From: Oscillospiraceae bacterium
GTDB lineage: Bacteria; Bacillota; Clostridia; Oscillospirales; CAG-272
Assembly (NCBI GenBank): GCA_015063485.1
Contig: SVUA01000004.1
Coordinates: 1-64,000, forward strand
DNA: 64,000 bases
Direction: 5' to 3'
The notes below the pieces were generated by a model, which searched no databases, was not told the origin of the DNA, and saw only the letters and a program-made list of their open reading frames with translations. A program made the translations under genes and the position numbers. This document shows, piece after piece, positions 1 through 64,000 of the stretch (its first letter is position 1; the number at the start of each line of letters is the position of its first letter).

Positions 1-200
1 TTCTCCAGCGGAGAAGCTGTCACCGAAGGTGACTGATGAGGAGAGCAAATAAAGCACAAACTAAATGGTGATCTCCTCATCCGTCTTTTGCTTCGCAAAA
101 TCCACCCAATGTCCGACTTGTCGGACTTGGCTGTTGCTTGCAACAAGATTCTCACGCTGGAGAATGCTTGAGTTTTTGCTAACTTTTCGCTTATATTTCT
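1..200. repeat. hairpin-rich intergenic element
   Basis: This gene-free stretch is a string of short inverted repeats. Visible arms are TTCTCC/GGAGAA (1-15), GTCACC/GGTGAC (19-33), GATGAGGAG/CTCCTCAT (about 35-80, enclosing), TTTTGC/GCAAAA (86-100), GTCCGAC/GTCGGAC (112-127), GTTGC/GCAAC (132-143) and TTCTC/GAGAA (150-165). Such chained hairpins resemble the dispersed intergenic repeats common in gut Clostridia. The element may begin before the window. The small open frames across it on both strands have no ribosome binding site and are not called as genes. Confidence 0.5.
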
Positions 201-271
201 CCCCGACAAACCGCAATTTACCTATATTAAACGTCAAAAATGAATCAAACAATAAATATCTCTAAAAACCT

Positions 272-300
272 TTGACAACACGCAAAAAATGTGTTATAAT
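272..300 (+). promoter_or_regulatory. sigma-A promoter of the DUF512-der operon
   Basis: TTGACA at 272-277 and TATAAT at 295-300 are separated by 17 bp, a consensus housekeeping promoter. It sits 40 bp before the first start codon of the operon. Confidence 0.85.
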
Positions 301-339
301 AATAAAATAGGATAATTATGCGTACAAGGAGGTGTTTGC

Positions 340-1659
340 ATGGTAACGGTTACAGACGTTTTGCCAAATAGCCGAGGAGAACGCGCGGGTGTATGCGCGG
401 GTGATATACTTATATCTATCAACGACCGAGAAATAAACGACGTTCTCGATTACCGTTTTCACCTCGCCAATACGCGCGTGTCTCTTTTGCTTGACCGCAA
501 CGGAGAGCGCGTAAAGGTCGACATCTTGAAAAATGAGTACGACGATATCGGTCTTGATTTCGAAACGCCCCTCATGGACAAAAAGCATTCATGTGAAAAC
601 AAGTGCATCTTCTGCTTTATCGACCAGCTTCCGCGCGGAATGAGAAAAACTCTTTATTTCAAGGACGACGATTCCCGTCTTTCATTTCTTCACGGAAATT
701 ACGTAACGCTTACGAATCTTCACGACAAGGATATCGACAGAATAATCGAGATGCACATATCTCCCGTAAACGTTTCGGTCCACACCACGAACCCCGAGCT
801 TCGTGTGAAAATGATGAAAAACAAGCGTTCGGGCGAGGTGCTTTCATATCTTAAAAAGCTCTCCGATGCGGGTATTTCCCTTTGCTGTCAGATAGTTCTT
901 TGCAAAGGAGTGAACGACGGAGAGGAGCTTTTGCGCTCGATGCGTGACCTTGCCTCTCTCTTCCCCGCGCTTGAGAGCGTTTCGATAGTTCCCGCGGGAC
1001 TTACAAAATTCAGAGACGGACTTTATCAGCTTGAAAGCTTTACCTCGGACGAGAGCCGCGAGGTAATTCAAATGGTTACCGAGTTTGGAGATAAATGCAA
1101 GAAAAAATACGGCTCACGCCTCTTCTTTGCGTCGGACGAGTTCTATCTCAAAGCGAACATTCCGCTTCCCGACGACGAATTTTACGAGGGCTACGCGCAG
1201 ATAGAAAACGGAGTCGGTATGCTCACCGACATGAAAACGGGCTTTGAATACGAAATGGAAGAGACGGACACGCTTTTGTCAAGCTTCTCTTCTCCGCGCC
1301 GCGTTTCTATCGCTACGGGATACGCCGCGTACGAGCATATCCGCTCTCTTTGCGATGAGCTATGCAAAAAATTTAAAGGTCTTGAAGTCAACGTCTATGC
1401 GATACGCAACGACTTTTTCGGTCACGAGATAACGGTTGCGGGTTTGCTTACGGGCAAGGATATCATCGCCCAGCTTAACGGAAAAGAGCTTGGTGATGAG
1501 CTTCTTATCCCGTCTGCGTGTCTTCGCGCCGAGGGAGACGTTCTGCTTGACGATATATCCCCCGAGGATATCTCAAACGCGCTCGGCGGTGTGAAGGTCT
1601 CTCCGTGCGAAAGCGAGCCGTCCGAGTTTATACGCTCGGTGCTTGGAATCAACATATAA
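340..1659 (+). CDS. DUF512 family radical SAM-like protein with PDZ domain
   Basis: A 439-residue protein of the DUF512 family. It begins with a PDZ-like segment (about residues 1-70), followed by a CxxxCxxC cluster at Cys85, Cys89 and Cys92 (CENKCIFCFIDQLP), which should hold a 4Fe-4S cluster as in radical SAM enzymes, and ends in the DUF512 domain. The biochemical role of the family is not known to me. The start is fixed by AAGGAGGTG at 326-333, six bases before the ATG. It is the first gene of an operon with the GTPase gene der, an order often seen in Clostridia, which hints at a link to ribosome assembly or membrane processes, but that is only inference from context. Confidence 0.9.
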   Translation: MVTVTDVLPNSRGERAGVCAGDILISINDREINDVLDYRFHLANTRVSLLLDRNGERVKVDILKNEYDDIGLDFETPLMDKKHSCENKCIFCFIDQLPRGMRKTLYFKDDDSRLSFLHGNYVTLTNLHDKDIDRIIEMHISPVNVSVHTTNPELRVKMMKNKRSGEVLSYLKKLSDAGISLCCQIVLCKGVNDGEELLRSMRDLASLFPALESVSIVPAGLTKFRDGLYQLESFTSDESREVIQMVTEFGDKCKKKYGSRLFFASDEFYLKANIPLPDDEFYEGYAQIENGVGMLTDMKTGFEYEMEETDTLLSSFSSPRRVSIATGYAAYEHIRSLCDELCKKFKGLEVNVYAIRNDFFGHEITVAGLLTGKDIIAQLNGKELGDELLIPSACLRAEGDVLLDDISPEDISNALGGVKVSPCESEPSEFIRSVLGINI

Positions 1660-1689
1660 GACTACATCAAACGAAAGTGAGTGAATATA

Positions 1690-3021
1690 ATGGCAAAACC
1701 AATTATAGCTATCGTCGGCAGACCCAACGTCGGCAAAAGCACTTTATTCAATAAGCTCATAGGTGAGCGACGCTCTATCGTCGAGGACACCCCAGGCGTT
1801 ACGCGTGACCGTATCTACGGCGAGACCGAATGGTGCGGAAAGCAACTTATCATTATCGACACGGGCGGAATAGAGCCCAAGACCGACGATATTATCCTAA
1901 AACAAATGCGTTTTCAGGCGGAGATAGCAATTGAGAGCGCGGACGTTATCGTCTTTATGTGCGACGTTCGCACGGGTCTTACCGCAGACGACCGCGACAT
2001 AGCTATCATGCTCAAAAAGAGCGGAAAGCCTATAATCCCTTGCATAAACAAGTGCGACAGCGTTGGCGCTCCTCCCTTTGAATTTTACGAGTTTTACGAG
2101 CTTGGCTTTGAGTGTGAGCCTATTGCCGTATCCTCCGTACACGGAAGCGGAACGGGCGACCTTCTTGACGAGGTGCTCAAAAACATTCCCGATGGAATGG
2201 GCGAGACGGAAGAGGACGACAGCATAAAAGTAGCCGTTATCGGTAAACCCAACGCGGGAAAATCCTCGATAATCAACAAGATAATCGGTCAGAACAGACT
2301 TATCGTTTCGAATATCGCGGGTACTACGCGAGATGCAGTTGACACGCATATCTCGACCGAAAACGGAAACTTTACCTTTATCGATACGGCGGGTATAAGA
2401 CGCGCGTCAAAAATAAACGATAAGATAGAAAAATACAGCGTTCTCCGCGCTCATATGGCGGTAGAGCGCGCGGACGTCTGCCTTATCATGATAGACGCGC
2501 AGACAGGTATCACCGAGCAGGACGAAAAGATAGCGGGTATCGCTCATGAGGCGGGAAAGGCTTCTATAATAGTAGTCAACAAGTGGGACGCTATCGAGAA
2601 GGACACGAACACCGTAAACGCCTTCAACGAGCGTATCCGTACTGCCCTCGCGTATATGCCTTACGCCCCCATCGTCTACGTTTCCGCCCTTACGGGTCAG
2701 CGTATCAACACGATATTCGAGCATATACTTTACGTGTATAATCAGTCGAACACCAGAATTTCGACGGGTATGCTCAACGAGGTCTTGGCAGAGGCGACCA
2801 TGAAGGTACAGCCTCCGTCCGACAAGGGCAGACGACTCAAGATATACTATATGACACAGGTATCTGTTGCGCCTCCTACCTTTGTATTCTTCTGCAATAA
2901 CGTAGAGCTTTTCCACTTCTCTTATCAGAGATATCTTGAAAATTGTCTGCGTCAAACATTCGGTTTTAAAGGAACGCCTATACGAATAGTCGTTCGAATG
3001 AGAGGAGAAGACTCCAAATGA
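1690..3021 (+). CDS. der: ribosome-associated GTPase Der (EngA)
   Basis: Der is a double-GTPase needed for maturation of the 50S ribosomal subunit. Both G domains are complete: GRPNVGKS near residue 10 with DTGG, and GKPNAGKSS near residue 185 with DTAGIRR, each followed by NKxD-type motifs (NKCD, NKWD), then the KH-like C-terminal domain. An in-frame GTG lies at 1681, but the AAGTGAG ribosome binding site ends there, so the ATG at 1690 (443 residues) is the better start and agrees with the family length. The stop codon overlaps the next start as ATGA, suggesting translational coupling to the HAD gene. Confidence 0.97.
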   Translation: MAKPIIAIVGRPNVGKSTLFNKLIGERRSIVEDTPGVTRDRIYGETEWCGKQLIIIDTGGIEPKTDDIILKQMRFQAEIAIESADVIVFMCDVRTGLTADDRDIAIMLKKSGKPIIPCINKCDSVGAPPFEFYEFYELGFECEPIAVSSVHGSGTGDLLDEVLKNIPDGMGETEEDDSIKVAVIGKPNAGKSSIINKIIGQNRLIVSNIAGTTRDAVDTHISTENGNFTFIDTAGIRRASKINDKIEKYSVLRAHMAVERADVCLIMIDAQTGITEQDEKIAGIAHEAGKASIIVVNKWDAIEKDTNTVNAFNERIRTALAYMPYAPIVYVSALTGQRINTIFEHILYVYNQSNTRISTGMLNEVLAEATMKVQPPSDKGRRLKIYYMTQVSVAPPTFVFFCNNVELFHFSYQRYLENCLRQTFGFKGTPIRIVVRMRGEDSK

Positions 3022-3704
3022 GTATAAAAGGCTTTTTGTTCGATTTTGACGGTACGCTGTTTTTCAACAGTGATCATCACCTTATTTCAACAGGAAGAGT
3101 TTTTGAAAAATATTACGGAGTACCCGCTCCCGACGAACAAACTTCGATAAATAAAATATTCGGTCGCACCAATAGAACGATAGTGCTCGAAAACATAGAT
3201 CCAAACGCCACCGATGAGGAAATACAACTTTACGAGGACCGTAAAGAACAAGAATACAGAGATCTTTGTATCGAAAATTCAGCAAATATCCATCTGACTC
3301 CGGGCGCTATCGAGCTTTTGGACTACCTCAAGGATAACTCTATACCTTGTTGTATGGCAACGGGATCACCTATCTCAAACGTCGATTTTTACCGTGAACA
3401 GTTCGGTATCGACCGTTGGTTCGGATATGGCAATCTCCTTTATTCCGACGGCTCGTTCCCCGGCAAGCCCGCGCCCGATATTTATATTGCGGCAGCGAAA
3501 AAAATCGGGCTTGACCCTTGCGAATGTGTTGTTTTTGAGGACGCTACAAGTGGAATTCAGGCAGCGCATGACGCGGGCTGCGGAGGAATAGTTGCGGTTT
3601 ACGAAAAGAAATTCGAACTACCTGATAGCACAAAGGCGATGGTAGATATCATCTGCCACGATCTTACAAATTGGAGAAACATACTTAAAAGCTACGGTAT
3701 TTAA
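3018..3704 (+). CDS. HAD superfamily hydrolase, beta-phosphoglucomutase-like
   Basis: A 228-residue HAD phosphatase. The nucleophile motif DFDGT is at residues 9-13, the cap domain follows, then the motif II region ATGSP, the lysine in GKPAPD and the acidic motif FEDATSGIQAA. This pattern fits the beta-phosphoglucomutase and phosphoglycolate phosphatase subfamily (cap type I), acting on a small phosphorylated metabolite in the cytoplasm. The substrate cannot be read from sequence. It overlaps der by four bases (ATGA) and lies 12 bases before obg, so it is embedded in a GTPase operon. A housekeeping, metabolite-repair role is possible. Confidence 0.85.
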   Translation: MSIKGFLFDFDGTLFFNSDHHLISTGRVFEKYYGVPAPDEQTSINKIFGRTNRTIVLENIDPNATDEEIQLYEDRKEQEYRDLCIENSANIHLTPGAIELLDYLKDNSIPCCMATGSPISNVDFYREQFGIDRWFGYGNLLYSDGSFPGKPAPDIYIAAAKKIGLDPCECVVFEDATSGIQAAHDAGCGGIVAVYEKKFELPDSTKAMVDIICHDLTNWRNILKSYGI

Positions 3705-4997
<1,293 letters not shown>

Positions 4998-5010
4998 CGG
5001 AGTAATTACA

Positions 5011-5448
5011 TTGATCAGAGAAATTTACGAAAACGAATTAAACGAGCTGTTGGAGCTGTATTTACATTTACACGAAGAGAGTGTTCCAGAAATGACAGAT
5101 CACCTAAAAAGCACATGGAACACCATCATAAAAAATGAAAATCATCATATAATCGTCAAGGAAGTAAACGGCAAAATCACCGCTTCATGCGTTTGCGTAA
5201 TTATTCCGAATTTAACAAGAAGCATAAGACCGATTGCGTTTGTAGAAAATGTGGTTACGCACGCGGAGCACCGTGGAAAAGGATACGCAACAGAATGTCT
5301 CAATTACGCAAAAGAAATAGCAAAGAAAAACAACTGCTATAAAATGATGCTCCTCACAGGATCAAAGGAAGAAGCTACGTTAAACTTTTACAAAAAAGCA
5401 GGATATAACTGCAAGGATAAAACCGCATTTATTCAATGGTTGGAATAA
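5011..5448 (+). CDS. GNAT family N-acetyltransferase
   Basis: A 145-residue GNAT acetyltransferase. The acetyl-CoA binding loop is EHRGKGYATE (about residues 90-99), followed by the typical helix and the C-terminal strand KMMLLTGS with YKKAGY. The acceptor substrate is unknown. The start is a TTG at 5011 preceded by ACGGAG at a suitable distance, and no better in-frame ATG exists before the conserved core. It lies 13 bases after obg and is probably the last gene carried by that transcript. Confidence 0.85.
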   Translation: MIREIYENELNELLELYLHLHEESVPEMTDHLKSTWNTIIKNENHHIIVKEVNGKITASCVCVIIPNLTRSIRPIAFVENVVTHAEHRGKGYATECLNYAKEIAKKNNCYKMMLLTGSKEEATLNFYKKAGYNCKDKTAFIQWLE

Positions 5449-5503
5449 CTTAACACAAAATACTATAAAAACAAAAAACTTTCGACTCAAAAAGGAGGAA
5501 AAA

Positions 5504-6034
5504 ATGAACATTTGGCACGATATCGATCCTTCAAGCATTACCCCTACCGATTTTTCGGCAGTTATCGAGATACCCAAGGGAAGCAACTGCAAATATGAGC
5601 TTGACAAACACACAGGACTTCTTCGTCTTGACCGTGTGCTTTACACGTCAACGCACTATCCCGCAAATTACGGCTTCATACCTCGAACCTACGCCGATGA
5701 CGGCGACCCGTTGGACGTACTCGTTCTTTGCGCGGAGTCAATACAACCGCTCACGCTCGTTCAGGTATTTCCTATCGGCGTTATGCGAATGATAGACGGC
5801 GGCGCGCTTGATGATAAAATTATCGCAGTTCCCTTTTCTGACCCGTCTTATAATAATATCACTTCGATAGACCAGCTTCCCGCTCATATATTCGACGAAA
5901 TGATGCACTTCTTCACCGTTTACAAGCAGCTTGAAAACAAGCAGACAGCGGTCAAGGAATTGTTTTCTCAAAAGGAAGCTATCGAGATAATACAATCTTG
6001 TATTGATGCGTATAAAGAAAAATTTGGTAATTAA
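5504..6034 (+). CDS. ppa: family I inorganic pyrophosphatase
   Basis: Soluble inorganic pyrophosphatase, hydrolysing PPi to two phosphates and so pulling nucleotide, tRNA-charging and other biosynthetic reactions forward. The family I signature DDGDPLDVLVL is present, together with the upstream EIPKGSNCKYE and RVLYTSTHYPANYGFIP blocks that line the active site. At 176 residues it has the usual prokaryotic length. AAAGGAGG at 5492-5499 sets the ATG start. It lies 55 bases after the GNAT gene and is followed by a bidirectional terminator separating it from cotJC. Confidence 0.96.
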   Translation: MNIWHDIDPSSITPTDFSAVIEIPKGSNCKYELDKHTGLLRLDRVLYTSTHYPANYGFIPRTYADDGDPLDVLVLCAESIQPLTLVQVFPIGVMRMIDGGALDDKIIAVPFSDPSYNNITSIDQLPAHIFDEMMHFFTVYKQLENKQTAVKELFSQKEAIEIIQSCIDAYKEKFGN

Positions 6035-6039
6035 TATAA

Positions 6040-6073
6040 CAAAGAGGTTGGTTCATTAGAGCCAACCTCTTTG
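6040..6073. terminator. bidirectional terminator between ppa and cotJC
   Basis: Perfect 12-bp arms, CAAAGAGGTTGG at 6040-6051 and CCAACCTCTTTG at 6062-6073, form a stable hairpin between two convergent genes. A TTGTTTT run extends the plus-strand side. It ends ppa and may also serve cotJC. Confidence 0.85.
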
Positions 6074-6082
6074 TTTTGCATA

Positions 6083-6721
6083 TTATCCTCGGCAACCGGG
6101 TTTGTTGTTATCCGTTCTCATCATGTCCGCGCGATATGATGGGTTAAACGCGTAGAAATTCTTGGAATCAAGATTATCCTGCGCAATTCTCATGGCATCG
6201 GAAAAACGTTGGAAATGCACTATCTCGCGCTCACGAAGGAATTTTATCGGGTCGCGCACGTCGGGGTCGTCGGTAAGGCGAAGTATATTGTCGTAGGTCG
6301 TGCGAGCCTTTTGCTCTGCCGCAAGGTCTTCGGCAAGGTCGGTAAGCATATCGCCCTTTACACCGACGTATTTCATATCAAAAGGAACTCCCGATGCCGC
6401 TACGGGATACAGTCCTGCGGTATGATCAACAAAATAGGTTGCGAAAGGACTGTCCGCTATCTGCTCGGGTGTGAGGTCGCGCGTCAGCTGATGCAATATC
6501 GCGGCTATAATTTCGAGATGCGCGAGTTCCTCTGTTCCAACATCGGTAAGAATTCCCGTTACTTTGTCATAAGGACAAGCGTAGCGTTGATGAAGATATC
6601 TCATCGACGCGGCAAGTTCTCCGTCAGGACCTCCGAGCTGGGAGATTATGACCTGCGCAAGCTTTGCGTTGGGATTTTTTATTTTTACGGGGTATTGAAG
6701 CTTTTTCTCATATATCCACAT
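6083..6721 (-). CDS. cotJC: spore coat protein CotJC, manganese catalase family
   Basis: CotJC is a coat component of the endospore and belongs to the manganese catalase fold. The 212-residue sequence shows the characteristic start MWIYEKKLQYPV, a ferritin-like helical core with GGPDGELAASMRYLHQR and GTEELAHLEI (carboxylate and histidine ligands of a di-metal centre), and the closing REREIVHFQRF block. It is the last gene of cotJABC, 20 bases after cotJB. The gene implies that this organism makes endospores. Confidence 0.96.
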   Translation of the reverse strand: MWIYEKKLQYPVKIKNPNAKLAQVIISQLGGPDGELAASMRYLHQRYACPYDKVTGILTDVGTEELAHLEIIAAILHQLTRDLTPEQIADSPFATYFVDHTAGLYPVAASGVPFDMKYVGVKGDMLTDLAEDLAAEQKARTTYDNILRLTDDPDVRDPIKFLREREIVHFQRFSDAMRIAQDNLDSKNFYAFNPSYRADMMRTDNNKPGCRG

Positions 6722-6741
6722 ATCTCTATCTCCTTTCTTCC

Positions 6742-7074
6742 TCAGTTAGCCTCAGGCTCCCACGGCCACGGCGAGTTCGTCCAATCCCATTCTCCGCCAT
6801 GCGCCGCGTCCTGCGCCGTTATCGGAGCACAGCCTTGCGCCTTCATTTCGGAAAGAAGCGCTTCCCTTTCCGCTTTGAGCATTTTATAATGCTTCAACGC
6901 CTCCGCGTTCTCAGGATATGCGTCAAGATAAAGTATCGTCTCTATCATTGAAAAATCTATCATCTGAAGCTTTTTAAGCTTTTGTTTGCAGTTTCCGCTT
7001 ACGCCCATACCCGCGTTGTTATTCGAATTGCAGCTTGTAAACTCCTGTCTGCGTGTTTGCCTGTTATTAACCAC
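6742..7074 (-). CDS. cotJB: spore coat protein CotJB
   Basis: CotJB is a small coat protein required for incorporation of CotJC in Bacillus. The conserved core runs from residue 33 (KLKKLQMIDFSMIETILYLD) through the helix with YKMLKAEREAL to a C-terminal tryptophan-rich WDWTNSPWPWE. The first 30 residues are asparagine- and serine-rich and do not look conserved. The start overlaps the end of cotJA by eight bases, so the pair is probably translationally coupled. Confidence 0.93.
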   Translation of the reverse strand: MVNNRQTRRQEFTSCNSNNNAGMGVSGNCKQKLKKLQMIDFSMIETILYLDAYPENAEALKHYKMLKAEREALLSEMKAQGCAPITAQDAAHGGEWDWTNSPWPWEPEAN

Positions 7075-7438
7075 GGCACGATCCTCCTTTATTCGCTATA
7101 CTTGCGCCCATAAACGGGAGGTCAAGCTCGGAAAAGATAGTTCCTTGCTTAAGTGCCGTCTCTCTGTCGTAAAGCCCTCTGAACTCTTGATACGGAGCGT
7201 AAACGGAAGCGAGAGGATAACCGCGAAGCGCAAAACTTCCTCCGTTTGAGTGGTTGTTACAAGAACCGTTTGAGTGGTTGTTACACGCACCGTTTTCACG
7301 CCGTTCCCATGCGTTGCCGCCGTTATTGACGTTATTGACGTTATTACCGTTATTTCTATAATCCCCGTCGAGCATTCTTCGAAGCATATCCTCGCTTATA
7401 CGCTCTCTGGGAGTCATGGTATCATCTTCAGTATACAT
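7067..7438 (-). CDS. cotJA: spore coat protein CotJA with Asn-rich insert
   Basis: The C-terminal half has the CotJA signature YPLASVYAPYQ, Y(D)RETALKQGTIFSELDLPF. The gene heads cotJABC. Between a short N-terminal helix (residues 1-26) and the signature lies a low-complexity insert, residues 27-69, made of NN-rich units and two copies of CNNHSNG. The DNA there is tandemly repeated (TTATTGACG units near 7323 and GTTTGAGTGGTTGTTACA units near 7248-7287). GAAAGG lies eight to nine bases before the ATG. A CATATACT box about 50 bases upstream resembles a sigma-E -10 element, but the -35 spacing is poor, so mother-cell control is only inferred. Confidence 0.9.
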   Translation of the reverse strand: MYTEDDTMTPRERISEDMLRRMLDGDYRNNGNNVNNVNNGGNAWERRENGACNNHSNGSCNNHSNGGSFALRGYPLASVYAPYQEFRGLYDRETALKQGTIFSELDLPFMGASIANKGGSCRG

Positions 7439-7562
7439 TGATGTCTTAACCTTTCTTGAATGTTTAAAGGTTGCGCAGCCTTCTCTTTCAGTATATGCGG
7501 GGAAAAAATATACGCCATTGGTCGTGCGAATATTAAATTTTTGCTTTGGAAAACAAAAAATA

Positions 7563-7591
7563 TTGCTTTTTTTCCGTTTTCATGATAAAAT
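7563..7591 (+). promoter_or_regulatory. possible promoter of queH
   Basis: TTGCTT at 7563-7568 and TAAAAT at 7586-7591 with a 17-bp spacer, 30 bases before the queH start. The match to consensus is moderate. Confidence 0.45.
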
Positions 7592-7620
7592 GTTTATAAA
7601 TAAAAACAAAAGAGGTCCAA

Positions 7621-8250
7621 ATGACTACCGAAAAGATAAATTATCAACGCTTGACCGATGAGGTAACAGAAAAAATAGACAAAGGCGCAAAGCCTTCTCT
7701 TTTGCTTCACGCCTGTTGCGCTCCCTGCTCAAGCTACGTTCTTGAGTATTTGAGCGAATATTTTAACATAACTCTGTTTTTCTACAATCCGAATATCGCC
7801 CCCGAGGAAGAATACCGCTTCCGCGCCGATGAGCTGCGACGTCTCGTGAGCGAAATGGGGCTTTCCGAGAGCGTTTGTGTGCTTGAGGGTAATTATGACC
7901 CCGAGCGCTTCGAAGCTCTCGCAAAAGGGCTTGAAACGCTCCGTGAGGGCGGCGCGCGTTGTGAACGGTGCTTCCGTCTGCGCCTTTCCGAAGCAGCTAT
8001 CGCGGCTAAATCGGGCGGATTTGACTACTTTACCACTACGCTCTCGATAAGTCCGCACAAGAACGCCGCTCTGCTTAATTCTATCGGTAAAGAACTCAGC
8101 GACCAATACAGCGTTCCCTATCTCTTCTCCGATTTCAAAAAGAAAAACGGATATAAACGCTCCTGCGAGCTTTCCGAACAGTTCTCCCTCTACCGCCAAA
8201 ATTACTGCGGCTGTATTTATTCGAGGGGAGGCGTTCGAGAACTTCCCTAA
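7621..8250 (+). CDS. queH: epoxyqueuosine reductase QueH
   Basis: QueH (formerly DUF208) reduces epoxyqueuosine to queuosine in the anticodon of tRNAs for Asp, Asn, His and Tyr, replacing the cobalamin enzyme QueG. The signature LLHACCAPCSSYVLEYL is at residues 27-43, and further conserved cysteines appear in ARCERCFRLR and in NYCGCIYS near the C-terminus, consistent with the iron-sulfur cluster and redox-active cysteines described for the family. It stands alone on the plus strand. Its pathway partner queA lies about 8 kb away in this window. AGAGG precedes the ATG. Confidence 0.95.
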   Translation: MTTEKINYQRLTDEVTEKIDKGAKPSLLLHACCAPCSSYVLEYLSEYFNITLFFYNPNIAPEEEYRFRADELRRLVSEMGLSESVCVLEGNYDPERFEALAKGLETLREGGARCERCFRLRLSEAAIAAKSGGFDYFTTTLSISPHKNAALLNSIGKELSDQYSVPYLFSDFKKKNGYKRSCELSEQFSLYRQNYCGCIYSRGGVRELP

Positions 8251-8297
8251 AGGAGTTTTATGTTATCCCATTTTGTTTTACTTTGATTGAATGAAAC

Positions 8298-8424
8298 GGA
8301 CAGTCGAGGACGCCTGTCCCTACAAGATATGAGAAAATCGTTTGCGTTTACCTCGCCGTGAGACGACGAAAAAACGATTAGATTTCATATAACTCTATGT
8401 AGGGACAGGCGTCCTCGACTGTCC
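8298..8424 (+). repeat. palindromic element copy A (GGACAG type)
   Basis: A 127-bp element with terminal inverted repeats. The left end reads GGACAGTCGAGGACGCC and the right end is its complement. Each arm is itself a small hairpin (GGACAG pairing with CTGTCC). The centre carries AATCGTTT, a CTCGCC-GTGA hairpin near 8352-8366, and AAACGATT, which can nest inside one another. It lies between queH and rluD and has no coding capacity. The same element recurs at 19105, 35501 and 52363, with a remnant at 61719. Confidence 0.9.
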
Positions 8425-8489
8425 TAAAACCAAACAAATTCAAGTTTAACAAACAGTTATTATAAGTATCCTATGTTTTGTTTTCTTTA

Positions 8490-8542
8490 GGACTCACCGT
8501 AAGGTTAGTCCAGCTTACTTTCTTTTTCAAAAGAAAAGTAAG
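8490..8542 (-). repeat. gene-end palindrome block, copy A
   Basis: Two palindromes lie just after the rluD stop on the minus strand: arms CTTACTT/AAGTAAG at 8514-8542 around CTTTTTCAAAAG, and GGACTCACC-GTAA-GGTTAGTCC at 8490-8511. The first also follows dapB and the FkbM gene. The second occurs only here. It might act as a terminator, but there is no clear T-run. Confidence 0.65.
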
Positions 8543-8559
8543 CGCGTCCCCCGCGTCCC

Positions 8560-9540
8560 TTAACAATCCTTTTCGAGCTGCGCAAGGACGGCTTTAAAGT
8601 TATCGGGAAGCGGAGCTTCAAAAGTCATTTGTTTTTTAGTTATGGGGTGAGTAAGTCTCAATTCACGGGCGAAGAGGCACTGACCGTTTATCCATGCGCG
8701 GTGTTTAGCTTCAAAGCTCGTACCGCCTCCGCCGTAAACGGTATCGCCGAGAAGCGAATGTCCGAGAGATGCCATATGCACTCTTATCTGATGCGTTCTG
8801 CCCGTTTCAAGCTCACAACAGATATGCGTGAATTGTCCGAAACGGCGTATAACGCTCCAATGCGTGACCGCCTCTCTTGCGCGCATTGAAGGGTCGCGTA
8901 TGACCGCCATTTTTTTGCGGTCTGTGGGGTGTCTGCCGATGGGGGCGTTGACCGTTCCGCTATCCTCGCGGAAATTACCGAGAACTATCGCTTCGTAAAC
9001 ACGCGCGACCTTATGCTCCTTGATATCCTCCGCAAGAGCAAGATGCGCCGCATCGTTTTTTGCGACGACGAGCAGACCGCCCGTATCCTTATCGATACGG
9101 TGAACGATACCTGGGCGGATAACTCCGCCAATGCCCGAAAGGCTATCTCCGCAATGGTACATAAGCGCGTTCACAAGCGTTCCGTTCGGATTCCCCGCCG
9201 CGGGATGAACGACCATTCCTTGCGGCTTGTTTACGACGATAATATCGTTATCCTCGTAAACTATATCGAGCGGAATATTCTCGGGAATCGCTTCACAAAG
9301 CTCGGGTTCGGGAAGTACCACGCCAAAAGACTCGTTCCCTTTGAGCTTATAATTTTTATTTACAGGCTTATCAAAAAGCGTGACATTTCCGTCACTTATC
9401 AGCTTTGCCGCGGCGCTTCTTGTCAGCGAAAGCCTTTCCGAAAGAAAGCTGTCAAGTCTTTTTCCCGTGTCACTCTGCAAAGAGGTGACCGTCTCCGAAC
9501 GGCTATCCTCAAACGTTTCGTCCAAATAGCTATTGTTCAC
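8560..9540 (-). CDS. rluD: ribosomal large subunit pseudouridine synthase, RluD family
   Basis: RluA-family pseudouridine synthase that isomerises uridines in 23S rRNA. An S4 RNA-binding domain occupies about residues 24-80 and the catalytic domain follows, with the invariant aspartate at position 150 in HRIDKDTGG. The motif reads GG where many relatives have SG, which is a common variant. The C-terminal block RTHQIRVH is also present. It closes the division-associated operon and lies 22 bases after lspA, the same pairing as lspA-ylyB in Bacillus. Which uridine it modifies cannot be decided here. Confidence 0.93.
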   Translation of the reverse strand: MNNSYLDETFEDSRSETVTSLQSDTGKRLDSFLSERLSLTRSAAAKLISDGNVTLFDKPVNKNYKLKGNESFGVVLPEPELCEAIPENIPLDIVYEDNDIIVVNKPQGMVVHPAAGNPNGTLVNALMYHCGDSLSGIGGVIRPGIVHRIDKDTGGLLVVAKNDAAHLALAEDIKEHKVARVYEAIVLGNFREDSGTVNAPIGRHPTDRKKMAVIRDPSMRAREAVTHWSVIRRFGQFTHICCELETGRTHQIRVHMASLGHSLLGDTVYGGGGTSFEAKHRAWINGQCLFARELRLTHPITKKQMTFEAPLPDNFKAVLAQLEKDC

Positions 9541-9562
9541 AGTCGGTCACCTCCAATCATTT

Positions 9563-10114
9563 TTATTTATTTTCGTTGTTTTCGTTATTTTCAACCTTTT
9601 CTTCGACTTGAGCGTCGGTAACTGCCGCGCTCTTTTTTTCTTTCGCGGCGGCTTTTCCCTCTTGCACGATAGAAATGATACACCAAACGAAAAGTATTCC
9701 TCCGCCTACGCAAACGAAAGCGTCAGCGACGTTAAATATCCACATCCAAAGATTCGGGAACGCGCAGAAATTTAGGAAATCTATAACGTACCCAAGGCGC
9801 ACACGGTCTATCATATTTCCGATACCGCCGCCTATTATCATAGCTATCGCGGTACACGCCCACTTGCTTTCGGGACGGAATTTCCACAAATATACCAATA
9901 ACGCGGCAATAGCGACGGTAGAAACTACCATAAACACCCATCTGTTATCGCTGAGCATTCCAAACGCCGCGCCCTCATTTTTTATATAAGTAAATTCAAA
10001 AACTCCGTCAATCAAAGGAACGCTTTCCTGATAAGGAATGAAGCTTACGACAAGCCATTTTGTCGCTTGATCAAAAATGACAGAGCCTAAGATCACGAGC
10101 AACCAGACCCACAT
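9563..10114 (-). CDS. lspA: lipoprotein signal peptidase (signal peptidase II)
   Basis: LspA is the membrane aspartic protease that removes signal peptides from diacylated prolipoproteins. Four hydrophobic segments are visible. The conserved boxes NEGAAFG (residues 46-52) and GGGIGNMIDR with VIDFLNF carry the two catalytic aspartates at 103 and 112. The 183-residue protein ends in a charged, Lys/Glu/Asn-rich cytoplasmic tail longer than usual. Three lipoproteins encoded in this window (at 23061, 55998 and 60106) would be substrates. Confidence 0.96.
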   Translation of the reverse strand: MWVWLLVILGSVIFDQATKWLVVSFIPYQESVPLIDGVFEFTYIKNEGAAFGMLSDNRWVFMVVSTVAIAALLVYLWKFRPESKWACTAIAMIIGGGIGNMIDRVRLGYVIDFLNFCAFPNLWMWIFNVADAFVCVGGGILFVWCIISIVQEGKAAAKEKKSAAVTDAQVEEKVENNENNENK

Positions 10115-10144
10115 GAAATTTTCTCCATGAATACAATTTATTTT

Positions 10145-10930
10145 TTAAAGATATTTTTGCGCGATGAGGCGATATCTTCCCTTTTTCGTTTGTTCGCTGA
10201 CAGACAAAATTTTAAATTTACCATATCCGCGAACAGTAACAAGGCAAGGAGCGATAAGCGTTTTGTCGGGACGGACTACCGTCTCGTAATCGACTTCAAC
10301 AAATTCGTTCTCGACAAGCTCTCTTGCCTTATCGCGCGAGAGTGAGCATAAAGCCGCCACAACGCCGTCAGCTCTCGGGGAAGCCACTGTATCCATGACA
10401 CTCGCAAAACGCCGCACAGGTACGAAATCCTCGGGCAAAACGATATTTTCAACGCGCACCTTGTCGTTTCCAACCTTATTCCACGCCTCAAGCAAAAAAC
10501 GGACTATTTCCGAGCCGCAAAAAACTATCGCTTCTCTTCCCGTCTCGGTCACGACTATATCTCCTACAACGCTTCTCTCGATTCCGAGTCCGAGCAAAGA
10601 GCCCATAAAATCTCTATGAGAGAGCTTTGAAAAACCGCTTCCGCTGACCTTTAAAACGCTTATATCAAGTCCTTGACCATACGCTTCAAGCTCGGACACA
10701 GAGGTCAACCCCTCCATATAATCGGGCAAGATATAAAGCTTGTTACGCTCCGCGTCCGCCATACCGCCAAAGACAAGAAAATGCGCCCGTCTTTCTTCAA
10801 GTCTCTTACGCGCAAAATGAAGTTCGCGCGGAGAAAGAAAGACGCTTACCGCCGTCTCTCCGCGTTCCGCGCGTTCGCAAAGATCGTCAATTCTTGCAAA
10901 AAGGAGTTCGATATCTTCTTTTCTTTCCAT
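10145..10930 (-). CDS. ylmH: YlmH family S4-domain RNA-binding protein
   Basis: A 261-residue YlmH protein. It has an N-terminal region of about 170 residues that includes LGLGIERSVVGDIVV, then an S4 domain (about residues 180-245, RADGVVAALCSLSRDKARELVENEFVEV would fall here). In Bacillus, YlmH has been linked to rescue of stalled 50S-peptidyl-tRNA complexes. It sits three bases after yggT and 30 before lspA in the ylm cluster. In many Firmicutes divIVA follows ylmH, but here lspA follows directly. Confidence 0.93.
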   Translation of the reverse strand: MERKEDIELLFARIDDLCERAERGETAVSVFLSPRELHFARKRLEERRAHFLVFGGMADAERNKLYILPDYMEGLTSVSELEAYGQGLDISVLKVSGSGFSKLSHRDFMGSLLGLGIERSVVGDIVVTETGREAIVFCGSEIVRFLLEAWNKVGNDKVRVENIVLPEDFVPVRRFASVMDTVASPRADGVVAALCSLSRDKARELVENEFVEVDYETVVRPDKTLIAPCLVTVRGYGKFKILSVSEQTKKGRYRLIAQKYL

Positions 10931-10933
10931 ACG

Positions 10934-11197
10934 TCAAGACAAAAATATCATTATGATGCTGATAAGAAGATACGACACCATAAATGAAATATCTATGGGC
11001 ATACCTTGAAACCACCCGAAGTGCTCAAAAAGACGACGCACGGGATAAATAAAGGGTTCTGTTACACAATGCAAAAAGTCTATAAAGCGATTTTCGAGCG
11101 GAAACCAAGACAGAACCGCCCTTAACAGCATCGCCAACTGTATTGCCATCAAAAAAATCGAGACGGCGCTTTTAATGACCATTAATGCAACTGTCAA
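10934..11197 (-). CDS. YggT family membrane protein
   Basis: A small membrane protein (87 residues from the chosen start) with two hydrophobic helices, MVIKSAVSIFLMAIQLAMLL and the C-terminal FMVSYLLISIIMIFL, and the family motif RAVLSWFP. YggT (YlmG) proteins are linked to division or osmotic stress, but their mechanism is unclear. An AGGAGG at 11204-11209 lies six bases before a TTG at 11197, so TTG is a better start than the upstream ATG at 11251, which would put the ribosome binding site inside the gene. It lies between sepF and ylmH as in Bacillus. Confidence 0.88.
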   Translation of the reverse strand: MTVALMVIKSAVSIFLMAIQLAMLLRAVLSWFPLENRFIDFLHCVTEPFIYPVRRLFEHFGWFQGMPIDISFMVSYLLISIIMIFLS

Positions 11198-11275
11198 AGC
11201 GATCCTCCTAAACAAAAATTTTTGTGCCGCGCCACACAAGCAACGCGGCACATAGCCAATAACGGAATTACTGTA

Positions 11276-11677
11276 TTAGTTGCCTACCATAGCCTCGATG
11301 CTGCTTACGTCAACGTTCTTGGGAGCAACGACGATGGTGGTCTTGCCAACCTTGGTCATAAGTCCGCCGAGAACGTAGGTAGCGCCCGAAAGGTAGTCTA
11401 TCATACGAACTGCCTGCTCGCGTGCCATATTCTCAATGTTGAGAAGAACGGTGCTGCCGTTCATGAGGTAACCTGCTATCTCGGAAGCGTCCTGATAGCT
11501 CTTGGGGTTGATGATCTTGAGAGCCGCGGTATTAGGAGCGGGAGCTGCGGGAGCTGCGGGAGCATCGTCGAAATCTCCGAATCCTTCCTCTACCTCTTCC
11601 TCGGCAGTATTCATCGTTACGTCCTCTTCTGCGTCAAAAGGTCCGTACGTATTGGGCTTCTTTGAAAACTTAAACAT
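11276..11677 (-). CDS. sepF: cell division protein SepF
   Basis: SepF binds FtsZ and anchors it to the membrane. The first residues MFKFSKKPNTYGPFD fit the membrane-targeting amphipathic end, an acidic and Ala/Pro-rich linker follows (about residues 20-52), and the globular domain begins at LKIINPKSYQDA with the conserved NGSTVLLNIENM and the closing KVGKTTIVVAPKNV. GGAGG lies eight bases before the ATG at 11677. The in-frame ATG 15 bases upstream would place the ribosome binding site within the coding region and is rejected. Confidence 0.95.
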   Translation of the reverse strand: MFKFSKKPNTYGPFDAEEDVTMNTAEEEVEEGFGDFDDAPAAPAAPAPNTAALKIINPKSYQDASEIAGYLMNGSTVLLNIENMAREQAVRMIDYLSGATYVLGGLMTKVGKTTIVVAPKNVDVSSIEAMVGN

Positions 11678-11714
11678 TTTTACATCCTCCAAATTTTATA
11701 TTTATATATTTTTT

Positions 11715-12410
11715 TTACTTTACAAAAAGGCTTCTGCCTATTCGAACGATATTAGATCCGCACTCTATTGCGGGCTCAAAGCTTTCGCTCATTCCCATTG
11801 AAATAATGGGCTCACTTATATTATGCATTTTTTTTGTCCAAATGTCAAGGACTTGAGCATAAGTTTGTTGAAAATATTTTAAATAATCTTCTTTTTTGTC
11901 ACATTTTGGCGCCATAGTCATAAATCCGCGAAGTCTTATTCCCGAAAATTGCGAAAGCGACGAGCAAAATTCCTCTGCCTCGCTCGGCAAAACGCCGCTC
12001 TTGTTTTCCTCTTCTCCGCTATTTATCTCGACCAAAACGTCCATGACGAGCCCGTGTTTTTTTGCCTGCTTATCTATCTCGGCGGCAAGTTTTAGCGAGT
12101 CGAGCGAATGTATCATCGTGACCTTATCGATTATATATTTGACCTTATTGGTCTGAAGCGTTCCGATAAAATGTATATTTACGTCGGACGTATCTATCTT
12201 CTCGTAATGCTCAAGGAGCTGTTGAACTCGGTTCTCACCGATATCCTTTACTCCGCATACGTGAACAAGGTGGTCTATCTCCTCGCTCTCGGCGTATTTT
12301 ACCGCCGCGAGCAAAAGCACATCTCCCTCGCCTCTTCCCGCCAAAGAAACGGCGTTTGCCATTCTCTTGCGGATATCCGCAACGTTTCTGTCAATATAAG
12401 AAAAATCCAT
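11715..12410 (-). CDS. yggS: YggS family pyridoxal phosphate homeostasis protein
   Basis: A PLP-binding protein (PLPBP/YggS) that buffers pyridoxal 5-phosphate and affects amino-acid balance. The alanine-racemase-like barrel carries the PLP lysine in LLAAVKYAE (near residue 38), the GENRVQQLLEH block, the HFIGTLQTNKVK block, and near the C-terminus SMGMSESFEPAIECGSNIVR, the phosphate-binding region. Its place directly before sepF matches ylmE in the Bacillus ylm cluster. It starts two bases after the HlyD-like gene ends. Confidence 0.95.
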   Translation of the reverse strand: MDFSYIDRNVADIRKRMANAVSLAGRGEGDVLLLAAVKYAESEEIDHLVHVCGVKDIGENRVQQLLEHYEKIDTSDVNIHFIGTLQTNKVKYIIDKVTMIHSLDSLKLAAEIDKQAKKHGLVMDVLVEINSGEEENKSGVLPSEAEEFCSSLSQFSGIRLRGFMTMAPKCDKKEDYLKYFQQTYAQVLDIWTKKMHNISEPIISMGMSESFEPAIECGSNIVRIGRSLFVK

Positions 12411-12412
12411 AG

Positions 12413-13672
12413 CTATTCAAGAATCCTGCCTTCAAACAGATTTGTTCCGTTAAGTATTATCAGGTCGTTTGGCGCAAGGTAGACGAAGCTATCGTCTGCT
12501 CCCTCCTCGCTGACCAGATAATAATCGCTTCCCTCGTACACGATATAGATGTATCTGAAATGCACCACGCTTCCGCGAAGAATGTAAACGCCCTCGTTTC
12601 CGTCGACCGTATGGACGGCTTTCTTTGGAACGTATATTCCACTTAAGCTGTCAAGCTCTATACTAACGCTTTGGCAACGGTTGAACTCAAAGCGTTCGGG
12701 CAATCTGTCGCACTCAAAGACGAGCAACACGGAATCTCTCGTGGAGCAATCTATCTTGCTTACAAGAGTCATAGGAAGCAACGCCCCGTTATTTTCGGTA
12801 AACTCAACGTTATAATTGAGTCCTTCCTCGAAATGATCGCTCTTTTTATCCGATATCTCCATAACGAAGCCCCACTGACTGTTATCGGCAAGTTTTCCGT
12901 ATGCCGTACCGCCGTCTGAGCTGAGCGTTCGTCTTTCGGACACGAGACTTGCGAAGGATTCCGACGTCAGACTCTCGAAAGCCTCCATTGTAAAGACTTC
13001 CTCATAGCCGTCGGCGGAGGTATAAAAATAACCTCCCTTTTGCGCGGATTCGACCGCCGCTCCTCCCGAAGCCTTTATCATCTCTTCCTTTTGAGCTTTA
13101 AGCTCTTCGAGCGTTACAGCAACCTTGGAGTCGTCCTCTGTAAGAACGCTGAGTCTGTCCATGCCGACGAGGAACTCATTTATCTGCACCGAAAGCTCTC
13201 CCGTTTGTCCCGCCGCAAGCATACGGACGAGTATATAGTAATCATCGGTTATATCATTTTGAAGATCGGCTATATCTATACTCGTTACGCTTGAATCACT
13301 GCTTTTTTCAAGTATCGCTATCTGCTTATCGAGCTTTTGAACGTTTTCTCTGTCCTTTAAAGAGCCGTCGGAATACACCGTGGCAAGCTCCTGACCCACA
13401 GCTACCTTCGTTCCGTCGGAGCAAAGGTAATCGACGACACCTCCGTTTGACGAGCGCAATACCGTTTCGTCACGGAAGATATAACCCGTACCGCTCAAAG
13501 AATCGGTCTCGGTGGTAACGCCCGCGGCAAAGGTGGAGATATCCTCGCCGAAAAGGCTTATCATGTGATAAAACGTATATAAAAGAATACAAACGGCAAT
13601 TACGATAATAACGAATCGGTATTTCCACGTGTCTTTGATCTTAACGCGCTTTATGCGTTGTAATTGCAACAT
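12413..13672 (-). CDS. HlyD-like membrane-anchored protein
   Basis: A 419-residue protein with a basic N-terminus, one membrane helix at about residues 19-37 and a large outer domain. The biotinyl/lipoyl-like half-motifs (GTGYIFRDETVL, DGTKVAVGQELATVYSDG), a helical hairpin in the middle and a C-terminal beta domain with GIYVPKKAVH resemble HlyD-type adaptor subunits. No transporter is adjacent. Proteins of this kind are often found before yggS-sepF in Clostridia, so a link to division or envelope work is possible. It is the first gene after an internal promoter and is preceded by AAGGAAG. Confidence 0.75.
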   Translation of the reverse strand: MLQLQRIKRVKIKDTWKYRFVIIVIAVCILLYTFYHMISLFGEDISTFAAGVTTETDSLSGTGYIFRDETVLRSSNGGVVDYLCSDGTKVAVGQELATVYSDGSLKDRENVQKLDKQIAILEKSSDSSVTSIDIADLQNDITDDYYILVRMLAAGQTGELSVQINEFLVGMDRLSVLTEDDSKVAVTLEELKAQKEEMIKASGGAAVESAQKGGYFYTSADGYEEVFTMEAFESLTSESFASLVSERRTLSSDGGTAYGKLADNSQWGFVMEISDKKSDHFEEGLNYNVEFTENNGALLPMTLVSKIDCSTRDSVLLVFECDRLPERFEFNRCQSVSIELDSLSGIYVPKKAVHTVDGNEGVYILRGSVVHFRYIYIVYEGSDYYLVSEEGADDSFVYLAPNDLIILNGTNLFEGRILE

Positions 13673-13697
13673 CGTTCTCTTCCTTCCAAGTTTACGT

Positions 13698-13725
13698 ATT
13701 ATATATTATTTTACCACAAATTCAA
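13698..13725 (-). promoter_or_regulatory. promoter of the yggS-sepF-lspA operon
   Basis: On the minus strand, TTGAAT (13725-13720) and TATAAT (13703-13698) are 16 bp apart. The -35 box overlaps the miaA stop codon. The start point would lie just before the HlyD-like gene. Confidence 0.65.
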
Positions 13726-14660
13726 GCTTTTGAAAAGAGTTTTTTCGCACAATTTACAATCTCTTCAAATGTTTTTTCGTCTGCCTCTATCCATGAAACG
13801 TAAGGCTTTGCGGAAAACCACGTCATTTGCCTTTTAGCGTATCTCCGAGTTGCCGTTTTCAGACGTTCAACGGCAGTATCGATATCCTCTTCTCCCGCGA
13901 TATACGCAAGAAGCTCCTTATATCCTATCGCCTGCGCGGCGGTATGATTCTTCTCAAAAACACCCTCGGAAAGAAGCGCTTCCGTCTCGGCTAAAAGTCC
14001 CTCGGACATCATGATATCGACTCGCTTTTCTATTCGGCTGTAAAGCTTTTCTCTGTCAGTATAACGCAGACCTATCACCGTCGCGTCAAAGCGGTCGCCC
14101 AAAAGCTGTGAGCGTCTGTCGAGCTCGGACTTTGGCACTCCGCAAACACGGTATATCTCGATAGCGCGGACTACTCGCTTTACGTTGTTTTCGTGTATCG
14201 CTTCAGCGCTTTCAGGGTCTATCTTGCAAAGCTCCTCGTGCAAAGCGTGAGCGCCCTCTCGCTCCGCGAACGCAAACAGTTCCTCTCGTATTTTTTCATC
14301 GCCCGCCGTCTCCTCAAAGTCCGCGCCTCGTAAAAGTGAATCGAGATAAAGCCCCGTTCCACCGCAAACGATAGGAAGCTTTCCTCTCGCCGCGCAATCC
14401 TTTATCTCCGTCTCTGCAAGCTTTACGTAATCGGCGCAAGAGAAGCTCTCATCGGGCTCGGCAACGTCTATCATATGGTGTCTGATACGCGACATTTCCT
14501 CCTGCGTAGGCTTTGCCGTGCCTATGTCCATACGGCGATATATCTGCATCGAGTCGCAGGATATTATCTCTCCGTCAAGCTGTCTTGCCAACTCAAGCGC
14601 AAGCGCGCTTTTTCCGCTCGCCGTAGGTCCGACTATACACAGTATCTTTATTTTTTTCAT
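13722..14660 (-). CDS. miaA: tRNA dimethylallyltransferase MiaA
   Basis: MiaA transfers a dimethylallyl group to A37 of tRNAs that read codons starting with U. The P-loop GPTASGKSALA begins at residue 10, followed by SCDSMQIYRRMDIGTAKPT and GGTGLYLDSLL, all hallmarks of the family, and the C-terminal WFSAKPYVSWIE region. Length (312 residues) is typical. It lies 18 bases downstream of a metallophosphoesterase gene that separates it from the other tRNA-modification gene queA. Confidence 0.97.
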   Translation of the reverse strand: MKKIKILCIVGPTASGKSALALELARQLDGEIISCDSMQIYRRMDIGTAKPTQEEMSRIRHHMIDVAEPDESFSCADYVKLAETEIKDCAARGKLPIVCGGTGLYLDSLLRGADFEETAGDEKIREELFAFAEREGAHALHEELCKIDPESAEAIHENNVKRVVRAIEIYRVCGVPKSELDRRSQLLGDRFDATVIGLRYTDREKLYSRIEKRVDIMMSEGLLAETEALLSEGVFEKNHTAAQAIGYKELLAYIAGEEDIDTAVERLKTATRRYAKRQMTWFSAKPYVSWIEADEKTFEEIVNCAKKLFSKA

Positions 14661-14678
14661 CGGTTTGAAAAATTCCTT

Positions 14679-15785
14679 TTATTCGATAATATATTTATCC
14701 TCCGCAAACAAGCCGTTGAACATCGGTGCTTTACCCGGATAAGCCGCGCAAAGAGCAAGTGCAGGAACGTGCTGAACTGTAAAACCATCTCCCTCGAGTG
14801 TCACGAGAGTTCCGCCAAGCTGTCCTACGTTATGATAATCATACTGTCCGGTTTTAAGACCGTAGATCCATTTTATACCCTCATACTCAATGCAAGTATT
14901 GTTCTTGTGGCAATGTCCGACGAAAAATCCGTCCACGTTACATTTCTTTAAAGCGTCAAGGAAATTTTCGTCCGTCGCGATCATAGTGCGGTCGTGCCTC
15001 TCGTATTTACAACCGAAATCACCTTTCTGTGCAGAAACGTCAACGCCGAGAGTGTAAAACTCTCTTTCAGCATTCCTATATCCATTTGCTATCTCTGCCT
15101 TTATGAAAAGGTCTACGGGGATATGACACGCCATAAACGCTTTTACGTTCTTGCACTGCGCTTTCTTTATCGCGGAGGTATTCGCTTTTATAAGCTCTAT
15201 CTGGTCAGAGTATATACCTCTCTTTTTGGTAATACTCTCGTCTGTTCCCGCACCACAGCCGTTCGAATCGACCATGTGCAACACACGCACAAGCTCCTCT
15301 CCGACAGCTATACCCACGGAAAAATTACTGTTTCCCGTCACGCTTCCGCGCTTGAAAAGACAGTATTCGCTCTTCTCAAACTGCTCACACTGCCACGCAA
15401 CACCCATCTCCGACTCGTTGTCGTGATTTCCGAACGTGACTGCCCACGGGATCTTAAACGAATCCATAAGCTTACATATGTAGACAAGCGTTTGTCCGTT
15501 ATCGTCGAACGAGCCGTAGGTAACGTCGCCCGTTATAAATATCATATCGGGCGAGGTCTGCGCCACGAGCGAACGTATCTGATCTCCGCAAAGCGCGTCG
15601 AAATTTTCGGGTCTCCACGCGTTTATCTCGTCAATTCGAAGCCTGTCGGGCTCTCTTCTTTGCGTAGCATCGATTATCTGCATATCGGTAAGTTGCAAAA
15701 GCTTTATCTTTCTGTCGGTATCAAATTTCAGTACGAAGTCACAGCCCTCAAAAACTGTATTTTTTGTGTTTTTTATTATTTTCAT
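14679..15785 (-). CDS. calcineurin-like metallophosphoesterase
   Basis: A 368-residue metallophosphoesterase with the dinuclear-metal motifs in order: LTDMQ (in place of the usual DxH), FITGDVTYG, TFGNHDNE, a histidine in ACHIP, and VGHCHKN near residue 315. The layout resembles the DCR2/purple-acid-phosphatase-like branch. No signal peptide is evident, so it probably acts in the cytoplasm on an unknown phosphoester. It is packed between queA (14 bases upstream) and miaA (18 bases downstream), suggesting co-transcription with tRNA-modification genes. Confidence 0.85.
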   Translation of the reverse strand: MKIIKNTKNTVFEGCDFVLKFDTDRKIKLLQLTDMQIIDATQRREPDRLRIDEINAWRPENFDALCGDQIRSLVAQTSPDMIFITGDVTYGSFDDNGQTLVYICKLMDSFKIPWAVTFGNHDNESEMGVAWQCEQFEKSEYCLFKRGSVTGNSNFSVGIAVGEELVRVLHMVDSNGCGAGTDESITKKRGIYSDQIELIKANTSAIKKAQCKNVKAFMACHIPVDLFIKAEIANGYRNAEREFYTLGVDVSAQKGDFGCKYERHDRTMIATDENFLDALKKCNVDGFFVGHCHKNNTCIEYEGIKWIYGLKTGQYDYHNVGQLGGTLVTLEGDGFTVQHVPALALCAAYPGKAPMFNGLFAEDKYIIE

Positions 15786-15799
15786 GACTTTTTCCTTTA

Positions 15800-16873
15800 T
15801 TATTCTATAAACATCGCGTCGCCAAAGGAGAAAAATCTATATTCCTGCTCGACTGCCGTGTGATAAGCTTCCATCACTCTTTCCTTATCGTAAAACGCCG
15901 ATACAAGCATAAGGAGCGTACTCTCGGGCAAATGGAAATTTGTTATCAAAGCGTCCACTGCCTTGAATCTATATCCCGGATAGATAAATATTCCAGTATC
16001 TCCCGACATGGCGGGGATAGTGCCGTCCTTCAGTGCAACGCTCTCGATAGTACGGCAGGACGTTGTGCCAACGCAGATAAGACGTCCACCCTTCGCCTTG
16101 CAGGAATTGATAATATCCGCGCTTTCTTTTGACACCGAAAAATATTCGGTATGCATTATATGCTCGTCTATGCGCTCCGACTTTACGGGTCTAAACGTAC
16201 CAAGTCCGACATGGAGCATTACGGGAGCGATAGAAACGCCCTTATCCTTTATCTTCTGCAAAAGCTCGGGTGTGAAATGAAGACCCGCAGTGGGAGCGGC
16301 GGCAGAGCCCTCCTCTCTCGCGTAGACTGTTTGATAACGAGAATTATCCTTTAACTGCTCGGTGATATATGGCGGCAGAGGCATAAGACCTACCACCGAC
16401 AGAATATCGTAAATGTTCGCGTATTTCGTCTTGTCGTATTCAAAGCGTATTATGCGGTTGCCCTCCTCTACGATATCTATGACCTCGCCGACGAGTATTC
16501 CTCCGCCAAACACGGCGCGAGAGCCTATACGCGCGCGTTTACCCGGTTTTACAAGTGTCTCCCAACAATCAAGGTCGTGCTGACGCAAAAGCAAAAGCTC
16601 AAGTGCCGCATCGGGTCTGCCCTCCGCGTGACCGTAAAGGCGCGCGGGAATGACCTTTGAATCGTTTATCACGAGCACGTCGCCCTCATGCAGATATTCA
16701 AGTATATCGTAAAAATGCTTATGTTCCACCGTATTCTCGGCTCTGTTTAACACCATAAGGCGAGAATGATCTCTCTTCTCGCTCGGGTGCTGGGCGATAA
16801 GACGCTCGGGCAGGTCGTAGTAAAAATCGGAAGTCTTAAGGTCTGTTGCTTTCTTTTCATTAATAATGGTCAT
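15800..16873 (-). CDS. queA: tRNA preQ1(34) S-adenosylmethionine ribosyltransferase-isomerase QueA
   Basis: QueA adds the ribosyl-derived cyclopentene-epoxide moiety of SAM to preQ1 in tRNA, giving epoxyqueuosine, which QueH then reduces. Conserved blocks include [27 protein letters not shown], the [11 protein letters not shown] active region and [24 protein letters not shown]. Length (357) is typical. It is the first gene of the minus-strand run and diverges from the riboswitch-controlled dapAB operon. AAAGGA lies about 11 bases before the ATG. Confidence 0.97.
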
Positions 16874-16932
16874 ACGTTTTGTGTCCTTTTTGAAAATAAT
16901 AAAAATAATTGCATCAAAAACAAAAAAAGTTA

Positions 16933-16961
16933 TTGACAGATGCGTTAAGATATGCTATGAT
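16933..16961 (+). promoter_or_regulatory. promoter of the dapAB leader
   Basis: TTGACA (16933-16938) and TATGAT (16956-16961) with a 17-bp spacer. Transcription would start just before the lysine riboswitch. Confidence 0.85.
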
Positions 16962-16983
16962 ATTAACAAAGATACATATAATT

Positions 16984-17158
16984 ATGGTAGAGGCGCATTG
17001 TATCACTGCTATTCGTCAAGGCCGCCGCGGCCGCTTGAGACGGGTTTTGTGAGGATACTTTGCCGAAGGCGCATCGAAGCGGAGTCGACGCGTACTGGTT
17101 CGAACGGTTAAAAGCCGACGAATTGTCATCATATTTCAAAATGATGGAGAGCTATCTG
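16984..17158 (+). promoter_or_regulatory. lysine riboswitch (L box)
   Basis: The leader contains the conserved core pieces of the lysine riboswitch in the right order: GGTAGAGGCGC at the 5' side, GAGGATACTTTGCCGAAGGCGCA in the centre (17050 onward), and TGTCATCAT with ATGATGGAGAGCTATC at the 3' end. GGTAG (16986-16990) can pair with CTATC (17152-17156) as P1 with one wobble. Presence directly upstream of dapA, an early lysine-branch gene, supports the call. Bound lysine is expected to favour the downstream terminator and shut off dapAB. Confidence 0.88.
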
Positions 17159-17160
17159 TT

Positions 17161-17234
17161 ATTGTAATACATAGGAAATTACGTTACCTATATTATAGTA
17201 CAATTACAGCTGGTTTTCAACCGGTTTTTTTGTT
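17161..17234 (+). terminator. expression platform of the lysine riboswitch
   Basis: A terminator hairpin, CTGGTT-TTC-AACCGG (17210-17224) with weak extension, is followed by a run of Ts. Just before it ATTGTAATA/TATTATAGTACAAT and ATAGG/CCTAT (17161-17205) can form a second long hairpin. Their mutual arrangement fits transcription attenuation. I did not calculate folding energies. Confidence 0.7.
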
Positions 17235-17295
17235 TTTATATGGATTTCTTTAAAAATTTCGGGTTTTTACCCCAGATCAGAAAGGAAAATCACTC

Positions 17296-18189
17296 ATGAG
17301 CAAGTGGAAGAACACAATTTTTACAGGCGCGGGTACTGCTATCATTACCCCTTTTAAGAATGGAGCTATCGATTACGAGAGCTTTGGCAAGATCATCGAG
17401 GATCAGATAGCGAAAAGCATAGATGCTATCGTCGTCGCAGGTACTACGGGCGAGGCGGCAACGCTTACGCACGAGGAGCATTGCGACGTTATAAAGTACG
17501 CGGTAGAAAAGATTGCGGGCAGAGTTCCCGTTATCGCGGGTACGGGCTCGAACGACACCGCTTACGGTATCGAGCTTTCAAAGTACGCGTGTGAGGTTGG
17601 AGCTGACGCGCTTCTTCTCGTTACCCCCTACTACAACAAGGCTACGCCCAAGGGTCTTATCAAGAATTTCATTGAGACCGCAGAGGCTACCGATAAGCCG
17701 ATAATCCTTTACAACGTTCCCAGCCGTACGGGATGTAACATTCCTCTTTCCGTATACAAGGAGCTCGCAAAGCACGAGCGCATCGTTGCAACGAAGGAGG
17801 CTTCGGGCAACATAAGCTACATAGCAGAGGTCATCGCGGAATGCGGAGACTCGCTTGACGTTTATTCGGGCAACGACGACCAGATAGTTCCCATTATGTC
17901 GCTTGGCGGTAAGGGCGTTATCTCTGTGCTCTCAAACGTACTTCCCGAGGAAACTCACACCTTGGCAAAGCTTTGCCTTGACGGAAACTTTAGCGGCGCG
18001 GCAAAAATGCAGCTTGATTACTTGAAGCTTATCAACGCACTCTTCTGCGAAGTAAATCCCGTTCCCGTAAAGACGGCTATGGCTGAGCTTGGCTGGTGCG
18101 ACATCGAAATGCGTCTCCCTCTTTGCGAGATGGAGGACGCTAACAAGGCAAAGCTTCTTGCCGCTATGAAGGAAAAGGGAATTCTCTGA
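17296..18189 (+). CDS. dapA: 4-hydroxy-tetrahydrodipicolinate synthase DapA
   Basis: DapA condenses pyruvate and aspartate semialdehyde, the first step of the lysine/diaminopimelate branch; dipicolinate for spores also comes from this branch. The 297-residue barrel shows GTTGEAATLTHEEH, the YYNKATPKG block with the active-site tyrosine, YNVPSRTG, and the Schiff-base lysine in ATKEASGN. AAAGGA lies before the ATG. It is the first gene under the lysine riboswitch and is followed 36 bases later by dapB. Confidence 0.97.
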   Translation: MSKWKNTIFTGAGTAIITPFKNGAIDYESFGKIIEDQIAKSIDAIVVAGTTGEAATLTHEEHCDVIKYAVEKIAGRVPVIAGTGSNDTAYGIELSKYACEVGADALLLVTPYYNKATPKGLIKNFIETAEATDKPIILYNVPSRTGCNIPLSVYKELAKHERIVATKEASGNISYIAEVIAECGDSLDVYSGNDDQIVPIMSLGGKGVISVLSNVLPEETHTLAKLCLDGNFSGAAKMQLDYLKLINALFCEVNPVPVKTAMAELGWCDIEMRLPLCEMEDANKAKLLAAMKEKGIL

Positions 18190-18225
18190 TAACGAAAAAG
18201 ACGAATAAAAGAAAGGATTCTTTTT

Positions 18226-18990
18226 ATGACTAATATAATTCTCTGCGGTTGCGGCGGACGTATGGGTCAGGCTATTATCCGCGCTTGCGCGGAATCTAAC
18301 GCTTGTAGGATCGTCGCGGGTGTAGATATCAACGCTTCAAGCATTGGCGCGGCTTGTTCGTTCCCCGTATATCAGGCTATCTCGGAATTCACAGGCAAGG
18401 TAGATGCTATAATCGACTTTTCTCACCATACAGCACTTCCCTCCCTGCTTGAATACGCGAAGGATACCAAAACACCTCTCGTTGTTGCGACCACGGGACA
18501 TACGGACGAAGAAAAGGAGCTTATGAGCAAGGCTTCAGAAAGCGTTGCCGTCTTCTTCTCGGGCAATATGTCTATCGGTATAAATCTTTTGATAGAGCTC
18601 TGCCGCCTCGCTTCCGAAACGCTTGGCGAGAGCTTTGACGTTGAGATAATCGAAAAGCATCACAATCAAAAGCTCGACGCTCCGAGCGGCACGGCTATTA
18701 TGCTTGCGGATGCCGTAAAGGATACTCGCGAAAATACCGAGTACGTTTACGACAGACATAGCGTACGCAAGAAGCGTGAGCCCTCCGAAATAGGTATTCA
18801 CTCGGTTCGCGGCGGTACTATCGTCGGCGAACACGAGGTACTGTTCGCGGGCGCAAATGAGGTCATTTCCCTGTCGCATAGCGCAGGCTCGCGTGAAATA
18901 TTCGCTACGGGCGCGCTCCGCGCCGCAGTCTACGTCGCTAAAAAGAACGTGGGACTTTACAATATGTCCGATCTTATTAACAATAGATAA
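18226..18990 (+). CDS. dapB: 4-hydroxy-tetrahydrodipicolinate reductase DapB
   Basis: DapB reduces the DapA product with NAD(P)H to tetrahydrodipicolinate. The nucleotide-binding GCGGRMGQA lies at residues 8-16. The substrate-binding and catalytic block EKHHNQKLDAPSGTA is intact near residue 145, and ATTGHT with FSGNMSIGIN precede it. At 254 residues it has the usual bacterial length. It shares the lysine-riboswitch transcript with dapA. A gene-end palindrome begins 14 bases after its stop codon. Confidence 0.97.
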   Translation: MTNIILCGCGGRMGQAIIRACAESNACRIVAGVDINASSIGAACSFPVYQAISEFTGKVDAIIDFSHHTALPSLLEYAKDTKTPLVVATTGHTDEEKELMSKASESVAVFFSGNMSIGINLLIELCRLASETLGESFDVEIIEKHHNQKLDAPSGTAIMLADAVKDTRENTEYVYDRHSVRKKREPSEIGIHSVRGGTIVGEHEVLFAGANEVISLSHSAGSREIFATGALRAAVYVAKKNVGLYNMSDLINNR

Positions 18991-19003
18991 GGGGATGCGT
19001 TAT

Positions 19004-19104
19004 GTTACTTTTTTCTTTTAAAAAAGAAAAAAGTAACCAAAAAAGAAAACGAAACATGGGTTATGTATAATAACCGTTTGAAATAATTAAATTTGATAAT
19101 TTTA
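19004..19104 (+). repeat. gene-end palindrome block, copy B
   Basis: Arms GTTACTTTTTTC/GAAAAAAGTAAC at 19004-19037 lie just after dapB. They are followed by a block with AAAAGAAAAC, AACATGGGTTAT and AATAACCGTTT, in which GGTTAT can pair with ATAACC. The same order is seen after the FkbM gene at 35398 and, inverted, after rluD. It leads directly into palindromic element copy B. Confidence 0.7.
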
Positions 19105-19229
19105 GGACCGTCGAGGACGCCGGTCCCTACGAAGTTATGTTAAATCGAAAGATTTTCCGTCGCCTTACGGCGAGGGATATGCAAACGATTTTCTCCATAC
19201 CTTGTAGGGACCGGCGTCCTCGACGGTCC
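19105..19229 (-). repeat. palindromic element copy B (GGACCG type)
   Basis: A 125-bp element with ends GGACCGTCGAGGACGCC and its complement. Relative to copy A the arms carry C for A and G for T at paired positions (GGACCG/CGGTCC against GGACAG/CTGTCC). The central hairpin CGCC-TTAC-GGCG reads CGCC-GTAA-GGCG on the minus strand. The element lies between dapB and the AraD-AraM gene. Together with the preceding block it fills this 314-base gap. Confidence 0.9.
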
Positions 19230-19304
19230 GTTTTATTCAATTTAAGAAATTATTTAAAAATGCGGAACCTTTTTTGGAAGAAAGATTCCGCAAAACGAAT
19301 CCTT

Positions 19305-21260
19305 TTATATAGCCAAAAGTCTCATCAAAGTAAAGCGGTTGCGGACGAGCGGAGCGCAGATGATAGCCTTTTCGCGCATAGACTCGTCAAGACCGATATC
19401 GGAGAAGGTCTTACACGCGCCGACGGCATCGTAGATGGGGTCGATAACGTCAAGAGTGGGCAGATGCTCACGAATTATCGCGCGTATTGCGGGAAGCTTT
19501 TCGAGAAGATACTCGTTCGTGATATCCGCGCTGCAGCTATTCTCGTTTTCCTTGATTATTTCGGGCGTGAGAGATCCGAATTTTTCGGTTATATATTTTT
19601 CATCAACAACAGGCTTGTTAGCGAGAAGCTCCGCAAATTCAGCATCGCTCATTTGCGCGAGCTTGTGATAATACTCGATGACTGTACGCTCACCGACACC
19701 CACCTTTTCACCGTGAAGAGCCGAGCAAACGTCCATAGGGATCGTCATTTCGATAAAGTGCGATATATGGTGCTCCGCGCCCGAAGCGGGTCTTGAGCTT
19801 CCCACAAACTGCATGGCAACACCCGAAAGCACAAGTCCGTACATAAGCGACACAAAAGCTTCCTCATCGCCCGAATTAAGACGAGGCGCACTTGTTTTTA
19901 CCTTTTCAAGAGCCTCATAAACGAGCCCCATTATCTCGTCACAAATAAACTCACCCGTAAGCGCGTTACCAATGCGCCAATCAACGAGAGCCGTGTATTT
20001 TCCTATCATATCCCCGACACCCGAAGCTGTAAGGCGCATAGGCGCTTTTGATATAACGTCGATATCCGCCACCATTGCGATAGGCATACCCGCGGGAATA
20101 GTCTTTTTAGCGCCGTTCCACGTCATTGCCGCTACGTTTGACACAAAGCCGTCAACACTTGCGGCAGTAGGAACTGAAACGAACTTCAAGCCGTGTGAAT
20201 ACGCTGTATAGCGAGTTATATCGTGAACAGTTCCCGAGCCAACGGCTACGAGCAGATCGGCATCCTTTATCAATTCCTTTTCAGCCATAGCAACGCCATG
20301 CTCGTTTGCGTGCAGATCGGTAGGGTCAAGAACTATGACTTGCGCGAAAGGATATATCTCGGACGCGCGTTTTCCCGCCGCGGCATAGGTATTCTCATCG
20401 CATATCATAACTACGTTCTTGTAGTCGCCAAGATACGAAATGACCTCGGGAAGAGCCTCAAGCGCTCCCTTTTTCATAACTATCTTCTTCATATCGCAAA
20501 CGTGCTTTTTACCGCAAGAGCATTCTTTGTCCGAAAGCAGAGCGTCAAAATCTATCTCCGTATTCTTTTTTGCTGTATTCTGTCCGTAATACGCGTTTGC
20601 GCCGTGTTTACGGTAATAATGCTTGTCAAGAAGCGACTGCTTTATGTGACGCATCGGAGCTATGCTCAAGCTCATTTGAGCCATCTGCGCCGTTTTTTCG
20701 GCAACGAGAGCGTTCTCTGCCGCCTTCATAGCATTCTTACCCCAAGTAAATACGCCGTGAGAAGCAACCAGAACCGCAGGCATAGCCATAGGATCTCTGC
20801 CTTCAAACTCGCGGACTATTACCTTTCCTGTGTTCAACTCGTACTCGTCCGCTATCTCCTCGTCGGTAAGATCGGGAGTACAAGGAATATCTCCGTAAAA
20901 ATGGTCGGCGTGGGTCGTGCCAAGCGCAAATATAGGCATATGCGCCTGTGCGAAAGCCGTTGCGCAGACCGAATGAGTATGTACCACTCCGCCGATCTCC
21001 GCAAAGTTTCTGTATAACTCAAGATGCGTAGGAGCATCGGAGGAAGGATTCAAGTCACCCTCGACAACATTTCCGTTAAGGTCAAGCACTACCATATCCT
21101 CCGCCTTCATGTCGTCGTAAGCGACGCCTGACGGCTTGATAACGACGAGTCCGCTTTCACGGTCTATACCCGACGCGTTTCCCCAAGTAAGCGTTACAAG
21201 CTCCCAATCGCGCAAAGCAAGGTTCGCGCGCAAAACTTCTTCTTTTAAAGCTTCAAGCAT
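19305..21260 (-). CDS. fusion: L-ribulose-5-phosphate 4-epimerase (AraD) + glycerol-1-phosphate dehydrogenase-like (AraM)
   Basis: Residues 1-227 are a full AraD class II aldolase-fold epimerase: NASG, the metal ligands HTH at 94-96, H168 in SHGVFTWG, and the usual end KHGANAYYGQ. After a short linker, residues from about 240 to 651 are a full AraM/EgsA-type protein that starts with the CSCGKKH segment and contains GSGTVHDITR, PTAASVDGF and the metal-binding histidines in the PASGAEHHISH block and LHGEKVGVG. AraD makes xylulose 5-phosphate from ribulose 5-phosphate; AraM reduces dihydroxyacetone phosphate to sn-glycerol 1-phosphate. GGAGG lies before the ATG at 21260; the TTG 12 bases upstream overlaps it. 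No other arabinose gene is near. Confidence 0.92.
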   Translation of the reverse strand: MLEALKEEVLRANLALRDWELVTLTWGNASGIDRESGLVVIKPSGVAYDDMKAEDMVVLDLNGNVVEGDLNPSSDAPTHLELYRNFAEIGGVVHTHSVCATAFAQAHMPIFALGTTHADHFYGDIPCTPDLTDEEIADEYELNTGKVIVREFEGRDPMAMPAVLVASHGVFTWGKNAMKAAENALVAEKTAQMAQMSLSIAPMRHIKQSLLDKHYYRKHGANAYYGQNTAKKNTEIDFDALLSDKECSCGKKHVCDMKKIVMKKGALEALPEVISYLGDYKNVVMICDENTYAAAGKRASEIYPFAQVIVLDPTDLHANEHGVAMAEKELIKDADLLVAVGSGTVHDITRYTAYSHGLKFVSVPTAASVDGFVSNVAAMTWNGAKKTIPAGMPIAMVADIDVISKAPMRLTASGVGDMIGKYTALVDWRIGNALTGEFICDEIMGLVYEALEKVKTSAPRLNSGDEEAFVSLMYGLVLSGVAMQFVGSSRPASGAEHHISHFIEMTIPMDVCSALHGEKVGVGERTVIEYYHKLAQMSDAEFAELLANKPVVDEKYITEKFGSLTPEIIKENENSCSADITNEYLLEKLPAIRAIIREHLPTLDVIDPIYDAVGACKTFSDIGLDESMREKAIICAPLVRNRFTLMRLLAI

Positions 21261-21289
21261 AATATCCTCCAAAAATTTTTTAATTATTA

Positions 21290-21318
21290 TTGACTTGACA
21301 AGATTTTTATATTATAAT
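21290..21318 (+). promoter_or_regulatory. promoter of the DeoR-family regulator
   Basis: TTGACT (21290-21295) and TATAAT (21313-21318) with a 17-bp spacer in the 150-bp divergent region between the AraD-AraM gene and the regulator gene. Confidence 0.75.
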
Positions 21319-21410
21319 GATAAAGGAATGACAACAAAAAGTCAATATGTGGCGTTAAATCTAATCATTTATCACATTTTTGCGTTATAATGAGCAATTT
21401 TGGAGGAAAT

Positions 21411-22124
21411 ATGAAAACAAATGAGCGAGAGCAAAAGATATTGGAAATTTTAAGAGAGCGACAATTTGCAAGTGTAAGTTTTCTCGCAACAAATCTATAC
21501 ACGAGTCCGTCAAGCATACGCCGTTCCCTTACACGTATGCAAAACGCGGGACTCGTGCGCAGAAATTACGGTGGGGTAATTCTTTCCGATAACGAAAAAA
21601 AGACCGCAACACCCGACGTTCGAATAGAACAACAAAAGTCTCAAAAAAAGGCTGTAGCGCAAAAAGCGGCTGCGCTTCTCCGCCCCGGCATGACGGTTTT
21701 TCTTGATTCCTCAACGACCTGCGCCTATATGGTTGAACATATCGCGCAGATTTCCGATATAACCGTTTTCACAAACAACCTCCGAACCGCCGCCAAGCTT
21801 GTCGAAAGTTCGGTAGATACGTACTGTATCGGCGGACATTGCGAAAAAAATGCCGCGCTGACTGTCGGCAGATACGCTGAAGGCATGATACGTGAGCTTT
21901 GCGCGGATATCTTCTTCTTTTCATCTCAAGCGATCTCAAAAAGCGGAGTGATAACCGATTGCTCCGCAGAAGAGACAGCCATACGAAAAGCCATGTTCGA
22001 AAACGCAAAAAAACGAGTTTTCCTTTGCGATAGCAGTAAATTCGATCATACGTCGGTACACCGTTTGTGTAACATAAAAGATGTAGACGAATATTTCTTT
22101 GATAAGGATTTTGAGATCAATTAA
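21411..22124 (+). CDS. DeoR family transcriptional regulator
   Basis: A 237-residue DeoR/GlpR regulator. The N-terminal winged helix (EREQKILEILRERQFASVSFLA, then SPSSIRRSLTRMQNAGLVRRNYGGV) is the DNA-binding part, and the C-terminal sugar-phosphate sensor domain shows FLDSSTTC, TNNLRTA, GG and CDSSKFDH. TTTGGAGG precedes the ATG at 21411; the ORF extends upstream through this ribosome binding site to 21390, which is unlikely. It is divergent from the AraD-AraM fusion and most likely represses it, with a sugar phosphate as inducer. Confidence 0.92.
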   Translation: MKTNEREQKILEILRERQFASVSFLATNLYTSPSSIRRSLTRMQNAGLVRRNYGGVILSDNEKKTATPDVRIEQQKSQKKAVAQKAAALLRPGMTVFLDSSTTCAYMVEHIAQISDITVFTNNLRTAAKLVESSVDTYCIGGHCEKNAALTVGRYAEGMIRELCADIFFFSSQAISKSGVITDCSAEETAIRKAMFENAKKRVFLCDSSKFDHTSVHRLCNIKDVDEYFFDKDFEIN

Positions 22125-22167
22125 TAATCAAACAAATTTCTGTTTATCGCTGAGTTTAACAAACATG

Positions 22168-22280
22168 GTAGGGCGGGGGCTTGCTCCCGCCGAAATAAAC
22201 ATATTAAACCGAACATAACGGCGGGAGATAAACCCCCGTCCTACAACGAATACGCGTAGGTGCGAACACAACGCACCTAC
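22168..22280. repeat. two palindromic repeats with GTAGG ends
   Basis: The first (22168-22244) has imperfect arms of about 25 bp, starting GTAGGGCGGGGG and ending CCCCCGTCCTAC, with CTCCCGCCG/CGGCGGGAG inside. The second (22256-22280) is GTAGGTGCG and CGCACCTAC around seven bases. Both share the GTAGG/CCTAC end with the right arm of the elements at 8298 and 35501 (GTAGGGACAGGCG). Confidence 0.7.
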
Positions 22281-22308
22281 AAATCAAAATTTGAAGTTTT
22301 TCATAAAA

Positions 22309-22336
22309 AAAGATCTTCGCATCTGCGAAGATCTTT
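22309..22336. terminator. bidirectional terminator, DeoR / HAD
   Basis: Arms AAAGATCTTCGCA and TGCGAAGATCTTT around TC, flanked by A and T runs, lie between two convergent genes. The 3' end touches the stop of the minus-strand HAD gene. Confidence 0.85.
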
Positions 22337-22986
22337 TATATTAATTCCTTCTTTTCCAAAAACTCTGTCAATTCGTAAAGATCATCAAAAACAGGAACAC
22401 CAAGCTTTTCGAGTCTTGCTCTTGACTGATGCCCCGCGCAAACAAGGTAGCAATCAACACCCATCGCGGTTGCTACCGCAAAATCGTGTTCGGTGTCGCC
22501 TATCATAAAAGCGGTTATATCAGGCTTCCTCTTTTTCCACTCACACGCCATCGAAAGCTTCGAAACAGCGTATATGTTATCAAGCCCCAATATCTCGCTA
22601 AAAAAATCCTTCAAGCCAAGCTCTTCTATCTGCCCCATAAGCATATCACTCTCGGTCGCCGAAAGCAACACCTGCTCAAGACCACAAGAATTGAATTTCT
22701 CCAAGGTCTGCGCAACACCGTCACAGAGCGAACAGTCCTTTACGTACTCAAGATAAAGCGCCACCCATTCATGAGCTATCTTATCATAAGGCTCTTTTGA
22801 AAAATCAAAGCCGAGAGTCTCGTAATAGCTCTTTACGGGAAAACCGAAAACATTTCTATATTGCTCGATACTCAAGATCTGAGGCAGTTCTCTTTTTCCA
22901 AGAAGCTCGTTTACCGCGCGGATCCCCGCGCTCATGTCGTTAAGTATAGTTCCGTTGAAATCCCATATACAGTGTGTATATCGCAT
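22336..22986 (-). CDS. HAD family hydrolase, Gph-like, with DxN motif
   Basis: A 216-residue HAD protein of the phosphoglycolate phosphatase-like group. The first motif is WDFNGT (residues 8-13), so the usual second aspartate (D+2, the general acid/base) is asparagine. Motif II is LSATESD, and IGDTEHDFAVATAMG is the acidic motif. The cap domain lies between. AGGAGT sets the ATG at 22986; a longer open frame upstream runs through the ribosome binding site and a terminator. Because of D+2 to N, phosphatase activity is plausible but not certain. Confidence 0.82.
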   Translation of the reverse strand: MRYTHCIWDFNGTILNDMSAGIRAVNELLGKRELPQILSIEQYRNVFGFPVKSYYETLGFDFSKEPYDKIAHEWVALYLEYVKDCSLCDGVAQTLEKFNSCGLEQVLLSATESDMLMGQIEELGLKDFFSEILGLDNIYAVSKLSMACEWKKRKPDITAFMIGDTEHDFAVATAMGVDCYLVCAGHQSRARLEKLGVPVFDDLYELTEFLEKKELI

Positions 22987-23006
22987 AATTACTCCTGCTA
23001 AAAATA

Positions 23007-23031
23007 CAAGGGCGTCAAATTGACGCCCTTG
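23007..23031 (-). terminator. terminator of the solute-binding lipoprotein gene
   Basis: CAAGGGCGTCAA and TTGACGCCCTTG form a perfect stem with a one-base loop region, followed on the minus strand by TATTTTT. It lies 30 bases after the lipoprotein stop. Confidence 0.85.
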
Positions 23032-23060
23032 TTTAATTTTTTGTAGTTTTGATAGTTCGA

Positions 23061-24845
23061 TCAATCCTTAGGCGGAATATAGATCTTCAAATCTACCTTC
23101 CAATTATAATAGCTATACATCAAAGATGCGAGCTTGTTTTCGTCTACAGAACCATCGCTTGCGAGGTTGGAGTTGTTAACGTTTATATGGAATGCAACGT
23201 CTGCAGCGTACGGATATAATTCTACATTCGACGAGCTGGTCTCTTTGTACTTCTCCGTGAGAACATTATCTAACTCGTCGTAAGAACACTCCATAAGCTC
23301 TTTATAGATCTTTTCGGAAAGAACGCGTACGCGCTGTAAGCTTTCCATATCAACGGCAATATCCTTATAAGTGAGCTTATATCCCATTATCTGAGAAACA
23401 ATAGCATCTTGATTCTGCTTCTTGTAGTCTTCTACACGGTCAGCCTTCTCGGTCGTAGTAGGATGTGCGAGTAATATATTACCCGTCTTGGAAGCAGACA
23501 TCTTGTAAGTTCTCTCTTCTTCCTTGGGAAGCTTTACCATAGGATAGTAGTCGCCGCTTACGTCCTTTATTTCGCTCTCTACCAATTCATAGTCCTCGCC
23601 CTCTATACCGTAAAGTATAAGGTTGCGGAAGTCCTCATTAGTATTGAGGTACGTAAGTATTTCCATACTTCTTGATACACTGGAGGTATAAGCGCTTACA
23701 CCGAACATATCGTTAAAGAGGTCGTTAGTCTTGAGAACGGGAACGTCAACAACTATTACCTCATATTTGTCCTTATACTGTTCAGCAAAATCCGCATCGC
23801 CCTTCATGTATCCTATTGCGAAATCCTTACCGTTCTTAACGGCCTCATCGTTGTAGTAATCTGCGTGCTCGTAGTACTTGAGAACTCTGAGCTGTTCGAT
23901 AAACTTAGAACCGGGAGCAAGGAGGTTGCTGGGGTCGCTGAAAGCGCCTTCCTGCTTATATACCTTGCTTTCGTCGATATTTCCGCCTATAACGGAAAAT
24001 TTATCCGAAAGGTTACCCTCTGCATCTACGCCCCAAAACTGAATGCCTGTAATGTCGAGCTCACCGGTCGTAGAATATATGGGAACGAATTTGGAGCTAT
24101 ACTCCTCGTTGGTAGCTATCATGTTAAGGAAGTCCTGACAATCCTCGTCGGTAAGAGAGGTGAAGTAATCTGCCGAATACTCGGTAAGATCGAGTGCTTC
24201 CTTATTAACGAGCATGTAAGTATACTCTCCGATAGGTCTGTTTGTGGGGATCGCGTAAGTAGCGTCAGCAACACCCTTCATATGAGTAAGATATGCAGGA
24301 GTTATGTAAGACTTGATAGCCTTCGAGGTACTCGATATAGCCTCGTCAAGAACAGAAAGATAACCGTAGTTAACATAATCGTTGAATCTTGCCTGACCGT
24401 CGAAGTAGAACATATCTACCTGATAATCCTCGATAGTGGGGTACTTAAGCTCGAACGTTCCGAGATTCTCGTTCCAAACCGTCTCTGCCTCGGTCGTCTC
24501 GCTATTGTTCTTGTTACCCACAGGACGTTTACCCTTGTTCGCTTCCTGTTTGCTGAAGTTTTCTTCAAGAACAGTATAATATTGATCTTCCGTAAGGAAA
24601 GTCAGCTTTAATTGCGTTTTAAATTTAGCCTTTGTGATCTTATTCACAGCCTGCTCGATCTGGGCAGCCTTCTCCGCGCTTACAGGAGCATCTGACATAA
24701 GATACAACGAGAGGGTCGTCGTACTTGCAGATGCCGCATCCTCAACGGAAGCCTCCATCTCTTCTTCGCTCTTTTTGCCACATCCCGCAAAACATACAAG
24801 CACCATAAGCATGGCAAGAAGAAGACTTATAATTCTCTTGTTCAT
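23061..24845 (-). CDS. extracellular solute-binding lipoprotein (ABC-type), orphan
   Basis: A 594-residue secreted lipoprotein with a lysine-containing signal peptide and lipobox VCFAGC, cysteine at 22. A Ser/Thr/Ala-rich spacer follows. The rest resembles sugar-type ABC solute-binding proteins, for example the DVPVLKTNDLFNDMFGVSAY segment followed by SRSMEILTYLN and LILYGIEGEDYEL, typical of the large clostridial group. No permease or ATPase gene is adjacent, so the transporter partner must be elsewhere or the protein works alone. It has its own promoter and terminator, and AAGGAGG precedes the ATG. Confidence 0.75.
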   Translation of the reverse strand: MNKRIISLLLAMLMVLVCFAGCGKKSEEEMEASVEDAASASTTTLSLYLMSDAPVSAEKAAQIEQAVNKITKAKFKTQLKLTFLTEDQYYTVLEENFSKQEANKGKRPVGNKNNSETTEAETVWNENLGTFELKYPTIEDYQVDMFYFDGQARFNDYVNYGYLSVLDEAISSTSKAIKSYITPAYLTHMKGVADATYAIPTNRPIGEYTYMLVNKEALDLTEYSADYFTSLTDEDCQDFLNMIATNEEYSSKFVPIYSTTGELDITGIQFWGVDAEGNLSDKFSVIGGNIDESKVYKQEGAFSDPSNLLAPGSKFIEQLRVLKYYEHADYYNDEAVKNGKDFAIGYMKGDADFAEQYKDKYEVIVVDVPVLKTNDLFNDMFGVSAYTSSVSRSMEILTYLNTNEDFRNLILYGIEGEDYELVESEIKDVSGDYYPMVKLPKEEERTYKMSASKTGNILLAHPTTTEKADRVEDYKKQNQDAIVSQIMGYKLTYKDIAVDMESLQRVRVLSEKIYKELMECSYDELDNVLTEKYKETSSSNVELYPYAADVAFHINVNNSNLASDGSVDENKLASLMYSYYNWKVDLKIYIPPKD

Positions 24846-24929
24846 TTTGTTCCTCCTTGAAACATCTCTTGTTGAATACTATGCAACCGCGCTTTGCTAC
24901 GCAAAGACACGATATCAATATACTGTATT

Positions 24930-24958
24930 ATTTTACACCTAAATCATAAAAATGTCAA
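24930..24958 (-). promoter_or_regulatory. promoter of the solute-binding lipoprotein gene
   Basis: TTGACA (24958-24953) and TAAAAT (24935-24930), spacer 17 bp, minus strand. The leader of about 80 bases includes a small CTTTGC-TAC-GCAAAG hairpin. Confidence 0.75.
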
Positions 24959-25150
24959 GTGATTTTTTTGTGAATATCTATTTTTGACGGCAACAAAACA
25001 GTTGAAAAAAAGCTCTTTTTTTGCGATAATTTTAAAAAATTTATCATTTTGCACAGTTTAAGAATACTGTTTTTTTGTTTTATGCCGTTTTTTTAGTTCA
25101 AACCAAACAAATTTTATCAGCTTTTTTTATCAACAGTAACGATTTTTTGT
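24959..25150. other. AT-rich intergenic stretch, no feature seen
   Basis: The space between the rpoD end and the lipoprotein promoter is very AT-rich with many T and A runs. I find no convincing hairpin, open frame or repeat. A terminator for rpoD would be expected here but none is clear. Confidence 0.5.
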
Positions 25151-26275
25151 TTAATCCAAAAATCCACGAAGATGGCGCGCACGGCTTGGGTGTCTGAGTT
25201 TACGCAATGCTTTCGCCTCTATTTGTCTTATGCGCTCGCGCGTTATCTCAAATTCCTTGCCCACCTCTTCAAGAGTTCTCGTACGTCCGTCGTAAAGTCC
25301 GAAACGGAGCTTTATAACGTGCTCTTCACGGGGAGTGAGGGTATGAAGTTCTCTCTCTATGACCTCTCTGAGTATCGTAGTAGCCGCGGCATCCGAAGGC
25401 GCGGGAGTATCCTCGTCGGGAATGAAGTCGCCAAGGTGGCTGTCCTCCTCTTCGCCGATAGGAGTTTCAAGCGACACGGGATCTTGCGCGATCTTCATTA
25501 TCTCGCGCACCTTTTCAGCGCTCATACCCATCTTTTCACCTATCTCGTCGGCGGTTGCCTCGCGTCCAAGCTCCTGAAGCATCTGGCGCGAATATCTCGA
25601 CACCTTATGGATAGTCTCTACCATATGGACGGGAATTCTTATAGTTCTTGCCTGATCGGCGATAGCTCTCGTAATAGCCTGTCTTATCCACCACGTAGCG
25701 TAGGTAGAAAACTTGTAGCCCTTGCTATAATCAAATTTATCGACAGCCTTCATAAGACCGAGATTTCCCTCTTGGATAAGGTCAAGGAAGAACATTCCCT
25801 TACCGACGTATCTCTTTGCTATACTTACGACAAGTCTAAGGTTTGCCTCTACAAGCTCACTCTTCGCCATATCCTTTATAGATTCGTCGGTACAATCGGT
25901 CATTATCTCCGCAAGCTCACGCTCACGTTCAGCGGTCAAAAGCGGAACGCGTCCGATCTCCTTGAGATACATACGAACGGGGTCATCGATAGCAAGACCC
26001 TCCTGCTCAAGAATACGCTCCATATTCTCGCTCGTTCCGAATGCCTCTACCTCAGATTCGATAGCGTCAAGCTCGGATGAAGATATCTCATCCTGAATAT
26101 TTATTCCGTTATCCTCCATCTCGTCGTAGAATTTATCAAGCATATCGCTATCAAAATCCATACTCTCGACAGCTTCCTCAAGATCGCTTTCCGAAAGCTT
26201 TCCTTGCTTTCCTTTTTCTATAAGCTCCTCAAGAGTCGTTGCTTTTTCGTTTTCAGGTTTTATCTGTTCCGTCAT
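25151..26275 (-). CDS. rpoD: primary sigma factor RpoD (SigA)
   Basis: The housekeeping sigma factor that directs RNA polymerase to the TTGACA/TATAAT promoters seen throughout the window. Region 1.2 ([18 protein letters not shown]), region 2 ([32 protein letters not shown]), region 3 and region 4 ([37 protein letters not shown]) are all present. At 374 residues it has the usual length for Clostridia, with an acidic N-terminal region. It lies 27 bases after dnaG, forming the classic dnaG-rpoD operon, and is preceded by AAGGAAG. Confidence 0.98.
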
Positions 26276-26302
26276 TTTTTACTTCCTTCCGAATTTATGT
26301 AT

Positions 26303-28087
26303 TCATATATTTTTATTTTCTTTGTTTTTTTGTACGGCGGCTCTCAAGCGCATAAGCTCGGCAAACGGGTCATTATCGTCATCGTTCGAGCTTTTTTCCT
26401 TTTTTAAGCCGCTTATGAAATTTGAGAACACCTCGGTGTCATTTTTGGCAAGATTTCGCCTTGAAAGCTCTATCTTTTCTATCCGTCCCATCTCGTCGGG
26501 AGTGAAGCTCTGTCCGAGCATAGCCTTTGAAAATCCGCACTCGCTCCTCTCAAGCTCAAGCATAGCTTCAAAAACTCTTCTTCCGAACTCGGTAACGAAA
26601 TCGTCCGCGCAAAGTCCTTCAAAGCCATCTGCCGCTTTAGATCGAAATTCCTCATACATCAGCATAAGTCCGAGTATTCCTTCCTCCGTGCTGTTGGCTC
26701 TGATGTTTTTCGCGGCATCGACGTTCACGCGGTCGCCTATGTTTTTCAGCGACATCTGCGCCTCCGACGACTGACGGTTTTTGAAGTCGCGAAGCTTCTT
26801 TTTTCGTATGCGCTCAACGTCGGAACGCATAGCCTCTGCCGTCGTTCCGAGCAATTCACTTGCGCGGCGCACGTATATATCGCGCTCTACCGACGAATTT
26901 ACGTCAGCTATCATAAAGCAAACGTCGTTCGATATCTTTATCTTCTCGTCGGGAAGCGAAATATCTCTTCCCGTTATGAGCTTTTCAAGCTTGTAATCAA
27001 AGCTTCCTTTAGTATCGCCAAGCAACCGTCTGAAGTTGTCCGCTCCATACTTTTTGATATATTCGTCGGGGTCTTTCGCGCCCGTGACCTTGAGAACTCT
27101 CGCCTCTATACCGACCTCCGAAAGAAGCCGTATCGCCTTATCGTCTGCGGCGAGTCCCGCTTTATCCGAGTCGTAGCAGATAACCACCTGCTTTGTATAT
27201 TTCGCCATGATACGCGCTTGATCGGGAGTTATTGCCGTACCGAGCGTTGCTACGGCGTTTTCAAAGCCCGCCGCGTGAAGCGCGATAACGTCCATATACC
27301 CTTCGCAAAGTATCAGCCTCTCCTCTGCGTATTTTTTTGCAAAATTCAACGCAAAAAGGTTTTGCCTCTTTTTAAACGCGGGGGTGTCATTTGTGTTAAG
27401 ATATTTAGGCTCGGAATTATCCATAACGCGACCTCCAAAGCCTATCACGTTTCCCGTGGTATCGATTATAGGGAAGATAACTCTGTTCCTGTACATATCA
27501 AAAAGCTTACCGCTCTTTTTGCTTTTTCCGCACAAAAATGCCGCCACGAGCTCGTCCTCGGTAAATCCTAACGACGTCATGTGATTTGAAAGCGCCCAAA
27601 AGTTATCGGGAGCAAATCCAAGACCGAAATGATTTATCGTAGCCATCGAAAGCTCACGCTTTTCGGTGAGATACCTAAGTCCCTCCGCTCCGTATTTTTG
27701 GTCCTTCAAGCAGTCGCGGAAAAATCTTGCCGCACAGAGATTCATCTCTTGCACACGTTTGCGTGAAACTCCGTTGTTCTCCTTTATATCGTTGCGGTCC
27801 TCGGGAATAGATATCCCCGCGCGAGCCGCAAGAAGCTTGACGGCTTCGATATAATCAAGATTTTCTATCCGCATAGTAAAGGTTATAACGTCGCCTCCCG
27901 CGCCGCAGCCGAAGCAGTAAAAGCTTCTCGTTGCGGGAAAAACGGTAAACGACGGTGTTTTCTCGCTATGAAAAGGGCAACGACCGTTACAGTTCGAGCC
28001 CGCGCGCTTCAGCGTAACGTAAGAGCCTATGACCTGCTCTATATCACTTCTGTAAACTATCTCGTCAATTATCTCTCTCGGTATCAC
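26303..28087 (-). CDS. dnaG: DNA primase DnaG
   Basis: Primase that makes RNA primers for replication. The CHC2 zinc finger (CPFHSEKTPSF, then FYCFGCGAGGD) lies at the N-terminus, the TOPRIM core follows with LCEGYMDVIALHAAG and CYDSDKAGLAA, and a helicase-binding C-terminal domain ends the protein. The best start is GTG at 28087: GGAGGGG lies about nine bases upstream and the resulting MIPREIIDEI is the usual DnaG beginning. It overlaps the dgt stop as GTGA, so translation is probably coupled. A longer frame to 28105 would include the ribosome binding site. Confidence 0.97.
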   Translation of the reverse strand: MIPREIIDEIVYRSDIEQVIGSYVTLKRAGSNCNGRCPFHSEKTPSFTVFPATRSFYCFGCGAGGDVITFTMRIENLDYIEAVKLLAARAGISIPEDRNDIKENNGVSRKRVQEMNLCAARFFRDCLKDQKYGAEGLRYLTEKRELSMATINHFGLGFAPDNFWALSNHMTSLGFTEDELVAAFLCGKSKKSGKLFDMYRNRVIFPIIDTTGNVIGFGGRVMDNSEPKYLNTNDTPAFKKRQNLFALNFAKKYAEERLILCEGYMDVIALHAAGFENAVATLGTAITPDQARIMAKYTKQVVICYDSDKAGLAADDKAIRLLSEVGIEARVLKVTGAKDPDEYIKKYGADNFRRLLGDTKGSFDYKLEKLITGRDISLPDEKIKISNDVCFMIADVNSSVERDIYVRRASELLGTTAEAMRSDVERIRKKKLRDFKNRQSSEAQMSLKNIGDRVNVDAAKNIRANSTEEGILGLMLMYEEFRSKAADGFEGLCADDFVTEFGRRVFEAMLELERSECGFSKAMLGQSFTPDEMGRIEKIELSRRNLAKNDTEVFSNFISGLKKEKSSNDDDNDPFAELMRLRAAVQKNKENKNI

Positions 28088-29103
28088 GTCTGTATTCCCC
28101 TCCACACCTTAGGTATGTTGAGGTCGGAATATACCTCTATTGCGTATCTGTCGGTCATTCCCGCGATAAAATCGCAAACACATCTTTCGACCGAGTCCAC
28201 GCCTATTCTGCGCTTATAAGCCGCGGGAAGCTTTTCGGAATGGCGGACGAAATACTCGAAAAGCTTTATGAGCATTTCCTGCGCCTTTACCTCCTCGGAT
28301 TTAGCCACGGGGTTGCGGTAAACACGCTCAAACAAGAAGTCGCGCAACGCATCCATAGCCGCGCCGACCTCCGCCTCCATAGAAATGGCGGGTCTGTTAG
28401 CGCTTGCTCTGATTATCGAATTTACCATAGTATTTATGCGCTCCGAATGACTGTCGCCGAGTATCTCGCGAAGTCCGCGAGGAATATCGTTCGCGGAAAG
28501 GATACCCGCTCTGACGGCATCATCGATATCGTGGTTGATGTACGCGATACGGTCAGCGTATTTTACTATAACGCCCTCAAGCGTTGACGCCATATTTTTG
28601 CCCGTATGATTAACTATTCCGTCTCTCACTTCCCACGTGAGATTCAAGCCCTCACCGTCGTTTTCAAGCACCTCAACAACGCGAAGGCTTTGTCTGTAAT
28701 GCGTAAAGGACTGGTCAAAGCATTTCTGCATAGCAAATTCGCCCGCGTGTCCGAACGGAGTATGTCCTATGTCGTGTCCGAGAGCCGCCGCCTCGGTAAG
28801 ATCCTCATTAAGACGCAGCGCGCGCGCGATTATTCGCGCTATCTGCGTTACCTCAAGAGTATGCGTCATACGTGTACGGTAGTGATCGCCCGTAGGCGCT
28901 AAGAACACCTGCGTCTTGTTCATAAGACGTCTGAACGATTGCGAATGGAGTATGCGGTCGCGGTCGCGCTGAAATTCGGTACGTATCGCGCACGGAGCAA
29001 AAGGCTTTTCTCTGCCTCTGCTATCCGAGGTCATACACGCATAGACAGACAGAGTCTCCCTTTCTCTCTCAAGAAAAAGATCTCTTACACTTTTATTTTC
29101 CAT
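28084..29103 (-). CDS. dgt: deoxyguanosinetriphosphate triphosphohydrolase-like protein
   Basis: An HD-domain dNTP triphosphohydrolase of the Dgt type, which cleaves dNTPs to deoxynucleosides and triphosphate. Motifs are FRRLMNKTQVF, RTRMTHTLEV with the first histidine, and AAALGHDIGHTPFGHAGE carrying the HD pair. It is 339 residues long, as in the shorter Firmicutes branch. It leads the dgt-dnaG-rpoD operon, coupling nucleotide balance, priming and transcription genes. A hairpin with a T-rich tail lies in its leader. Confidence 0.93.
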   Translation of the reverse strand: MENKSVRDLFLERERETLSVYACMTSDSRGREKPFAPCAIRTEFQRDRDRILHSQSFRRLMNKTQVFLAPTGDHYRTRMTHTLEVTQIARIIARALRLNEDLTEAAALGHDIGHTPFGHAGEFAMQKCFDQSFTHYRQSLRVVEVLENDGEGLNLTWEVRDGIVNHTGKNMASTLEGVIVKYADRIAYINHDIDDAVRAGILSANDIPRGLREILGDSHSERINTMVNSIIRASANRPAISMEAEVGAAMDALRDFLFERVYRNPVAKSEEVKAQEMLIKLFEYFVRHSEKLPAAYKRRIGVDSVERCVCDFIAGMTDRYAIEVYSDLNIPKVWRGIQT

Positions 29104-29146
29104 CTTCCCGCCTCCATTTCCAAAAAATAAAATAAGTAAAACAGAA

Positions 29147-29173
29147 GAAGCCTGTTTGGAAAAACACGGCTTC
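29147..29173 (-). promoter_or_regulatory. hairpin with T-rich tail in the dgt leader
   Basis: On the minus strand GAAGCC-G-TGTTT and AAACA-GGCTTC pair around TTCC, followed by a T-rich stretch ending in TTTTATTTTTT, 45 bases before dgt. It could be an attenuator or the terminator of a short leader RNA. No promoter between it and the aspartate kinase terminator is convincing. Confidence 0.45.
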
Positions 29174-29264
29174 CGTTATTCGTTCCATTTATAATGTACG
29201 CAAAAAAAGCAAAATATACTTTTTTTGACACGATTTTTTCAAAAAAAACTCAAAAAAATATTTT

Positions 29265-29288
29265 CGGCTATCTTTTTCAAGATAGCCG
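29265..29288 (-). terminator. terminator of aspartate kinase gene
   Basis: CGGCTATCTT and AAGATAGCCG form a perfect 10-bp stem; on the minus strand AAAATATTTTTTTG follows. It begins eight bases after the stop. Confidence 0.9.
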
Positions 29289-29296
29289 AAGAATTA

Positions 29297-30613
29297 TTAC
29301 TTTACAAATTCCTTATAGATAGCGTCAAGAGCCGCGTTGAAATCCTTTTCCTCGATTCCGACGATTATAGAGATCTCACTCGATCCTTGGTCTATCATGC
29401 GGATATTGATATCCGCGCTTGCGAGAGCGTCAAATACTCTTGCCGCAGTTCCCTTTGCCTTGACCATACCGCGCCCTACGACTGCGATAAGAGCAAGGTG
29501 ATCCTCGATAGTTACACGGTCCGCGCGAACAGAACGATTCATAGACGAAAGGACCTTGTCGCGTCTGCCCGCAAGAGCATCGGTCGCAACGACTATACTC
29601 ATGTTATCGATTCCGCTGGGAAGATGCTCAAAGGAGATCGCATTATCCTCAAGAACCTCGAGGACCTTGCGTCCAAAGCCTATCTCGGAGTTCATCATAT
29701 CCTTCTCGATAGTGATTACAGAGAAGCCCTTCTTACCCGCAATACCCGTGATGACCTTTTCGGTATCATACCCTTGCGTTTCGGCAACGATCATCGTACC
29801 CGCATCCTCGGGAGCGTTGGTGTTCTTGATGTTTATCGGGATCTTCGCGTAACGTACGGGGAAAATAGCGTCCTCGTGAAGAACTGTCGCGCCCATGTAA
29901 GAAAGCTCACGAAGCTCGTGATAGGTGATCGTGCTGATGGGACAGGGATCATCAATAATGCGGGGGTCAGCCATAAGGAATCCCGAAACGTCGGTCCAGT
30001 TCTCGTAAAGGTCAGCCTCAACAGCGCGCGCAACGATAGAACCCGTTATGTCAGAGCCTCCGCGAGAGAAGGTCTTTATCGTTCCGTTGGGCATTACGCC
30101 GTAGAATCCGGGGATAACGGCATTCTTGTGTTGCATAAGCTCCTCGCGCATAGCCTCGTTGGTCTTTTCCTCGTCAAACGTTCCGTTGTCGCGGAAGTAA
30201 ATAACGTTCTCCGCATCAATGAAATCGTATTTGAGATACTTTGAAAGGATAAGTCCGTTGAGATATTCTCCGCGGCTTGCCGCGTAGTCGCGGCCCGATG
30301 CGTGACACATAGCGTTCTTGACGTATTCAAGCTCTCCGCTGATATTAAAATCGAGTCCGAGCTCCGCGATAATACCGTTGTATCTGTCGCATATCTTTTC
30401 GAAGTACTCGTCGATGTTTTCACCGTTCTTTATCATATCGTAGCAGGTATAGAGCATATCGGTGACCTTTGTATCCTCCTTATTACGCTTACCTGGCGCG
30501 GAGGGGACGACGTAACGTCTTGCGGGGTCTGCCTTAACTATACTTGCGACCTGTCTGAAATGTTCTGCGTCGGCAAGAGAGCTTCCGCCGAATTTTACTA
30601 CTTTAACCTTCAT
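29297..30613 (-). CDS. aspartate kinase
   Basis: Aspartokinase phosphorylates aspartate, the entry to lysine, methionine and threonine synthesis. From the ATG at 30613 the protein starts MKVKVVKFGGSSLAD, the kinase signature. RGGSDITGS in the substrate site follows, and two C-terminal ACT domains for feedback control end the protein (438 residues). The open frame runs 51 residues further upstream, but it covers the promoter and is rejected. Unlike dapAB it has only a 50-base leader, too short for a riboswitch, so control is probably allosteric through the ACT domains. Confidence 0.95.
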   Translation of the reverse strand: MKVKVVKFGGSSLADAEHFRQVASIVKADPARRYVVPSAPGKRNKEDTKVTDMLYTCYDMIKNGENIDEYFEKICDRYNGIIAELGLDFNISGELEYVKNAMCHASGRDYAASRGEYLNGLILSKYLKYDFIDAENVIYFRDNGTFDEEKTNEAMREELMQHKNAVIPGFYGVMPNGTIKTFSRGGSDITGSIVARAVEADLYENWTDVSGFLMADPRIIDDPCPISTITYHELRELSYMGATVLHEDAIFPVRYAKIPINIKNTNAPEDAGTMIVAETQGYDTEKVITGIAGKKGFSVITIEKDMMNSEIGFGRKVLEVLEDNAISFEHLPSGIDNMSIVVATDALAGRRDKVLSSMNRSVRADRVTIEDHLALIAVVGRGMVKAKGTAARVFDALASADINIRMIDQGSSEISIIVGIEEKDFNAALDAIYKEFVK

Positions 30614-30661
30614 AATAAAAGTTCTGCCTTTCTGTAAATTGACAAATTTCTTAACTATAAT

Positions 30662-30690
30662 ATTATATATAAAATTTAGCCGTTTGTCAA
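30662..30690 (-). promoter_or_regulatory. promoter of aspartate kinase gene
   Basis: TTGACA (30690-30685) and TATAAT (30667-30662) with a 17-bp spacer on the minus strand, 49 bases before the ATG. Confidence 0.85.
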
Positions 30691-30730
30691 CTACATTTTT
30701 CGATTTTGATATTTTTTCATAAAGAAAAGA

Positions 30731-30786
30731 AACACAGGGGACGTTTTTGTGTGTGATAAAGCACACACAGAATTGTCCTCTGTGTT
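30731..30786. repeat. 56-bp palindromic repeat, copy 1
   Basis: Ends AACACAGGGGAC and GTCCTCTGTGTT are inverted repeats, with GTGTG/CACAC inside. It lies six bases after the stop of the metallophosphoesterase gene. An almost identical copy in the same orientation lies on the other side of that gene at 31787. The ends resemble REP-type sequences that accompany single-strand (Y1) transposases. Confidence 0.85.
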
Positions 30787-30792
30787 ATTGTT

Positions 30793-31617
30793 TTAGATTA
30801 CAGTAATTTCTCTGATCGTATTACATCCGGTAATAATCTGATCTTGAGCATCCAACCCGAGAATTTCCGAATTATAGTGCGTATGTCCGCTTAAGACACA
30901 TTTAATAAATGGAGAGTTTCGGATATAATCGCAGATCTCACAGGTCAAATCGTCCGGTTTGCGCTCCCATGCGTCCACTGGATTGCAGTTCTCAAAAAAG
31001 TGCTGCGGTGCATTAAGAGAATACTTTTCCCCTTTTCCTATATACTTTGAGTGCAGAGGAATATGCATAAACAACAGGATCGGTTTTTTCTGAGCCTCAA
31101 CATTTTTTAGCTTTTCAAAGATCTCCGCATCGATACAATAATCGGTGTTATCGATTCCCACCAAATTGACACCGCAGATCTCTCTGTGAAAAAAACGGAC
31201 ATCCACTCCGAGGTGCTTCGATACAAAGGAAAGAGATTCATTTTTCTTTTCATAGGTTTTTGGAGCGTCGTCGAAATGGAAACGATTATTAGGGCATTCC
31301 CAGTATTCGTGATTTCCTGCAACCAACATCATATCCGTGCTTTGCAAAAGATCCTTGGCTATTCGGAGATTTTCGGGTGTGATAAAATCCAGCAAATCTC
31401 CGGTATTTACGATCGGATAATCGTTTTTTTGGGCGTATTCCTTCACGAAGTTCAGTGCAGCCGGTGCAAAGGAGAATGCCCGCTTACGCTCTGCGGCAAA
31501 GGCTTTTCGTTCGGGGCTATCATTTTCGTCGGATTCTGAAAGATGAATATCGGAAATATGTAATAGTACAAATGGCTTTTCCGCACCTACGGACAAAGTA
31601 TTTTTTATGATTTCCAT
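30793..31617 (-). CDS. calcineurin-like metallophosphoesterase
   Basis: A 274-residue metallophosphoesterase with complete motifs: ISDIHL (DxH), NTGDLLD, VAGNHEYW, MHIPLH and SGHTHYN. No signal peptide or membrane helix is visible, so it is probably cytoplasmic with an unknown phosphoester substrate. It stands alone, has its own promoter, and is bracketed by two copies of a 56-bp palindromic repeat, suggesting that gene plus repeats arrived or rearranged as a unit. AAGGAG precedes the ATG. It is only distantly similar, by motif, to the other metallophosphoesterase at 14679. Confidence 0.87.
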   Translation of the reverse strand: MEIIKNTLSVGAEKPFVLLHISDIHLSESDENDSPERKAFAAERKRAFSFAPAALNFVKEYAQKNDYPIVNTGDLLDFITPENLRIAKDLLQSTDMMLVAGNHEYWECPNNRFHFDDAPKTYEKKNESLSFVSKHLGVDVRFFHREICGVNLVGIDNTDYCIDAEIFEKLKNVEAQKKPILLFMHIPLHSKYIGKGEKYSLNAPQHFFENCNPVDAWERKPDDLTCEICDYIRNSPFIKCVLSGHTHYNSEILGLDAQDQIITGCNTIREITVI

Positions 31618-31736
31618 ACGTAATTCTCCTTAACACAGGGAACGGTTGTTATTTTAGAATTTTCTAACGCCATTAAAGCTTACCCCCAGTAATCTACTTA
31701 TTTGTCTGATTTGACAGACCTTCATCTCTGCTTTTT

Positions 31737-31765
31737 ATTTTATCATATTTTTTTGCAATTGTCAA
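31737..31765 (-). promoter_or_regulatory. promoter of the 30793-31617 metallophosphoesterase gene
   Basis: TTGACA (31765-31760) and TAAAAT (31742-31737), spacer 17 bp. The leader of about 110 bases has a GTCTG/CAGAC hairpin at 31704-31719 and a CACAGGGAACGG repeat half near 31632. Confidence 0.7.
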
Positions 31766-31786
31766 TGAAAAATCCAAAGCAAACAA

Positions 31787-31842
31787 AACACAGGGGACGT
31801 TTTTGCGTGTGATAAAGCACACACAGAATTGTCCTCTGTGTT
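31787..31842. repeat. 56-bp palindromic repeat, copy 2
   Basis: Same ends and inner arms as copy 1 at 30731, with one or two base differences and the same orientation. It lies just beyond the metallophosphoesterase promoter. Confidence 0.85.
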
Positions 31843-31852
31843 GTGTTTTTTG

Positions 31853-31967
31853 CGGGGAACGGCTCAAGACATAGTACCGTCCCCTGTCTTATTCTGAAAT
31901 TCTTTGAGAGCTCGAGAACTTTCTTGAAAAGATTGTTCTCGAACGCATCCCCGCATCCCGCATCCCC
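31853..31967. repeat. further REP-like palindromes and a GCATCCC triplet repeat
   Basis: AAGACA/TGTCTT at 31866-31890 enclose CCGTCCCC, matching the AACACAGGGGAC type repeat in inverted form. CGAGAAC/GTTCTCG at 31912-31941 is a separate hairpin after the ABC gene. GCATCCC occurs three times in tandem at 31945-31967. With copy 2 and the promoter this fills the 357-base gap. Confidence 0.6.
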
Positions 31968-31974
31968 TAGCGTC

Positions 31975-33876
31975 TTAATCCATATAACGCTTTGCTTGTG
32001 TTGAGAAAAGCTCGTAATATTTACCGCGCTTTTCCATAAGCTCCTTATGAGTTCCCTCCTCAACGAGCTTACCGTATTCGAGAACGACTATCTTCGAAGC
32101 TATCGTCGCGCTTGAAAGTCTGTGCGAGACGAAAATCGTTGTTTTGCCCTCGCGGAGCTTATCGAATTGATTGAATATCTCCTGCTCGGCAAGGGGGTCG
32201 AGAGATGCCGTCGGCTCGTCGAGTATGAGTATATCCGAGCTGCTGTAAAAGGCGCGCGCGACCGCGAGCTTTTGCCACTGACCGATAGAAAGTTCTATGC
32301 CGTTCGGCTCGAAGATACGCATAAGCGGAGTATCGTATTCATTCGGAAGCTTTTCGATAAAGTCTGCGGAATTAGATTGAAGCGCCGCCTCTTTGATAGC
32401 TTTTTCATCGGGCGTTCTTGAGATATCGCCAAAGGTGATATTCTCCGAAACGTTGACCGCGTACTTTCCGAAGTCTTGGAATATGATTCCGAAGAGCTTG
32501 TAAAGCTCCTTTACGTCGTATTCCCTGATATCTCTGCCGTCGAGCAGTATCTGCCCTTCAAGCGGATCGTAAAGTCTTGTCAAAAGCTTTAAAAAGGTCG
32601 TTTTTCCCGCGCCGTTAAGTCCGACGAGCACCATAGTCTCTCCCGCGCGAAGCTTTAGATTGATATGTTCAAGCACTCTGCGCTCCGTACCCGGATACGC
32701 AAAGCTTACGTCTACAAATTCTATTGTGTGCGGCTGACCGAAATTGACCTTTGCGGGTGTCTTTACACTCGGTACAACAGTCGGTCTTTCACGCAAAAAG
32801 GCAATCAGGTTATCGATAAAGAGCGTTCCCTCGTAAACCGTAGCGGAAACGCCGATAAGCGACGAAACGGTCGAAGCGATAGACGTGAGCGCACCCGTAT
32901 AAAGCGAGTAGTCACCTATCATTATCTCACCGCTAAAAACCTTAAATGCTATAAGAGCAAAGAAAATACAGTTGACTGTCGAAGAAAGCAACGTGATAAA
33001 AACGTGCCATATGCTTTCCTTTACTACAAGGCGGCGCACTCCGCCATAATATTTATCAAAAACCTCTTCATATCTATTTGTAAAGGTATCGCCAAGATCA
33101 AACATTCGTATTTCCTTGACCATATCTTTATTGACCATAAGATCGGCGTAATAGTTCATCTGTCTGCGATCCTTTGAACGTCTGCGCATATACATAAAGT
33201 TCTTTCGACGATACGAAAAGCTTACGATAGCCGTAGGCAAGGACAAAGCTATCATCACAGGAGCCGTCCACCACATATCAGGCGCGGTAACGAGAATGAC
33301 GATATAACTCACAAGACTTATGGCGTTACTGACCGCGTCAAAGGTCGAGGAAAGTACATGAATAGGTCTCATTCCCGCTTCACGATTCGCGTTTTCAAGC
33401 TTTTCGTAAAATTCGGGGTTATCAAAGGAGGCAAGGTCTATCTCCTTTGCTTTGTTCATTATCTGTGTCTTTACGTGACACACCACTTTCTCACCAGCTA
33501 TTCTTGTGACAGCCGTATTAAGACGGTGTACAAGCTGATTGAGTATGCGGTAAACAAAGAAAAAGATTATGAGAAGAAGCACCGACGAGCCAAAGAAGAC
33601 TGCGGGACTCTCTCCGGAAATAACTTCTTGAAGTCCGTTGAGTATATCCTTTGATATGATCGAGCCTACCACAGGCATGATACCCGTAAATATAGAAACG
33701 AAAAGCAAAAGAATAAGTATCCAATGCCCCGTATCCCATACGAGCTTAAAGGTATAGAACAGACGTCCGAAAAATCCGCCTATGAGTTCTTTTACAAAAC
33801 GCGGTATATCCTTGATATTTTTCGGCGGCTTCGCGCGACTTGCCGCGTTTGGATCGTTTATAGGTCTTGGTCCCAT
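31975..33876 (-). CDS. ABC transporter, fused permease and ATPase (exporter type)
   Basis: A 633-residue half-transporter with five to six membrane helices in the first 330 residues and a C-terminal ATPase: Walker A GLNGAGKTTFLK, Q-loop region GIIFQDF, signature SIGQWQ (instead of the common SGGQ), Walker B ILILDEPTASLDP and H-loop VSHR. It would work as a homodimer or with a partner not present here. The substrate is unknown. A charged, proline-containing N-terminal tail of about 40 residues precedes the first helix. It lies three bases after the HIT gene and is probably co-transcribed. Confidence 0.88.
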   Translation of the reverse strand: MGPRPINDPNAASRAKPPKNIKDIPRFVKELIGGFFGRLFYTFKLVWDTGHWILILLLFVSIFTGIMPVVGSIISKDILNGLQEVISGESPAVFFGSSVLLLIIFFFVYRILNQLVHRLNTAVTRIAGEKVVCHVKTQIMNKAKEIDLASFDNPEFYEKLENANREAGMRPIHVLSSTFDAVSNAISLVSYIVILVTAPDMWWTAPVMIALSLPTAIVSFSYRRKNFMYMRRRSKDRRQMNYYADLMVNKDMVKEIRMFDLGDTFTNRYEEVFDKYYGGVRRLVVKESIWHVFITLLSSTVNCIFFALIAFKVFSGEIMIGDYSLYTGALTSIASTVSSLIGVSATVYEGTLFIDNLIAFLRERPTVVPSVKTPAKVNFGQPHTIEFVDVSFAYPGTERRVLEHINLKLRAGETMVLVGLNGAGKTTFLKLLTRLYDPLEGQILLDGRDIREYDVKELYKLFGIIFQDFGKYAVNVSENITFGDISRTPDEKAIKEAALQSNSADFIEKLPNEYDTPLMRIFEPNGIELSIGQWQKLAVARAFYSSSDILILDEPTASLDPLAEQEIFNQFDKLREGKTTIFVSHRLSSATIASKIVVLEYGKLVEEGTHKELMEKRGKYYELFSTQAKRYMD

Positions 33877-33879
33877 AGA

Positions 33880-34218
33880 TCAACCCATATTCTCAGGCAG
33901 CTTTCGTCCGCCCAATATATGAAAATGAAGATGCTTTACGCTCTGACAGCCGTCCTCTCCGCAGTTGGAGATAACGCGGTAACCGTTAGTTAAGCCCTCC
34001 GCCGCGGCGATCTTCGGTATAGCCTCGAAAATAGCCGAAACGTACGCGCTGTTTTCTCCGTTTACCTCGTCCATTGAAGCGATATGTATCTTCGGAACGA
34101 CAAGCACGTGCGTGGGCGCTTGAGGGTTGATATCGCGGAAAGCGTAGCAACGCTCGTCCTCATATACCTTTGCGGACGGGATATTTCCCTTTATTATTTC
34201 ACAGAACAAGCAATCCAT
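33880..34218 (-). CDS. HIT family (histidine triad) nucleotide-binding protein
   Basis: A 112-residue HINT-type hydrolase that cleaves nucleoside phosphoramidates. The N-terminal CLFCEIIKGNIPS is typical of the HinT branch, and the histidine triad HLHFHILGG is at residues 97-105. It is followed three bases later by an ABC exporter gene, though no functional link is known. A start with AGGAGG a few bases upstream is clear. Confidence 0.94.
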   Translation of the reverse strand: MDCLFCEIIKGNIPSAKVYEDERCYAFRDINPQAPTHVLVVPKIHIASMDEVNGENSAYVSAIFEAIPKIAAAEGLTNGYRVISNCGEDGCQSVKHLHFHILGGRKLPENMG

Positions 34219-34302
34219 CTTGATTTTTCCTCCTAATTATGTTAAAATAATAATACTTAATTTAATGATATCACAAAAGACGTAAAAAGTCAAGGAGAGA
34301 CT

Positions 34303-35388
34303 ATGAATTTAATGCTTCCCGAAAACGATCTCTGGACTCATTTGAAAAACACAAATAAAAAAATAGTTATGTACGGCATGGGAAACGGCGCGGACAAGAT
34401 ACTCGCGGTCTGCGAACGCTTTGGTATCGTGGTCTGCGATTTCTTTGCCTCGGACGGATTCGTGCGCGGACACAGCTTTCATTCAAAGACCGTGCTTTCT
34501 TATTCGGCGGTCAAGGAAAAATACGGCGCGGAAAATATTATCGTGCTTTTGTCCTTTGCCTCCTCTCTGCCGGACGTAATGGATAATATCCGACGTATAG
34601 CCTCCGAATGTGAACTTTACGCGCCCGACGTTCCCGTTTGCGACGGCGCGCTTTTCGACCGCGCGTTTTTTGACGCAAACGAAGAAAAGATAAATGCCGT
34701 CTACGAGCTTCTTTGCGACGAGGAATCCAGAAAAATATACGAAAACGTTATACTCTACAAGCTTACGGGAAGGATAGACTATCTCGACAAAGCGGTTTCC
34801 GACAAGGACACCGTCTACCGTGAGCTTTTATGCGCTGAAAATTTTAAAGCTACTGCCGACCTCGGCGCTTACAACGGCGACACGATACATGAGCTTATTC
34901 CCTATTCTCCATCGCTCAAAAAGGTATTCGCCTTTGAGCCCGACCGCAGAAGCTTCAGGAAGCTTTCGGAATACTGCGCTACACTTGAGGGCGGCGCGCC
35001 CGAAATAATTACCGTCAATGCTGCCGCGTGGAGCGAGGAAACGCTTCTTACTTTTGGAGACGAGGGCAATCGCAATTCGGGAATTTGCGCTGTCGGCAAG
35101 GGCGCGAAGCGTGTAGAAGTAAACGCAAACGCTCTTGACAATATCCTTTGCGGCGAGCGCGTTGATTATATAAAATACGACGTTGAGGGCGCGGAACGCG
35201 AAGCGATCATCGGCTCACAAAAGACAATTCTTTCGCACCGCCCAAAGCTTTTAGTCTCCGCCTACCACAGAAGCGAGGATATCTTCACCCTTCCCTTGCA
35301 GATACACGCGCTTCGACCCGATTATAAGCTCTACCTGCGCCGTTACCCCTACATTCCCGCATGGGATCTTAATTTGATCTGCGTGTGA
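34303..35388 (+). CDS. FkbM family methyltransferase with N-terminal extension
   Basis: The C-terminal part (about residues 180-350) is an FkbM-type SAM methyltransferase: ATADLGAYNGDTI is the SAM-binding loop, FAFEPDRRSF the acidic strand, NAAAWSE, and VDYIKYDVEGAEREAI the closing motif. The first 170 residues form another domain that begins KIVMYGMGNGADKIL, resembling the dinucleotide-binding segment often found before FkbM domains in polysaccharide-related proteins. The acceptor is unknown; glycans are the usual guess. It stands alone, divergent from the HIT gene. Confidence 0.85.
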   Translation: MNLMLPENDLWTHLKNTNKKIVMYGMGNGADKILAVCERFGIVVCDFFASDGFVRGHSFHSKTVLSYSAVKEKYGAENIIVLLSFASSLPDVMDNIRRIASECELYAPDVPVCDGALFDRAFFDANEEKINAVYELLCDEESRKIYENVILYKLTGRIDYLDKAVSDKDTVYRELLCAENFKATADLGAYNGDTIHELIPYSPSLKKVFAFEPDRRSFRKLSEYCATLEGGAPEIITVNAAAWSEETLLTFGDEGNRNSGICAVGKGAKRVEVNANALDNILCGERVDYIKYDVEGAEREAIIGSQKTILSHRPKLLVSAYHRSEDIFTLPLQIHALRPDYKLYLRRYPYIPAWDLNLICV

Positions 35389-35397
35389 GGGAGGCGA

Positions 35398-35500
35398 CTT
35401 ACTTTTCTTCTTTTTCAAAAGAAGAAAAGTAAGCAAAAGAAGAAAACAAAACATGGGTTATTTATAATAACCGTTTGTAAAAATTAAATTTATTTATTAC
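35398..35500 (+). repeat. gene-end palindrome block, copy C
   Basis: CTTACTTTTCTTC and GAAGAAAAGTAAG (35398-35433) form a perfect palindrome ten bases after the FkbM stop. It is followed by AAGAAAACAAAACATGGG and a GGTTAT/ATAACC hairpin, as after dapB. It joins element copy C at 35501. Confidence 0.7.
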
Positions 35501-35704
35501 GGACAGTCGAGGTAGCGAAGCGACGACACGGTGGTGAATAACATCACAGTGTGATGTTAGAGCCGTGGCGTGACCGAACCGCAGTAGACCGCCTGTCCCT
35601 ACAAGGTATGGAAAAAATCGTTTGTATATCCCTCTCGCCGTAAGGCGACGAAAAAACGTTCAATTTTCATTTAACTTTGTAGGGACAGGCGTCCTCGACT
35701 GTCC
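35501..35704 (+). repeat. palindromic element copy C (GGACAG type) with insertion
   Basis: Same ends and centre as copy A, but about 77 bases are inserted in the left arm after GGACAGTCGAGG. The insert carries ACATCACAGTGTGATGT, itself a palindrome, and ends in GAACCGCAGTAGACC. The central CTCGCC-GTAA-GGCGA hairpin is at 35634-35647. The insert end also occurs in the remnant at 61719. Confidence 0.88.
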
Positions 35705-35732
35705 GTTTCATTAAATTAAAATAAAAACAAAA

Positions 35733-35756
35733 GGCATAGGATCTTGCCCCTATGCC
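35733..35756 (-). terminator. terminator of rpsU
   Basis: GGCATAGG and CCTATGCC pair; on the minus strand TTTTGTTTTTA follows. It lies about 20 bases after the rpsU stop. Confidence 0.85.
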
Positions 35757-35774
35757 ATTGTTTTCAATTAAGAA

Positions 35775-35951
35775 TTATTTGTACTTTCTCTTACGAGCAG
35801 CTTCTGACTTTTTCTTGCGCTTTACGCTGGGCTTCTCATAGTGTTCTCTCTTGCGAAGCTCGGTAAGGACGCCCGAACGAGCCATTGCACGCTTAAAGCG
35901 ACGAAGTGCGCTATCCAAGGATTCGCCTTCTTTGACTTTAATTTCTGCCAT
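35775..35951 (-). CDS. rpsU: 30S ribosomal protein S21
   Basis: A 58-residue S21 protein from the ATG at 35951: [20 protein letters not shown] is the family start, followed by a basic tail of Lys and Arg ([17 protein letters not shown]). It binds the 3' end region of 16S rRNA during initiation. The longer open frame to 36017 runs through the ribosome binding site and the promoter -10 box and is not used. It is monocistronic with its own promoter and terminator. Confidence 0.96.
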
Positions 35952-36008
35952 TTTCTGTTTCACTCCCTCCGCAAATTGCCAGAGACAATTAAAATCATAA
36001 CAAAAGAT

Positions 36009-36037
36009 ATTATACACTATTTTAATTTATTTGTCAA
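36009..36037 (-). promoter_or_regulatory. promoter of rpsU
   Basis: TTGACA (36037-36032) and TATAAT (36014-36009) with a 17-bp spacer, minus strand, in the short gap after leuS. Confidence 0.85.
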
Positions 36038-36087
36038 GTGTATTTTTTATATATTTGTTATTTTTTGATATCGTTTATAAAAATTTC

Positions 36088-38523
36088 TTATCTGACTACG
36101 ATATTTACTATCTTATTGGGTACGGAAATTTCCTTTACTATCGTCTTACCTTCAATGAGAGTAGCTATATTTTCGTCTGCCTTTGCCATAGCGATAGCCT
36201 CCGCTGCGGGAAGGTCTACGGGCGCGTTTATCTTGCCCTTGAGCTTTCCGTTTATCTGTACGACTATCTCGACGGTATCGTCTGCGGTCTTTGCTTCGTC
36301 GTACTCAGGCCACGGCTCAAACGCAATAGTGTTATCGTGTCCGAGTATCTCCCAAAGCTCTTCTCCGATATGAGGACAGATACAAGAGAGCATCTTCACA
36401 AGCCCCTCGGCATAAGCCTTCGGGCACTTGCCCTCTTTATATACCGCGTTTACGAATATCATCATCTGCGATATAGCCGTATTGAACGCAAGCTTTTCAA
36501 AGTCCTCGGTTATCTTCTTTACGCTCTTGTGGTAAACCTTTTCAAGAGCCTTTACCTCTCCGTCGACCAAGTTTTCGGGCTCGGTAAGGAACGACCATAC
36601 GCGGTTTAAGAACTTTCTCGCGCCCTCAACGCCCTGATTGCTCCAAGGCTTCGAGACCTCAAGCGGACCCATGAACATCTCGTAAAGACGGAGCGTATCC
36701 GCGCCAAAGTCTCTTACGACGTCACTCGGATTTACAACGAATTCGGGGTATCTCTTACCCATCTTTATACCGTTAGAGCCAAGTATCATTCCTTGGTGAA
36801 CGAGCTTCTTGAAGGGCTCTTTGGTGGGAGCGAGTCCCTTATTATAAAGGTATCTGTTCCAGATTCTCGAATACATAAGGTGACCGACTGCGTGTTCGGG
36901 TCCGCCTATGTAAAGGTCAACGGGCATCCAGTGCTTGAGAAGCTCCGCATTTGCAAATTCCTTATCGTTGTTCGGGTCTATATAACGCAAGAAGTACCAG
37001 CTTGAACCCGCAGAACCGGGCATTGTAGATGTTTCTCTCGTTCCCTTTACTCCGTTTTTATCGTATGCCTTCCATTCGGTTGCGTTTTCAAGCGGAGCTT
37101 TTCCGTTTACTCCGCGATAGTTTTCAAGCTCGGGAAGTACGAGCGGAAGCTCCTCGTCGTCAAGAACGTGGATAGCTCCGTCCTCTGTGTGAACTACGGG
37201 AACAGGCTCGCCCCAATATCTCTGTCTTGCGAATATCCACTCTCTGAAGTGGTAGTTGACAGTTCTCTTCGCAACGCCCATCTTCTCAAGCTTTGAGGTG
37301 ATAGCCTCCTTTGCCTCCTCAACGGTAAGTCCCGTAAATTCCTCGGAATTTACAAGAACGTAACCCTTGCCGAGATATTCTCCCTTTTCAAATGCCTTTT
37401 CAGATACGTCGACGTGTCCGAGCTTTTCAGTTCCGTCGATTACCTGAAGCATATCTATGTTGTGCGCGATAGCGTACTCAAAGTCACGCTGGTCGTGAGA
37501 GGGCACTGCCATAACAGCTCCCGTACCGTAATTTGCGAGTACGAAGTCACCGATAAACATTCTGACCTCTCTGCCGTTTACGGGGTTTATACAGGAAACG
37601 CCCTTGAGCTCACAGCCTGACTTGGTCTTGTTGAGCTCGGTCCTGTCCATATCGTTCTTCTTGAGAGTCTCCGCGATATACGCCTCGACCTCTTCCTTGT
37701 TCTCGATGCGGGGCATGAGCTTTTTAACTATCTCGCCGTCGGGAGCAAGGACCATAAAGGTGATACCGTATATCGTTTCGATACAGGTAGTAAATATAGA
37801 AAACTCTCCTCCGCCAACGATATCGAACTTGACCTCAACACCCGTCGACTTGCCTATCCAGTTCTTCTGCATGAGCTTTGTGGACTCGGGCCAATCTACC
37901 TCGTCAAGTCCCTCAAGCAAGGACTCCGCAAACGCGGGCTGGTCGATGACCCACTGCTTCATGTTCTTTCTGATAACGGGATAGCCGCCGCGCTCACTCT
38001 TACCGTCGATGACCTCGTCGTTAGAGAGGACCGTTCCAAGCTCCTCGCACCAGTTTACAGGCATATCAACGTACTGCGCATAGCCGTCAAGATAAAGCTG
38101 CTTGAATATCCACTGCGTCCACTTATAATAATCGGGGTCGCTCGTTGCTATCATCTTGCTCCAGTCGTAATCAAAGCCAAGCTCTGTAAGCTGCTTTGAG
38201 AAGGTCTTTATGTTTTCTTGGGTAAAGCCGTTGGGGTGGTTGCCCGTGGTTACGGCATACTGCTCCGCGGGAAGTCCGAAGGAGTCGTATCCCATGGGGT
38301 GCAGAACGTTGTAGCCCTGCATTCTCTTCATTCTCGAAACTATATCGGTCGCCGTATAGCCCTCTGGGTGACCCGCGTGAAGTCCAACTCCCGACGGATA
38401 CGGGAACATATCAAGCACGTAATATTTGGGCTTTGAAAAATCCCAAACGTCCGTCTTGAAGGTCTCGTTCGCCTTCCAATATTCCTGCCATTTTTTCTCA
38501 ACTGCTATATGGTCGTATTTCAT
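36088..38523 (-). CDS. leuS: leucyl-tRNA synthetase
   Basis: LeuRS charges tRNA-Leu. The class I HIGH motif appears as HAGH (residues 49-52 in PYPSGVGLHAGHPEGYT), the editing domain lies in the middle, and WFARQRYWGEP-type block reads IFARQRYWGEP. The second class I motif, normally KMSKS, reads KMGKR at 587-591 in NGIKMGKRYPEFVVNP. This keeps the first lysine, methionine and second lysine. The 811-residue length is typical for Firmicutes. It lies 20 bases after rsfS; no T-box fits in that gap. Confidence 0.96.
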   Translation of the reverse strand: MKYDHIAVEKKWQEYWKANETFKTDVWDFSKPKYYVLDMFPYPSGVGLHAGHPEGYTATDIVSRMKRMQGYNVLHPMGYDSFGLPAEQYAVTTGNHPNGFTQENIKTFSKQLTELGFDYDWSKMIATSDPDYYKWTQWIFKQLYLDGYAQYVDMPVNWCEELGTVLSNDEVIDGKSERGGYPVIRKNMKQWVIDQPAFAESLLEGLDEVDWPESTKLMQKNWIGKSTGVEVKFDIVGGGEFSIFTTCIETIYGITFMVLAPDGEIVKKLMPRIENKEEVEAYIAETLKKNDMDRTELNKTKSGCELKGVSCINPVNGREVRMFIGDFVLANYGTGAVMAVPSHDQRDFEYAIAHNIDMLQVIDGTEKLGHVDVSEKAFEKGEYLGKGYVLVNSEEFTGLTVEEAKEAITSKLEKMGVAKRTVNYHFREWIFARQRYWGEPVPVVHTEDGAIHVLDDEELPLVLPELENYRGVNGKAPLENATEWKAYDKNGVKGTRETSTMPGSAGSSWYFLRYIDPNNDKEFANAELLKHWMPVDLYIGGPEHAVGHLMYSRIWNRYLYNKGLAPTKEPFKKLVHQGMILGSNGIKMGKRYPEFVVNPSDVVRDFGADTLRLYEMFMGPLEVSKPWSNQGVEGARKFLNRVWSFLTEPENLVDGEVKALEKVYHKSVKKITEDFEKLAFNTAISQMMIFVNAVYKEGKCPKAYAEGLVKMLSCICPHIGEELWEILGHDNTIAFEPWPEYDEAKTADDTVEIVVQINGKLKGKINAPVDLPAAEAIAMAKADENIATLIEGKTIVKEISVPNKIVNIVVR

Positions 38524-38542
38524 TTTTCTTCTCCTTTAGTCT

Positions 38543-38914
38543 TTATCGATCGCAGTAAAGCTTGTCCAAATTATAAAACTCACGAGCCTCGCGGCTGAAT
38601 ACGTGAACGATAACGTGGCTGTAATCTACGATAAGCCAAGAGTTATTGTCTCTGCCCTCAACTCCGTAAGGCACGACACCTCTTTGCTCCATCTTGTACT
38701 CTACCTCTCCCGCAAGAGCCTTTACCTGTGTGCTTGAATTACCCGTACAGATAACGAAATACTCCGCGATAACGGTCTTATCCGCAACGTGAACTACCTT
38801 TATATCGTGTCCTTTTTTAGAATCAAGGACCTCGGCTATCGCTTCCGCAAGAGTTTTTGCATCAGCACCCTCCAAGGATACAAGCGACTCGCTCTTAATT
38901 TCTAACTGATCCAT
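38543..38914 (-). CDS. rsfS: ribosomal silencing factor RsfS
   Basis: RsfS binds protein L14 on the 50S subunit and blocks joining to the 30S subunit when nutrients are low. The 123-residue protein shows AEYFVICTGNSSTQVKALA and the WLIVDYSHVIVHVFSREAREFY block that defines the family. It lies directly before leuS and after an LCP gene. It has a promoter of its own at 38949, so rsfS-leuS can be expressed apart from the upstream cluster. Confidence 0.96.
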   Translation of the reverse strand: MDQLEIKSESLVSLEGADAKTLAEAIAEVLDSKKGHDIKVVHVADKTVIAEYFVICTGNSSTQVKALAGEVEYKMEQRGVVPYGVEGRDNNSWLIVDYSHVIVHVFSREAREFYNLDKLYCDR

Positions 38915-38948
38915 TTTTTAATATACCTTTCTTTAAGCTATCCTTAAT

Positions 38949-38977
38949 ATTTTAATGCAAAAATTCCGATTTGTCAA
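38949..38977 (-). promoter_or_regulatory. promoter of rsfS-leuS
   Basis: TTGACA (38977-38972) and TAAAAT (38954-38949), spacer 17 bp, minus strand, just after the LCP gene stop. Confidence 0.75.
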
Positions 38978-38983
38978 TACAAA

Positions 38984-40024
38984 TCAGTCATGTTTATCGA
39001 TTATTATTCCATTTTCGCTTATTGTCGATGCCGTATATAACTTATACGGCGCATAATTTTCGTAAATTTCTTTAAAGCTCTCGTATTTTTCGTTTTTAAA
39101 TACTCCGTTTTTATCGAACTCTCGGTCAGAAGCTCCGAAATACGCAGAAAGTATTTCACGTGTGGCAGGCGCGGACAAGGAATAATACGAAGCTCCGCTC
39201 TTCTCTGCAACTGCCTCGTCTCCCGGAAGCGTTACGAGTACGATATTTTCCTCGGATATCTCCGAAACTATATTTGCAAGTGAAAGCGACTGCACAAGAG
39301 TAACGTTAGTTTCTACCTTTGGAAGTATAGCTGAAGCAAGACGCGCAAGGTCGATAGCGCCAAGTGCCTTTACTTTTCTTCCCATAGCCGCCAAAAACAC
39401 CTTTTGAGCATCCATTCGCCCAATATCCCCGCGCACGTAACCCGAACGGTAACGCAAAAAATGCAAAGCGGTCTTGCCGTCAAGCTTCTGCTTTCCAGCG
39501 GGAATATTTATCGAAAGGCTCTGCTCGGGGTCGTTATACACAAGAGGCTCGTCAAGCTCTATCTCAACACCGCCCACAGCGTCGACGATATAAGGCAAAG
39601 CGTCCATATCAATAGAAACGTAGCCGTCTATATCTATCCCGAACGACTCGGACAAAAAGGAGCAAAGCGCCTCCTCTCCGCCAAGCGCGGCTGCCGCGCC
39701 GTTTATCTTTTTATAAGAATTTTCGGTGTATTCCGCGTAAGTGTCGCGGGGTATCTGCAAGACCGTCGCGCGTTTATTCATTGACTCTACGCGAACGAGC
39801 ATAAGCGCGTCGGAAAGCCCCGCCGCCGAATCTTTGCCTAAAACGAGAAGAGTGAACGGCTTAGCGTAAGCCCTCTCGGACGTGTCGTTGTTTACGGAAA
39901 TGAGCTTTCCCTCTTCCCCGTCATCTTTGCGCCCTGCCGACACCGCAAGTGTAACGATAGCGATGGTCAGCAAAATCACACCAACAAATATAAGCGTTAT
40001 TTTAAATGCGTTTTTCTTTAACAT
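38984..40024 (-). CDS. LytR-CpsA-Psr (LCP) family protein
   Basis: LCP proteins transfer wall teichoic acid or capsule chains to peptidoglycan outside the membrane. A single N-terminal membrane helix (about residues 8-29) precedes the LCP domain, with LLVLGKDSAAGLSDALMLVRV, the arginine-rich RATVLQIPRDTYAEY, YVSIDMDALPYIVDAVGGVEIELDEPL and LHFLRYRSGYVRGDIGRMDAQKVFLAA, all core motifs. The C-terminal 80 residues are less conserved. It lies between yqeK and rsfS, the same order as in many Clostridia. Confidence 0.93.
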   Translation of the reverse strand: MLKKNAFKITLIFVGVILLTIAIVTLAVSAGRKDDGEEGKLISVNNDTSERAYAKPFTLLVLGKDSAAGLSDALMLVRVESMNKRATVLQIPRDTYAEYTENSYKKINGAAAALGGEEALCSFLSESFGIDIDGYVSIDMDALPYIVDAVGGVEIELDEPLVYNDPEQSLSINIPAGKQKLDGKTALHFLRYRSGYVRGDIGRMDAQKVFLAAMGRKVKALGAIDLARLASAILPKVETNVTLVQSLSLANIVSEISEENIVLVTLPGDEAVAEKSGASYYSLSAPATREILSAYFGASDREFDKNGVFKNEKYESFKEIYENYAPYKLYTASTISENGIIIDKHD

Positions 40025-40085
40025 TTTCTTCTCCGAAATAAATATTCATATTAAAAAATATGTATTCGGAAAAGTCTCTCTTTAT

Positions 40086-40733
40086 TTAAAAAGAACTGCC
40101 GTTAAGTAAGCATATAAGCTCGTTTCTCGCGTTCATACTGTCGACGCTTACGGGCGCGCCATCGGAGAGAAGTCCGCGTATCGTCATATCAAACGACAAT
40201 ATCAAGGTCTTTCTCAAATGCAAAAGTCTTTCGCTCTCGCTCATTTTTTCTGGCTCTGCGTCAAAAAAGTAATTTCGAAGCTTCACGCAATCGTCAAAAG
40301 TACGCGACATATCTATATAATCGGCAAGGTAGACGAGCTGTTCGCAAAGTGTCATTCCCTCTCGTCCCGTGGTGTGCCAACGCACAGAGGATACGACCTC
40401 GCCGACGTCAAATTCGGGATATTTATCGGGTATCAATGCCGCAGCGGTACGCGCGTGAAAGGTTTTCGGCGCGTTTAAGTCGCAATCGGTAACGGTGAGT
40501 CCATACTCGGCGCAAAGCTTTATCTGCAACGTCGTCGAATATTCCTTTGTTATATCGTGCAAAAGAGCCGCCGCGCGAAGCTCAAGACTCTTTTCGGGCG
40601 CGTAAAGTTTAGAAAGCCGCGCAACCATTTTCTCGACCTCTGCCGTATGGCGAAAGCGTTTTTCGGACATTCCGCTCGATACGCTCTCTCGCAAGGAATC
40701 GAGCATAGCTTCAGTTATAGCAGTCTCTTTCAT
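40086..40733 (-). CDS. yqeK: YqeK family HD phosphohydrolase
   Basis: YqeK enzymes hydrolyse diadenosine tetraphosphate symmetrically to two ADP. The metal-binding motifs are RFRHTAEVE (first histidine), AALLHDITKEY (HD pair) and HARTAAALIP, with WHTTGREGMT further on. The 215-residue length is slightly above the family average. Its ATG overlaps the nadD stop by one base (TAATG), and nadD-yqeK-rsfS is a conserved cluster in Firmicutes, linking NAD synthesis and alarmone turnover. Confidence 0.94.
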   Translation of the reverse strand: MKETAITEAMLDSLRESVSSGMSEKRFRHTAEVEKMVARLSKLYAPEKSLELRAAALLHDITKEYSTTLQIKLCAEYGLTVTDCDLNAPKTFHARTAAALIPDKYPEFDVGEVVSSVRWHTTGREGMTLCEQLVYLADYIDMSRTFDDCVKLRNYFFDAEPEKMSESERLLHLRKTLILSFDMTIRGLLSDGAPVSVDSMNARNELICLLNGSSF

Positions 40734-41359
40734 TATTTATAAAGTCCTCTCTCAAGGATAAAATCAGCTACCTTTTTGGGAACGAGATGTGAAATATCTT
40801 TTCCGTCCTTTATAGCCGCGCGTATCTCGGTAGAAGAAACGACGAATGGCTCGGTAACGACTCTGCGAATCATCACACCGTACTTTTCATAGTATTCCGT
40901 AATTTTCGAAACGATACGATTGGTAATAAGAGGGTCTTTTTCCCGTCTTACGTAAACGGGATAGCACATCTTAAAAAGGTCCTCGGAACGATACCATTTA
41001 TCAAAGGTCAGTACCATATCCGTGCCTAAAAGAAGGAAGAGTCGCGTATCGGGCCTCATAAGCTCCTTTACGGTATCGTAAGTGTAGCTTTTTCCGCCGC
41101 GCTTTATCTCAACATCGGAAATGACGACTCCGTCAACGCCCTCAAAGGCAAGTTCGCACATCTTAAGGCGCAAAAGCGGATCGTCCGCCGCATCTATCTG
41201 CTTATGCGGCGGAAGATACGACGGTATTATAAAGAGATAGTCGAGCTTCATCTGCTCCATAAAAGCCTTTGCCGCCTCGACGTGACCGTTGTGGATAGGC
41301 GCAAACGTTCCGCCGTATATACCGACTCTTAGCATATCGTATGGATTCATTTCACTCAT
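40733..41359 (-). CDS. nadD: nicotinate-nucleotide adenylyltransferase NadD
   Basis: NadD adenylates nicotinate mononucleotide in NAD synthesis. The nucleotidyltransferase signature GGTFAPIHNGHVEAA lies near the N-terminus (with alanine at the position that is aspartate or asparagine in most relatives) and SSTEIR is present near the C-terminus. The start at 41359 overlaps the yhbY stop as ATGA; two further in-frame ATGs lie within the next 25 bases, so the exact start is uncertain. Confidence 0.94.
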   Translation of the reverse strand: MSEMNPYDMLRVGIYGGTFAPIHNGHVEAAKAFMEQMKLDYLFIIPSYLPPHKQIDAADDPLLRLKMCELAFEGVDGVVISDVEIKRGGKSYTYDTVKELMRPDTRLFLLLGTDMVLTFDKWYRSEDLFKMCYPVYVRREKDPLITNRIVSKITEYYEKYGVMIRRVVTEPFVVSSTEIRAAIKDGKDISHLVPKKVADFILERGLYK

Positions 41360-41643
41360 AGCTCTATTCTCTTATTATTGACAGATTCTCTGTAAAGTAT
41401 TATTTTTCTTCCGACTACTCCGACAACGTCGGAATCGGTAAGCGCGGCAAGCTCGTTTGCCGCTTCTTTTGGCATATATTCGCAGTTTTCAAGCACGGAA
41501 AGCTTTATAAGCTCGCGTGCCTCAAGCGCGTCGGACACGGTCTTTGCCATGTTTTCTCCGATACCGCCCTTTCCTATCTGCATGATAGCCTTTTCCTGAT
41601 TCGCAAGTCCGCGCAAATACGCGCGTTGTTTTGAAGTAAGCAT
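41356..41643 (-). CDS. yhbY: YhbY family RNA-binding protein (CRM domain)
   Basis: A 95-residue CRM-domain protein associated with pre-50S ribosomal particles. MLTSKQRAYLRGLANQEKAI and the GKGGIGENM loop (GxxG type) followed by ELIKLSVLEN are the family hallmarks. It is translationally linked to nadD (ATGA overlap) and lies one base after rdgB, forming a tight block rdgB-yhbY-nadD-yqeK. Confidence 0.95.
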   Translation of the reverse strand: MLTSKQRAYLRGLANQEKAIMQIGKGGIGENMAKTVSDALEARELIKLSVLENCEYMPKEAANELAALTDSDVVGVVGRKIILYRESVNNKRIEL

Positions 41644-41644
41644 T

Positions 41645-42247
41645 TTATTTCTCGCTTTCGGATATAAGTTCTTTTAATTTTTTTGCAAAAAGCTCTATGG
41701 CTTTTCCTCTGTGGGATACCGCGTTCTTTTCCTCTGCTGTAAGCGCGGCGAAGCTCTTTTTTGCTTCGAGTGAATAGAACAGCGGGTCGTATCCAAAGCC
41801 GCCGTTTCCGTCGGGCGTATGCAGTATTTCTCCCGCCGCCGTTCCGCGAACGCAGAATTCCTCACCGCTTGGCATAACACAAGCGATAGCGCAGACGAAT
41901 TCGCCGTATCTGTCGCTCTTTCCCTCAAGCTCCGAGAGAAGCTTTGCGTTATTTGCCGCATCGTTTCCGTGCTCTCCCGCAAAGCGCGCGGAATAAATAC
42001 CCGGCGCGCCGCCAAGCGCGCGTACGCTAAGCCCCGAATCGTCGCCGATGCTTATATATCCGCTCTTTGCTGCGGCTCTCGCCTTTATAAAGGCGTTCTC
42101 CTCAAAGGTCGTTCCGTTTTCCTCGATATCGCCGTAAATTCCTACGTCATCGAGCGAAAGCACCGATACGTCCTCAAGATATTTTGACAGAAGAGCCTCA
42201 AGCTCTCCTATCTTATGTCGGTTGCGTGAAGCAAGAACTATCTTCAT
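41645..42247 (-). CDS. rdgB: XTP/dITP diphosphatase (RdgB/HAM1)
   Basis: This pyrophosphatase removes deaminated purine nucleotides (XTP, dITP) before they enter DNA or RNA. The sequence starts MKIVLASRNRHKIGE (the usual SxNxxK), then TFEENAFIKARAAA, GDDSGLSVRALGGAPGIYSARFAG and GFGYDPLFY, all active-site blocks, and SHRGKA near the end. 200 residues is the usual size. Its start overlaps the ftsY stop by four bases. Confidence 0.97.
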   Translation of the reverse strand: MKIVLASRNRHKIGELEALLSKYLEDVSVLSLDDVGIYGDIEENGTTFEENAFIKARAAAKSGYISIGDDSGLSVRALGGAPGIYSARFAGEHGNDAANNAKLLSELEGKSDRYGEFVCAIACVMPSGEEFCVRGTAAGEILHTPDGNGGFGYDPLFYSLEAKKSFAALTAEEKNAVSHRGKAIELFAKKLKELISESEK

Positions 42248-43164
42248 TCCTCTTCTCCCTCCGAGAAGAAGGCTTCGATAAACTCGGAAGCCACGAATTC
42301 CTGCATATCGTCTATCTTTTCGCCGACACCGATAAATTTAACGGGAATTCCGAGCTCCTTCTTTATCGACAGAACGATACCGCCCTTTGCCGTGCCGTCC
42401 AGCTTATTGAGAACGAGACCCGTGATATTTGCCGCGTTACTGAATTCCTTCGCCTGCAAAATAGCGTTCTGTCCCGTCGTAGCGTCAAGTACGAGCAGAT
42501 TCTCTCTTGCCGCGTCGGGAAGCTCACGCTCTATAACTCTGTTTATCTTCGCAAGCTCGTTCATAAGATTCTTCTTATTGTGCAATCTTCCCGCCGTGTC
42601 TATGATAAGAACGTCCGCCTGCTTTCTCTTTGCGTAAGCGATAGCGTCGAATACGACGGCGGCGGGGTCGCTTCCCTCGTTCTGACGAACGAGCTCCGCT
42701 CCCGAGCGCTCACACCAAACGGCGACCTGTTCGATAGCTGCCGCACGGAAGGTATCCGCCGCCGCTACCACGACCTTTTTGCCCTTTCCGATAAGTCTGT
42801 TGGAAATTTTGCCGATAGACGTAGTCTTGCCCGCGCCATTTACTCCGATAACGAGAATTACCGAGGGGGTCGTGGAAAGCTCCAGCTCTCCGCCCTCTCC
42901 TATCATCTCTTCAAGTATCGATTTGAGGGCGTCGATGACCTGATCCTTTTCTTTAAGTCTGCCCTCTTTGACGTCGTCGCGCAAACGCTCCATTATCTCC
43001 TCGGTAGCATTAACGCCGATATCCGAGACTATAAGCAGTTCCTCAAGCTCGTCGAGCAGATCCTCGTCGACCTTAACGAAGGCTTTAAGCACCTCGTTTA
43101 CCTGTCCGAAGATCGCGTTTTTCGTCTTTGAAAGACCCGCCTTTAATTTATCCAAAAATGCCAT
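42244..43164 (-). CDS. ftsY: signal recognition particle receptor FtsY
   Basis: FtsY is the SRP receptor GTPase at the membrane. From the ATG at 43164 (MAFLDKLKAGLSK) the protein has 306 residues with a short N domain and no long acidic A domain, as usual in Gram-positives. The NG domain shows GVNGAGKTTSIGK, DTFRAAAIEQ, DTAGRLHNKKNLM, TTGQNA and KLDGTAKGG. The ribosome binding site AAGGAG lies before this start. The start overlaps the smc end by 17 bases; smc-ftsY is a classic pair. Confidence 0.97.
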   Translation of the reverse strand: MAFLDKLKAGLSKTKNAIFGQVNEVLKAFVKVDEDLLDELEELLIVSDIGVNATEEIMERLRDDVKEGRLKEKDQVIDALKSILEEMIGEGGELELSTTPSVILVIGVNGAGKTTSIGKISNRLIGKGKKVVVAAADTFRAAAIEQVAVWCERSGAELVRQNEGSDPAAVVFDAIAYAKRKQADVLIIDTAGRLHNKKNLMNELAKINRVIERELPDAARENLLVLDATTGQNAILQAKEFSNAANITGLVLNKLDGTAKGGIVLSIKKELGIPVKFIGVGEKIDDMQEFVASEFIEAFFSEGEEE

Positions 43165-46100
43165 CCCAATCTTCTCCTTTTTTCTTGGAAATATCGTTGA
43201 TATCAAGCTCCATTACCTTTGAGATACCGCGCTCGGGCATGGTAACGCCGTAAAGACGGTTTGCCGCCTCCATAGTACCTCTTCTGTGGGTAATGAGCAC
43301 GAACTGCGTTCCGCTCGAATATCTCTTTATGTATTCTGCAAAGCGCGCTACGTTTACCTCGTCGAGCGCCGCCTCTATCTCGTCAAGGATACAGAACGGC
43401 GTGGGGTTTACCTGCAAGATAGCGAAGAACAAGGCGATAGCTATAAAGGACTGCTCTCCGCCCGAGAGCTGTACCATGCTCTTGATTATCTTTCCGGGAG
43501 GCGCGGCTTTTATCTCGATACCGCTTTCAAGCACGTTGTCGGGGTCTGTCAGAGAAAGCTCTGCCGAACCGCCGCCAAACAGCTCTATAAACACCTTGTT
43601 GAAGTTCTCGTTTATCTTCTGGAACGAGTCGATAAACGCAGTCTCCATCTCGCCCTCAAGCTGACCGATAACGTCCTCAAGATCGGCGCGCGCCGCCTCA
43701 AGATCCTTTATCTGTCCCGCCATATAATCGTATCTTGCCTTAACTTCCTTGTATTTATTAACTGCGTCAAGGTCAACGTTTCCGATAGCGCGGAGCTTAT
43801 TCTTACATTCTGTCTGCTTTTGCGCCGCCTCGGCTCTCGTTGACGGCTCAAGAGCGGGATATCCGAGTGCTAACGCGTCGCTTCTCGTCATCTCATGCTC
43901 GTCCCAAAGCTTTGAAGCAAGCTTGTCTCCGTCGTCGCGGAGATTGTTGAGCTTATTTTCAAGGCGCGTATATTCGCGGAAGATAGTTTCCTTTAGCTGA
44001 AGCTTCTCACGCATACGGATATTTACTTCGTTGAGCTTACGCTCAAACTCCGTACCGCCCGCCTCGACCTTCGATCTCTTTTCGTTAAGCTCGGAAAGCG
44101 CCTTTTCTCCCGCGTTGTATTTCTCGCGGTTTTCGGATTTTTCCTTTTCATATTCAGCAATACGCGCGTTAAGAACAGCTATCTTTTCGTCTTGCTCTCC
44201 TGCCGCCAAAGCAAAGCTCTGTATACGGGAAGCGCTTTCAACGGAAAGTCTTTCCTCTGTCTCGATATCCTTTCTTATCTCGTTTATTGAAATAAGAAGT
44301 GCCGTTGCCTTGGCTTCCGCTTCAGCCTTCCTGTCAAGCGCGCCGTTGCGCTTAACGTCCATATCCGACCTTGCCGCGCTTATCTCGAAAATTTGAGCTT
44401 CAAGCTCGGTCTTACGAACCGCAAGAACGCGGAGGTCCTCCTCGTACTGCTCCTTGGTGCGCAAAAGGTCGCTGTAATCCTCGCGAAGCTTTTCGGTAAG
44501 CGTTACGTTAGCGTCAAGCTTTGCGCAAAGCTGTTCAAGTCGCGCGTTTTCGGAGTCTCTCATTACCTTGATAAGACTTATCTTCTGTTCTGCCTCCGAT
44601 TTATCGTCCTCAAGCGAGGATATCTTTTCCTCAATTTCCTTAAGCTTACGCTTTTCGCTCTCGATACGCGCGTCAAGCTCGGATACTTCGGTTTCGAGCC
44701 GCTTTATCTCTCCCGCGCGTCCGAGGATATTGTGATTCTGCTTTACAGAACCTCCCGTAAACGAACCGCCTACGTTTATCTGTTGACCGTCAAGCGTTAC
44801 GGCGCGGACACGGTAACGAAGTCCCTTCGCCATAGCGGTCGCATGGTCTATATTGTCAAATATCAAGGTTCGTCCGAGCAGACTTGATACTACGTCGGAG
44901 AACTTTTTATCACTCTTTACAAGCTCGTCCGCGACACCGATATATCCAACGTATCCCGACGCGTCGCGCATTTCGGGTGTTGCGCTCTGCGGACGCATTG
45001 AGGTAAGCGGGAAAAAGGTCGCTCTGCCAGCTTCCGCGCGTTTGAGCGCAAACATAGCCTCTTTAGCAACGCTCTCGTCCTCGACTACGATATGCTGGAG
45101 ATTCGCTCCGAGTGCCGTCTCGATAGCCGTGATATATCTATCCTCAACGCTGATAAGCTTTGAGAGAGGTCCGTATATCTTGCCGCACTTGTTTCCGTTG
45201 CGGTCGGTTATCGCGCCCTCCTCATATTTCTTCATAACGAAGCGAACGCTTCCCGAGTAGCCCTCAAACTGCTGCTCCATAGCGCGAAACGTGTCTATTC
45301 TCTGCTGCGCCGAGTCTCTGCGGAGCTTCTGCGAAGCGATAGCCTCGCTCTGCTCCTCCTCTTCGGTATAAAGCGTATCAAGCTCTGCGGAGATACGCGT
45401 TACGTTTGCGCCCGCCTCCTCGGTAACACCGTCGTATTGAGCAACGCTCGCCTTGAGTCTTTCTATCTGCTTTTCGAACTCTTTGGTTTGCGCCTCGTAT
45501 TCCGCTATCTCGCGCATAGCCGCCTCGTTCTTGTCGCTGTCGGTATTCTTTGAATTGTCGATAAGAGATATACGCGCGTTTACGTCCGCAGCCTCGGCTT
45601 CGAGCGCGCGAATATCACCGAGAGCGCGGTCTATGTTAAAGCCAAGCTCCTCGGCTTCCTTGGCGAAAAGCGTTTGCTCCGCAAGGACTTTCTCATGAGC
45701 ACTCTCCTGTGCATCGAGCTTTTGCTTCATGTCGGAAATTCGAGCCTCTCTCTGCTTCTCGCTCTCCTCCTCCGCCGCAACCGATTTTTGAGCCGAGCCT
45801 TTCGCTCCCTCTGCCTCGGCAATAAGCTCCCTCGTATGAAGGATATTCGCCTCTGTAATGCGATATTCACTGTCAAGACCGTGATTTATCTCGGTCTGCT
45901 CTCGTATCTGCGAAAGAAGATTCTCGGATTCGGATTTGTTCGACTGCGATATCTCAAAAAGCTTTTCGCTCTGTACCTCAAGCGACTTTATCGAATCCTC
46001 TACGGTGTTCAGCTCAAACTCGGACTCATGGAAGCTTCCCTCGTATTTTGCGATATCGGCGCGTATCTTGTCGGTATCGTAGAGCCAGAGCTGGATATCT

Positions 46101-46780
46101 ACCTTTTTCTTCGTTTCAAGAAGCTCGATAGCCTTCTTCGCCTTTTCGGCTTCCTTTTCAAGAGGAGCTACTTGCGCGGAAACCTCGGTAAAGACGTCGT
46201 TTATACGCGTCATGTTGTCCTCGGTTGCCGCGAGCTTTCGCTCGGTCTCGCTCTTTTTATGTCTGTATTTCGCGATTCCCGACGCGTCCTCAAAGATACT
46301 GCGCCTCTCGTCGCTCTTTTTAGATACTATCTCTGCGATCTTTCCCTGACCGATAATAGAATATCCGTCACGTCCGACACCCGTATTCATAAAGAGCTCG
46401 TAAATGTCGCGCAAACGCACGGCTCTGCGGTTTATATAGTATTCGCTCTCACCCGAACGGTAATAACGGCGGGTAACGGTGACCTCGTCATAGGGACAGT
46501 CGAGTCTGCCGAGCATTCCCGAGTTGTCAAAGGTCACGGAGACCTCGGCAAAGCCCATAGGTCTGCGGCTGTCCGCACCGCCGAAGATGATATCCTCCAT
46601 CTTCGTTCCGCGTATGCTCTTTGACGATATCTCGCCAAGTACCCAACGCATAGCGTCCGAAATATTTGATTTTCCGCTTCCGTTTGGTCCGACTATTACG
46701 GTAGAGCCGCCCTCAAAGGTCAGCTTCGTTTTATCGGGAAAGGATTTAAAGCCCTGAAGCTCAAGAGATTTAAGATACAC
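43148..46780 (-). CDS. smc: chromosome segregation protein SMC
   Basis: SMC is the ATPase of bacterial condensin. The 1210-residue sequence has the Walker A GPNGSGKSNISDA at 32-44, a first coiled coil to about residue 500, a hinge with GNKCGKIYGPLSKLI and the DGQQINVGGSFTGGS region, a second coiled coil, and a C-terminal head with LSGGEQSFIAIALFFA and CILDEIEAALDE. Full length with no break. It lies 28 bases after the radical SAM gene and runs into ftsY. Confidence 0.97.
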   Translation of the reverse strand: MYLKSLELQGFKSFPDKTKLTFEGGSTVIVGPNGSGKSNISDAMRWVLGEISSKSIRGTKMEDIIFGGADSRRPMGFAEVSVTFDNSGMLGRLDCPYDEVTVTRRYYRSGESEYYINRRAVRLRDIYELFMNTGVGRDGYSIIGQGKIAEIVSKKSDERRSIFEDASGIAKYRHKKSETERKLAATEDNMTRINDVFTEVSAQVAPLEKEAEKAKKAIELLETKKKVDIQLWLYDTDKIRADIAKYEGSFHESEFELNTVEDSIKSLEVQSEKLFEISQSNKSESENLLSQIREQTEINHGLDSEYRITEANILHTRELIAEAEGAKGSAQKSVAAEEESEKQREARISDMKQKLDAQESAHEKVLAEQTLFAKEAEELGFNIDRALGDIRALEAEAADVNARISLIDNSKNTDSDKNEAAMREIAEYEAQTKEFEKQIERLKASVAQYDGVTEEAGANVTRISAELDTLYTEEEEQSEAIASQKLRRDSAQQRIDTFRAMEQQFEGYSGSVRFVMKKYEEGAITDRNGNKCGKIYGPLSKLISVEDRYITAIETALGANLQHIVVEDESVAKEAMFALKRAEAGRATFFPLTSMRPQSATPEMRDASGYVGYIGVADELVKSDKKFSDVVSSLLGRTLIFDNIDHATAMAKGLRYRVRAVTLDGQQINVGGSFTGGSVKQNHNILGRAGEIKRLETEVSELDARIESEKRKLKEIEEKISSLEDDKSEAEQKISLIKVMRDSENARLEQLCAKLDANVTLTEKLREDYSDLLRTKEQYEEDLRVLAVRKTELEAQIFEISAARSDMDVKRNGALDRKAEAEAKATALLISINEIRKDIETEERLSVESASRIQSFALAAGEQDEKIAVLNARIAEYEKEKSENREKYNAGEKALSELNEKRSKVEAGGTEFERKLNEVNIRMREKLQLKETIFREYTRLENKLNNLRDDGDKLASKLWDEHEMTRSDALALGYPALEPSTRAEAAQKQTECKNKLRAIGNVDLDAVNKYKEVKARYDYMAGQIKDLEAARADLEDVIGQLEGEMETAFIDSFQKINENFNKVFIELFGGGSAELSLTDPDNVLESGIEIKAAPPGKIIKSMVQLSGGEQSFIAIALFFAILQVNPTPFCILDEIEAALDEVNVARFAEYIKRYSSGTQFVLITHRRGTMEAANRLYGVTMPERGISKVMELDINDISKKKGEDWDGIFG

Positions 46781-46807
46781 GATGTTTCTCCCTTCGGAAA
46801 ATGTATT

Positions 46808-47830
46808 TTATCGCAAATTATGTTCCAATATAATATTATAACCTATAATTTCATTTTTTTCAAGGACTTTTACAGACTTAAAGCCATATTTTTCGCAAAA
46901 TCTCGTTTTATTTCGCCTATTTTGCCCCGAAGCCTTCGAAACAGAGCCGCGAGAGACGAAAATTTTAAGCTCTCCGCCGCGATATCCGCATCTTTCTATC
47001 TCCGCGCATATGCGGTCGAAATAAAGCTCTCCCATAGCCATCTCTCCGATAGCCGAATGATTCGCGCCCCCCACGACCTCGCTCTCGTCCGAAAGATTTT
47101 CCGAGGCGCAAAGTCCGACTCTTATACAAGGAACACTTGATCTGTCAAAGATATCAAGTACATTTTTGGTGCGTATGACCGCTTCTTCGTTTGAGATCGG
47201 TGTGTATGCTCCCTGTTTTGTCATATCGGCAAGCTCCGTACCGCGAAAAACGACGGTCGGATAGACTCTCGCGCCGACTGCCCCCAGCTCGCATATAAGA
47301 CGAGCCGTCTCCTGTTCTGTTTCAGGCGTCGAAAGAGGAAGACCTATCATCATCTGTCCGACGAGGTCAAAGCCCGCGCCGACAACGGCACGGCACGCCC
47401 GAATGGCGCACTCTCTGTCGTGTCCGCGTTTCGTAGCGGCAAGTACTTTGTCATCAAGGCTCTGGAGACCGAGTTCAATGGTTTTTACGGAGTATCTGCC
47501 GAGAATTTCAAGTATCTCTTTGTCAATGTAATCGGGACGGGTCGAGAGCCTTATAGACCCAGCCGCGCCTTTGTCTATATATCTCTGCGCACGAGTGAGT
47601 AACTCTATCATAAGAGAGCGGTCGATGCCCGTAAACGAACCGCCGAAAAAGGCTATCTCCCGCTCGGAGTCAGCTCCCGCCGTAGAGAGCACGCGCTCTA
47701 TCTCACTGTCAAGCTCGTCGGGATCAAAACTCGCGTGTCCAGATATCGTTCGTTGATTACAAAATACGCACATATTGGGACAACCCATGTGCGTAATGAA
47801 TATCGGTATGTTTATGTGTCGTTTTTTCAT
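46808..47830 (-). CDS. radical SAM protein, Elp3-like
   Basis: A 340-residue radical SAM protein of the Elp3-related group often found upstream of smc in Clostridia (YtqA-like). The cluster motif CPNMCVFCNQR lies near residue 16, followed by FFGGSFTGI and STRPDYIDKEIL, ELGLQSLDDKVLAATKRGH and MIGLPLSTPETE. A GNAT domain as in true Elp3 is not present. The reaction is unknown; tRNA modification is a reasonable guess. The start at 47830 has AGGTGG close by; a TTG nine codons earlier is possible. Confidence 0.85.
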   Translation of the reverse strand: MKKRHINIPIFITHMGCPNMCVFCNQRTISGHASFDPDELDSEIERVLSTAGADSEREIAFFGGSFTGIDRSLMIELLTRAQRYIDKGAAGSIRLSTRPDYIDKEILEILGRYSVKTIELGLQSLDDKVLAATKRGHDRECAIRACRAVVGAGFDLVGQMMIGLPLSTPETEQETARLICELGAVGARVYPTVVFRGTELADMTKQGAYTPISNEEAVIRTKNVLDIFDRSSVPCIRVGLCASENLSDESEVVGGANHSAIGEMAMGELYFDRICAEIERCGYRGGELKIFVSRGSVSKASGQNRRNKTRFCEKYGFKSVKVLEKNEIIGYNIILEHNLR

Positions 47831-47871
47831 ATGCCACCTACAAAAAATATCCGTCAATTATGCATTAATTT

Positions 47872-47900
47872 ATTTTACCACAAATTCTTAAAATAGTCAA
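47872..47900 (-). promoter_or_regulatory. promoter of the radical SAM-smc-ftsY operon
   Basis: TTGACT (47900-47895) and TAAAAT (47877-47872), spacer 17 bp, minus strand. From here the genes to yqeK are closely packed. Confidence 0.7.
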
Positions 47901-47903
47901 TAA

Positions 47904-47935
47904 AAAGAGAGACTTCACTTGTGAAATCTCTCTTT
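47904..47935 (-). terminator. terminator of the LiaF-like gene
   Basis: AAAGAGAGACTTCAC and GTGAAATCTCTCTTT pair around TT with one mismatch. It lies 20 bases after the stop; the T-run on the minus strand is short (TTTTTA). Confidence 0.75.
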
Positions 47936-47954
47936 AAAATCAATAATAGAACCC

Positions 47955-48632
47955 TTATTTTATCTCGATACCGCCGAAAACAGCAGTTCCGCTGACGTAG
48001 ATGGTCGGAGCGTCGGGGTGCGATGCCGTTTCATTTGAAGTTCCGCCGAAAATACTGTTCGAATCCAACTTAACGTTTACGTTATTCGGAACTAAAATAT
48101 CGATGCCTCCGAAGATAGCAGAAGCTTGAATAGCGCAATCTTTTTCAATGACCGCATTTCTCAGGTCGCACTCTACACCGCCAAATATGGCGTAAAGCTC
48201 CGCGCCCTCAAATATCTCACCGTCACATTTCATATCCGAACCCGAAAAAGCGGCAAATCCCCTGTTGATATTTTTGCCTTCCGATTTCAATTTTTTAATA
48301 ATTTCGTTAGTTTTTTTGCCGAAGATGGCTTTAAATATCAGCTTCAGACCGATAATAACGATAATTGCGGGAACGAGCAGCTTCCAAAGAATAGAAAAGC
48401 TCAAAATGTCCTGACAGCACAAGAACAAAAGCACGCCGATAATAATACCTATAATATTTCCGAATTTTTCCCTCTCTGTAAACAAACCGACAGTACACGG
48501 TATGATGATAAACAAAGTCCACCAACCGTCAAAAAACACGTCGATGTCGGTCACGTTAAAAGCATTCAGAGCGAATATCACGCCCGCAGCTACCAATACG
48601 ATACCAAGAATTATGCTCGTTACCTTTTTCAT
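47955..48632 (-). CDS. LiaF-like membrane protein
   Basis: A 225-residue membrane protein. Four hydrophobic segments occupy residues 5-110 (VTSIILGIVLVAAGVIFAL, WWTLFIIIPCTVGLF, IIGIIIGVLLFL, LLVPAIIVIIGLKLIF). The C-terminal half is the beta-rich LiaF-type domain with four repeats of the pattern IFGG/VFGG (AIFGGVECDL, SAIFGGIDILVP, SIFGGTSN, AVFGGIEIK). In Bacillus, LiaF restrains a cell-envelope stress two-component system. No lia kinase or regulator gene is next to it here. It has its own promoter and terminator. Confidence 0.85.
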   Translation of the reverse strand: MKKVTSIILGIVLVAAGVIFALNAFNVTDIDVFFDGWWTLFIIIPCTVGLFTEREKFGNIIGIIIGVLLFLCCQDILSFSILWKLLVPAIIVIIGLKLIFKAIFGKKTNEIIKKLKSEGKNINRGFAAFSGSDMKCDGEIFEGAELYAIFGGVECDLRNAVIEKDCAIQASAIFGGIDILVPNNVNVKLDSNSIFGGTSNETASHPDAPTIYVSGTAVFGGIEIK

Positions 48633-48690
48633 TTTTCCGTTCTCCTTATCTGCTAAAAAAGTCTTTTTGTTAAGTTGATTTTACAAAGTC

Positions 48691-48719
48691 ATTATATCAT
48701 ATGGGCATTAAAAAGTCAA
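48691..48719 (-). promoter_or_regulatory. promoter of the LiaF-like gene
   Basis: TTGACT (48719-48714) and TATAAT (48696-48691), spacer 17 bp, minus strand. Confidence 0.8.
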
Positions 48720-48750
48720 TAATTTTGCCGAATGTGAGAGGGAAAAGTTT

Positions 48751-48904
48751 CCTCAATTATTCATTATTCATCAGCGCAGTGGCTTCATTATTCATTCTTC
48801 ATTAAAAAATCCGCGTAAAAAATGAATAATGAATGATGAATAATGAAAAATGAATAATACAAACAAAAAAACCGCATTCTTACGAATGCGGATTTTTTGT
48901 TTGG
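48751..48904 (-). repeat. 154-bp tRNA-linked repeat, copy 1
   Basis: This segment matches 55355-55508 over its full length with about seven differences by eye. It contains many ATTCATTATTCAT-type units that pair with GAATAATGAAT units downstream, plus the tRNA terminator, and its last three bases are the CCA end of tRNA-His. The second copy ends at the CCA end of tRNA-Arg. Confidence 0.9.
48864..48891 (-). terminator. terminator of tRNA-His
   Basis: CCGCATTC and GAATGCGG pair around TTAC, followed on the minus strand by seven Ts. It begins 11 bases after the tRNA. Confidence 0.9.
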
Positions 48905-48979
48905 GGTGAGATATGGGATTCGAACCCACGGCCTTCAGGGCCACAACCTGACGCGCTAACCAACTGCGCCAATCCCACC
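48902..48979 (-). tRNA. tRNA-His (GTG)
   Basis: A cloverleaf on the minus strand: acceptor GTGGGAT/ATCTCAC with one wobble, D-arm GGCGCAGTTGGTTAGCGC, anticodon stem TCAGG/CCTGA around TTGTGGC with anticodon GTG, T-arm GTGGGTTCGAATCCCAT, encoded CCA. The base before the acceptor is G (G-1) opposite C73, the histidine identity element. Queuosine (queA, queH) would be made at G34 of this tRNA. Confidence 0.96.
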
Positions 48980-48998
48980 ATGTCAATCGACGGGATAT

Positions 48999-49027
48999 AT
49001 TATAACATAAAGCTCCCGATTTGTCAA
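48999..49027 (-). promoter_or_regulatory. promoter of tRNA-His
   Basis: TTGACA (49027-49022) and TATAAT (49004-48999), spacer 17 bp, minus strand, about 20 bases before the tRNA. Confidence 0.85.
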
Positions 49028-49096
49028 CACCAAATTTCAATTTTTTTGCTTTTTATTTTTTTGACCGATTTTTATATGCAAATCTCCGCTTTTCTA

Positions 49097-49125
49097 TTGA
49101 CAAATCGACAAAAACAGTGTATAAT
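49097..49125 (+). promoter_or_regulatory. promoter of pflBA
   Basis: TTGACA (49097-49102) and TATAAT (49120-49125), spacer 17 bp. Transcription would begin close to the ZTP aptamer. Confidence 0.88.
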
Positions 49126-49144
49126 GATATCGTAATCAAATAGA

Positions 49145-49218
49145 CCTTACGTGACTGACGGAATCGCGGAGCACCGCGGGGGAACGTATTGGTCAATTTA
49201 ATGCCGACCGTCTGGGCA
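49145..49218 (+). promoter_or_regulatory. ZTP/ZMP riboswitch (pfl motif)
   Basis: The segment shows the conserved pieces of the pfl RNA motif: CGTGACTGACG at 49150-49160, GCGGAGCACCGCGGGGGAACG with the GGGGAAC box at 49178-49186, and after a short linker CCGACCGTCTGGGCA at 49204-49218 (consensus CCGCCTGGGCA). It is known to sense ZTP/ZMP, signals of 10-formyl-tetrahydrofolate shortage, and to switch on downstream genes. Here it controls pflBA, whose product formate feeds that folate pool. Confidence 0.93.
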
Positions 49219-49266
49219 ATTCAGCTTAAAAAAACTGGATTGCCCTGTTTTGTTTACAGGGCAATC
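49214..49266 (+). terminator. expression platform with two competing hairpins
   Basis: GGGCAAT (49214-49220) can pair with ATTGCCC (49239-49245), helped by CAG/CTG inside, then TGTTTTGTTT: a terminator that uses the aptamer's 3' strand. GATTGCCCTG (49238-49247) can instead pair perfectly with CAGGGCAATC (49257-49266). Only one of the two can form. Confidence 0.85.
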
Positions 49267-49299
49267 AAAGGCAAACATTTACAGAGGAGGTATTTACAC

Positions 49300-51531
49300 A
49301 TGAAACACGAAAATTGGAACGGTTTTATCGGAGGGGTTTGGCAGGATACTATCGACGTACGCGATTTTATCCAGAAGAACTACCGCGAGTACACGGGGGA
49401 CGGAAGCTTTTTGTCCTCGGCTACTCCCCGTACGAAAGCTCTTATGGACAAGGTTCAAGCACTTTTTGCAGAGGAAAGAAAGAGAGGCGGAGTTCTTGAC
49501 ATAGACACGCAGACAACGTCGTCGCTCAAAAACTACGCTCCGGGTTACATCGATAAAGAAAACGAGCTTATCGTCGGAATGCAGACCGATGCTCCCTTAA
49601 AACGCGGAGTTCACCCCTTTGGCGGTATCCGTATGGCAAGACAGGCGTGTAAGGCTTACGGCTACGAGCTCGGCGAACAGATAGAGACGAGCTTCAGATA
49701 CCGCACGACTCACAACGACGGCGTTTTCAGAGCATACACCGATGAGATGCGCGCCGCTCGTAAATGTCACATTATAACGGGACTTCCCGACGCTTACGGC
49801 CGCGGACGTATAATCGGCGACTACCGCCGCGTTGCTCTTTACGGAATCGACCGTCTTATCGAAGAAAAGGTAAAGGACAAAAACGCGCTTGCCGCGGGCG
49901 ATTTCAATACCGAAGAGGTCAGAATTACCGAGGAGCTCTTCCAGCAGATAACCTTCCTTGGCTACATAAAGGATATGGCGGCTATGTACGGCGTTGACAT
50001 AAGCAAACCCGCAAGTAACGCAAAGGAAGCTATCCAGTGGACCTATTTCGGCTACCTCGCGGCTATCAAGGAGCAGAACGGAGCGGCTATGTCGCTCGGC
50101 CGCGTAAGCACGTTCTTTGATATCTACGTTGAGCGTGATATCGAGCGCGGAATACTCACCGAAGAGGGTGCGCAGGAGCTTTACGACGACTTCGTTATAA
50201 AGCTTCGCATAGCGCGTCACCTCCGCACCCCCGAGTACAACGAGCTTTTTGGCGGCGACCCGATGTGGATAACCGAATCGGTCGGCGGTATGGGCGAGGA
50301 CGGAAGAACGCTTGTAACAAAGGGCAGCTTCCGTATGCTGAATACCCTTTACACGCTCGGCTCTTCTCCCGAACCTAACCTTACGATTCTTTGGGCTAAG
50401 GCTCTTCCCGACGGATTTAAGAAGTTCTGCGCCAAGGTATCGGCTGACACCGACTCGATACAGTACGAAAACGACGACCTTATGCGCGAATATTACGGAG
50501 ACGATTACGCTATCGCGTGTTGCGTTTCCGCCATGAAGATAGGTAAGCAGATGCAGTTCTTCGGGGCGAGAGGCAACCTTGCAAAGCTTCTCCGTCTCGC
50601 AATAAACGGCGGATACGATACGCTGAGCGATATGCATATAGGTCCTCAAATGGAGGCGATGACGGGCGACAAGCTCGACTTTGACGAGGTCATGCGCCGC
50701 ATGGATATCTATATGGATTGGCTCTCAAGGCTCTACGTCAATACTATGAACGTTATCCACTATATGCACGACAAATACGCGTATGAAAAATCGCAGATGG
50801 CTCTGCACGACACCAAGGTCGACAGATTTATGGCGTTCGGTATCGCGGGACTTTCGGTAGTTGCCGATTCCCTTTCGGCTATCAAGTACGCAAACGTAAA
50901 GCCTGTACGCGACGAAAACGGATATATCGTAAGCTTTGAGACAACGGGAGACTTCCCGAAGTTTGGAAACGACGACGACAGAGTTGACCTTATCGCAAAG
51001 GATATGACGCACAAATTCATCACCGCCTTGAGAAAAACCCCGACTTACAGAAACGCGATGCATACACTCTCTGTACTGACCATTACCTCTAACGTAATGT
51101 ACGGCAAGAACACGGGCGCAACTCCCGACGGCAGAGGCGCGGGCGAGCCCTTTGCCCCAGGTGCGAACCCAATGCACAACCGAGAGGAGAACGGTGCGCT
51201 CGCCTCGCTCAACTCGGTAGCAAAGCTCTCTTACGACGATTGCCGTGACGGTATCTCCAACACCTTCTCAATAACACCCGACGCACTTGGAAGAAGCGAG
51301 GACGAACGTATATGCAACCTCGTATCTATCCTTGACGGATATTTCGCAAAGAGAGCGCATCATATAAACGTAAATGTGCTAAACAGAGAAACGCTTATGA
51401 AAGCATATGAAGATCCCGAGGCTTATCCGAACCTCACCATAAGAGTTTCAGGCTACGCCGTTAACTTCAACAAGCTCTCGCGTGAACAGCAGAAGGAAGT
51501 TATCAGCCGTACCTTCCACGAAACAGTATGA
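49300..51531 (+). CDS. pflB: formate C-acetyltransferase (pyruvate formate-lyase)
   Basis: PflB converts pyruvate and CoA to acetyl-CoA and formate under anaerobic conditions by a glycyl radical. The 743-residue protein has the two active cysteines at 407-408 ([10 protein letters not shown]) and the radical glycine at 718 in RVSGYAV, followed by the expected C-terminal end. AGAGGAGG lies at 49283-49290 before the ATG at 49300. The frame stays open upstream to 49189 through the riboswitch, but that part is not coding. It overlaps pflA by four bases (ATGA). Confidence 0.97.
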
Positions 51532-52244
51532 AAAACAAAAAAACGACCGTAGGGCGCGTACACTCTATACAAAGTCTCGGCGCGCTCGACGGTCCGGGTA
51601 TAAGATTCGTAGTCTTTTTGCAGGGGTGCAATCTCCGTTGCGGCTGCTGCCACAATCCTGACACTTGGGATATGGCAGGCGGCACTGACCATACTCCCGC
51701 GGAGATAGTTGAAAAAGCATCTCGTTACCGTGAATATTTCGGTAATGAGGGCGGCATAACTGTCTCAGGCGGTGAACCTCTTTTGCAGGCGGATTTTGTA
51801 AAGGAAATATTCGAGCTTTCACACGAGGAAGGCATAAACACTTGTCTTGATACGTCAGGAAGTATATTGAACGACAAGGTAAAAGCTCTGCTCACCGTGA
51901 CCGACCGCGTATTGCTTGATCTCAAATACACAAGTGACGCTGATTATCTCAAATACGTCGGTTGCTCGATAGAAAGACCGTTTGAATTTCTCTCTTACCT
52001 GAACGAAAAAAATATCCCCGTAACGCTCCGTCAGGTAATTATCCCGACGCTAAACGACAACGAGGAAAACATTTTGAAATTGAAGTATATCGCAAAGGCT
52101 CACGCTTGCGTTGATAAAATAGAGCTTCTGCCTTTCCGCAAGATATGTCAGGTAAAATACGACAAAATGGGAATCGATTTTCCCTTTGCCGATATTCCCG
52201 AAGCGAGTAAAGAAAAGGTTGCAGAGCTTGAAAAGCTGTTATAA
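51528..52244 (+). CDS. pflA: pyruvate formate-lyase activating enzyme
   Basis: PflA is the radical SAM enzyme that installs the glycyl radical in PflB. The 4Fe-4S motif reads [15 protein letters not shown] (CxxxCxxC) near residue 31, preceded by [13 protein letters not shown]. The [13 protein letters not shown] block and the later LDLKYTS and [13 protein letters not shown] segments are also typical. 238 residues is normal. Its start overlaps the pflB stop, so both are made from the ZTP-controlled transcript. A strong terminator follows. Confidence 0.96.
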
Positions 52245-52247
52245 AAC

Positions 52248-52287
52248 AAAACTCCCACAGACCAAACAAACGGTTTGTGGGAGTTTT
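52248..52287 (+). terminator. terminator of pflBA
   Basis: AAACTCCCACA and TGTGGGAGTTT pair, followed by TTT. It begins three bases after the pflA stop. Confidence 0.9.
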
Positions 52288-52300
52288 TTGGAGACGCGTG

Positions 52301-52325
52301 GTAAATTGCGGTTTATCGGGGAGAT
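52301..52325 (+). repeat. copy of a dispersed 25-mer (AAATTGCGGTTTATCGG type)
   Basis: The core AAATTGCGGTTTATCGGGGA also occurs with small changes on the minus strand at 197-221 and 61828-61852 and weakly at 52991-53014. Each copy lies next to a palindromic repeat. Confidence 0.6.
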
Positions 52326-52362
52326 CGTTATATCGATTGATTGGTTTAAATCGTTTGTATTA

Positions 52363-52485
52363 GGACCGTCGAGGACGCCGGTCCCTACAAGATAAATTAT
52401 GATCGTTAGGGTTTTCTATCGCCTCACGGCGAGGTATATGTGTACAATTTTTTCACACTGTAGGGACCGGCGTCCTCGACGGTCC
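52363..52485 (-). repeat. palindromic element copy D (GGACCG type)
   Basis: A 123-bp element with ends GGACCGTCGAGGACGCC and its complement. The central hairpin CGCC-TCAC-GGCG reads CGCC-GTGA-GGCG on the minus strand. No gene-end palindrome precedes it; the pflA terminator is 75 bases away. It lies between pflA and the convergent NUDIX gene. Confidence 0.9.
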
Positions 52486-52540
52486 GTTACCATTCGGTTA
52501 AATTTATGCGAACATAACACATCGACAAACAAAAATTTAT

Positions 52541-52960
52541 TTATGTTATTGTCTCGTTTATCAAAAAATCGTTCGCGGCTTTTAACATCTGCTTTGTATT
52601 TTCAAATGTCAATTCTTGATACGCTTTGTCAAAAGGCAACATTAAATAATCAAAATCCTCGAAATTCCCGTTTCTCTTTGGAGTCTGGTCTTGAAAATTC
52701 GCCAAAAAGAACACTACTGTTTTTTTATTTCCGTTATCCATTTGATATGACATCTCATATCGAAATTTGTCGTTTATATTTACCGTTACGGACGTTTCTT
52801 CAAGCGTTTCGCGCAATGCGGTCTCTGTTTCGCTCTCGCCCGCTTCAACGTGACCTTTTGGAAAACCGCAAGATTCCCCGCCCTTTGACTTGACAAGCAA
52901 ATAATAAACAATTCCGTCTTTTATTGTGTACGGTATCGTTCCGCAGGATTTTTCAAGCAT
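52541..52960 (-). CDS. NUDIX hydrolase, Ap4A hydrolase-like
   Basis: A 139-residue NUDIX protein. The Nudix box is GHVEAGESETETALRETLEE followed by TSV, with all catalytic glutamates present. The start MLEKSCGTIPYTIKDG and the segment GFPKGHVE resemble bis(5'-nucleosyl)-tetraphosphatases (NUDT2 type), which remove Ap4A. YqeK, encoded elsewhere in the window, hydrolyses the same alarmone by a different fold. It is flanked by repeats and shows no operon partner. Confidence 0.87.
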   Translation of the reverse strand: MLEKSCGTIPYTIKDGIVYYLLVKSKGGESCGFPKGHVEAGESETETALRETLEETSVTVNINDKFRYEMSYQMDNGNKKTVVFFLANFQDQTPKRNGNFEDFDYLMLPFDKAYQELTFENTKQMLKAANDFLINETIT

Positions 52961-52990
52961 CGTTGCCCTCCTTTGTAGAGAAATTTTAAA

Positions 52991-53110
52991 TAAATTGCGG
53001 TTAGTCGGTGGCGAGTTTTTAACTCGCCACCTCCGTCAACAAAGTGATTCGCGGTTGCGTCCCGCGAATTTACGAGTAACAAGTAACTCGGTCAAAACAC
53101 CCTTTGTTGC
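52991..53110. repeat. nested hairpin element
   Basis: GGTGGCGAGTT/AACTCGCCACC (53007-53031) is a strong hairpin. CAACAAA (53037-53043) pairs with TTTGTTG (53103-53109), enclosing ATTCGCGG/CCGCGAAT (53047-53069) and a GAGT/ACTC pair. The whole lies between the NUDIX and metallo-beta-lactamase genes, both on the minus strand. No open frame supports a gene. Confidence 0.6.
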
Positions 53111-53159
53111 GTCTTCTATTCATTACTTCATCTCACCGATAAATCAAAATTTGAATATT

Positions 53160-54725
53160 TTAAACCACAGGTGACACATACGCCGCTTTATGCTTTTCGT
53201 GTGATACCACTATGGGTTGGCTACTCATAAAGCGCACCGAAAAGCGCGCGTTTTCGGGTATTCCCTGTCCTTTGAGAGAGAGCCAATTGAAATACACCGC
53301 GTCACCGTCGACCTCTTCGCCGACGATATTCAGTCTCTTTAAAGCATTTTTTGAAAGCTGATATTTTATATAACGCACCTCGTTTGCGGCATTTTCAAAG
53401 TAAAGATCAATGGAAATGTCCGCGGGATAGGTTGTCATATTCAACAAAGTAAATTCAAAATCCTCTTCGCAAGCGGTGGACAGATCGGAATATACCCACA
53501 CGCACGATCCGCCCGCGGCTCTGCCCGACATGAATTTTTTGTCTATCTCGCCTCTTGCGTTTTCACTCGGAGTATACGGCAAAGTGATAGAGCGCTGTGT
53601 CTCACCCGTTATTATCTCGCGCACGCAAGGCATATTCATAAGGTGGCTCGTTCCCTCGCGGTAAGTACACATCTTTACATACGCGTTATAATCGGAGACG
53701 GGCAAAAGACATACGGACGGGCGTATAAGCTCAAAGCCCTTTATCTGCTCACTGTGCGCTCCGTTTCCAAATCCGTGGTGCGGCACTTGGAGAATATCTG
53801 CTTTTAAATAGCTTCCGTATCTTTCGGGCAAGCGCGCGTGTTCAAATGAGGAATCTGTCGCCCAGAGTATTGTCTGTCCGCCAAGCTCCATTCTGATAAC
53901 AAGAGACGTTGAATTTATATTGTCGGAATTGTGAATGGTATCGTCCATACTTGAGAGTATCTCGCACTTTGCGTCACCGATAACGTATCTCTGACCTGTA
54001 TGAGCCATATATATGGGCGCGCCTGTTTGGCTTATTCGCTCATACATCATAGGTATATTCGTAAAAGGAGAGGAGTCCGCAAACAATTTATGCTTTTGCG
54101 TAAGCTTTGGATAGTGTTCAAGGTCGTCTGCCTCAGGGAAATTGAGTAAAACCTTTTCAAGAATTATCTCATCGGCATAATTATCCATAAACAGATTAAA
54201 GCAGTTAAAATGATCGGCGTGAGGGTGCGTCATTATCCAAGCAGCTATCACGGGCTTTTCTCCGTTCGCTCCTTTTTTCAAGGTCTTGAAAAGTCTGTCT
54301 CTGTCGGGCTCAAGCTCTCTTCCGCCGTCAATTACTATAAATCTGCCGTCAGACAGACGAATAACATACGACATTCCGTAATCCTCGAGTTTGACTTGCG
54401 TTATCTCAGGTGTAACAAGGTTTCCGCCAAAGCTGTCCGAATACGAAAAGTACAGACAGTCCTCTTCCTCAACGATGCGCATCTCTCTTGTTGCGCCGTA
54501 GTAATTTACGAACACTCCGAAATTATCCTTTGAGAAAAAGCAAAACGAGTTATTTCCGTTTTCATAAGCCTCTTTCTTCTCAAATCCGCCGTCAATCAAC
54601 GCGTTACAGCACGCAGAATATACCTTTTTATCAACATTATCAAAGGTCGCCACGTAGGACTTGTTATTTTCCCTGTTTTCGATATATTCAAAATTGCAGA
54701 TCGACGAAAGATTTAAAAGCTTCAT
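53160..54725 (-). CDS. metallo-beta-lactamase fold protein with ASRT-like C-terminal domain
   Basis: A 521-residue protein in three parts. Residues 1-110 are uncharacterised. Residues 115-400 are a metallo-beta-lactamase hydrolase with DGG, HPHADH (167-172), a later aspartate in WATDSS and PHHG, similar to the ComEC/Rec2-type group. Residues about 405-521 are a beta-rich domain (SCVWVYSDLST, FTLLNMTTYPADISIDLYFEN, ending RFMSSQPIVVSHEK) that resembles the sensory rhodopsin transducer (ASRT) family; this is a judgement by eye. No signal peptide is seen. Start set by GAGG before the ATG at 54725. The substrate is unknown. Confidence 0.8.
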   Translation of the reverse strand: MKLLNLSSICNFEYIENRENNKSYVATFDNVDKKVYSACCNALIDGGFEKKEAYENGNNSFCFFSKDNFGVFVNYYGATREMRIVEEEDCLYFSYSDSFGGNLVTPEITQVKLEDYGMSYVIRLSDGRFIVIDGGRELEPDRDRLFKTLKKGANGEKPVIAAWIMTHPHADHFNCFNLFMDNYADEIILEKVLLNFPEADDLEHYPKLTQKHKLFADSSPFTNIPMMYERISQTGAPIYMAHTGQRYVIGDAKCEILSSMDDTIHNSDNINSTSLVIRMELGGQTILWATDSSFEHARLPERYGSYLKADILQVPHHGFGNGAHSEQIKGFELIRPSVCLLPVSDYNAYVKMCTYREGTSHLMNMPCVREIITGETQRSITLPYTPSENARGEIDKKFMSGRAAGGSCVWVYSDLSTACEEDFEFTLLNMTTYPADISIDLYFENAANEVRYIKYQLSKNALKRLNIVGEEVDGDAVYFNWLSLKGQGIPENARFSVRFMSSQPIVVSHEKHKAAYVSPVV

Positions 54726-54761
54726 AAGATTATCCTCACATTTCATAATTTTAACATTTCA

Positions 54762-54790
54762 ATTATATCACAGAAACATATACATTTCAA
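54762..54790 (-). promoter_or_regulatory. promoter of the metallo-beta-lactamase gene
   Basis: TTGAAA (54790-54785) and TATAAT (54767-54762), spacer 17 bp, minus strand. Confidence 0.75.
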
Positions 54791-54802
54791 CCGCTTTAAA
54801 TC

Positions 54803-54843
54803 AAAAAAGATCATTTCCGCTGTCTACAAAAATGATCTTTTTC
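54803..54843. terminator. bidirectional terminator after the four-helix-bundle gene
   Basis: AAAAGATCATTT and AAATGATCTTTT pair with T/A runs on both sides. On the minus strand it lies after the gene ending at 54911 and before the promoter at 54790. Confidence 0.85.
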
Positions 54844-54910
54844 TTTGATTTGGTTATATAAGGTCTACCAAAAAGAGATGTATGGCTGTTCGCGCGAGAT
54901 AAAATATTTA

Positions 54911-55264
54911 TTATTTATTCTCCTTCGCCGTGTTGATAGAGGCGATGAGCATTCTTTTTATCTCCAAGCAGTCCTTTAACAAAGATTTTCCCATATCCTC
55001 GGTTATATATTCGGACATTTTCAGCAATTTGAGCCAATATTCAGTTTCTGCCGTCTCCTTCAAGGCTATATGCATCTTTGAAATAAAATCTGCTTTGCTC
55101 TGCCCATAATTTGCTTCGTTTATGTTCGCACCGATACTTGTACCGCTACGAACGATTTGTTTTGAAATAATGGTTTCTTTTTTTGTTTTAATAAGATATT
55201 GGTGAAGTTTTATTATACGTGATGCAAATGCAATAGATTTATCGATCAACAAATTTTCTTTCAT
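54911..55264 (-). CDS. four-helix-bundle protein (23S rRNA intervening-sequence type)
   Basis: A 117-residue helical protein of the S23/IVP family, often encoded within intervening sequences of 23S rRNA genes or as free genes. Hallmarks are IVRSGTSIGANINEANYGQS (a conserved glycine-rich turn), ADFISKMHIALKETAETEYWL and a final helix. The function of free copies is not known; the fold is related to the Avd accessory proteins of diversity-generating retroelements, but no reverse transcriptase is in this window. GGAGG lies seven bases before the ATG at 55264. Confidence 0.9.
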   Translation of the reverse strand: MKENLLIDKSIAFASRIIKLHQYLIKTKKETIISKQIVRSGTSIGANINEANYGQSKADFISKMHIALKETAETEYWLKLLKMSEYITEDMGKSLLKDCLEIKRMLIASINTAKENK

Positions 55265-55289
55265 GCCCGTTACCTCCATTCTTAAAATA

Positions 55290-55318
55290 ATTATAACATA
55301 AGTTGTAAAACATTTCAA
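55290..55318 (-). promoter_or_regulatory. promoter of the four-helix-bundle gene
   Basis: TTGAAA (55318-55313) and TATAAT (55295-55290), spacer 17 bp, minus strand. Confidence 0.75.
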
Positions 55319-55354
55319 TATAAAAATGCTTTTCGAACGTAAGAAGAAAAGCTA

Positions 55355-55508
55355 CCTCAATTATTCATTATTCATCAGCAAAGCGGCTTCATTATTCATT
55401 CTTCATTAAAAAATCCGCGTAAAAAGTGAATAATGAATGATGAATAATGAAAAATGAATAATACAAACAAAAAATCCGCATTCTTGCGAACGCGGATTTT
55501 TTGTTTGG
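55355..55508 (-). repeat. 154-bp tRNA-linked repeat, copy 2
   Basis: Matches 48751-48904 end to end. It includes the tRNA-Arg terminator (CCGCATTC/GAACGCGG, 55475-55496, one mismatch) and stops exactly at the CCA end of tRNA-Arg. Similarity to copy 1 ends where the two tRNA sequences begin. Confidence 0.9.
55473..55498 (-). terminator. terminator of the tRNA-Gly/tRNA-Arg transcript
   Basis: AATCCGCATTC and GAACGCGGATT around TTGC, followed on the minus strand by TTTTTGTTTG. It lies about eight bases after tRNA-Arg. Confidence 0.85.
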
Positions 55509-55582
55509 CGTGCCTTGAGGGATTCGAACCCCCGACCTACTGCTTAGAAGGCAGTTGCTCTATCCGACTGAGCTAAAGGCAC
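55506..55582 (-). tRNA. tRNA-Arg (TCT)
   Basis: Acceptor GTGCCTT/AAGGCAC, D-arm AGCTCAGTCGGATAGAGC, anticodon stem ACTGC/GCAGT around CTTCTAA with anticodon TCT, T-arm CGGGGGTTCGAATCCCTC, discriminator G and encoded CCA. It is 40 bases after tRNA-Gly in the same transcript. Confidence 0.96.
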
Positions 55583-55623
55583 ATACTGCATAAATGCCGC
55601 ATATAAATGCGGCATTTATTTTA

Positions 55624-55697
55624 TGGAGCGAGTGATGGGAATCGAACCCACGCGACCAGCTTGGAAGGCTGGGATTCTACCATTGAACTACACTCGC
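55624..55697 (-). tRNA. tRNA-Gly (TCC)
   Basis: Acceptor GCGAGTG/CACTCGC, anticodon stem CCAGC/GCTGG around CTTCCAA with anticodon TCC, T-arm GTGGGTTCGATTCCCAT, discriminator T and encoded CCA. First gene after the tRNA promoter. Confidence 0.96.
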
Positions 55698-55727
55698 ATT
55701 TTTGCGGTTTCTCAAAACTGCCCTATT

Positions 55728-55756
55728 ATTATACCTCAAAGCTCTTTATTTGTCAA
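55728..55756 (-). promoter_or_regulatory. promoter of tRNA-Gly/tRNA-Arg
   Basis: TTGACA (55756-55751) and TATAAT (55733-55728), spacer 17 bp, minus strand. Confidence 0.88.
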
Positions 55757-55933
55757 TAGTATTTTGAAAATTTTTTTAACTTTTTTATTTATATCTTATA
55801 TAACCACTAAAAACTGTTTTTTTAGTTCCACACTTTCATTATGTGAAACAACAATATCATTTTATTTTAAATACATCAAATTGTCTTATTCAGTTTAAGT
55901 TTAAAGTTAAAGTAAGGTTACATTATTTGATTA

Positions 55934-55962
55934 TTTACAACCATCTTCAAATCCTTTATAAT
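55934..55962 (+). promoter_or_regulatory. promoter of the DUF4886 lipoprotein gene
   Basis: TTTACA (55934-55939) and TATAAT (55957-55962), spacer 17 bp. The rest of the 300-base gap from the tRNA promoter is AT-rich with nothing else recognised. Confidence 0.75.
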
Positions 55963-55997
55963 AAAGAAAAAAGAAAGATATTTTAAGGAGAAATATC

Positions 55998-57443
55998 ATG
56001 CGAATTTTAAAAATCGCTCTTTCGTTTGTTTTGATATTTGCTATGCTGTCGCTCGCTATCGCTTGTGACAAAGGAACTGCAAATCAAGCAGAGACCTCTC
56101 AAAATACAAATGAGACATCAAATGTTACAGAAGAACCGTCCGACAATACAAATGAAACACCCAAAGAATCGGAAAAGGTCGAGGAAGAATTCAAAGCTCC
56201 CGAATCTATAAAAATACTCGCTATAGGAAACAGCTTCAGTGACGATGCTATGGCTTATCTTTGGAATCTTTTAAAAGATGCAGGCTGTAAGCAAGTAATA
56301 ATCGCCAACCTGTACATAGGAGGTTGCACGCTTGACAAGCATTACACTAATATTCAAAACAATTCCGCAAGCTATACCTATAAAAAGAACACGAACGGCT
56401 CGTTTGTGAACACCGAAAACAGCACTGTTCTCCACGGCTTAAACGATGAAAAGTGGGATCTTATCACGCTCCAGCAAGCAAGCGGGTCGAGCGGCAAACG
56501 TGCTACGTATTCACACGTTAACGATATCCTTAACACCGTTGAAACAACCAATCCGCAAGCCAAGGTCTATTGGCACATGACTTGGGCGTATCAGCAAAAT
56601 AGCACTCATAACGATTTTGCGAGCTACAACAACAGTCAAAAGACTATGTACGAATCTATCACAAATGCAACCGCCAAGGAGATCCAATCAAATTCTCGAT
56701 TTGTTGGTATAATTCCCTCGGGAACGACCATACAGAATCTTCGCACCTCGTTCCTTGGCGACACTCTTACCCGCGACGGATATCACATGAGCAAAGACTT
56801 TGGTCGCTATTCGGTAGGTCTTACGTGGACAGCTACTATTTTAGGTGAAAAAGCGCTTGATGAGATAGATTGGGTCCCCTCTTCCTATACCTATCTTTCC
56901 TCGCATCTGAATATGATCAAGGACACTGTCCGCGATGCGTTGAAAACTCCGTTTAGCGTAACGAATTCAAAATACACAGTCTCTTCAAGCGATAGCGAGA
57001 TTTTGAAAAGCTTGAATTTAGACCCCGCAAAATATACATCTTTATTATCCGCAAACGATTGGAATAAAAACGCTTACTATAACTCCACAAGCTCATCTAA
57101 CTGGAACGTTCTCAACACCTCCGCAAACACTTCAAGTACAAATCTTCAAAAATTTGCCGCAACGAAGCTCTTTACAAAAGATCAGATCCCCGTCGGTTCT
57201 GTTATAATTATAGATTCGGGATATACATACCGTCCTGAAGGCTGGGTAAGCTTGACGGACAAATCCGCTAATCCTACGCGCCAAGGTGAAGTCTCCACCA
57301 ACTTCGTAAAAGTAACGTCATCTTGGTGGGGCAACTACGTTTACCGTGGATTTAACTTAAAGCACGGTGATGCGACGTATAGCACAGATGCTGAATATCT
57401 TGAGCTTATATCCCACCTCCGTATTTACGTTCCCACAAAGTAA
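55998..57443 (+). CDS. DUF4886 lipoprotein (SGNH hydrolase-like)
   Basis: A 481-residue secreted lipoprotein: signal peptide with lipobox LAIAC (cysteine 23), a Thr/Asn/Glu-rich spacer to about residue 68, then a DUF4886 domain starting IKILAIGNSFSDDAM, the GNS block of SGNH-like esterases, with WDLITLQQASG and RDGYHMSKDFGRYSVGLTW (the late DxxH). The C-terminal 150 residues are an extra region that may bind carbohydrate. Likely role: deacetylation or esterase action on polysaccharide at the cell surface, by family only. Single gene with its own promoter, AAGGAG and terminator. Confidence 0.85.
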   Translation: MRILKIALSFVLIFAMLSLAIACDKGTANQAETSQNTNETSNVTEEPSDNTNETPKESEKVEEEFKAPESIKILAIGNSFSDDAMAYLWNLLKDAGCKQVIIANLYIGGCTLDKHYTNIQNNSASYTYKKNTNGSFVNTENSTVLHGLNDEKWDLITLQQASGSSGKRATYSHVNDILNTVETTNPQAKVYWHMTWAYQQNSTHNDFASYNNSQKTMYESITNATAKEIQSNSRFVGIIPSGTTIQNLRTSFLGDTLTRDGYHMSKDFGRYSVGLTWTATILGEKALDEIDWVPSSYTYLSSHLNMIKDTVRDALKTPFSVTNSKYTVSSSDSEILKSLNLDPAKYTSLLSANDWNKNAYYNSTSSSNWNVLNTSANTSSTNLQKFAATKLFTKDQIPVGSVIIIDSGYTYRPEGWVSLTDKSANPTRQGEVSTNFVKVTSSWWGNYVYRGFNLKHGDATYSTDAEYLELISHLRIYVPTK

Positions 57444-57451
57444 TAATTTAA

Positions 57452-57488
57452 TCGGATACAAGGAAAAATACCTTGTATCCGATTTTTA
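57452..57488 (+). terminator. terminator of the DUF4886 gene
   Basis: TCGGATACAAGG and CCTTGTATCCGA around AAAAATA, then TTTTTA. It lies nine bases after the stop. Confidence 0.9.
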
Positions 57489-57509
57489 TATAAAGTGACA
57501 AAATTTCTA

Positions 57510-57538
57510 TTGAAATAATCAAGATTTCATGGTATAAT
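57510..57538 (+). promoter_or_regulatory. promoter of the yqeG-pepP operon
   Basis: TTGAAA (57510-57515) and TATAAT (57533-57538), spacer 17 bp. Confidence 0.8.
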
Positions 57539-57570
57539 AACCTTAATATAAATAACTTTAAGGAAGTATT

Positions 57571-58122
57571 ATGAAAAAATACGCTTCGATATCAAATTTT
57601 TTCACGCCCGACCATATGTTCCGCTCATTTGACGAAGTGACCCCCGAATTTTTGCATTCGATTGGAATAAACGCTCTGCTTATCGACATCGACAACACAC
57701 TTGCTCCCTACGAACAACCCGATGCGAACGAGCGCATAATAAATTGGTTCAAAACTCTCAAAGACGCGGGAATAAAGGCGGCGCTTATCTCTAACAACCA
57801 CCCACCGAGAGTCGAGCGTTTCAACAAAAAATTAGGACTTATCGCCTATGCCGACTGCGGAAAGCCTAAAAGCCGTATGCTTCTTGTCGCTATGGAGCAG
57901 ATGGGTTCAACTATCTCTGACACAGCGGGGCTTGGCGACCAGATACTCACCGACACGGCGGCGGCGCACAATTTAGGGCTTCCCTCAATAATCGTTCCGC
58001 CGATAAAGGACAAAACCAATGCTTTTTACAAGGTAAAACGCGCCATTGAAAGACCGTTCGTAAAGAAATACCGCAAAAAGAATCACGGCGACGGGTCTTT
58101 CCCGAAATGGCCTAAATATTGA
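57571..58122 (+). CDS. yqeG: YqeG family HAD IIIA phosphatase
   Basis: A 183-residue HAD subfamily IIIA protein. The nucleophile motif is LLIDIDNTLAPYE near residue 30, motif II is ALISNNHPPRV, and the acidic motif GLGDQILTDTAAAHNLG follows. Bacterial YqeG resembles the mitochondrial PGP phosphatase Gep4, so phosphatidylglycerophosphate is a possible substrate, but this is unproven here. The usual Firmicutes neighbour yqeH is absent; instead it leads a transcript with an endonuclease IV-like gene and pepP. Confidence 0.93.
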   Translation: MKKYASISNFFTPDHMFRSFDEVTPEFLHSIGINALLIDIDNTLAPYEQPDANERIINWFKTLKDAGIKAALISNNHPPRVERFNKKLGLIAYADCGKPKSRMLLVAMEQMGSTISDTAGLGDQILTDTAAAHNLGLPSIIVPPIKDKTNAFYKVKRAIERPFVKKYRKKNHGDGSFPKWPKY

Positions 58123-58139
58123 AGATTGGAGATAAATTT

Positions 58140-59006
58140 ATGAAAATAGATCACGCGACCTTTGGACCGGGAGGTAACAGCGAAAGCTTTTACGACGAAG
58201 GATTCAAAAGCACGCTTCAAGCTCCCGCTTGGCTGAAAGCGAGAGGACTTGACGCCTATGAATATCAAGCTGGAAATGGTCTTACCGCAGGTATTGCTAC
58301 ACTCCAAAAGATTGGCGAGGAAGCTAAAAAGCACGGTATACTCATGTCCTTGCATACGCCCTACTTTATTTCTCTTTCGGGCGTTGTCGAGGAAAAACGG
58401 CTTAAAAGCATAGACTACATTTCAAGGTCTTTAGCGGCGGCAGAAGCGCTCAATGCCGACACGATAGTTATACACACGGGCAGCGCGGCAAAGATAACTC
58501 GCGAGGAGGCTATGGCTCTCGCATCTGATACGCTTGAAAAAAATCTTGAGGTGAACGGCAACACCTCTATCCGCATGGGACTTGAAACTATGGGAAAGAT
58601 AAATCAGCTCGGTACACTTGACGAGGTATTGACACTTTGCAAGATATCTCCTCTTTATCACCCCGTTGTCGATTTCGGTCACCTCAACGCCCGTAATATC
58701 GGTAATTATTTCACCGACCGCGACAGCTACCGCGCGATATTTGACCGCATAGCTACTTCTCTTGGCGATGAATACGCCTACAATCTGCACTGCCATTTTT
58801 CAAAGATAGAATACACGAACGCGGGTGAAAAAAAGCACCTTACCTTTGAGGACACTGTCTTCGGACCTAACTTTGAGCCTCTTGCCGAGGCGATAGTGCG
58901 CGAGGGCGTTTGCCCACGCATAATCTGCGAATCGGCAGGAACTATGGCAGAAGACGCTCTGTATATGAAAAACGCGTGGCTCACGGAAAAGGAAGGCAAC
59001 TCATGA
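58140..59006 (+). CDS. endonuclease IV-like TIM-barrel protein
   Basis: A 288-residue protein of the AP-endonuclease-2/xylose-isomerase barrel superfamily, close to Nfo. Likely metal ligands appear in order: LHTPYF, VIHTGS, GLETMG, VDFGHLN, LHCHFSK, and ICESAG at the end. The aspartate-histidine pair after the sixth motif is replaced by a KKH segment, so full endonuclease IV chemistry is uncertain. GGAG eight bases before the ATG at 58140 sets the start; the TTG at 58119 overlapping yqeG is less likely. It overlaps pepP by four bases. Confidence 0.82.
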   Translation: MKIDHATFGPGGNSESFYDEGFKSTLQAPAWLKARGLDAYEYQAGNGLTAGIATLQKIGEEAKKHGILMSLHTPYFISLSGVVEEKRLKSIDYISRSLAAAEALNADTIVIHTGSAAKITREEAMALASDTLEKNLEVNGNTSIRMGLETMGKINQLGTLDEVLTLCKISPLYHPVVDFGHLNARNIGNYFTDRDSYRAIFDRIATSLGDEYAYNLHCHFSKIEYTNAGEKKHLTFEDTVFGPNFEPLAEAIVREGVCPRIICESAGTMAEDALYMKNAWLTEKEGNS

Positions 59007-60073
59007 GCGCGTTAAAGAGACTTCAAGAACAGATAAAAACGCTCGGTGCGGACGCAATTCTCATTTCCTCCGAGCTTAATTGCAGATATATCTCGGATTT
59101 CGTTTTCTCGGACGGATATCTCCTTATCGAGAGCGACTACGCGTTTCTTATAACCGACTCGCGATACGTTGAGGCGGCAAAAAACACCGTAAAGGAGCTT
59201 GAGATACTTTGCCCAAAAGGTACTCGCATAAGCGCGATCTCCGAGCTTGTCTCGGCGCGAAATATAAAGGTTCTCGCTATTGAGGACGAAAGCATGTCGG
59301 TAGCCGAGCATAAGCGTTTTTCGGACACTCTTCCCTGCGAGCTTATATCGGGAGCTTCCGCTCTGATAACCTCGCTCCGACAGAAAAAAACTCCCGTCGA
59401 GCTTGAAAAGATAGCCAAAGCGCAAAGAATTACCGACGCGGCTTTTGAGCATATTTTAGGCTTTATCTCGCCAGACGTGACCGAGACAGACGTAGCCTTG
59501 GAGCTTGAATTTTTCATGAGAAAAATGGACGCGGACGGTCTTGCGTTTGAAACAATAGCGGTCTCGGGCGCGGCTTCCTCTCTCCCACACGGAGTTCCGT
59601 CAAACGTAAAGCTCCGCAAAGGTTTTCTCACGATGGATTTCGGCGCGAAATTCGACGGATACTGCTCGGATATGACACGTACTGTCTGTATCGGACACGC
59701 AGACAGCGAAATGAAAAGGGTCTACGACACCGTTCTTTCAGCGCAGGAGTACGCGCTTGAAAACATTCGCGAGGGTATGCTTTGCAGAGATGCAGACTCT
59801 CTTGCGCGGGATATCATAAAAAAAGCGGGATACGGAGACTGCTTCGGTCATTCTCTCGGTCACGGAGTGGGGCTTTACATTCACGAGTCTCCCTCTCTTT
59901 CACAACACGCAAAATACGATTTAAGACTTGAGCGCGGTCACGTCGTAACCGTCGAGCCGGGAATATACCTTGAAGGAAGATTCGGTGTTCGCATTGAAGA
60001 CATGATAGCGATAGATCACGACGGCTCTGTGAAAAACTTTACCAAAAGTCCAAAAAAGCTGATAGAGCTTTAA
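59003..60073 (+). CDS. pepP: Xaa-Pro aminopeptidase (M24 family)
   Basis: A 356-residue M24 metallopeptidase removing N-terminal residues next to proline. It has a creatinase-like N-terminal domain (about 1-125) and the pita-bread catalytic domain with the five metal ligands in MDFGAKFDGYCSDMTRT (two aspartates), GHSLGHGVGLYIHE (histidine), VVTVEPGIYLEG (glutamate) and FGVRIEDM (glutamate). GGAAGG precedes the ATG, which overlaps the previous stop as ATGA. The open frame extends upstream to 58910 but this is inside the preceding gene. Confidence 0.94.
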   Translation: MSALKRLQEQIKTLGADAILISSELNCRYISDFVFSDGYLLIESDYAFLITDSRYVEAAKNTVKELEILCPKGTRISAISELVSARNIKVLAIEDESMSVAEHKRFSDTLPCELISGASALITSLRQKKTPVELEKIAKAQRITDAAFEHILGFISPDVTETDVALELEFFMRKMDADGLAFETIAVSGAASSLPHGVPSNVKLRKGFLTMDFGAKFDGYCSDMTRTVCIGHADSEMKRVYDTVLSAQEYALENIREGMLCRDADSLARDIIKKAGYGDCFGHSLGHGVGLYIHESPSLSQHAKYDLRLERGHVVTVEPGIYLEGRFGVRIEDMIAIDHDGSVKNFTKSPKKLIEL

Positions 60074-60105
60074 AATAAAAAACCAACAAAAAGGAGAAAA
60101 ACACT

Positions 60106-61569
60106 ATGAAAAAAATCATTTCCCTATTGCTTATTCTCTCACTTTTGCTTACTTTTACAGGTTGCTTGAAAAACGACAAACCGCAAAATGAACAAAATAG
60201 CTCTGCACAAAGCACCTCCGAACAGTCAAACGAAGTGCAGTCCCCTGCCCCAGAGCTTGACGCTGCTTATCTCAACGGAGTACTGCTTTCGGAGTACTCC
60301 ATAATCTACGGAAAAGACGATGTGGATTATTCCCAGCGTGCCGCTGAATACGTAAAGAAAGAAATAAAAGAGCGTACGGGTCTTGAGCTTACACTTTCCA
60401 CAGACGAAGCAACTCAAAAAAAGAACGAGATAGTCGTTGGTGAAACTACCCGAAGCATTTCGGAAAAGCTTGATGCGGATACTCAGCAGACCGAGTTTGC
60501 TCTTCTTGCCGACGGCGGAAGCGTTGCTCTTGAGGGTGATTATTTCGTTATCGCGGCGGCGGCTTACTTCTTTGTTGAGACCTACATCACGGGCGAAAAA
60601 TTTGATGCTAAAGTTCCTACGACAGAGACCGTTTGCGAACCCATCGTTGCGGAAAAGGCAAACAACTATATCCTCCTTATCGGAGACGGAATGGGTCTTT
60701 ATCAGACAAAATTGTTCGACGTTTGCAACGTAAACACTCATCTTCCCTCGGGGATAAATTACAGTGACGGTGAAGATATCTTCTACGGCTATATGCTTAC
60801 ATATTCAGGATATGCTCGTACTAACAACGTTTCCAACTCTACGACGGACAGCGCGGCTTCTGCTACCGCTCTTTCCACGGGATACAAGACTATCAACGGA
60901 TACGTCGGTCAGGATAAAAACAAAACGGATATTAAATCCTTTACCGAGCTTGCGGCGTCTCTCGGAAAATCCACAGCGGTAATGTCTACCGAAGCATCGA
61001 CGGGCGCAACACCGGGCGGCTTCTCCGCGCATGTTTCAGACAGAAACGATTCAACCGGTATTTTAGCCGATCAGGCAAAGCTCAAGCAAGATATCGGAAC
61101 TATAATAGAGTGTAACTACAACGTTTATGACGAAATGGGCGTTCGTCAGATACAACGCAAAGTCAACAATACACTCAAAACTCTTTCAGAAAATGAAAAG
61201 GGATTCTTTATGATGTACGAGGAAGCGCATATCGACAAGCATTGCCATAGTAATAAGAGAACCGAGGCATTCCAAGCTCTCGTGCGCTTCAATCAGGTAA
61301 TTGGCGTGGTTATGGAATATGCGTTTTACAACCCCGATACCCTCGTTATTATAACGGCTGACCATGAGACAGGAGCTCTTAACAGCAGCTTCAATTTTGG
61401 AAGTAGCAATCACTCAAACGCGAATGTCCCCGTATTCGCTCACGGAGCAGGCGCTGAGCTGTTTAACAACAAAACAATAGAAAATACACAGATACCCAAA
61501 ACGGTCGCAAAGCTTTGGGGCGTTGCTAATTTCGGCGATCAGAACGACGCATATAAACCTCTCGGATAA
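60106..61569 (+). CDS. alkaline phosphatase lipoprotein
   Basis: A 487-residue alkaline phosphatase of the PhoA superfamily, exported as a lipoprotein (lipobox FTGC, cysteine 20). About 170 residues with a Ser/Gln/Glu-rich spacer and a domain containing EIVVGETTRSISEKL precede the enzyme. The enzyme part has YILLIGDGMGLYQ with the metal aspartate, the nucleophile serine in NSTTDSAASATALSTG, MMYEEAHIDKHCH and ITADHETGAL. It would release phosphate outside the membrane. It starts 32 bases after pepP with AAGGAG and ends in a terminator. Confidence 0.9.
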   Translation: MKKIISLLLILSLLLTFTGCLKNDKPQNEQNSSAQSTSEQSNEVQSPAPELDAAYLNGVLLSEYSIIYGKDDVDYSQRAAEYVKKEIKERTGLELTLSTDEATQKKNEIVVGETTRSISEKLDADTQQTEFALLADGGSVALEGDYFVIAAAAYFFVETYITGEKFDAKVPTTETVCEPIVAEKANNYILLIGDGMGLYQTKLFDVCNVNTHLPSGINYSDGEDIFYGYMLTYSGYARTNNVSNSTTDSAASATALSTGYKTINGYVGQDKNKTDIKSFTELAASLGKSTAVMSTEASTGATPGGFSAHVSDRNDSTGILADQAKLKQDIGTIIECNYNVYDEMGVRQIQRKVNNTLKTLSENEKGFFMMYEEAHIDKHCHSNKRTEAFQALVRFNQVIGVVMEYAFYNPDTLVIITADHETGALNSSFNFGSSNHSNANVPVFAHGAGAELFNNKTIENTQIPKTVAKLWGVANFGDQNDAYKPLG

Positions 61570-61585
61570 TTAAATATTCAATATT

Positions 61586-61615
61586 GGTCTGCTCAAAATT
61601 GAGCAGACCGATTCT
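61586..61615 (+). terminator. terminator of the alkaline phosphatase gene
   Basis: GGTCTGCTCAA and TTGAGCAGACC around AA, followed by GATTCTTTTTA. It begins 17 bases after the stop. Confidence 0.9.
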
Positions 61616-61684
61616 TTTTATAAGCTTCTGTCACAAAATATGATTAACAAATTCAACTTTTGATTTATCGGTGGGTTTGATTTG

Positions 61685-61780
61685 ACGAAATGGCTATGCA
61701 CGAATTAAACGGTTACAACGAACCGCAGTAGACCGCCTGTCCCTACAAGGTTAGATTAAATCTTATGGTTTGTATATCGC
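61685..61780 (+). repeat. remnant of the palindromic element (copy E)
   Basis: GAACCGCAGTAGACCGCCTG and TCCCTACAAGG (61720-61750) match the insert end and left arm of copy C at 35576-35606. The right half is missing. ACGAAATGGC (61685-61694) and GCCATTTCGT (61769-61778) form new flanking arms. The rest of this 394-base gap holds a TTTGCAT tandem stretch (61794-61823), a 25-mer motif and the trkA promoter. Confidence 0.65.
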
Positions 61781-61892
61781 CATTTCGTTTTATTTTGCAT
61801 TTTGCACTTTGCATTTTGCATTTATCAATCTCCCCTATAAACAGCAATTTGTTTGAGTATCAAATACATGCAAAATAACATTTTACAAAGTA

Positions 61893-61921
61893 TTGCAATA
61901 TTTCAAAAAAAGTGATATAAT
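61893..61921 (+). promoter_or_regulatory. promoter of trkAH
   Basis: TTGCAA (61893-61898) and TATAAT (61916-61921), spacer 17 bp, 42 bases before the ATG. Confidence 0.8.
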
Positions 61922-61963
61922 ATAAAAAGGCGAGTTCCCAAACCATTGTTTTGGAGGAAATAT

Positions 61964-63319
61964 ATGAAAATAATCATTATTGGAGTCGGTACTGTCGGCT
62001 CTTCAATATGCGCACGTCTCGCTGGAGAGGGTCACGACATAACCGTTATAGATACAGATTATGAAGCGTTAAGCGAGGTATCAAACGCTTACGACGTTTT
62101 TGGAGTTCTCGGCAACGGCGCGGAAATATCCGTGCTTCGCAAAGCGGGAGCTGAAAACGCAGACCTACTTATTGCCGTTACGTCGGGAGACGAGCTTAAT
62201 ATCCTCTGTTGCGCAGCGGCGCGAAAGCTAGGTGCGGACCATACGATAGCGCGTGTTCGAAATCCCGAATATAACGAGCTTATGCAGCTTATGAAACACG
62301 AAATGAACCTTTCGCTTACGATAAATCCCGAATATGCGGTAGCCAAGGAGCTATATCGTATGTTGCGCTTCCCTGCCGCCGCAAAGCTCGATACCTTCTG
62401 CCACGGAAGAGTCGAGGTCGCGGAGCTCACGGTAACGGAGGATTCAGCTCTTTGCGGAAGTACGCTTAATGACCTTCGAAGCCGCTTGAACACACGATTC
62501 CTCGTTTGCAGTGTTTTGCGTGATGGCGAGGTCCACATACCCTCGGGATACTTTACTTTAAATGCAGGTGACATAATATGCGTTACCGCTCCCGACGAAG
62601 AAATAACTAAATTCTTCAAGGCAATAGGCGCTTACAAAGACCCCGTTAAAAACGTTCTTATAATCGGCGGCGGAAGAACTACTTATTATCTTGAATCTCT
62701 TATGCAAAAGAGCAAGATGCGTTCTACCGTTATTGAGCCTGACCGTGAAAAATGCAACGAGCTTGCAGAGGATTTCCCCTGCACTGTTATATGCGACGAG
62801 GGCACGAAGCAGGAACTTCTTTTAGAAGAGGGGCTTGAAAAAACCGACGCCTTTTTGGCACTTACCGATTCGGACGAGGAAAACGCCATCGTTTCCATAT
62901 ACGCAAAGACAAAAAACACCAAGAAAATAATCACGCGTATAAACTCTATGGGGTATGCCGAGCTTTTCAAAAGCATGAAGCTTGAAAGCATCGTTTCTCC
63001 TCAAACCTCCACCGCCGCAATGATACTCCGCTACGTAAGGTCGATGGATAACGCAAAGGGCTTTGAGATAGAATCCCTTCATAAATTCATGCAGGACAAG
63101 GTCGAAGCTCTTGAGTTTATTATAAAAGATAATATCGACGGAATAACAAATATTCCTCTCAAAGACCTCAAACTCCGTTTGGGAATCCTTATTGCTTGTA
63201 TAGTTCACGGAGATAAAGTAATTATCCCAGGAGGTAACGATATCATCAGCACGGGTGACACCGTTATCGTTATCGCGACCGAGGGACGGATGAAAGACCT
63301 TAAGGATATCTTGAAATAA
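61964..63319 (+). CDS. trkA: Trk system potassium uptake protein TrkA
   Basis: TrkA is the cytoplasmic gating ring of the Trk potassium channel. The 451-residue protein has two RCK units. The first has the dinucleotide loop IIIGVGTVGSSICARLA, DTD and GNGAEISVLRKAGAENADLLIAVT; the second has VLIIGGGRTTYYL and GTKQELLLEEG. Each is followed by a C-terminal RCK domain. TTTGGAGG precedes the ATG at 61964. Its stop shares one base with the trkH start (TAATG), so the two subunits are coupled. Confidence 0.96.
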   Translation: MKIIIIGVGTVGSSICARLAGEGHDITVIDTDYEALSEVSNAYDVFGVLGNGAEISVLRKAGAENADLLIAVTSGDELNILCCAAARKLGADHTIARVRNPEYNELMQLMKHEMNLSLTINPEYAVAKELYRMLRFPAAAKLDTFCHGRVEVAELTVTEDSALCGSTLNDLRSRLNTRFLVCSVLRDGEVHIPSGYFTLNAGDIICVTAPDEEITKFFKAIGAYKDPVKNVLIIGGGRTTYYLESLMQKSKMRSTVIEPDREKCNELAEDFPCTVICDEGTKQELLLEEGLEKTDAFLALTDSDEENAIVSIYAKTKNTKKIITRINSMGYAELFKSMKLESIVSPQTSTAAMILRYVRSMDNAKGFEIESLHKFMQDKVEALEFIIKDNIDGITNIPLKDLKLRLGILIACIVHGDKVIIPGGNDIISTGDTVIVIATEGRMKDLKDILK

Positions 63320-64000
63320 TGAATTACCGTATGATAGGATACCTTTTAGGTATCATTTTAATGATAGAAGCCGTTCTCCTTTTATTGCCTATGCTGGTGG
63401 CGCTTATATACGGAGAAAGCGCGCTTCCCTTCCTTTTCACCATAGCTATAATTCTCGCGGTTTCTCTGCCGTTGATAATCTTCAAGCCAAAAAACATAAA
63501 GATATACACTAAAGACGGCTTCGTCTGTGTTGCTTCCGCTTGGATAGTTATGTCGGTGTTTGGTGCTCTTCCGTTCGTTTTCAGCGGCGTTATTCCGAAT
63601 TATATCGACGCTCTGTTCGAGACTGTTTCGGGATTTACGACTACGGGTGCATCTATAATGACTGCTATCGAAGGGCCTTCTCGCATGGGAATACTCTTTT
63701 GGAGAAGCTTTACCCACTGGATAGGCGGTATGGGCGTACTTGTATTCATGCTTGCCCTTCTTCCATCTACGGGAGGTCAGGCGATATATCTCATGCGCGC
63801 CGAAGTTCCCGGACCGACCAAAGATAAGCTCGTACCCAAAATGCGTCAGACAGCTCTTATCCTCTACGCTATCTATTTTGTTTTGACACTTATAATGACA
63901 GCTGCCCTGATGTTCTGCGGAATGAATATTTATCACGCTTTCGTAAATGCGTTTGCTACCGCGGGAACAGGAGGATTTTCTGTATTAAACAACTCTATCG
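63319..64000 (+). CDS. trkH: Trk potassium transporter membrane subunit TrkH, cut by window end
   Basis: The frame is open from the ATG at 63319 to the window end (about 227 codons), so it is a 5' fragment. The start MNYRMIGYLLGIILMIEAVL is the first membrane helix. The first pore loop with selectivity filter ETVSGFTTTGASIM and the second with NAFATAGTGGFSV are visible, with the RSFTHWIGGMGVLVFMLALLP block between. It transports potassium, gated by TrkA, with which it overlaps by one base. Confidence 0.93.
   Translation, partial: MNYRMIGYLLGIILMIEAVLLLLPMLVALIYGESALPFLFTIAIILAVSLPLIIFKPKNIKIYTKDGFVCVASAWIVMSVFGALPFVFSGVIPNYIDALFETVSGFTTTGASIMTAIEGPSRMGILFWRSFTHWIGGMGVLVFMLALLPSTGGQAIYLMRAEVPGPTKDKLVPKMRQTALILYAIYFVLTLIMTAALMFCGMNIYHAFVNAFATAGTGGFSVLNNSI

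Follow-up and report, generated by a model that had tools for sequence, protein, structure and literature searches.

The dispersed palindromic elements in the window, a stretch of 64,000 nucleotides from an Oscillospiraceae bacterium (contig SVUA01000004.1, positions 1 to 64,000), are very probably REP doublets, similar to REPINs or BIMEs, of a RAYT (TnpA-REP) system whose transposase would bind, cleave and move them. Directly observed are the GTAG-hairpin anatomy of the elements and its covariation, the occurrence of such hairpins inside the RAYT genes of relatives, and an association between the type of the dispersed copies and the type of the RAYT.

In each palindrome the 26-nt arm GTAGGGACMGGCGTCCTCGACKGTCC occurs twice, in inverted orientation and about 70 nt apart, with GTAG on the inside. 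A single arm is itself a hairpin, in which GGACMG pairs with CKGTCC, with a G.A mismatch at stem position 7/16, CG/CG and a four-base loop. A preliminary description of this DNA had listed four full copies of two arm types, GGACAG...CTGTCC (A/T type) and GGACCG...CGGTCC (C/G type). Both types are present in seven uninterrupted, exact arms at the positions given in Table 1, and no such arm was found in 100 shuffles. The copies at 8298, 19105, and 52363 are indeed full, but an insert of about 77 nt splits the left arm of the copy at 35501, and the start or the end of this insert recurs in loci L059 and L075 and at 61719. As described, two elements lie in each orientation, the spacers at 8298 and 35501 (the latter judged partly by eye) reading one way and those at 19105 and 52363 the other. 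The A-to-C change matched by T-to-G, which had been seen in both outer arms, is a genuine paired change, but each arm is a hairpin and the change thus affects four sites per element.

Table 1. Arms, spacers, flanking repeats and related features in the window.
Feature	Position	Strand	Basis
REP arm, A/T type (GTAG + hairpin)	8298..8323	-	exact match
Doublet 1 spacer	8324..8398	.	sequence view, spacer tree
REP arm, A/T type	8399..8424	+	exact match
A-type flank repeat, also at the 35.5 kb copy	8432..8487	.	86% inverted match to 35440-35495
A-type flank repeat adjoining doublet 2	18992..19101	.	75% direct match to 35389-35498
REP arm, C/G type; element with A-type spacer and flank	19105..19130	-	exact match, spacer tree
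Doublet 2 spacer, not in C-type spacer group	19131..19203	.	spacer tree
REP arm, C/G type	19204..19229	+	exact match
Interrupted left REP arm of 35.5 kb copy, part 1	35501..35512	-	sequence
Insert of ~77 nt in loop of 35.5 kb left arm, ends approximate	35513..35589	.	
Interrupted left arm of 35.5 kb copy, part 2 with GTAG foot	35590..35604	-	sequence
REP arm, A/T type	35679..35704	+	exact match
C-type flanking repeat, one half	52303..52362	-	60-nt half recurs elsewhere in own genome
REP arm, C/G type	52363..52388	-	exact match
Doublet 4 spacer	52389..52459	.	sequence, spacer tree
REP arm, C/G type	52460..52485	+	exact match
C-type flanking repeat, second half	52486..52538	-	92% match to 53-nt half
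Degenerate arm, fifth copy, within decayed C-type flank	61719..61751	-	sequence comparison

The assembly from which the window was taken (1.97 Mb, 87% complete; hereafter the own genome) contains 93 arms at up to three mismatches, 46 forward and 47 reverse, compared with none in a reversed-pattern control. Most of them (76) form 38 inverted doublets with the narrow spacing of REPINs and BIMEs, 119-129 bp, and alignment A5 took in 30 of these doublets. Three more pairs, L046, L048, and L057, have the opposite order with GTAG outside. GTAG at the foot of a 20-40 nt palindrome, which is characteristic of REPs, is present here too and is altered in 3 of the 93 arms (L051, L052, L058). By a crude ORF call, just one of the 38 doublets falls within a frame of at least 120 aa, which matches the high-copy, mostly intergenic nature of REPs. 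Altogether 74 arms are exact to one type, 41 to A/T and 33 to C/G, whereas 19 deviate. The deviating arms carry 13 stem substitutions, of which none is compensated, five give GU pairs and eight break the stem, so the unpaired substitutions that had been named as an argument against selection on structure do occur to some extent. One-sided hybrid arms also exist (L039 and L056). Because single copies in the own genome drift uncompensated, the A/T versus C/G distinction is a subfamily mark; the paired change in the window is a difference between subfamilies and does not show repeated selection. A long stem between the arms and a hairpin per arm are inseparable within the own genome, where all four sites change together.

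One of the pairs with GTAG outside, L048, corresponds to a transposase gene and sits in a reading frame carrying the motif MPNHIH. A search of the own genome with Y1_Tnp (PF01797) found nothing, which first argued against a RAYT; this argument was dropped since PF01797 is too distant and a profile built from four proteins, one of them the open fragment of the own genome, found a broken copy. With the own copy counted, the four-row profile has matches in 25 of the 30 genomes of the genus. The single RAYT locus found in the own genome (G000:C16) is this broken copy, which is of C/G type, contains stop codons and is divided between two pieces that overlap and lie in different frames; the same search did not find an A/T RAYT there. 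For all three relatives' proteins tested, the best NCBIfam match was NF047646, REP-associated tyrosine transposase, with scores of 52.6-68.8 bits that lie under the curated cut-off of 80. The best PDB match, both by sequence (E 4.5e-7) and by predicted fold (mean pLDDT of the model 74.7, 13 sequences), was 4er8, the E. coli TnpA-REP with its REP hairpin. An HUH motif and a single-tyrosine Y1 fold nearest to TnpA-REP place these proteins among the RAYTs.

To survey the RAYT genes, 116 loci were screened (L111-L146 and 80 loci from gut Clostridia or Oscillospiraceae), and 84 of them yielded 87 distinct frames that passed the motif filter, the other 32 either not passing it or yielding a protein already represented. 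In 74 of the 87 frames, at least one forward hairpin precedes and at least one reverse hairpin follows the HUH motif, with exactly one on each side in 72. Ten of the remaining frames have the second hairpin only, one the first only and two none, and most of the missing hairpins are visibly decayed. The same detector, which allowed at most one mismatch and thus under-counts broken stems, was also applied to 1333 other stop-to-stop frames (150-400 aa, loci L150-L229) and reported an inverted hairpin pair in 8 of them. The REPs are inserted in frame: all 75 first hairpins are read in the frame that gives Val-Gly, and 76 of the 86 second hairpins in the one that gives Pro-Thr. The encoded residues (~40-48 and ~95-103) lie in lower-confidence loops of the predicted model. 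Cognate REPs outside the frame (up to two mismatches) were found within 600 bp of 5 of 85 genes, some loci being shorter, and anywhere in the fetched flank, whose length varies, of 11 of 85. These genes are thus not REPtrons, i.e., RAYT genes flanked by their own REPs, but carry the REPs inside the frame instead.

The in-gene hairpins comprise 58 distinct sequences. For the 44 of 22 nt, 98.9% of the stem cells pair and covariation is 0.483, compared with 0.121 in shuffles that ignore relatedness; when the nine decayed hairpins readable as 22-mers are added (53 sequences, other decayed ones left out), 97.2% of the stem cells pair and covariation is 0.443 versus 0.121. This supports conservation of the hairpin beyond its sequence across RAYT genes, and the earlier suggestion that structure is kept finds its evidence in these relatives' genes, whereas the window alone offers one kind of change. 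Of 72 genes, 36 have two identical hairpins, compared with an average of 3.3 and a maximum of 8 in shuffles. In the 36 genes with unequal hairpins, there are 17 two-sided and four one-sided differences between stem pairs, a count that leans to paired changes as the detector tolerated one mismatch only. As pairing is preserved within each of two unequal hairpins, the in-gene copies favour the local, per-arm hairpin as the conserved unit over a long stem between the arms. Of 117 in-gene 22-mers, 108 have two purines at stem position 7/16 (G.A, A.G or A.A), which echoes the internal stem mismatch that the E. coli TnpA-REP needs (PMC8266576).

The most plausible reading of the kept structure is a DNA hairpin that serves the transposase. 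It is highly improbable that the hairpins are kept for gene expression, as transcribed terminators or mRNA stabilisers, although stable folds are predicted for the elements and the crude ORF call places 19 of the 38 doublets between convergent and three between divergent frames. Such an RNA role leaves the GTAG foot and the transposase linkage unexplained, and the Rfam scan gave no match at the element positions, the Rfam and tRNA scans returning ordinary features only. It also sits poorly with the site of the 19105 element in relatives: in the 376-600 bp downstream of the orthologous gene that were compared per relative, 8 of 11 loci have no arm, two have another REP element and one was untestable; an excision was not seen at this site. 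A clean empty site was sought at this position as well, which was ruled out by divergence, the relatives being ~70% identical in the neighbouring gene.

Across genomes, the dispersed type follows the RAYT type. At least three dispersed exact copies, from which in-gene copies had been subtracted by hand, occur in 13 of 15 genome-type combinations with a cognate RAYT and in 15 of 105 without (Fisher 3.4e-8). Typing covered the RAYT loci listed from the profile search plus fetched extras, other RAYT fragments of the genus being left untyped. Taken singly, the two rarer types give Fisher p values of 0.002 and 0.007 and the C/G type 0.016; for the A/T type alone the association is weak (0.068). The type beginning with GGGACGACG is present only in the two genomes with the matching RAYT, and that beginning with GGGGCGACG has 27 and 19 copies in the two genomes with the matching RAYT and at most three in the other 28. 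Several genomes, including the own genome, have no intact matching RAYT. The largest A/T exceptions, in which no cognate RAYT was present in the sequence fetched, are G000 (the own genome, 41 A/T copies), G015 (37), G028 (26), and G012 (10). G015 also has 34 C/G copies with no cognate RAYT in the sequence fetched, and the largest C/G exceptions are G015, G027, G007, G019, and G018. In these cases the RAYT could have been lost or be missing from an incomplete assembly, or a related RAYT could move the elements. In the own genome, where the only RAYT found is broken, the elements may now be fossils or may be moved by a gene that was not assembled.

The A/T and C/G types of the window each have their counterparts among the in-gene hairpins, and these belong to different RAYT lineages. 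In a RAYT tree from which the REP-coded residues were removed, and which has few columns and many unresolved forks, the A/T-type L122, L123, L128, and L162 are grouped together (97/96), and a second group (97/80) unites 15 C/G-type RAYTs with the hairpin-less L184. A second A/T pair, L174/L185, is placed elsewhere, and L170, L172, L180, L186, and L191 are of C/G type but fall outside the main C/G group, so that neither type appears to be confined to one RAYT clade. We also looked for specificity residues: 21 C/G rows differ from the main A/T group at 14 positions, just two of which are shared by both L174/L185 rows, and none is claimed. The possibility, raised earlier, that the two types simply trace to two recent duplications is partly borne out, as they are subfamilies tied to different transposase lineages; the 19105 element and L050 argue against plain duplication.

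Both of these elements combine parts of different type. The spacer tree contains a well supported C-type spacer group (99.9/99), and L050, which has A/T arms and a C-type spacer, is placed at its base. The 19105 element has C/G arms but lies outside this group and has an A-type spacer and A flank; L034, L037, and L071, C/G elements with neither flank, also fall outside. Placements within the A part of the tree are modestly supported. Arms and spacers thus appear to have separate histories, and the combination at 19105 indicates that arms can switch separately. By loose patterns, 15 of the 38 doublets have the A flank, 14 the C flank and nine neither, so with 29 doublets inside larger repeats the moving unit may exceed the doublet. 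Relative to the flank, the spacer has the same orientation in four and the opposite orientation in ten C-flank elements; the corresponding numbers for A-flank elements are six and nine. Such mixed orientation would fit flipping or re-insertion at the arms.

The C-type flanking repeat is a MITE-like unit of ~237 bp with imperfect terminal inverted repeats, whose 60-nt half recurs at full length and 87-98% identity at 17 of the other 47 loci of the own genome. These recurrences, and the shares of doublets in C-flank and A-flank repeats, could indicate that a larger repeat of this kind is the mobile unit, moved by another transposase with the REPs as passengers. We consider this improbable, given that nine doublets have neither flank, that C/G arms also occur within an A flank and that the REP type tracks the RAYT type across genomes.

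Somewhat less remote, but still unlikely, is a mechanical origin of the paired changes, by template switching between arms at replication or gene conversion between copies, either of which would make palindromes perfect and propagate a variant with no selection on structure. The mismatch between arms and context at 19105 and the one-sided hybrids would fit such a process, as would the mixed spacer and flank orientations of the C-flank elements, which suggest recombination or re-insertion at the arms. Correction of this kind should, however, erase the stem mismatch that is purine-purine in nearly all in-gene 22-mers, and correction between hairpins would erase the locally compensated differences between unequal hairpins of one gene.

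According to the preferred reading as doublets of a RAYT system, a Y1/HUH RAYT would recognise each arm in its folded, single-stranded form, binding GTAG together with the mismatched hairpin, and the purine-purine mismatch would belong to the shape that is recognised. It would then cut and rejoin, via putative single-stranded intermediates, and thereby copy or move doublets in trans. Different RAYT lineages would recognise the A/T and the C/G hairpins, and the paired change would therefore mark the transposase of an element; gene and substrate would share a type because the RAYT gene carries the same hairpins. Tentatively, and with rather less confidence, we suggest that the RAYT gene acts as key and lock: the two in-frame recognition hairpins flanking HUH would be under selection for DNA shape, protein and DNA specificity would change together, and a type switch between A/T and C/G, in either direction, would spread to the dispersed elements by arm replacement that is independent of the spacer, which could flip. 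REPs are believed to evolve in concert with their transposases. In dozens of related RAYTs the gene contains the enzyme's own pair of hairpins, and its likely cognate site can thus be read from the gene sequence, which makes a specificity code testable by comparison and biochemistry.

Two of these features are already published. In-frame REPs within the RAYT gene, generally between HuH and Y and besides flanking REPs, are reported to be unique to subclass 2.4 (Quentin, 2018; PMC6006769), which the same article maps to group 4 of Bertels 2017, and compensatory changes are reported to be common in the REPIN hairpin, a statement made of the intervening sequence (Bertels and Rainey, 2011; PMC3116915). 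Our proteins resemble subclass 2.4 in being HUH-Y1 proteins with NHIH (75/87) and WQ (69/87), in having long REPs with a GC-rich foot and in the in-frame in-gene REPs. They differ in having one inverted REP on each side of HUH with few cognate REPs within 600 bp, and in a C-terminal ENP in 59 of 87 frames and NNP in five, where PMC6006769 gives YIxNNP. What appears to be new, as far as the accessible text of these sources goes, is the hairpin on each side of HUH, the scarcity of flanking REPs, the matching dispersed families and the host group; the supplement of PMC6006769 may already show the upstream site. A literature search on REPs in Clostridia or Firmicutes found no paper on such REPs; among further papers listed, judged by title and abstract start, only PMC6006769, PMC8266576, and the congress report PMC3520747 bear on RAYT-linked REPs, and PMC8040213, in the text accessible, mentions REPs in general terms only.

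The elements share with REPINs the inverted REP doublets that form hairpins, the link of types to different RAYTs and the compensatory changes, but the doublet is ~125 bp here and the REPs lie inside the RAYT gene rather than beside it (PMC3116915). The E. coli REP and TnpA-REP (PMC8266576) have in common with our system GTAG plus a hairpin with a conserved internal mismatch and the fold of 4er8, whereas loop and stem are different and the protein is only distantly related in sequence. The GTAG REP families (Di Nocera, 2013; PMC3733652) likewise have the GTAG foot, a palindrome, TT and HH dimers and intragenic copies. Bacillota are absent from the phyla listed in the accessible part of PMC3733652, whereas the hosts here are gut Clostridia, to which RAYT-linked REPs are now extended, with several families per genome.

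At window positions 22168-22191 lies a lone REP of a third type, GTAGGGCGGGGGCTTGCTCCCGCC, and sequence comparison found it identical to the in-gene hairpin (a REP-like hairpin within the reading frame) of the RAYT transposase genes of G006 and G024, two genomes of the genus. What appears to be one and the same insert recurs at a single point in the loop of REP hairpins, namely at window positions ~35513-35589, in loci L059 and L075 and, as a relic, at 61719. This insert may be a mobile element in its own right, with REP loops as its target.

Ends of the MITE-like C-flank repeat also occur in the window with no intact doublet between them. The terminal inverted repeats of this unit are imperfect, and their sequence was read by eye as AAATTNNGNTTTATCGG. 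At L051:1012 and L052:1005 (locus and position within it), C-flank repeats carry one REP body, lacking GTAG, where other copies have the doublet; these single-REP forms could be either deletion products or ancestors.

The two copies of the 70-nt repeat ACACAGGGGACG...GTCCTCTGTG are spaced ~1 kb apart, and the 193-bp direct repeat overlaps the ends of tRNA-His and tRNA-Arg genes according to the tRNA scan. The REP-like string within a reading frame may have arisen by chance.

Further features of the window
Feature	Position	Remark
C-flank repeat ends	198-219, 22261-22292, 53134-53152, 61655-61850	
Lysine riboswitch	16980-17162	Rfam scan
70-nt repeat	30725-30794, 31781-31850	91% identity
Direct repeat, 193 bp	48742-48934, 55346-55538	91% identity
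ZMP/ZTP riboswitch	49141-49224	Rfam scan
REP-like string	51578-51596	within frame 51528-52244; 17/19 letters as in C/G arm body
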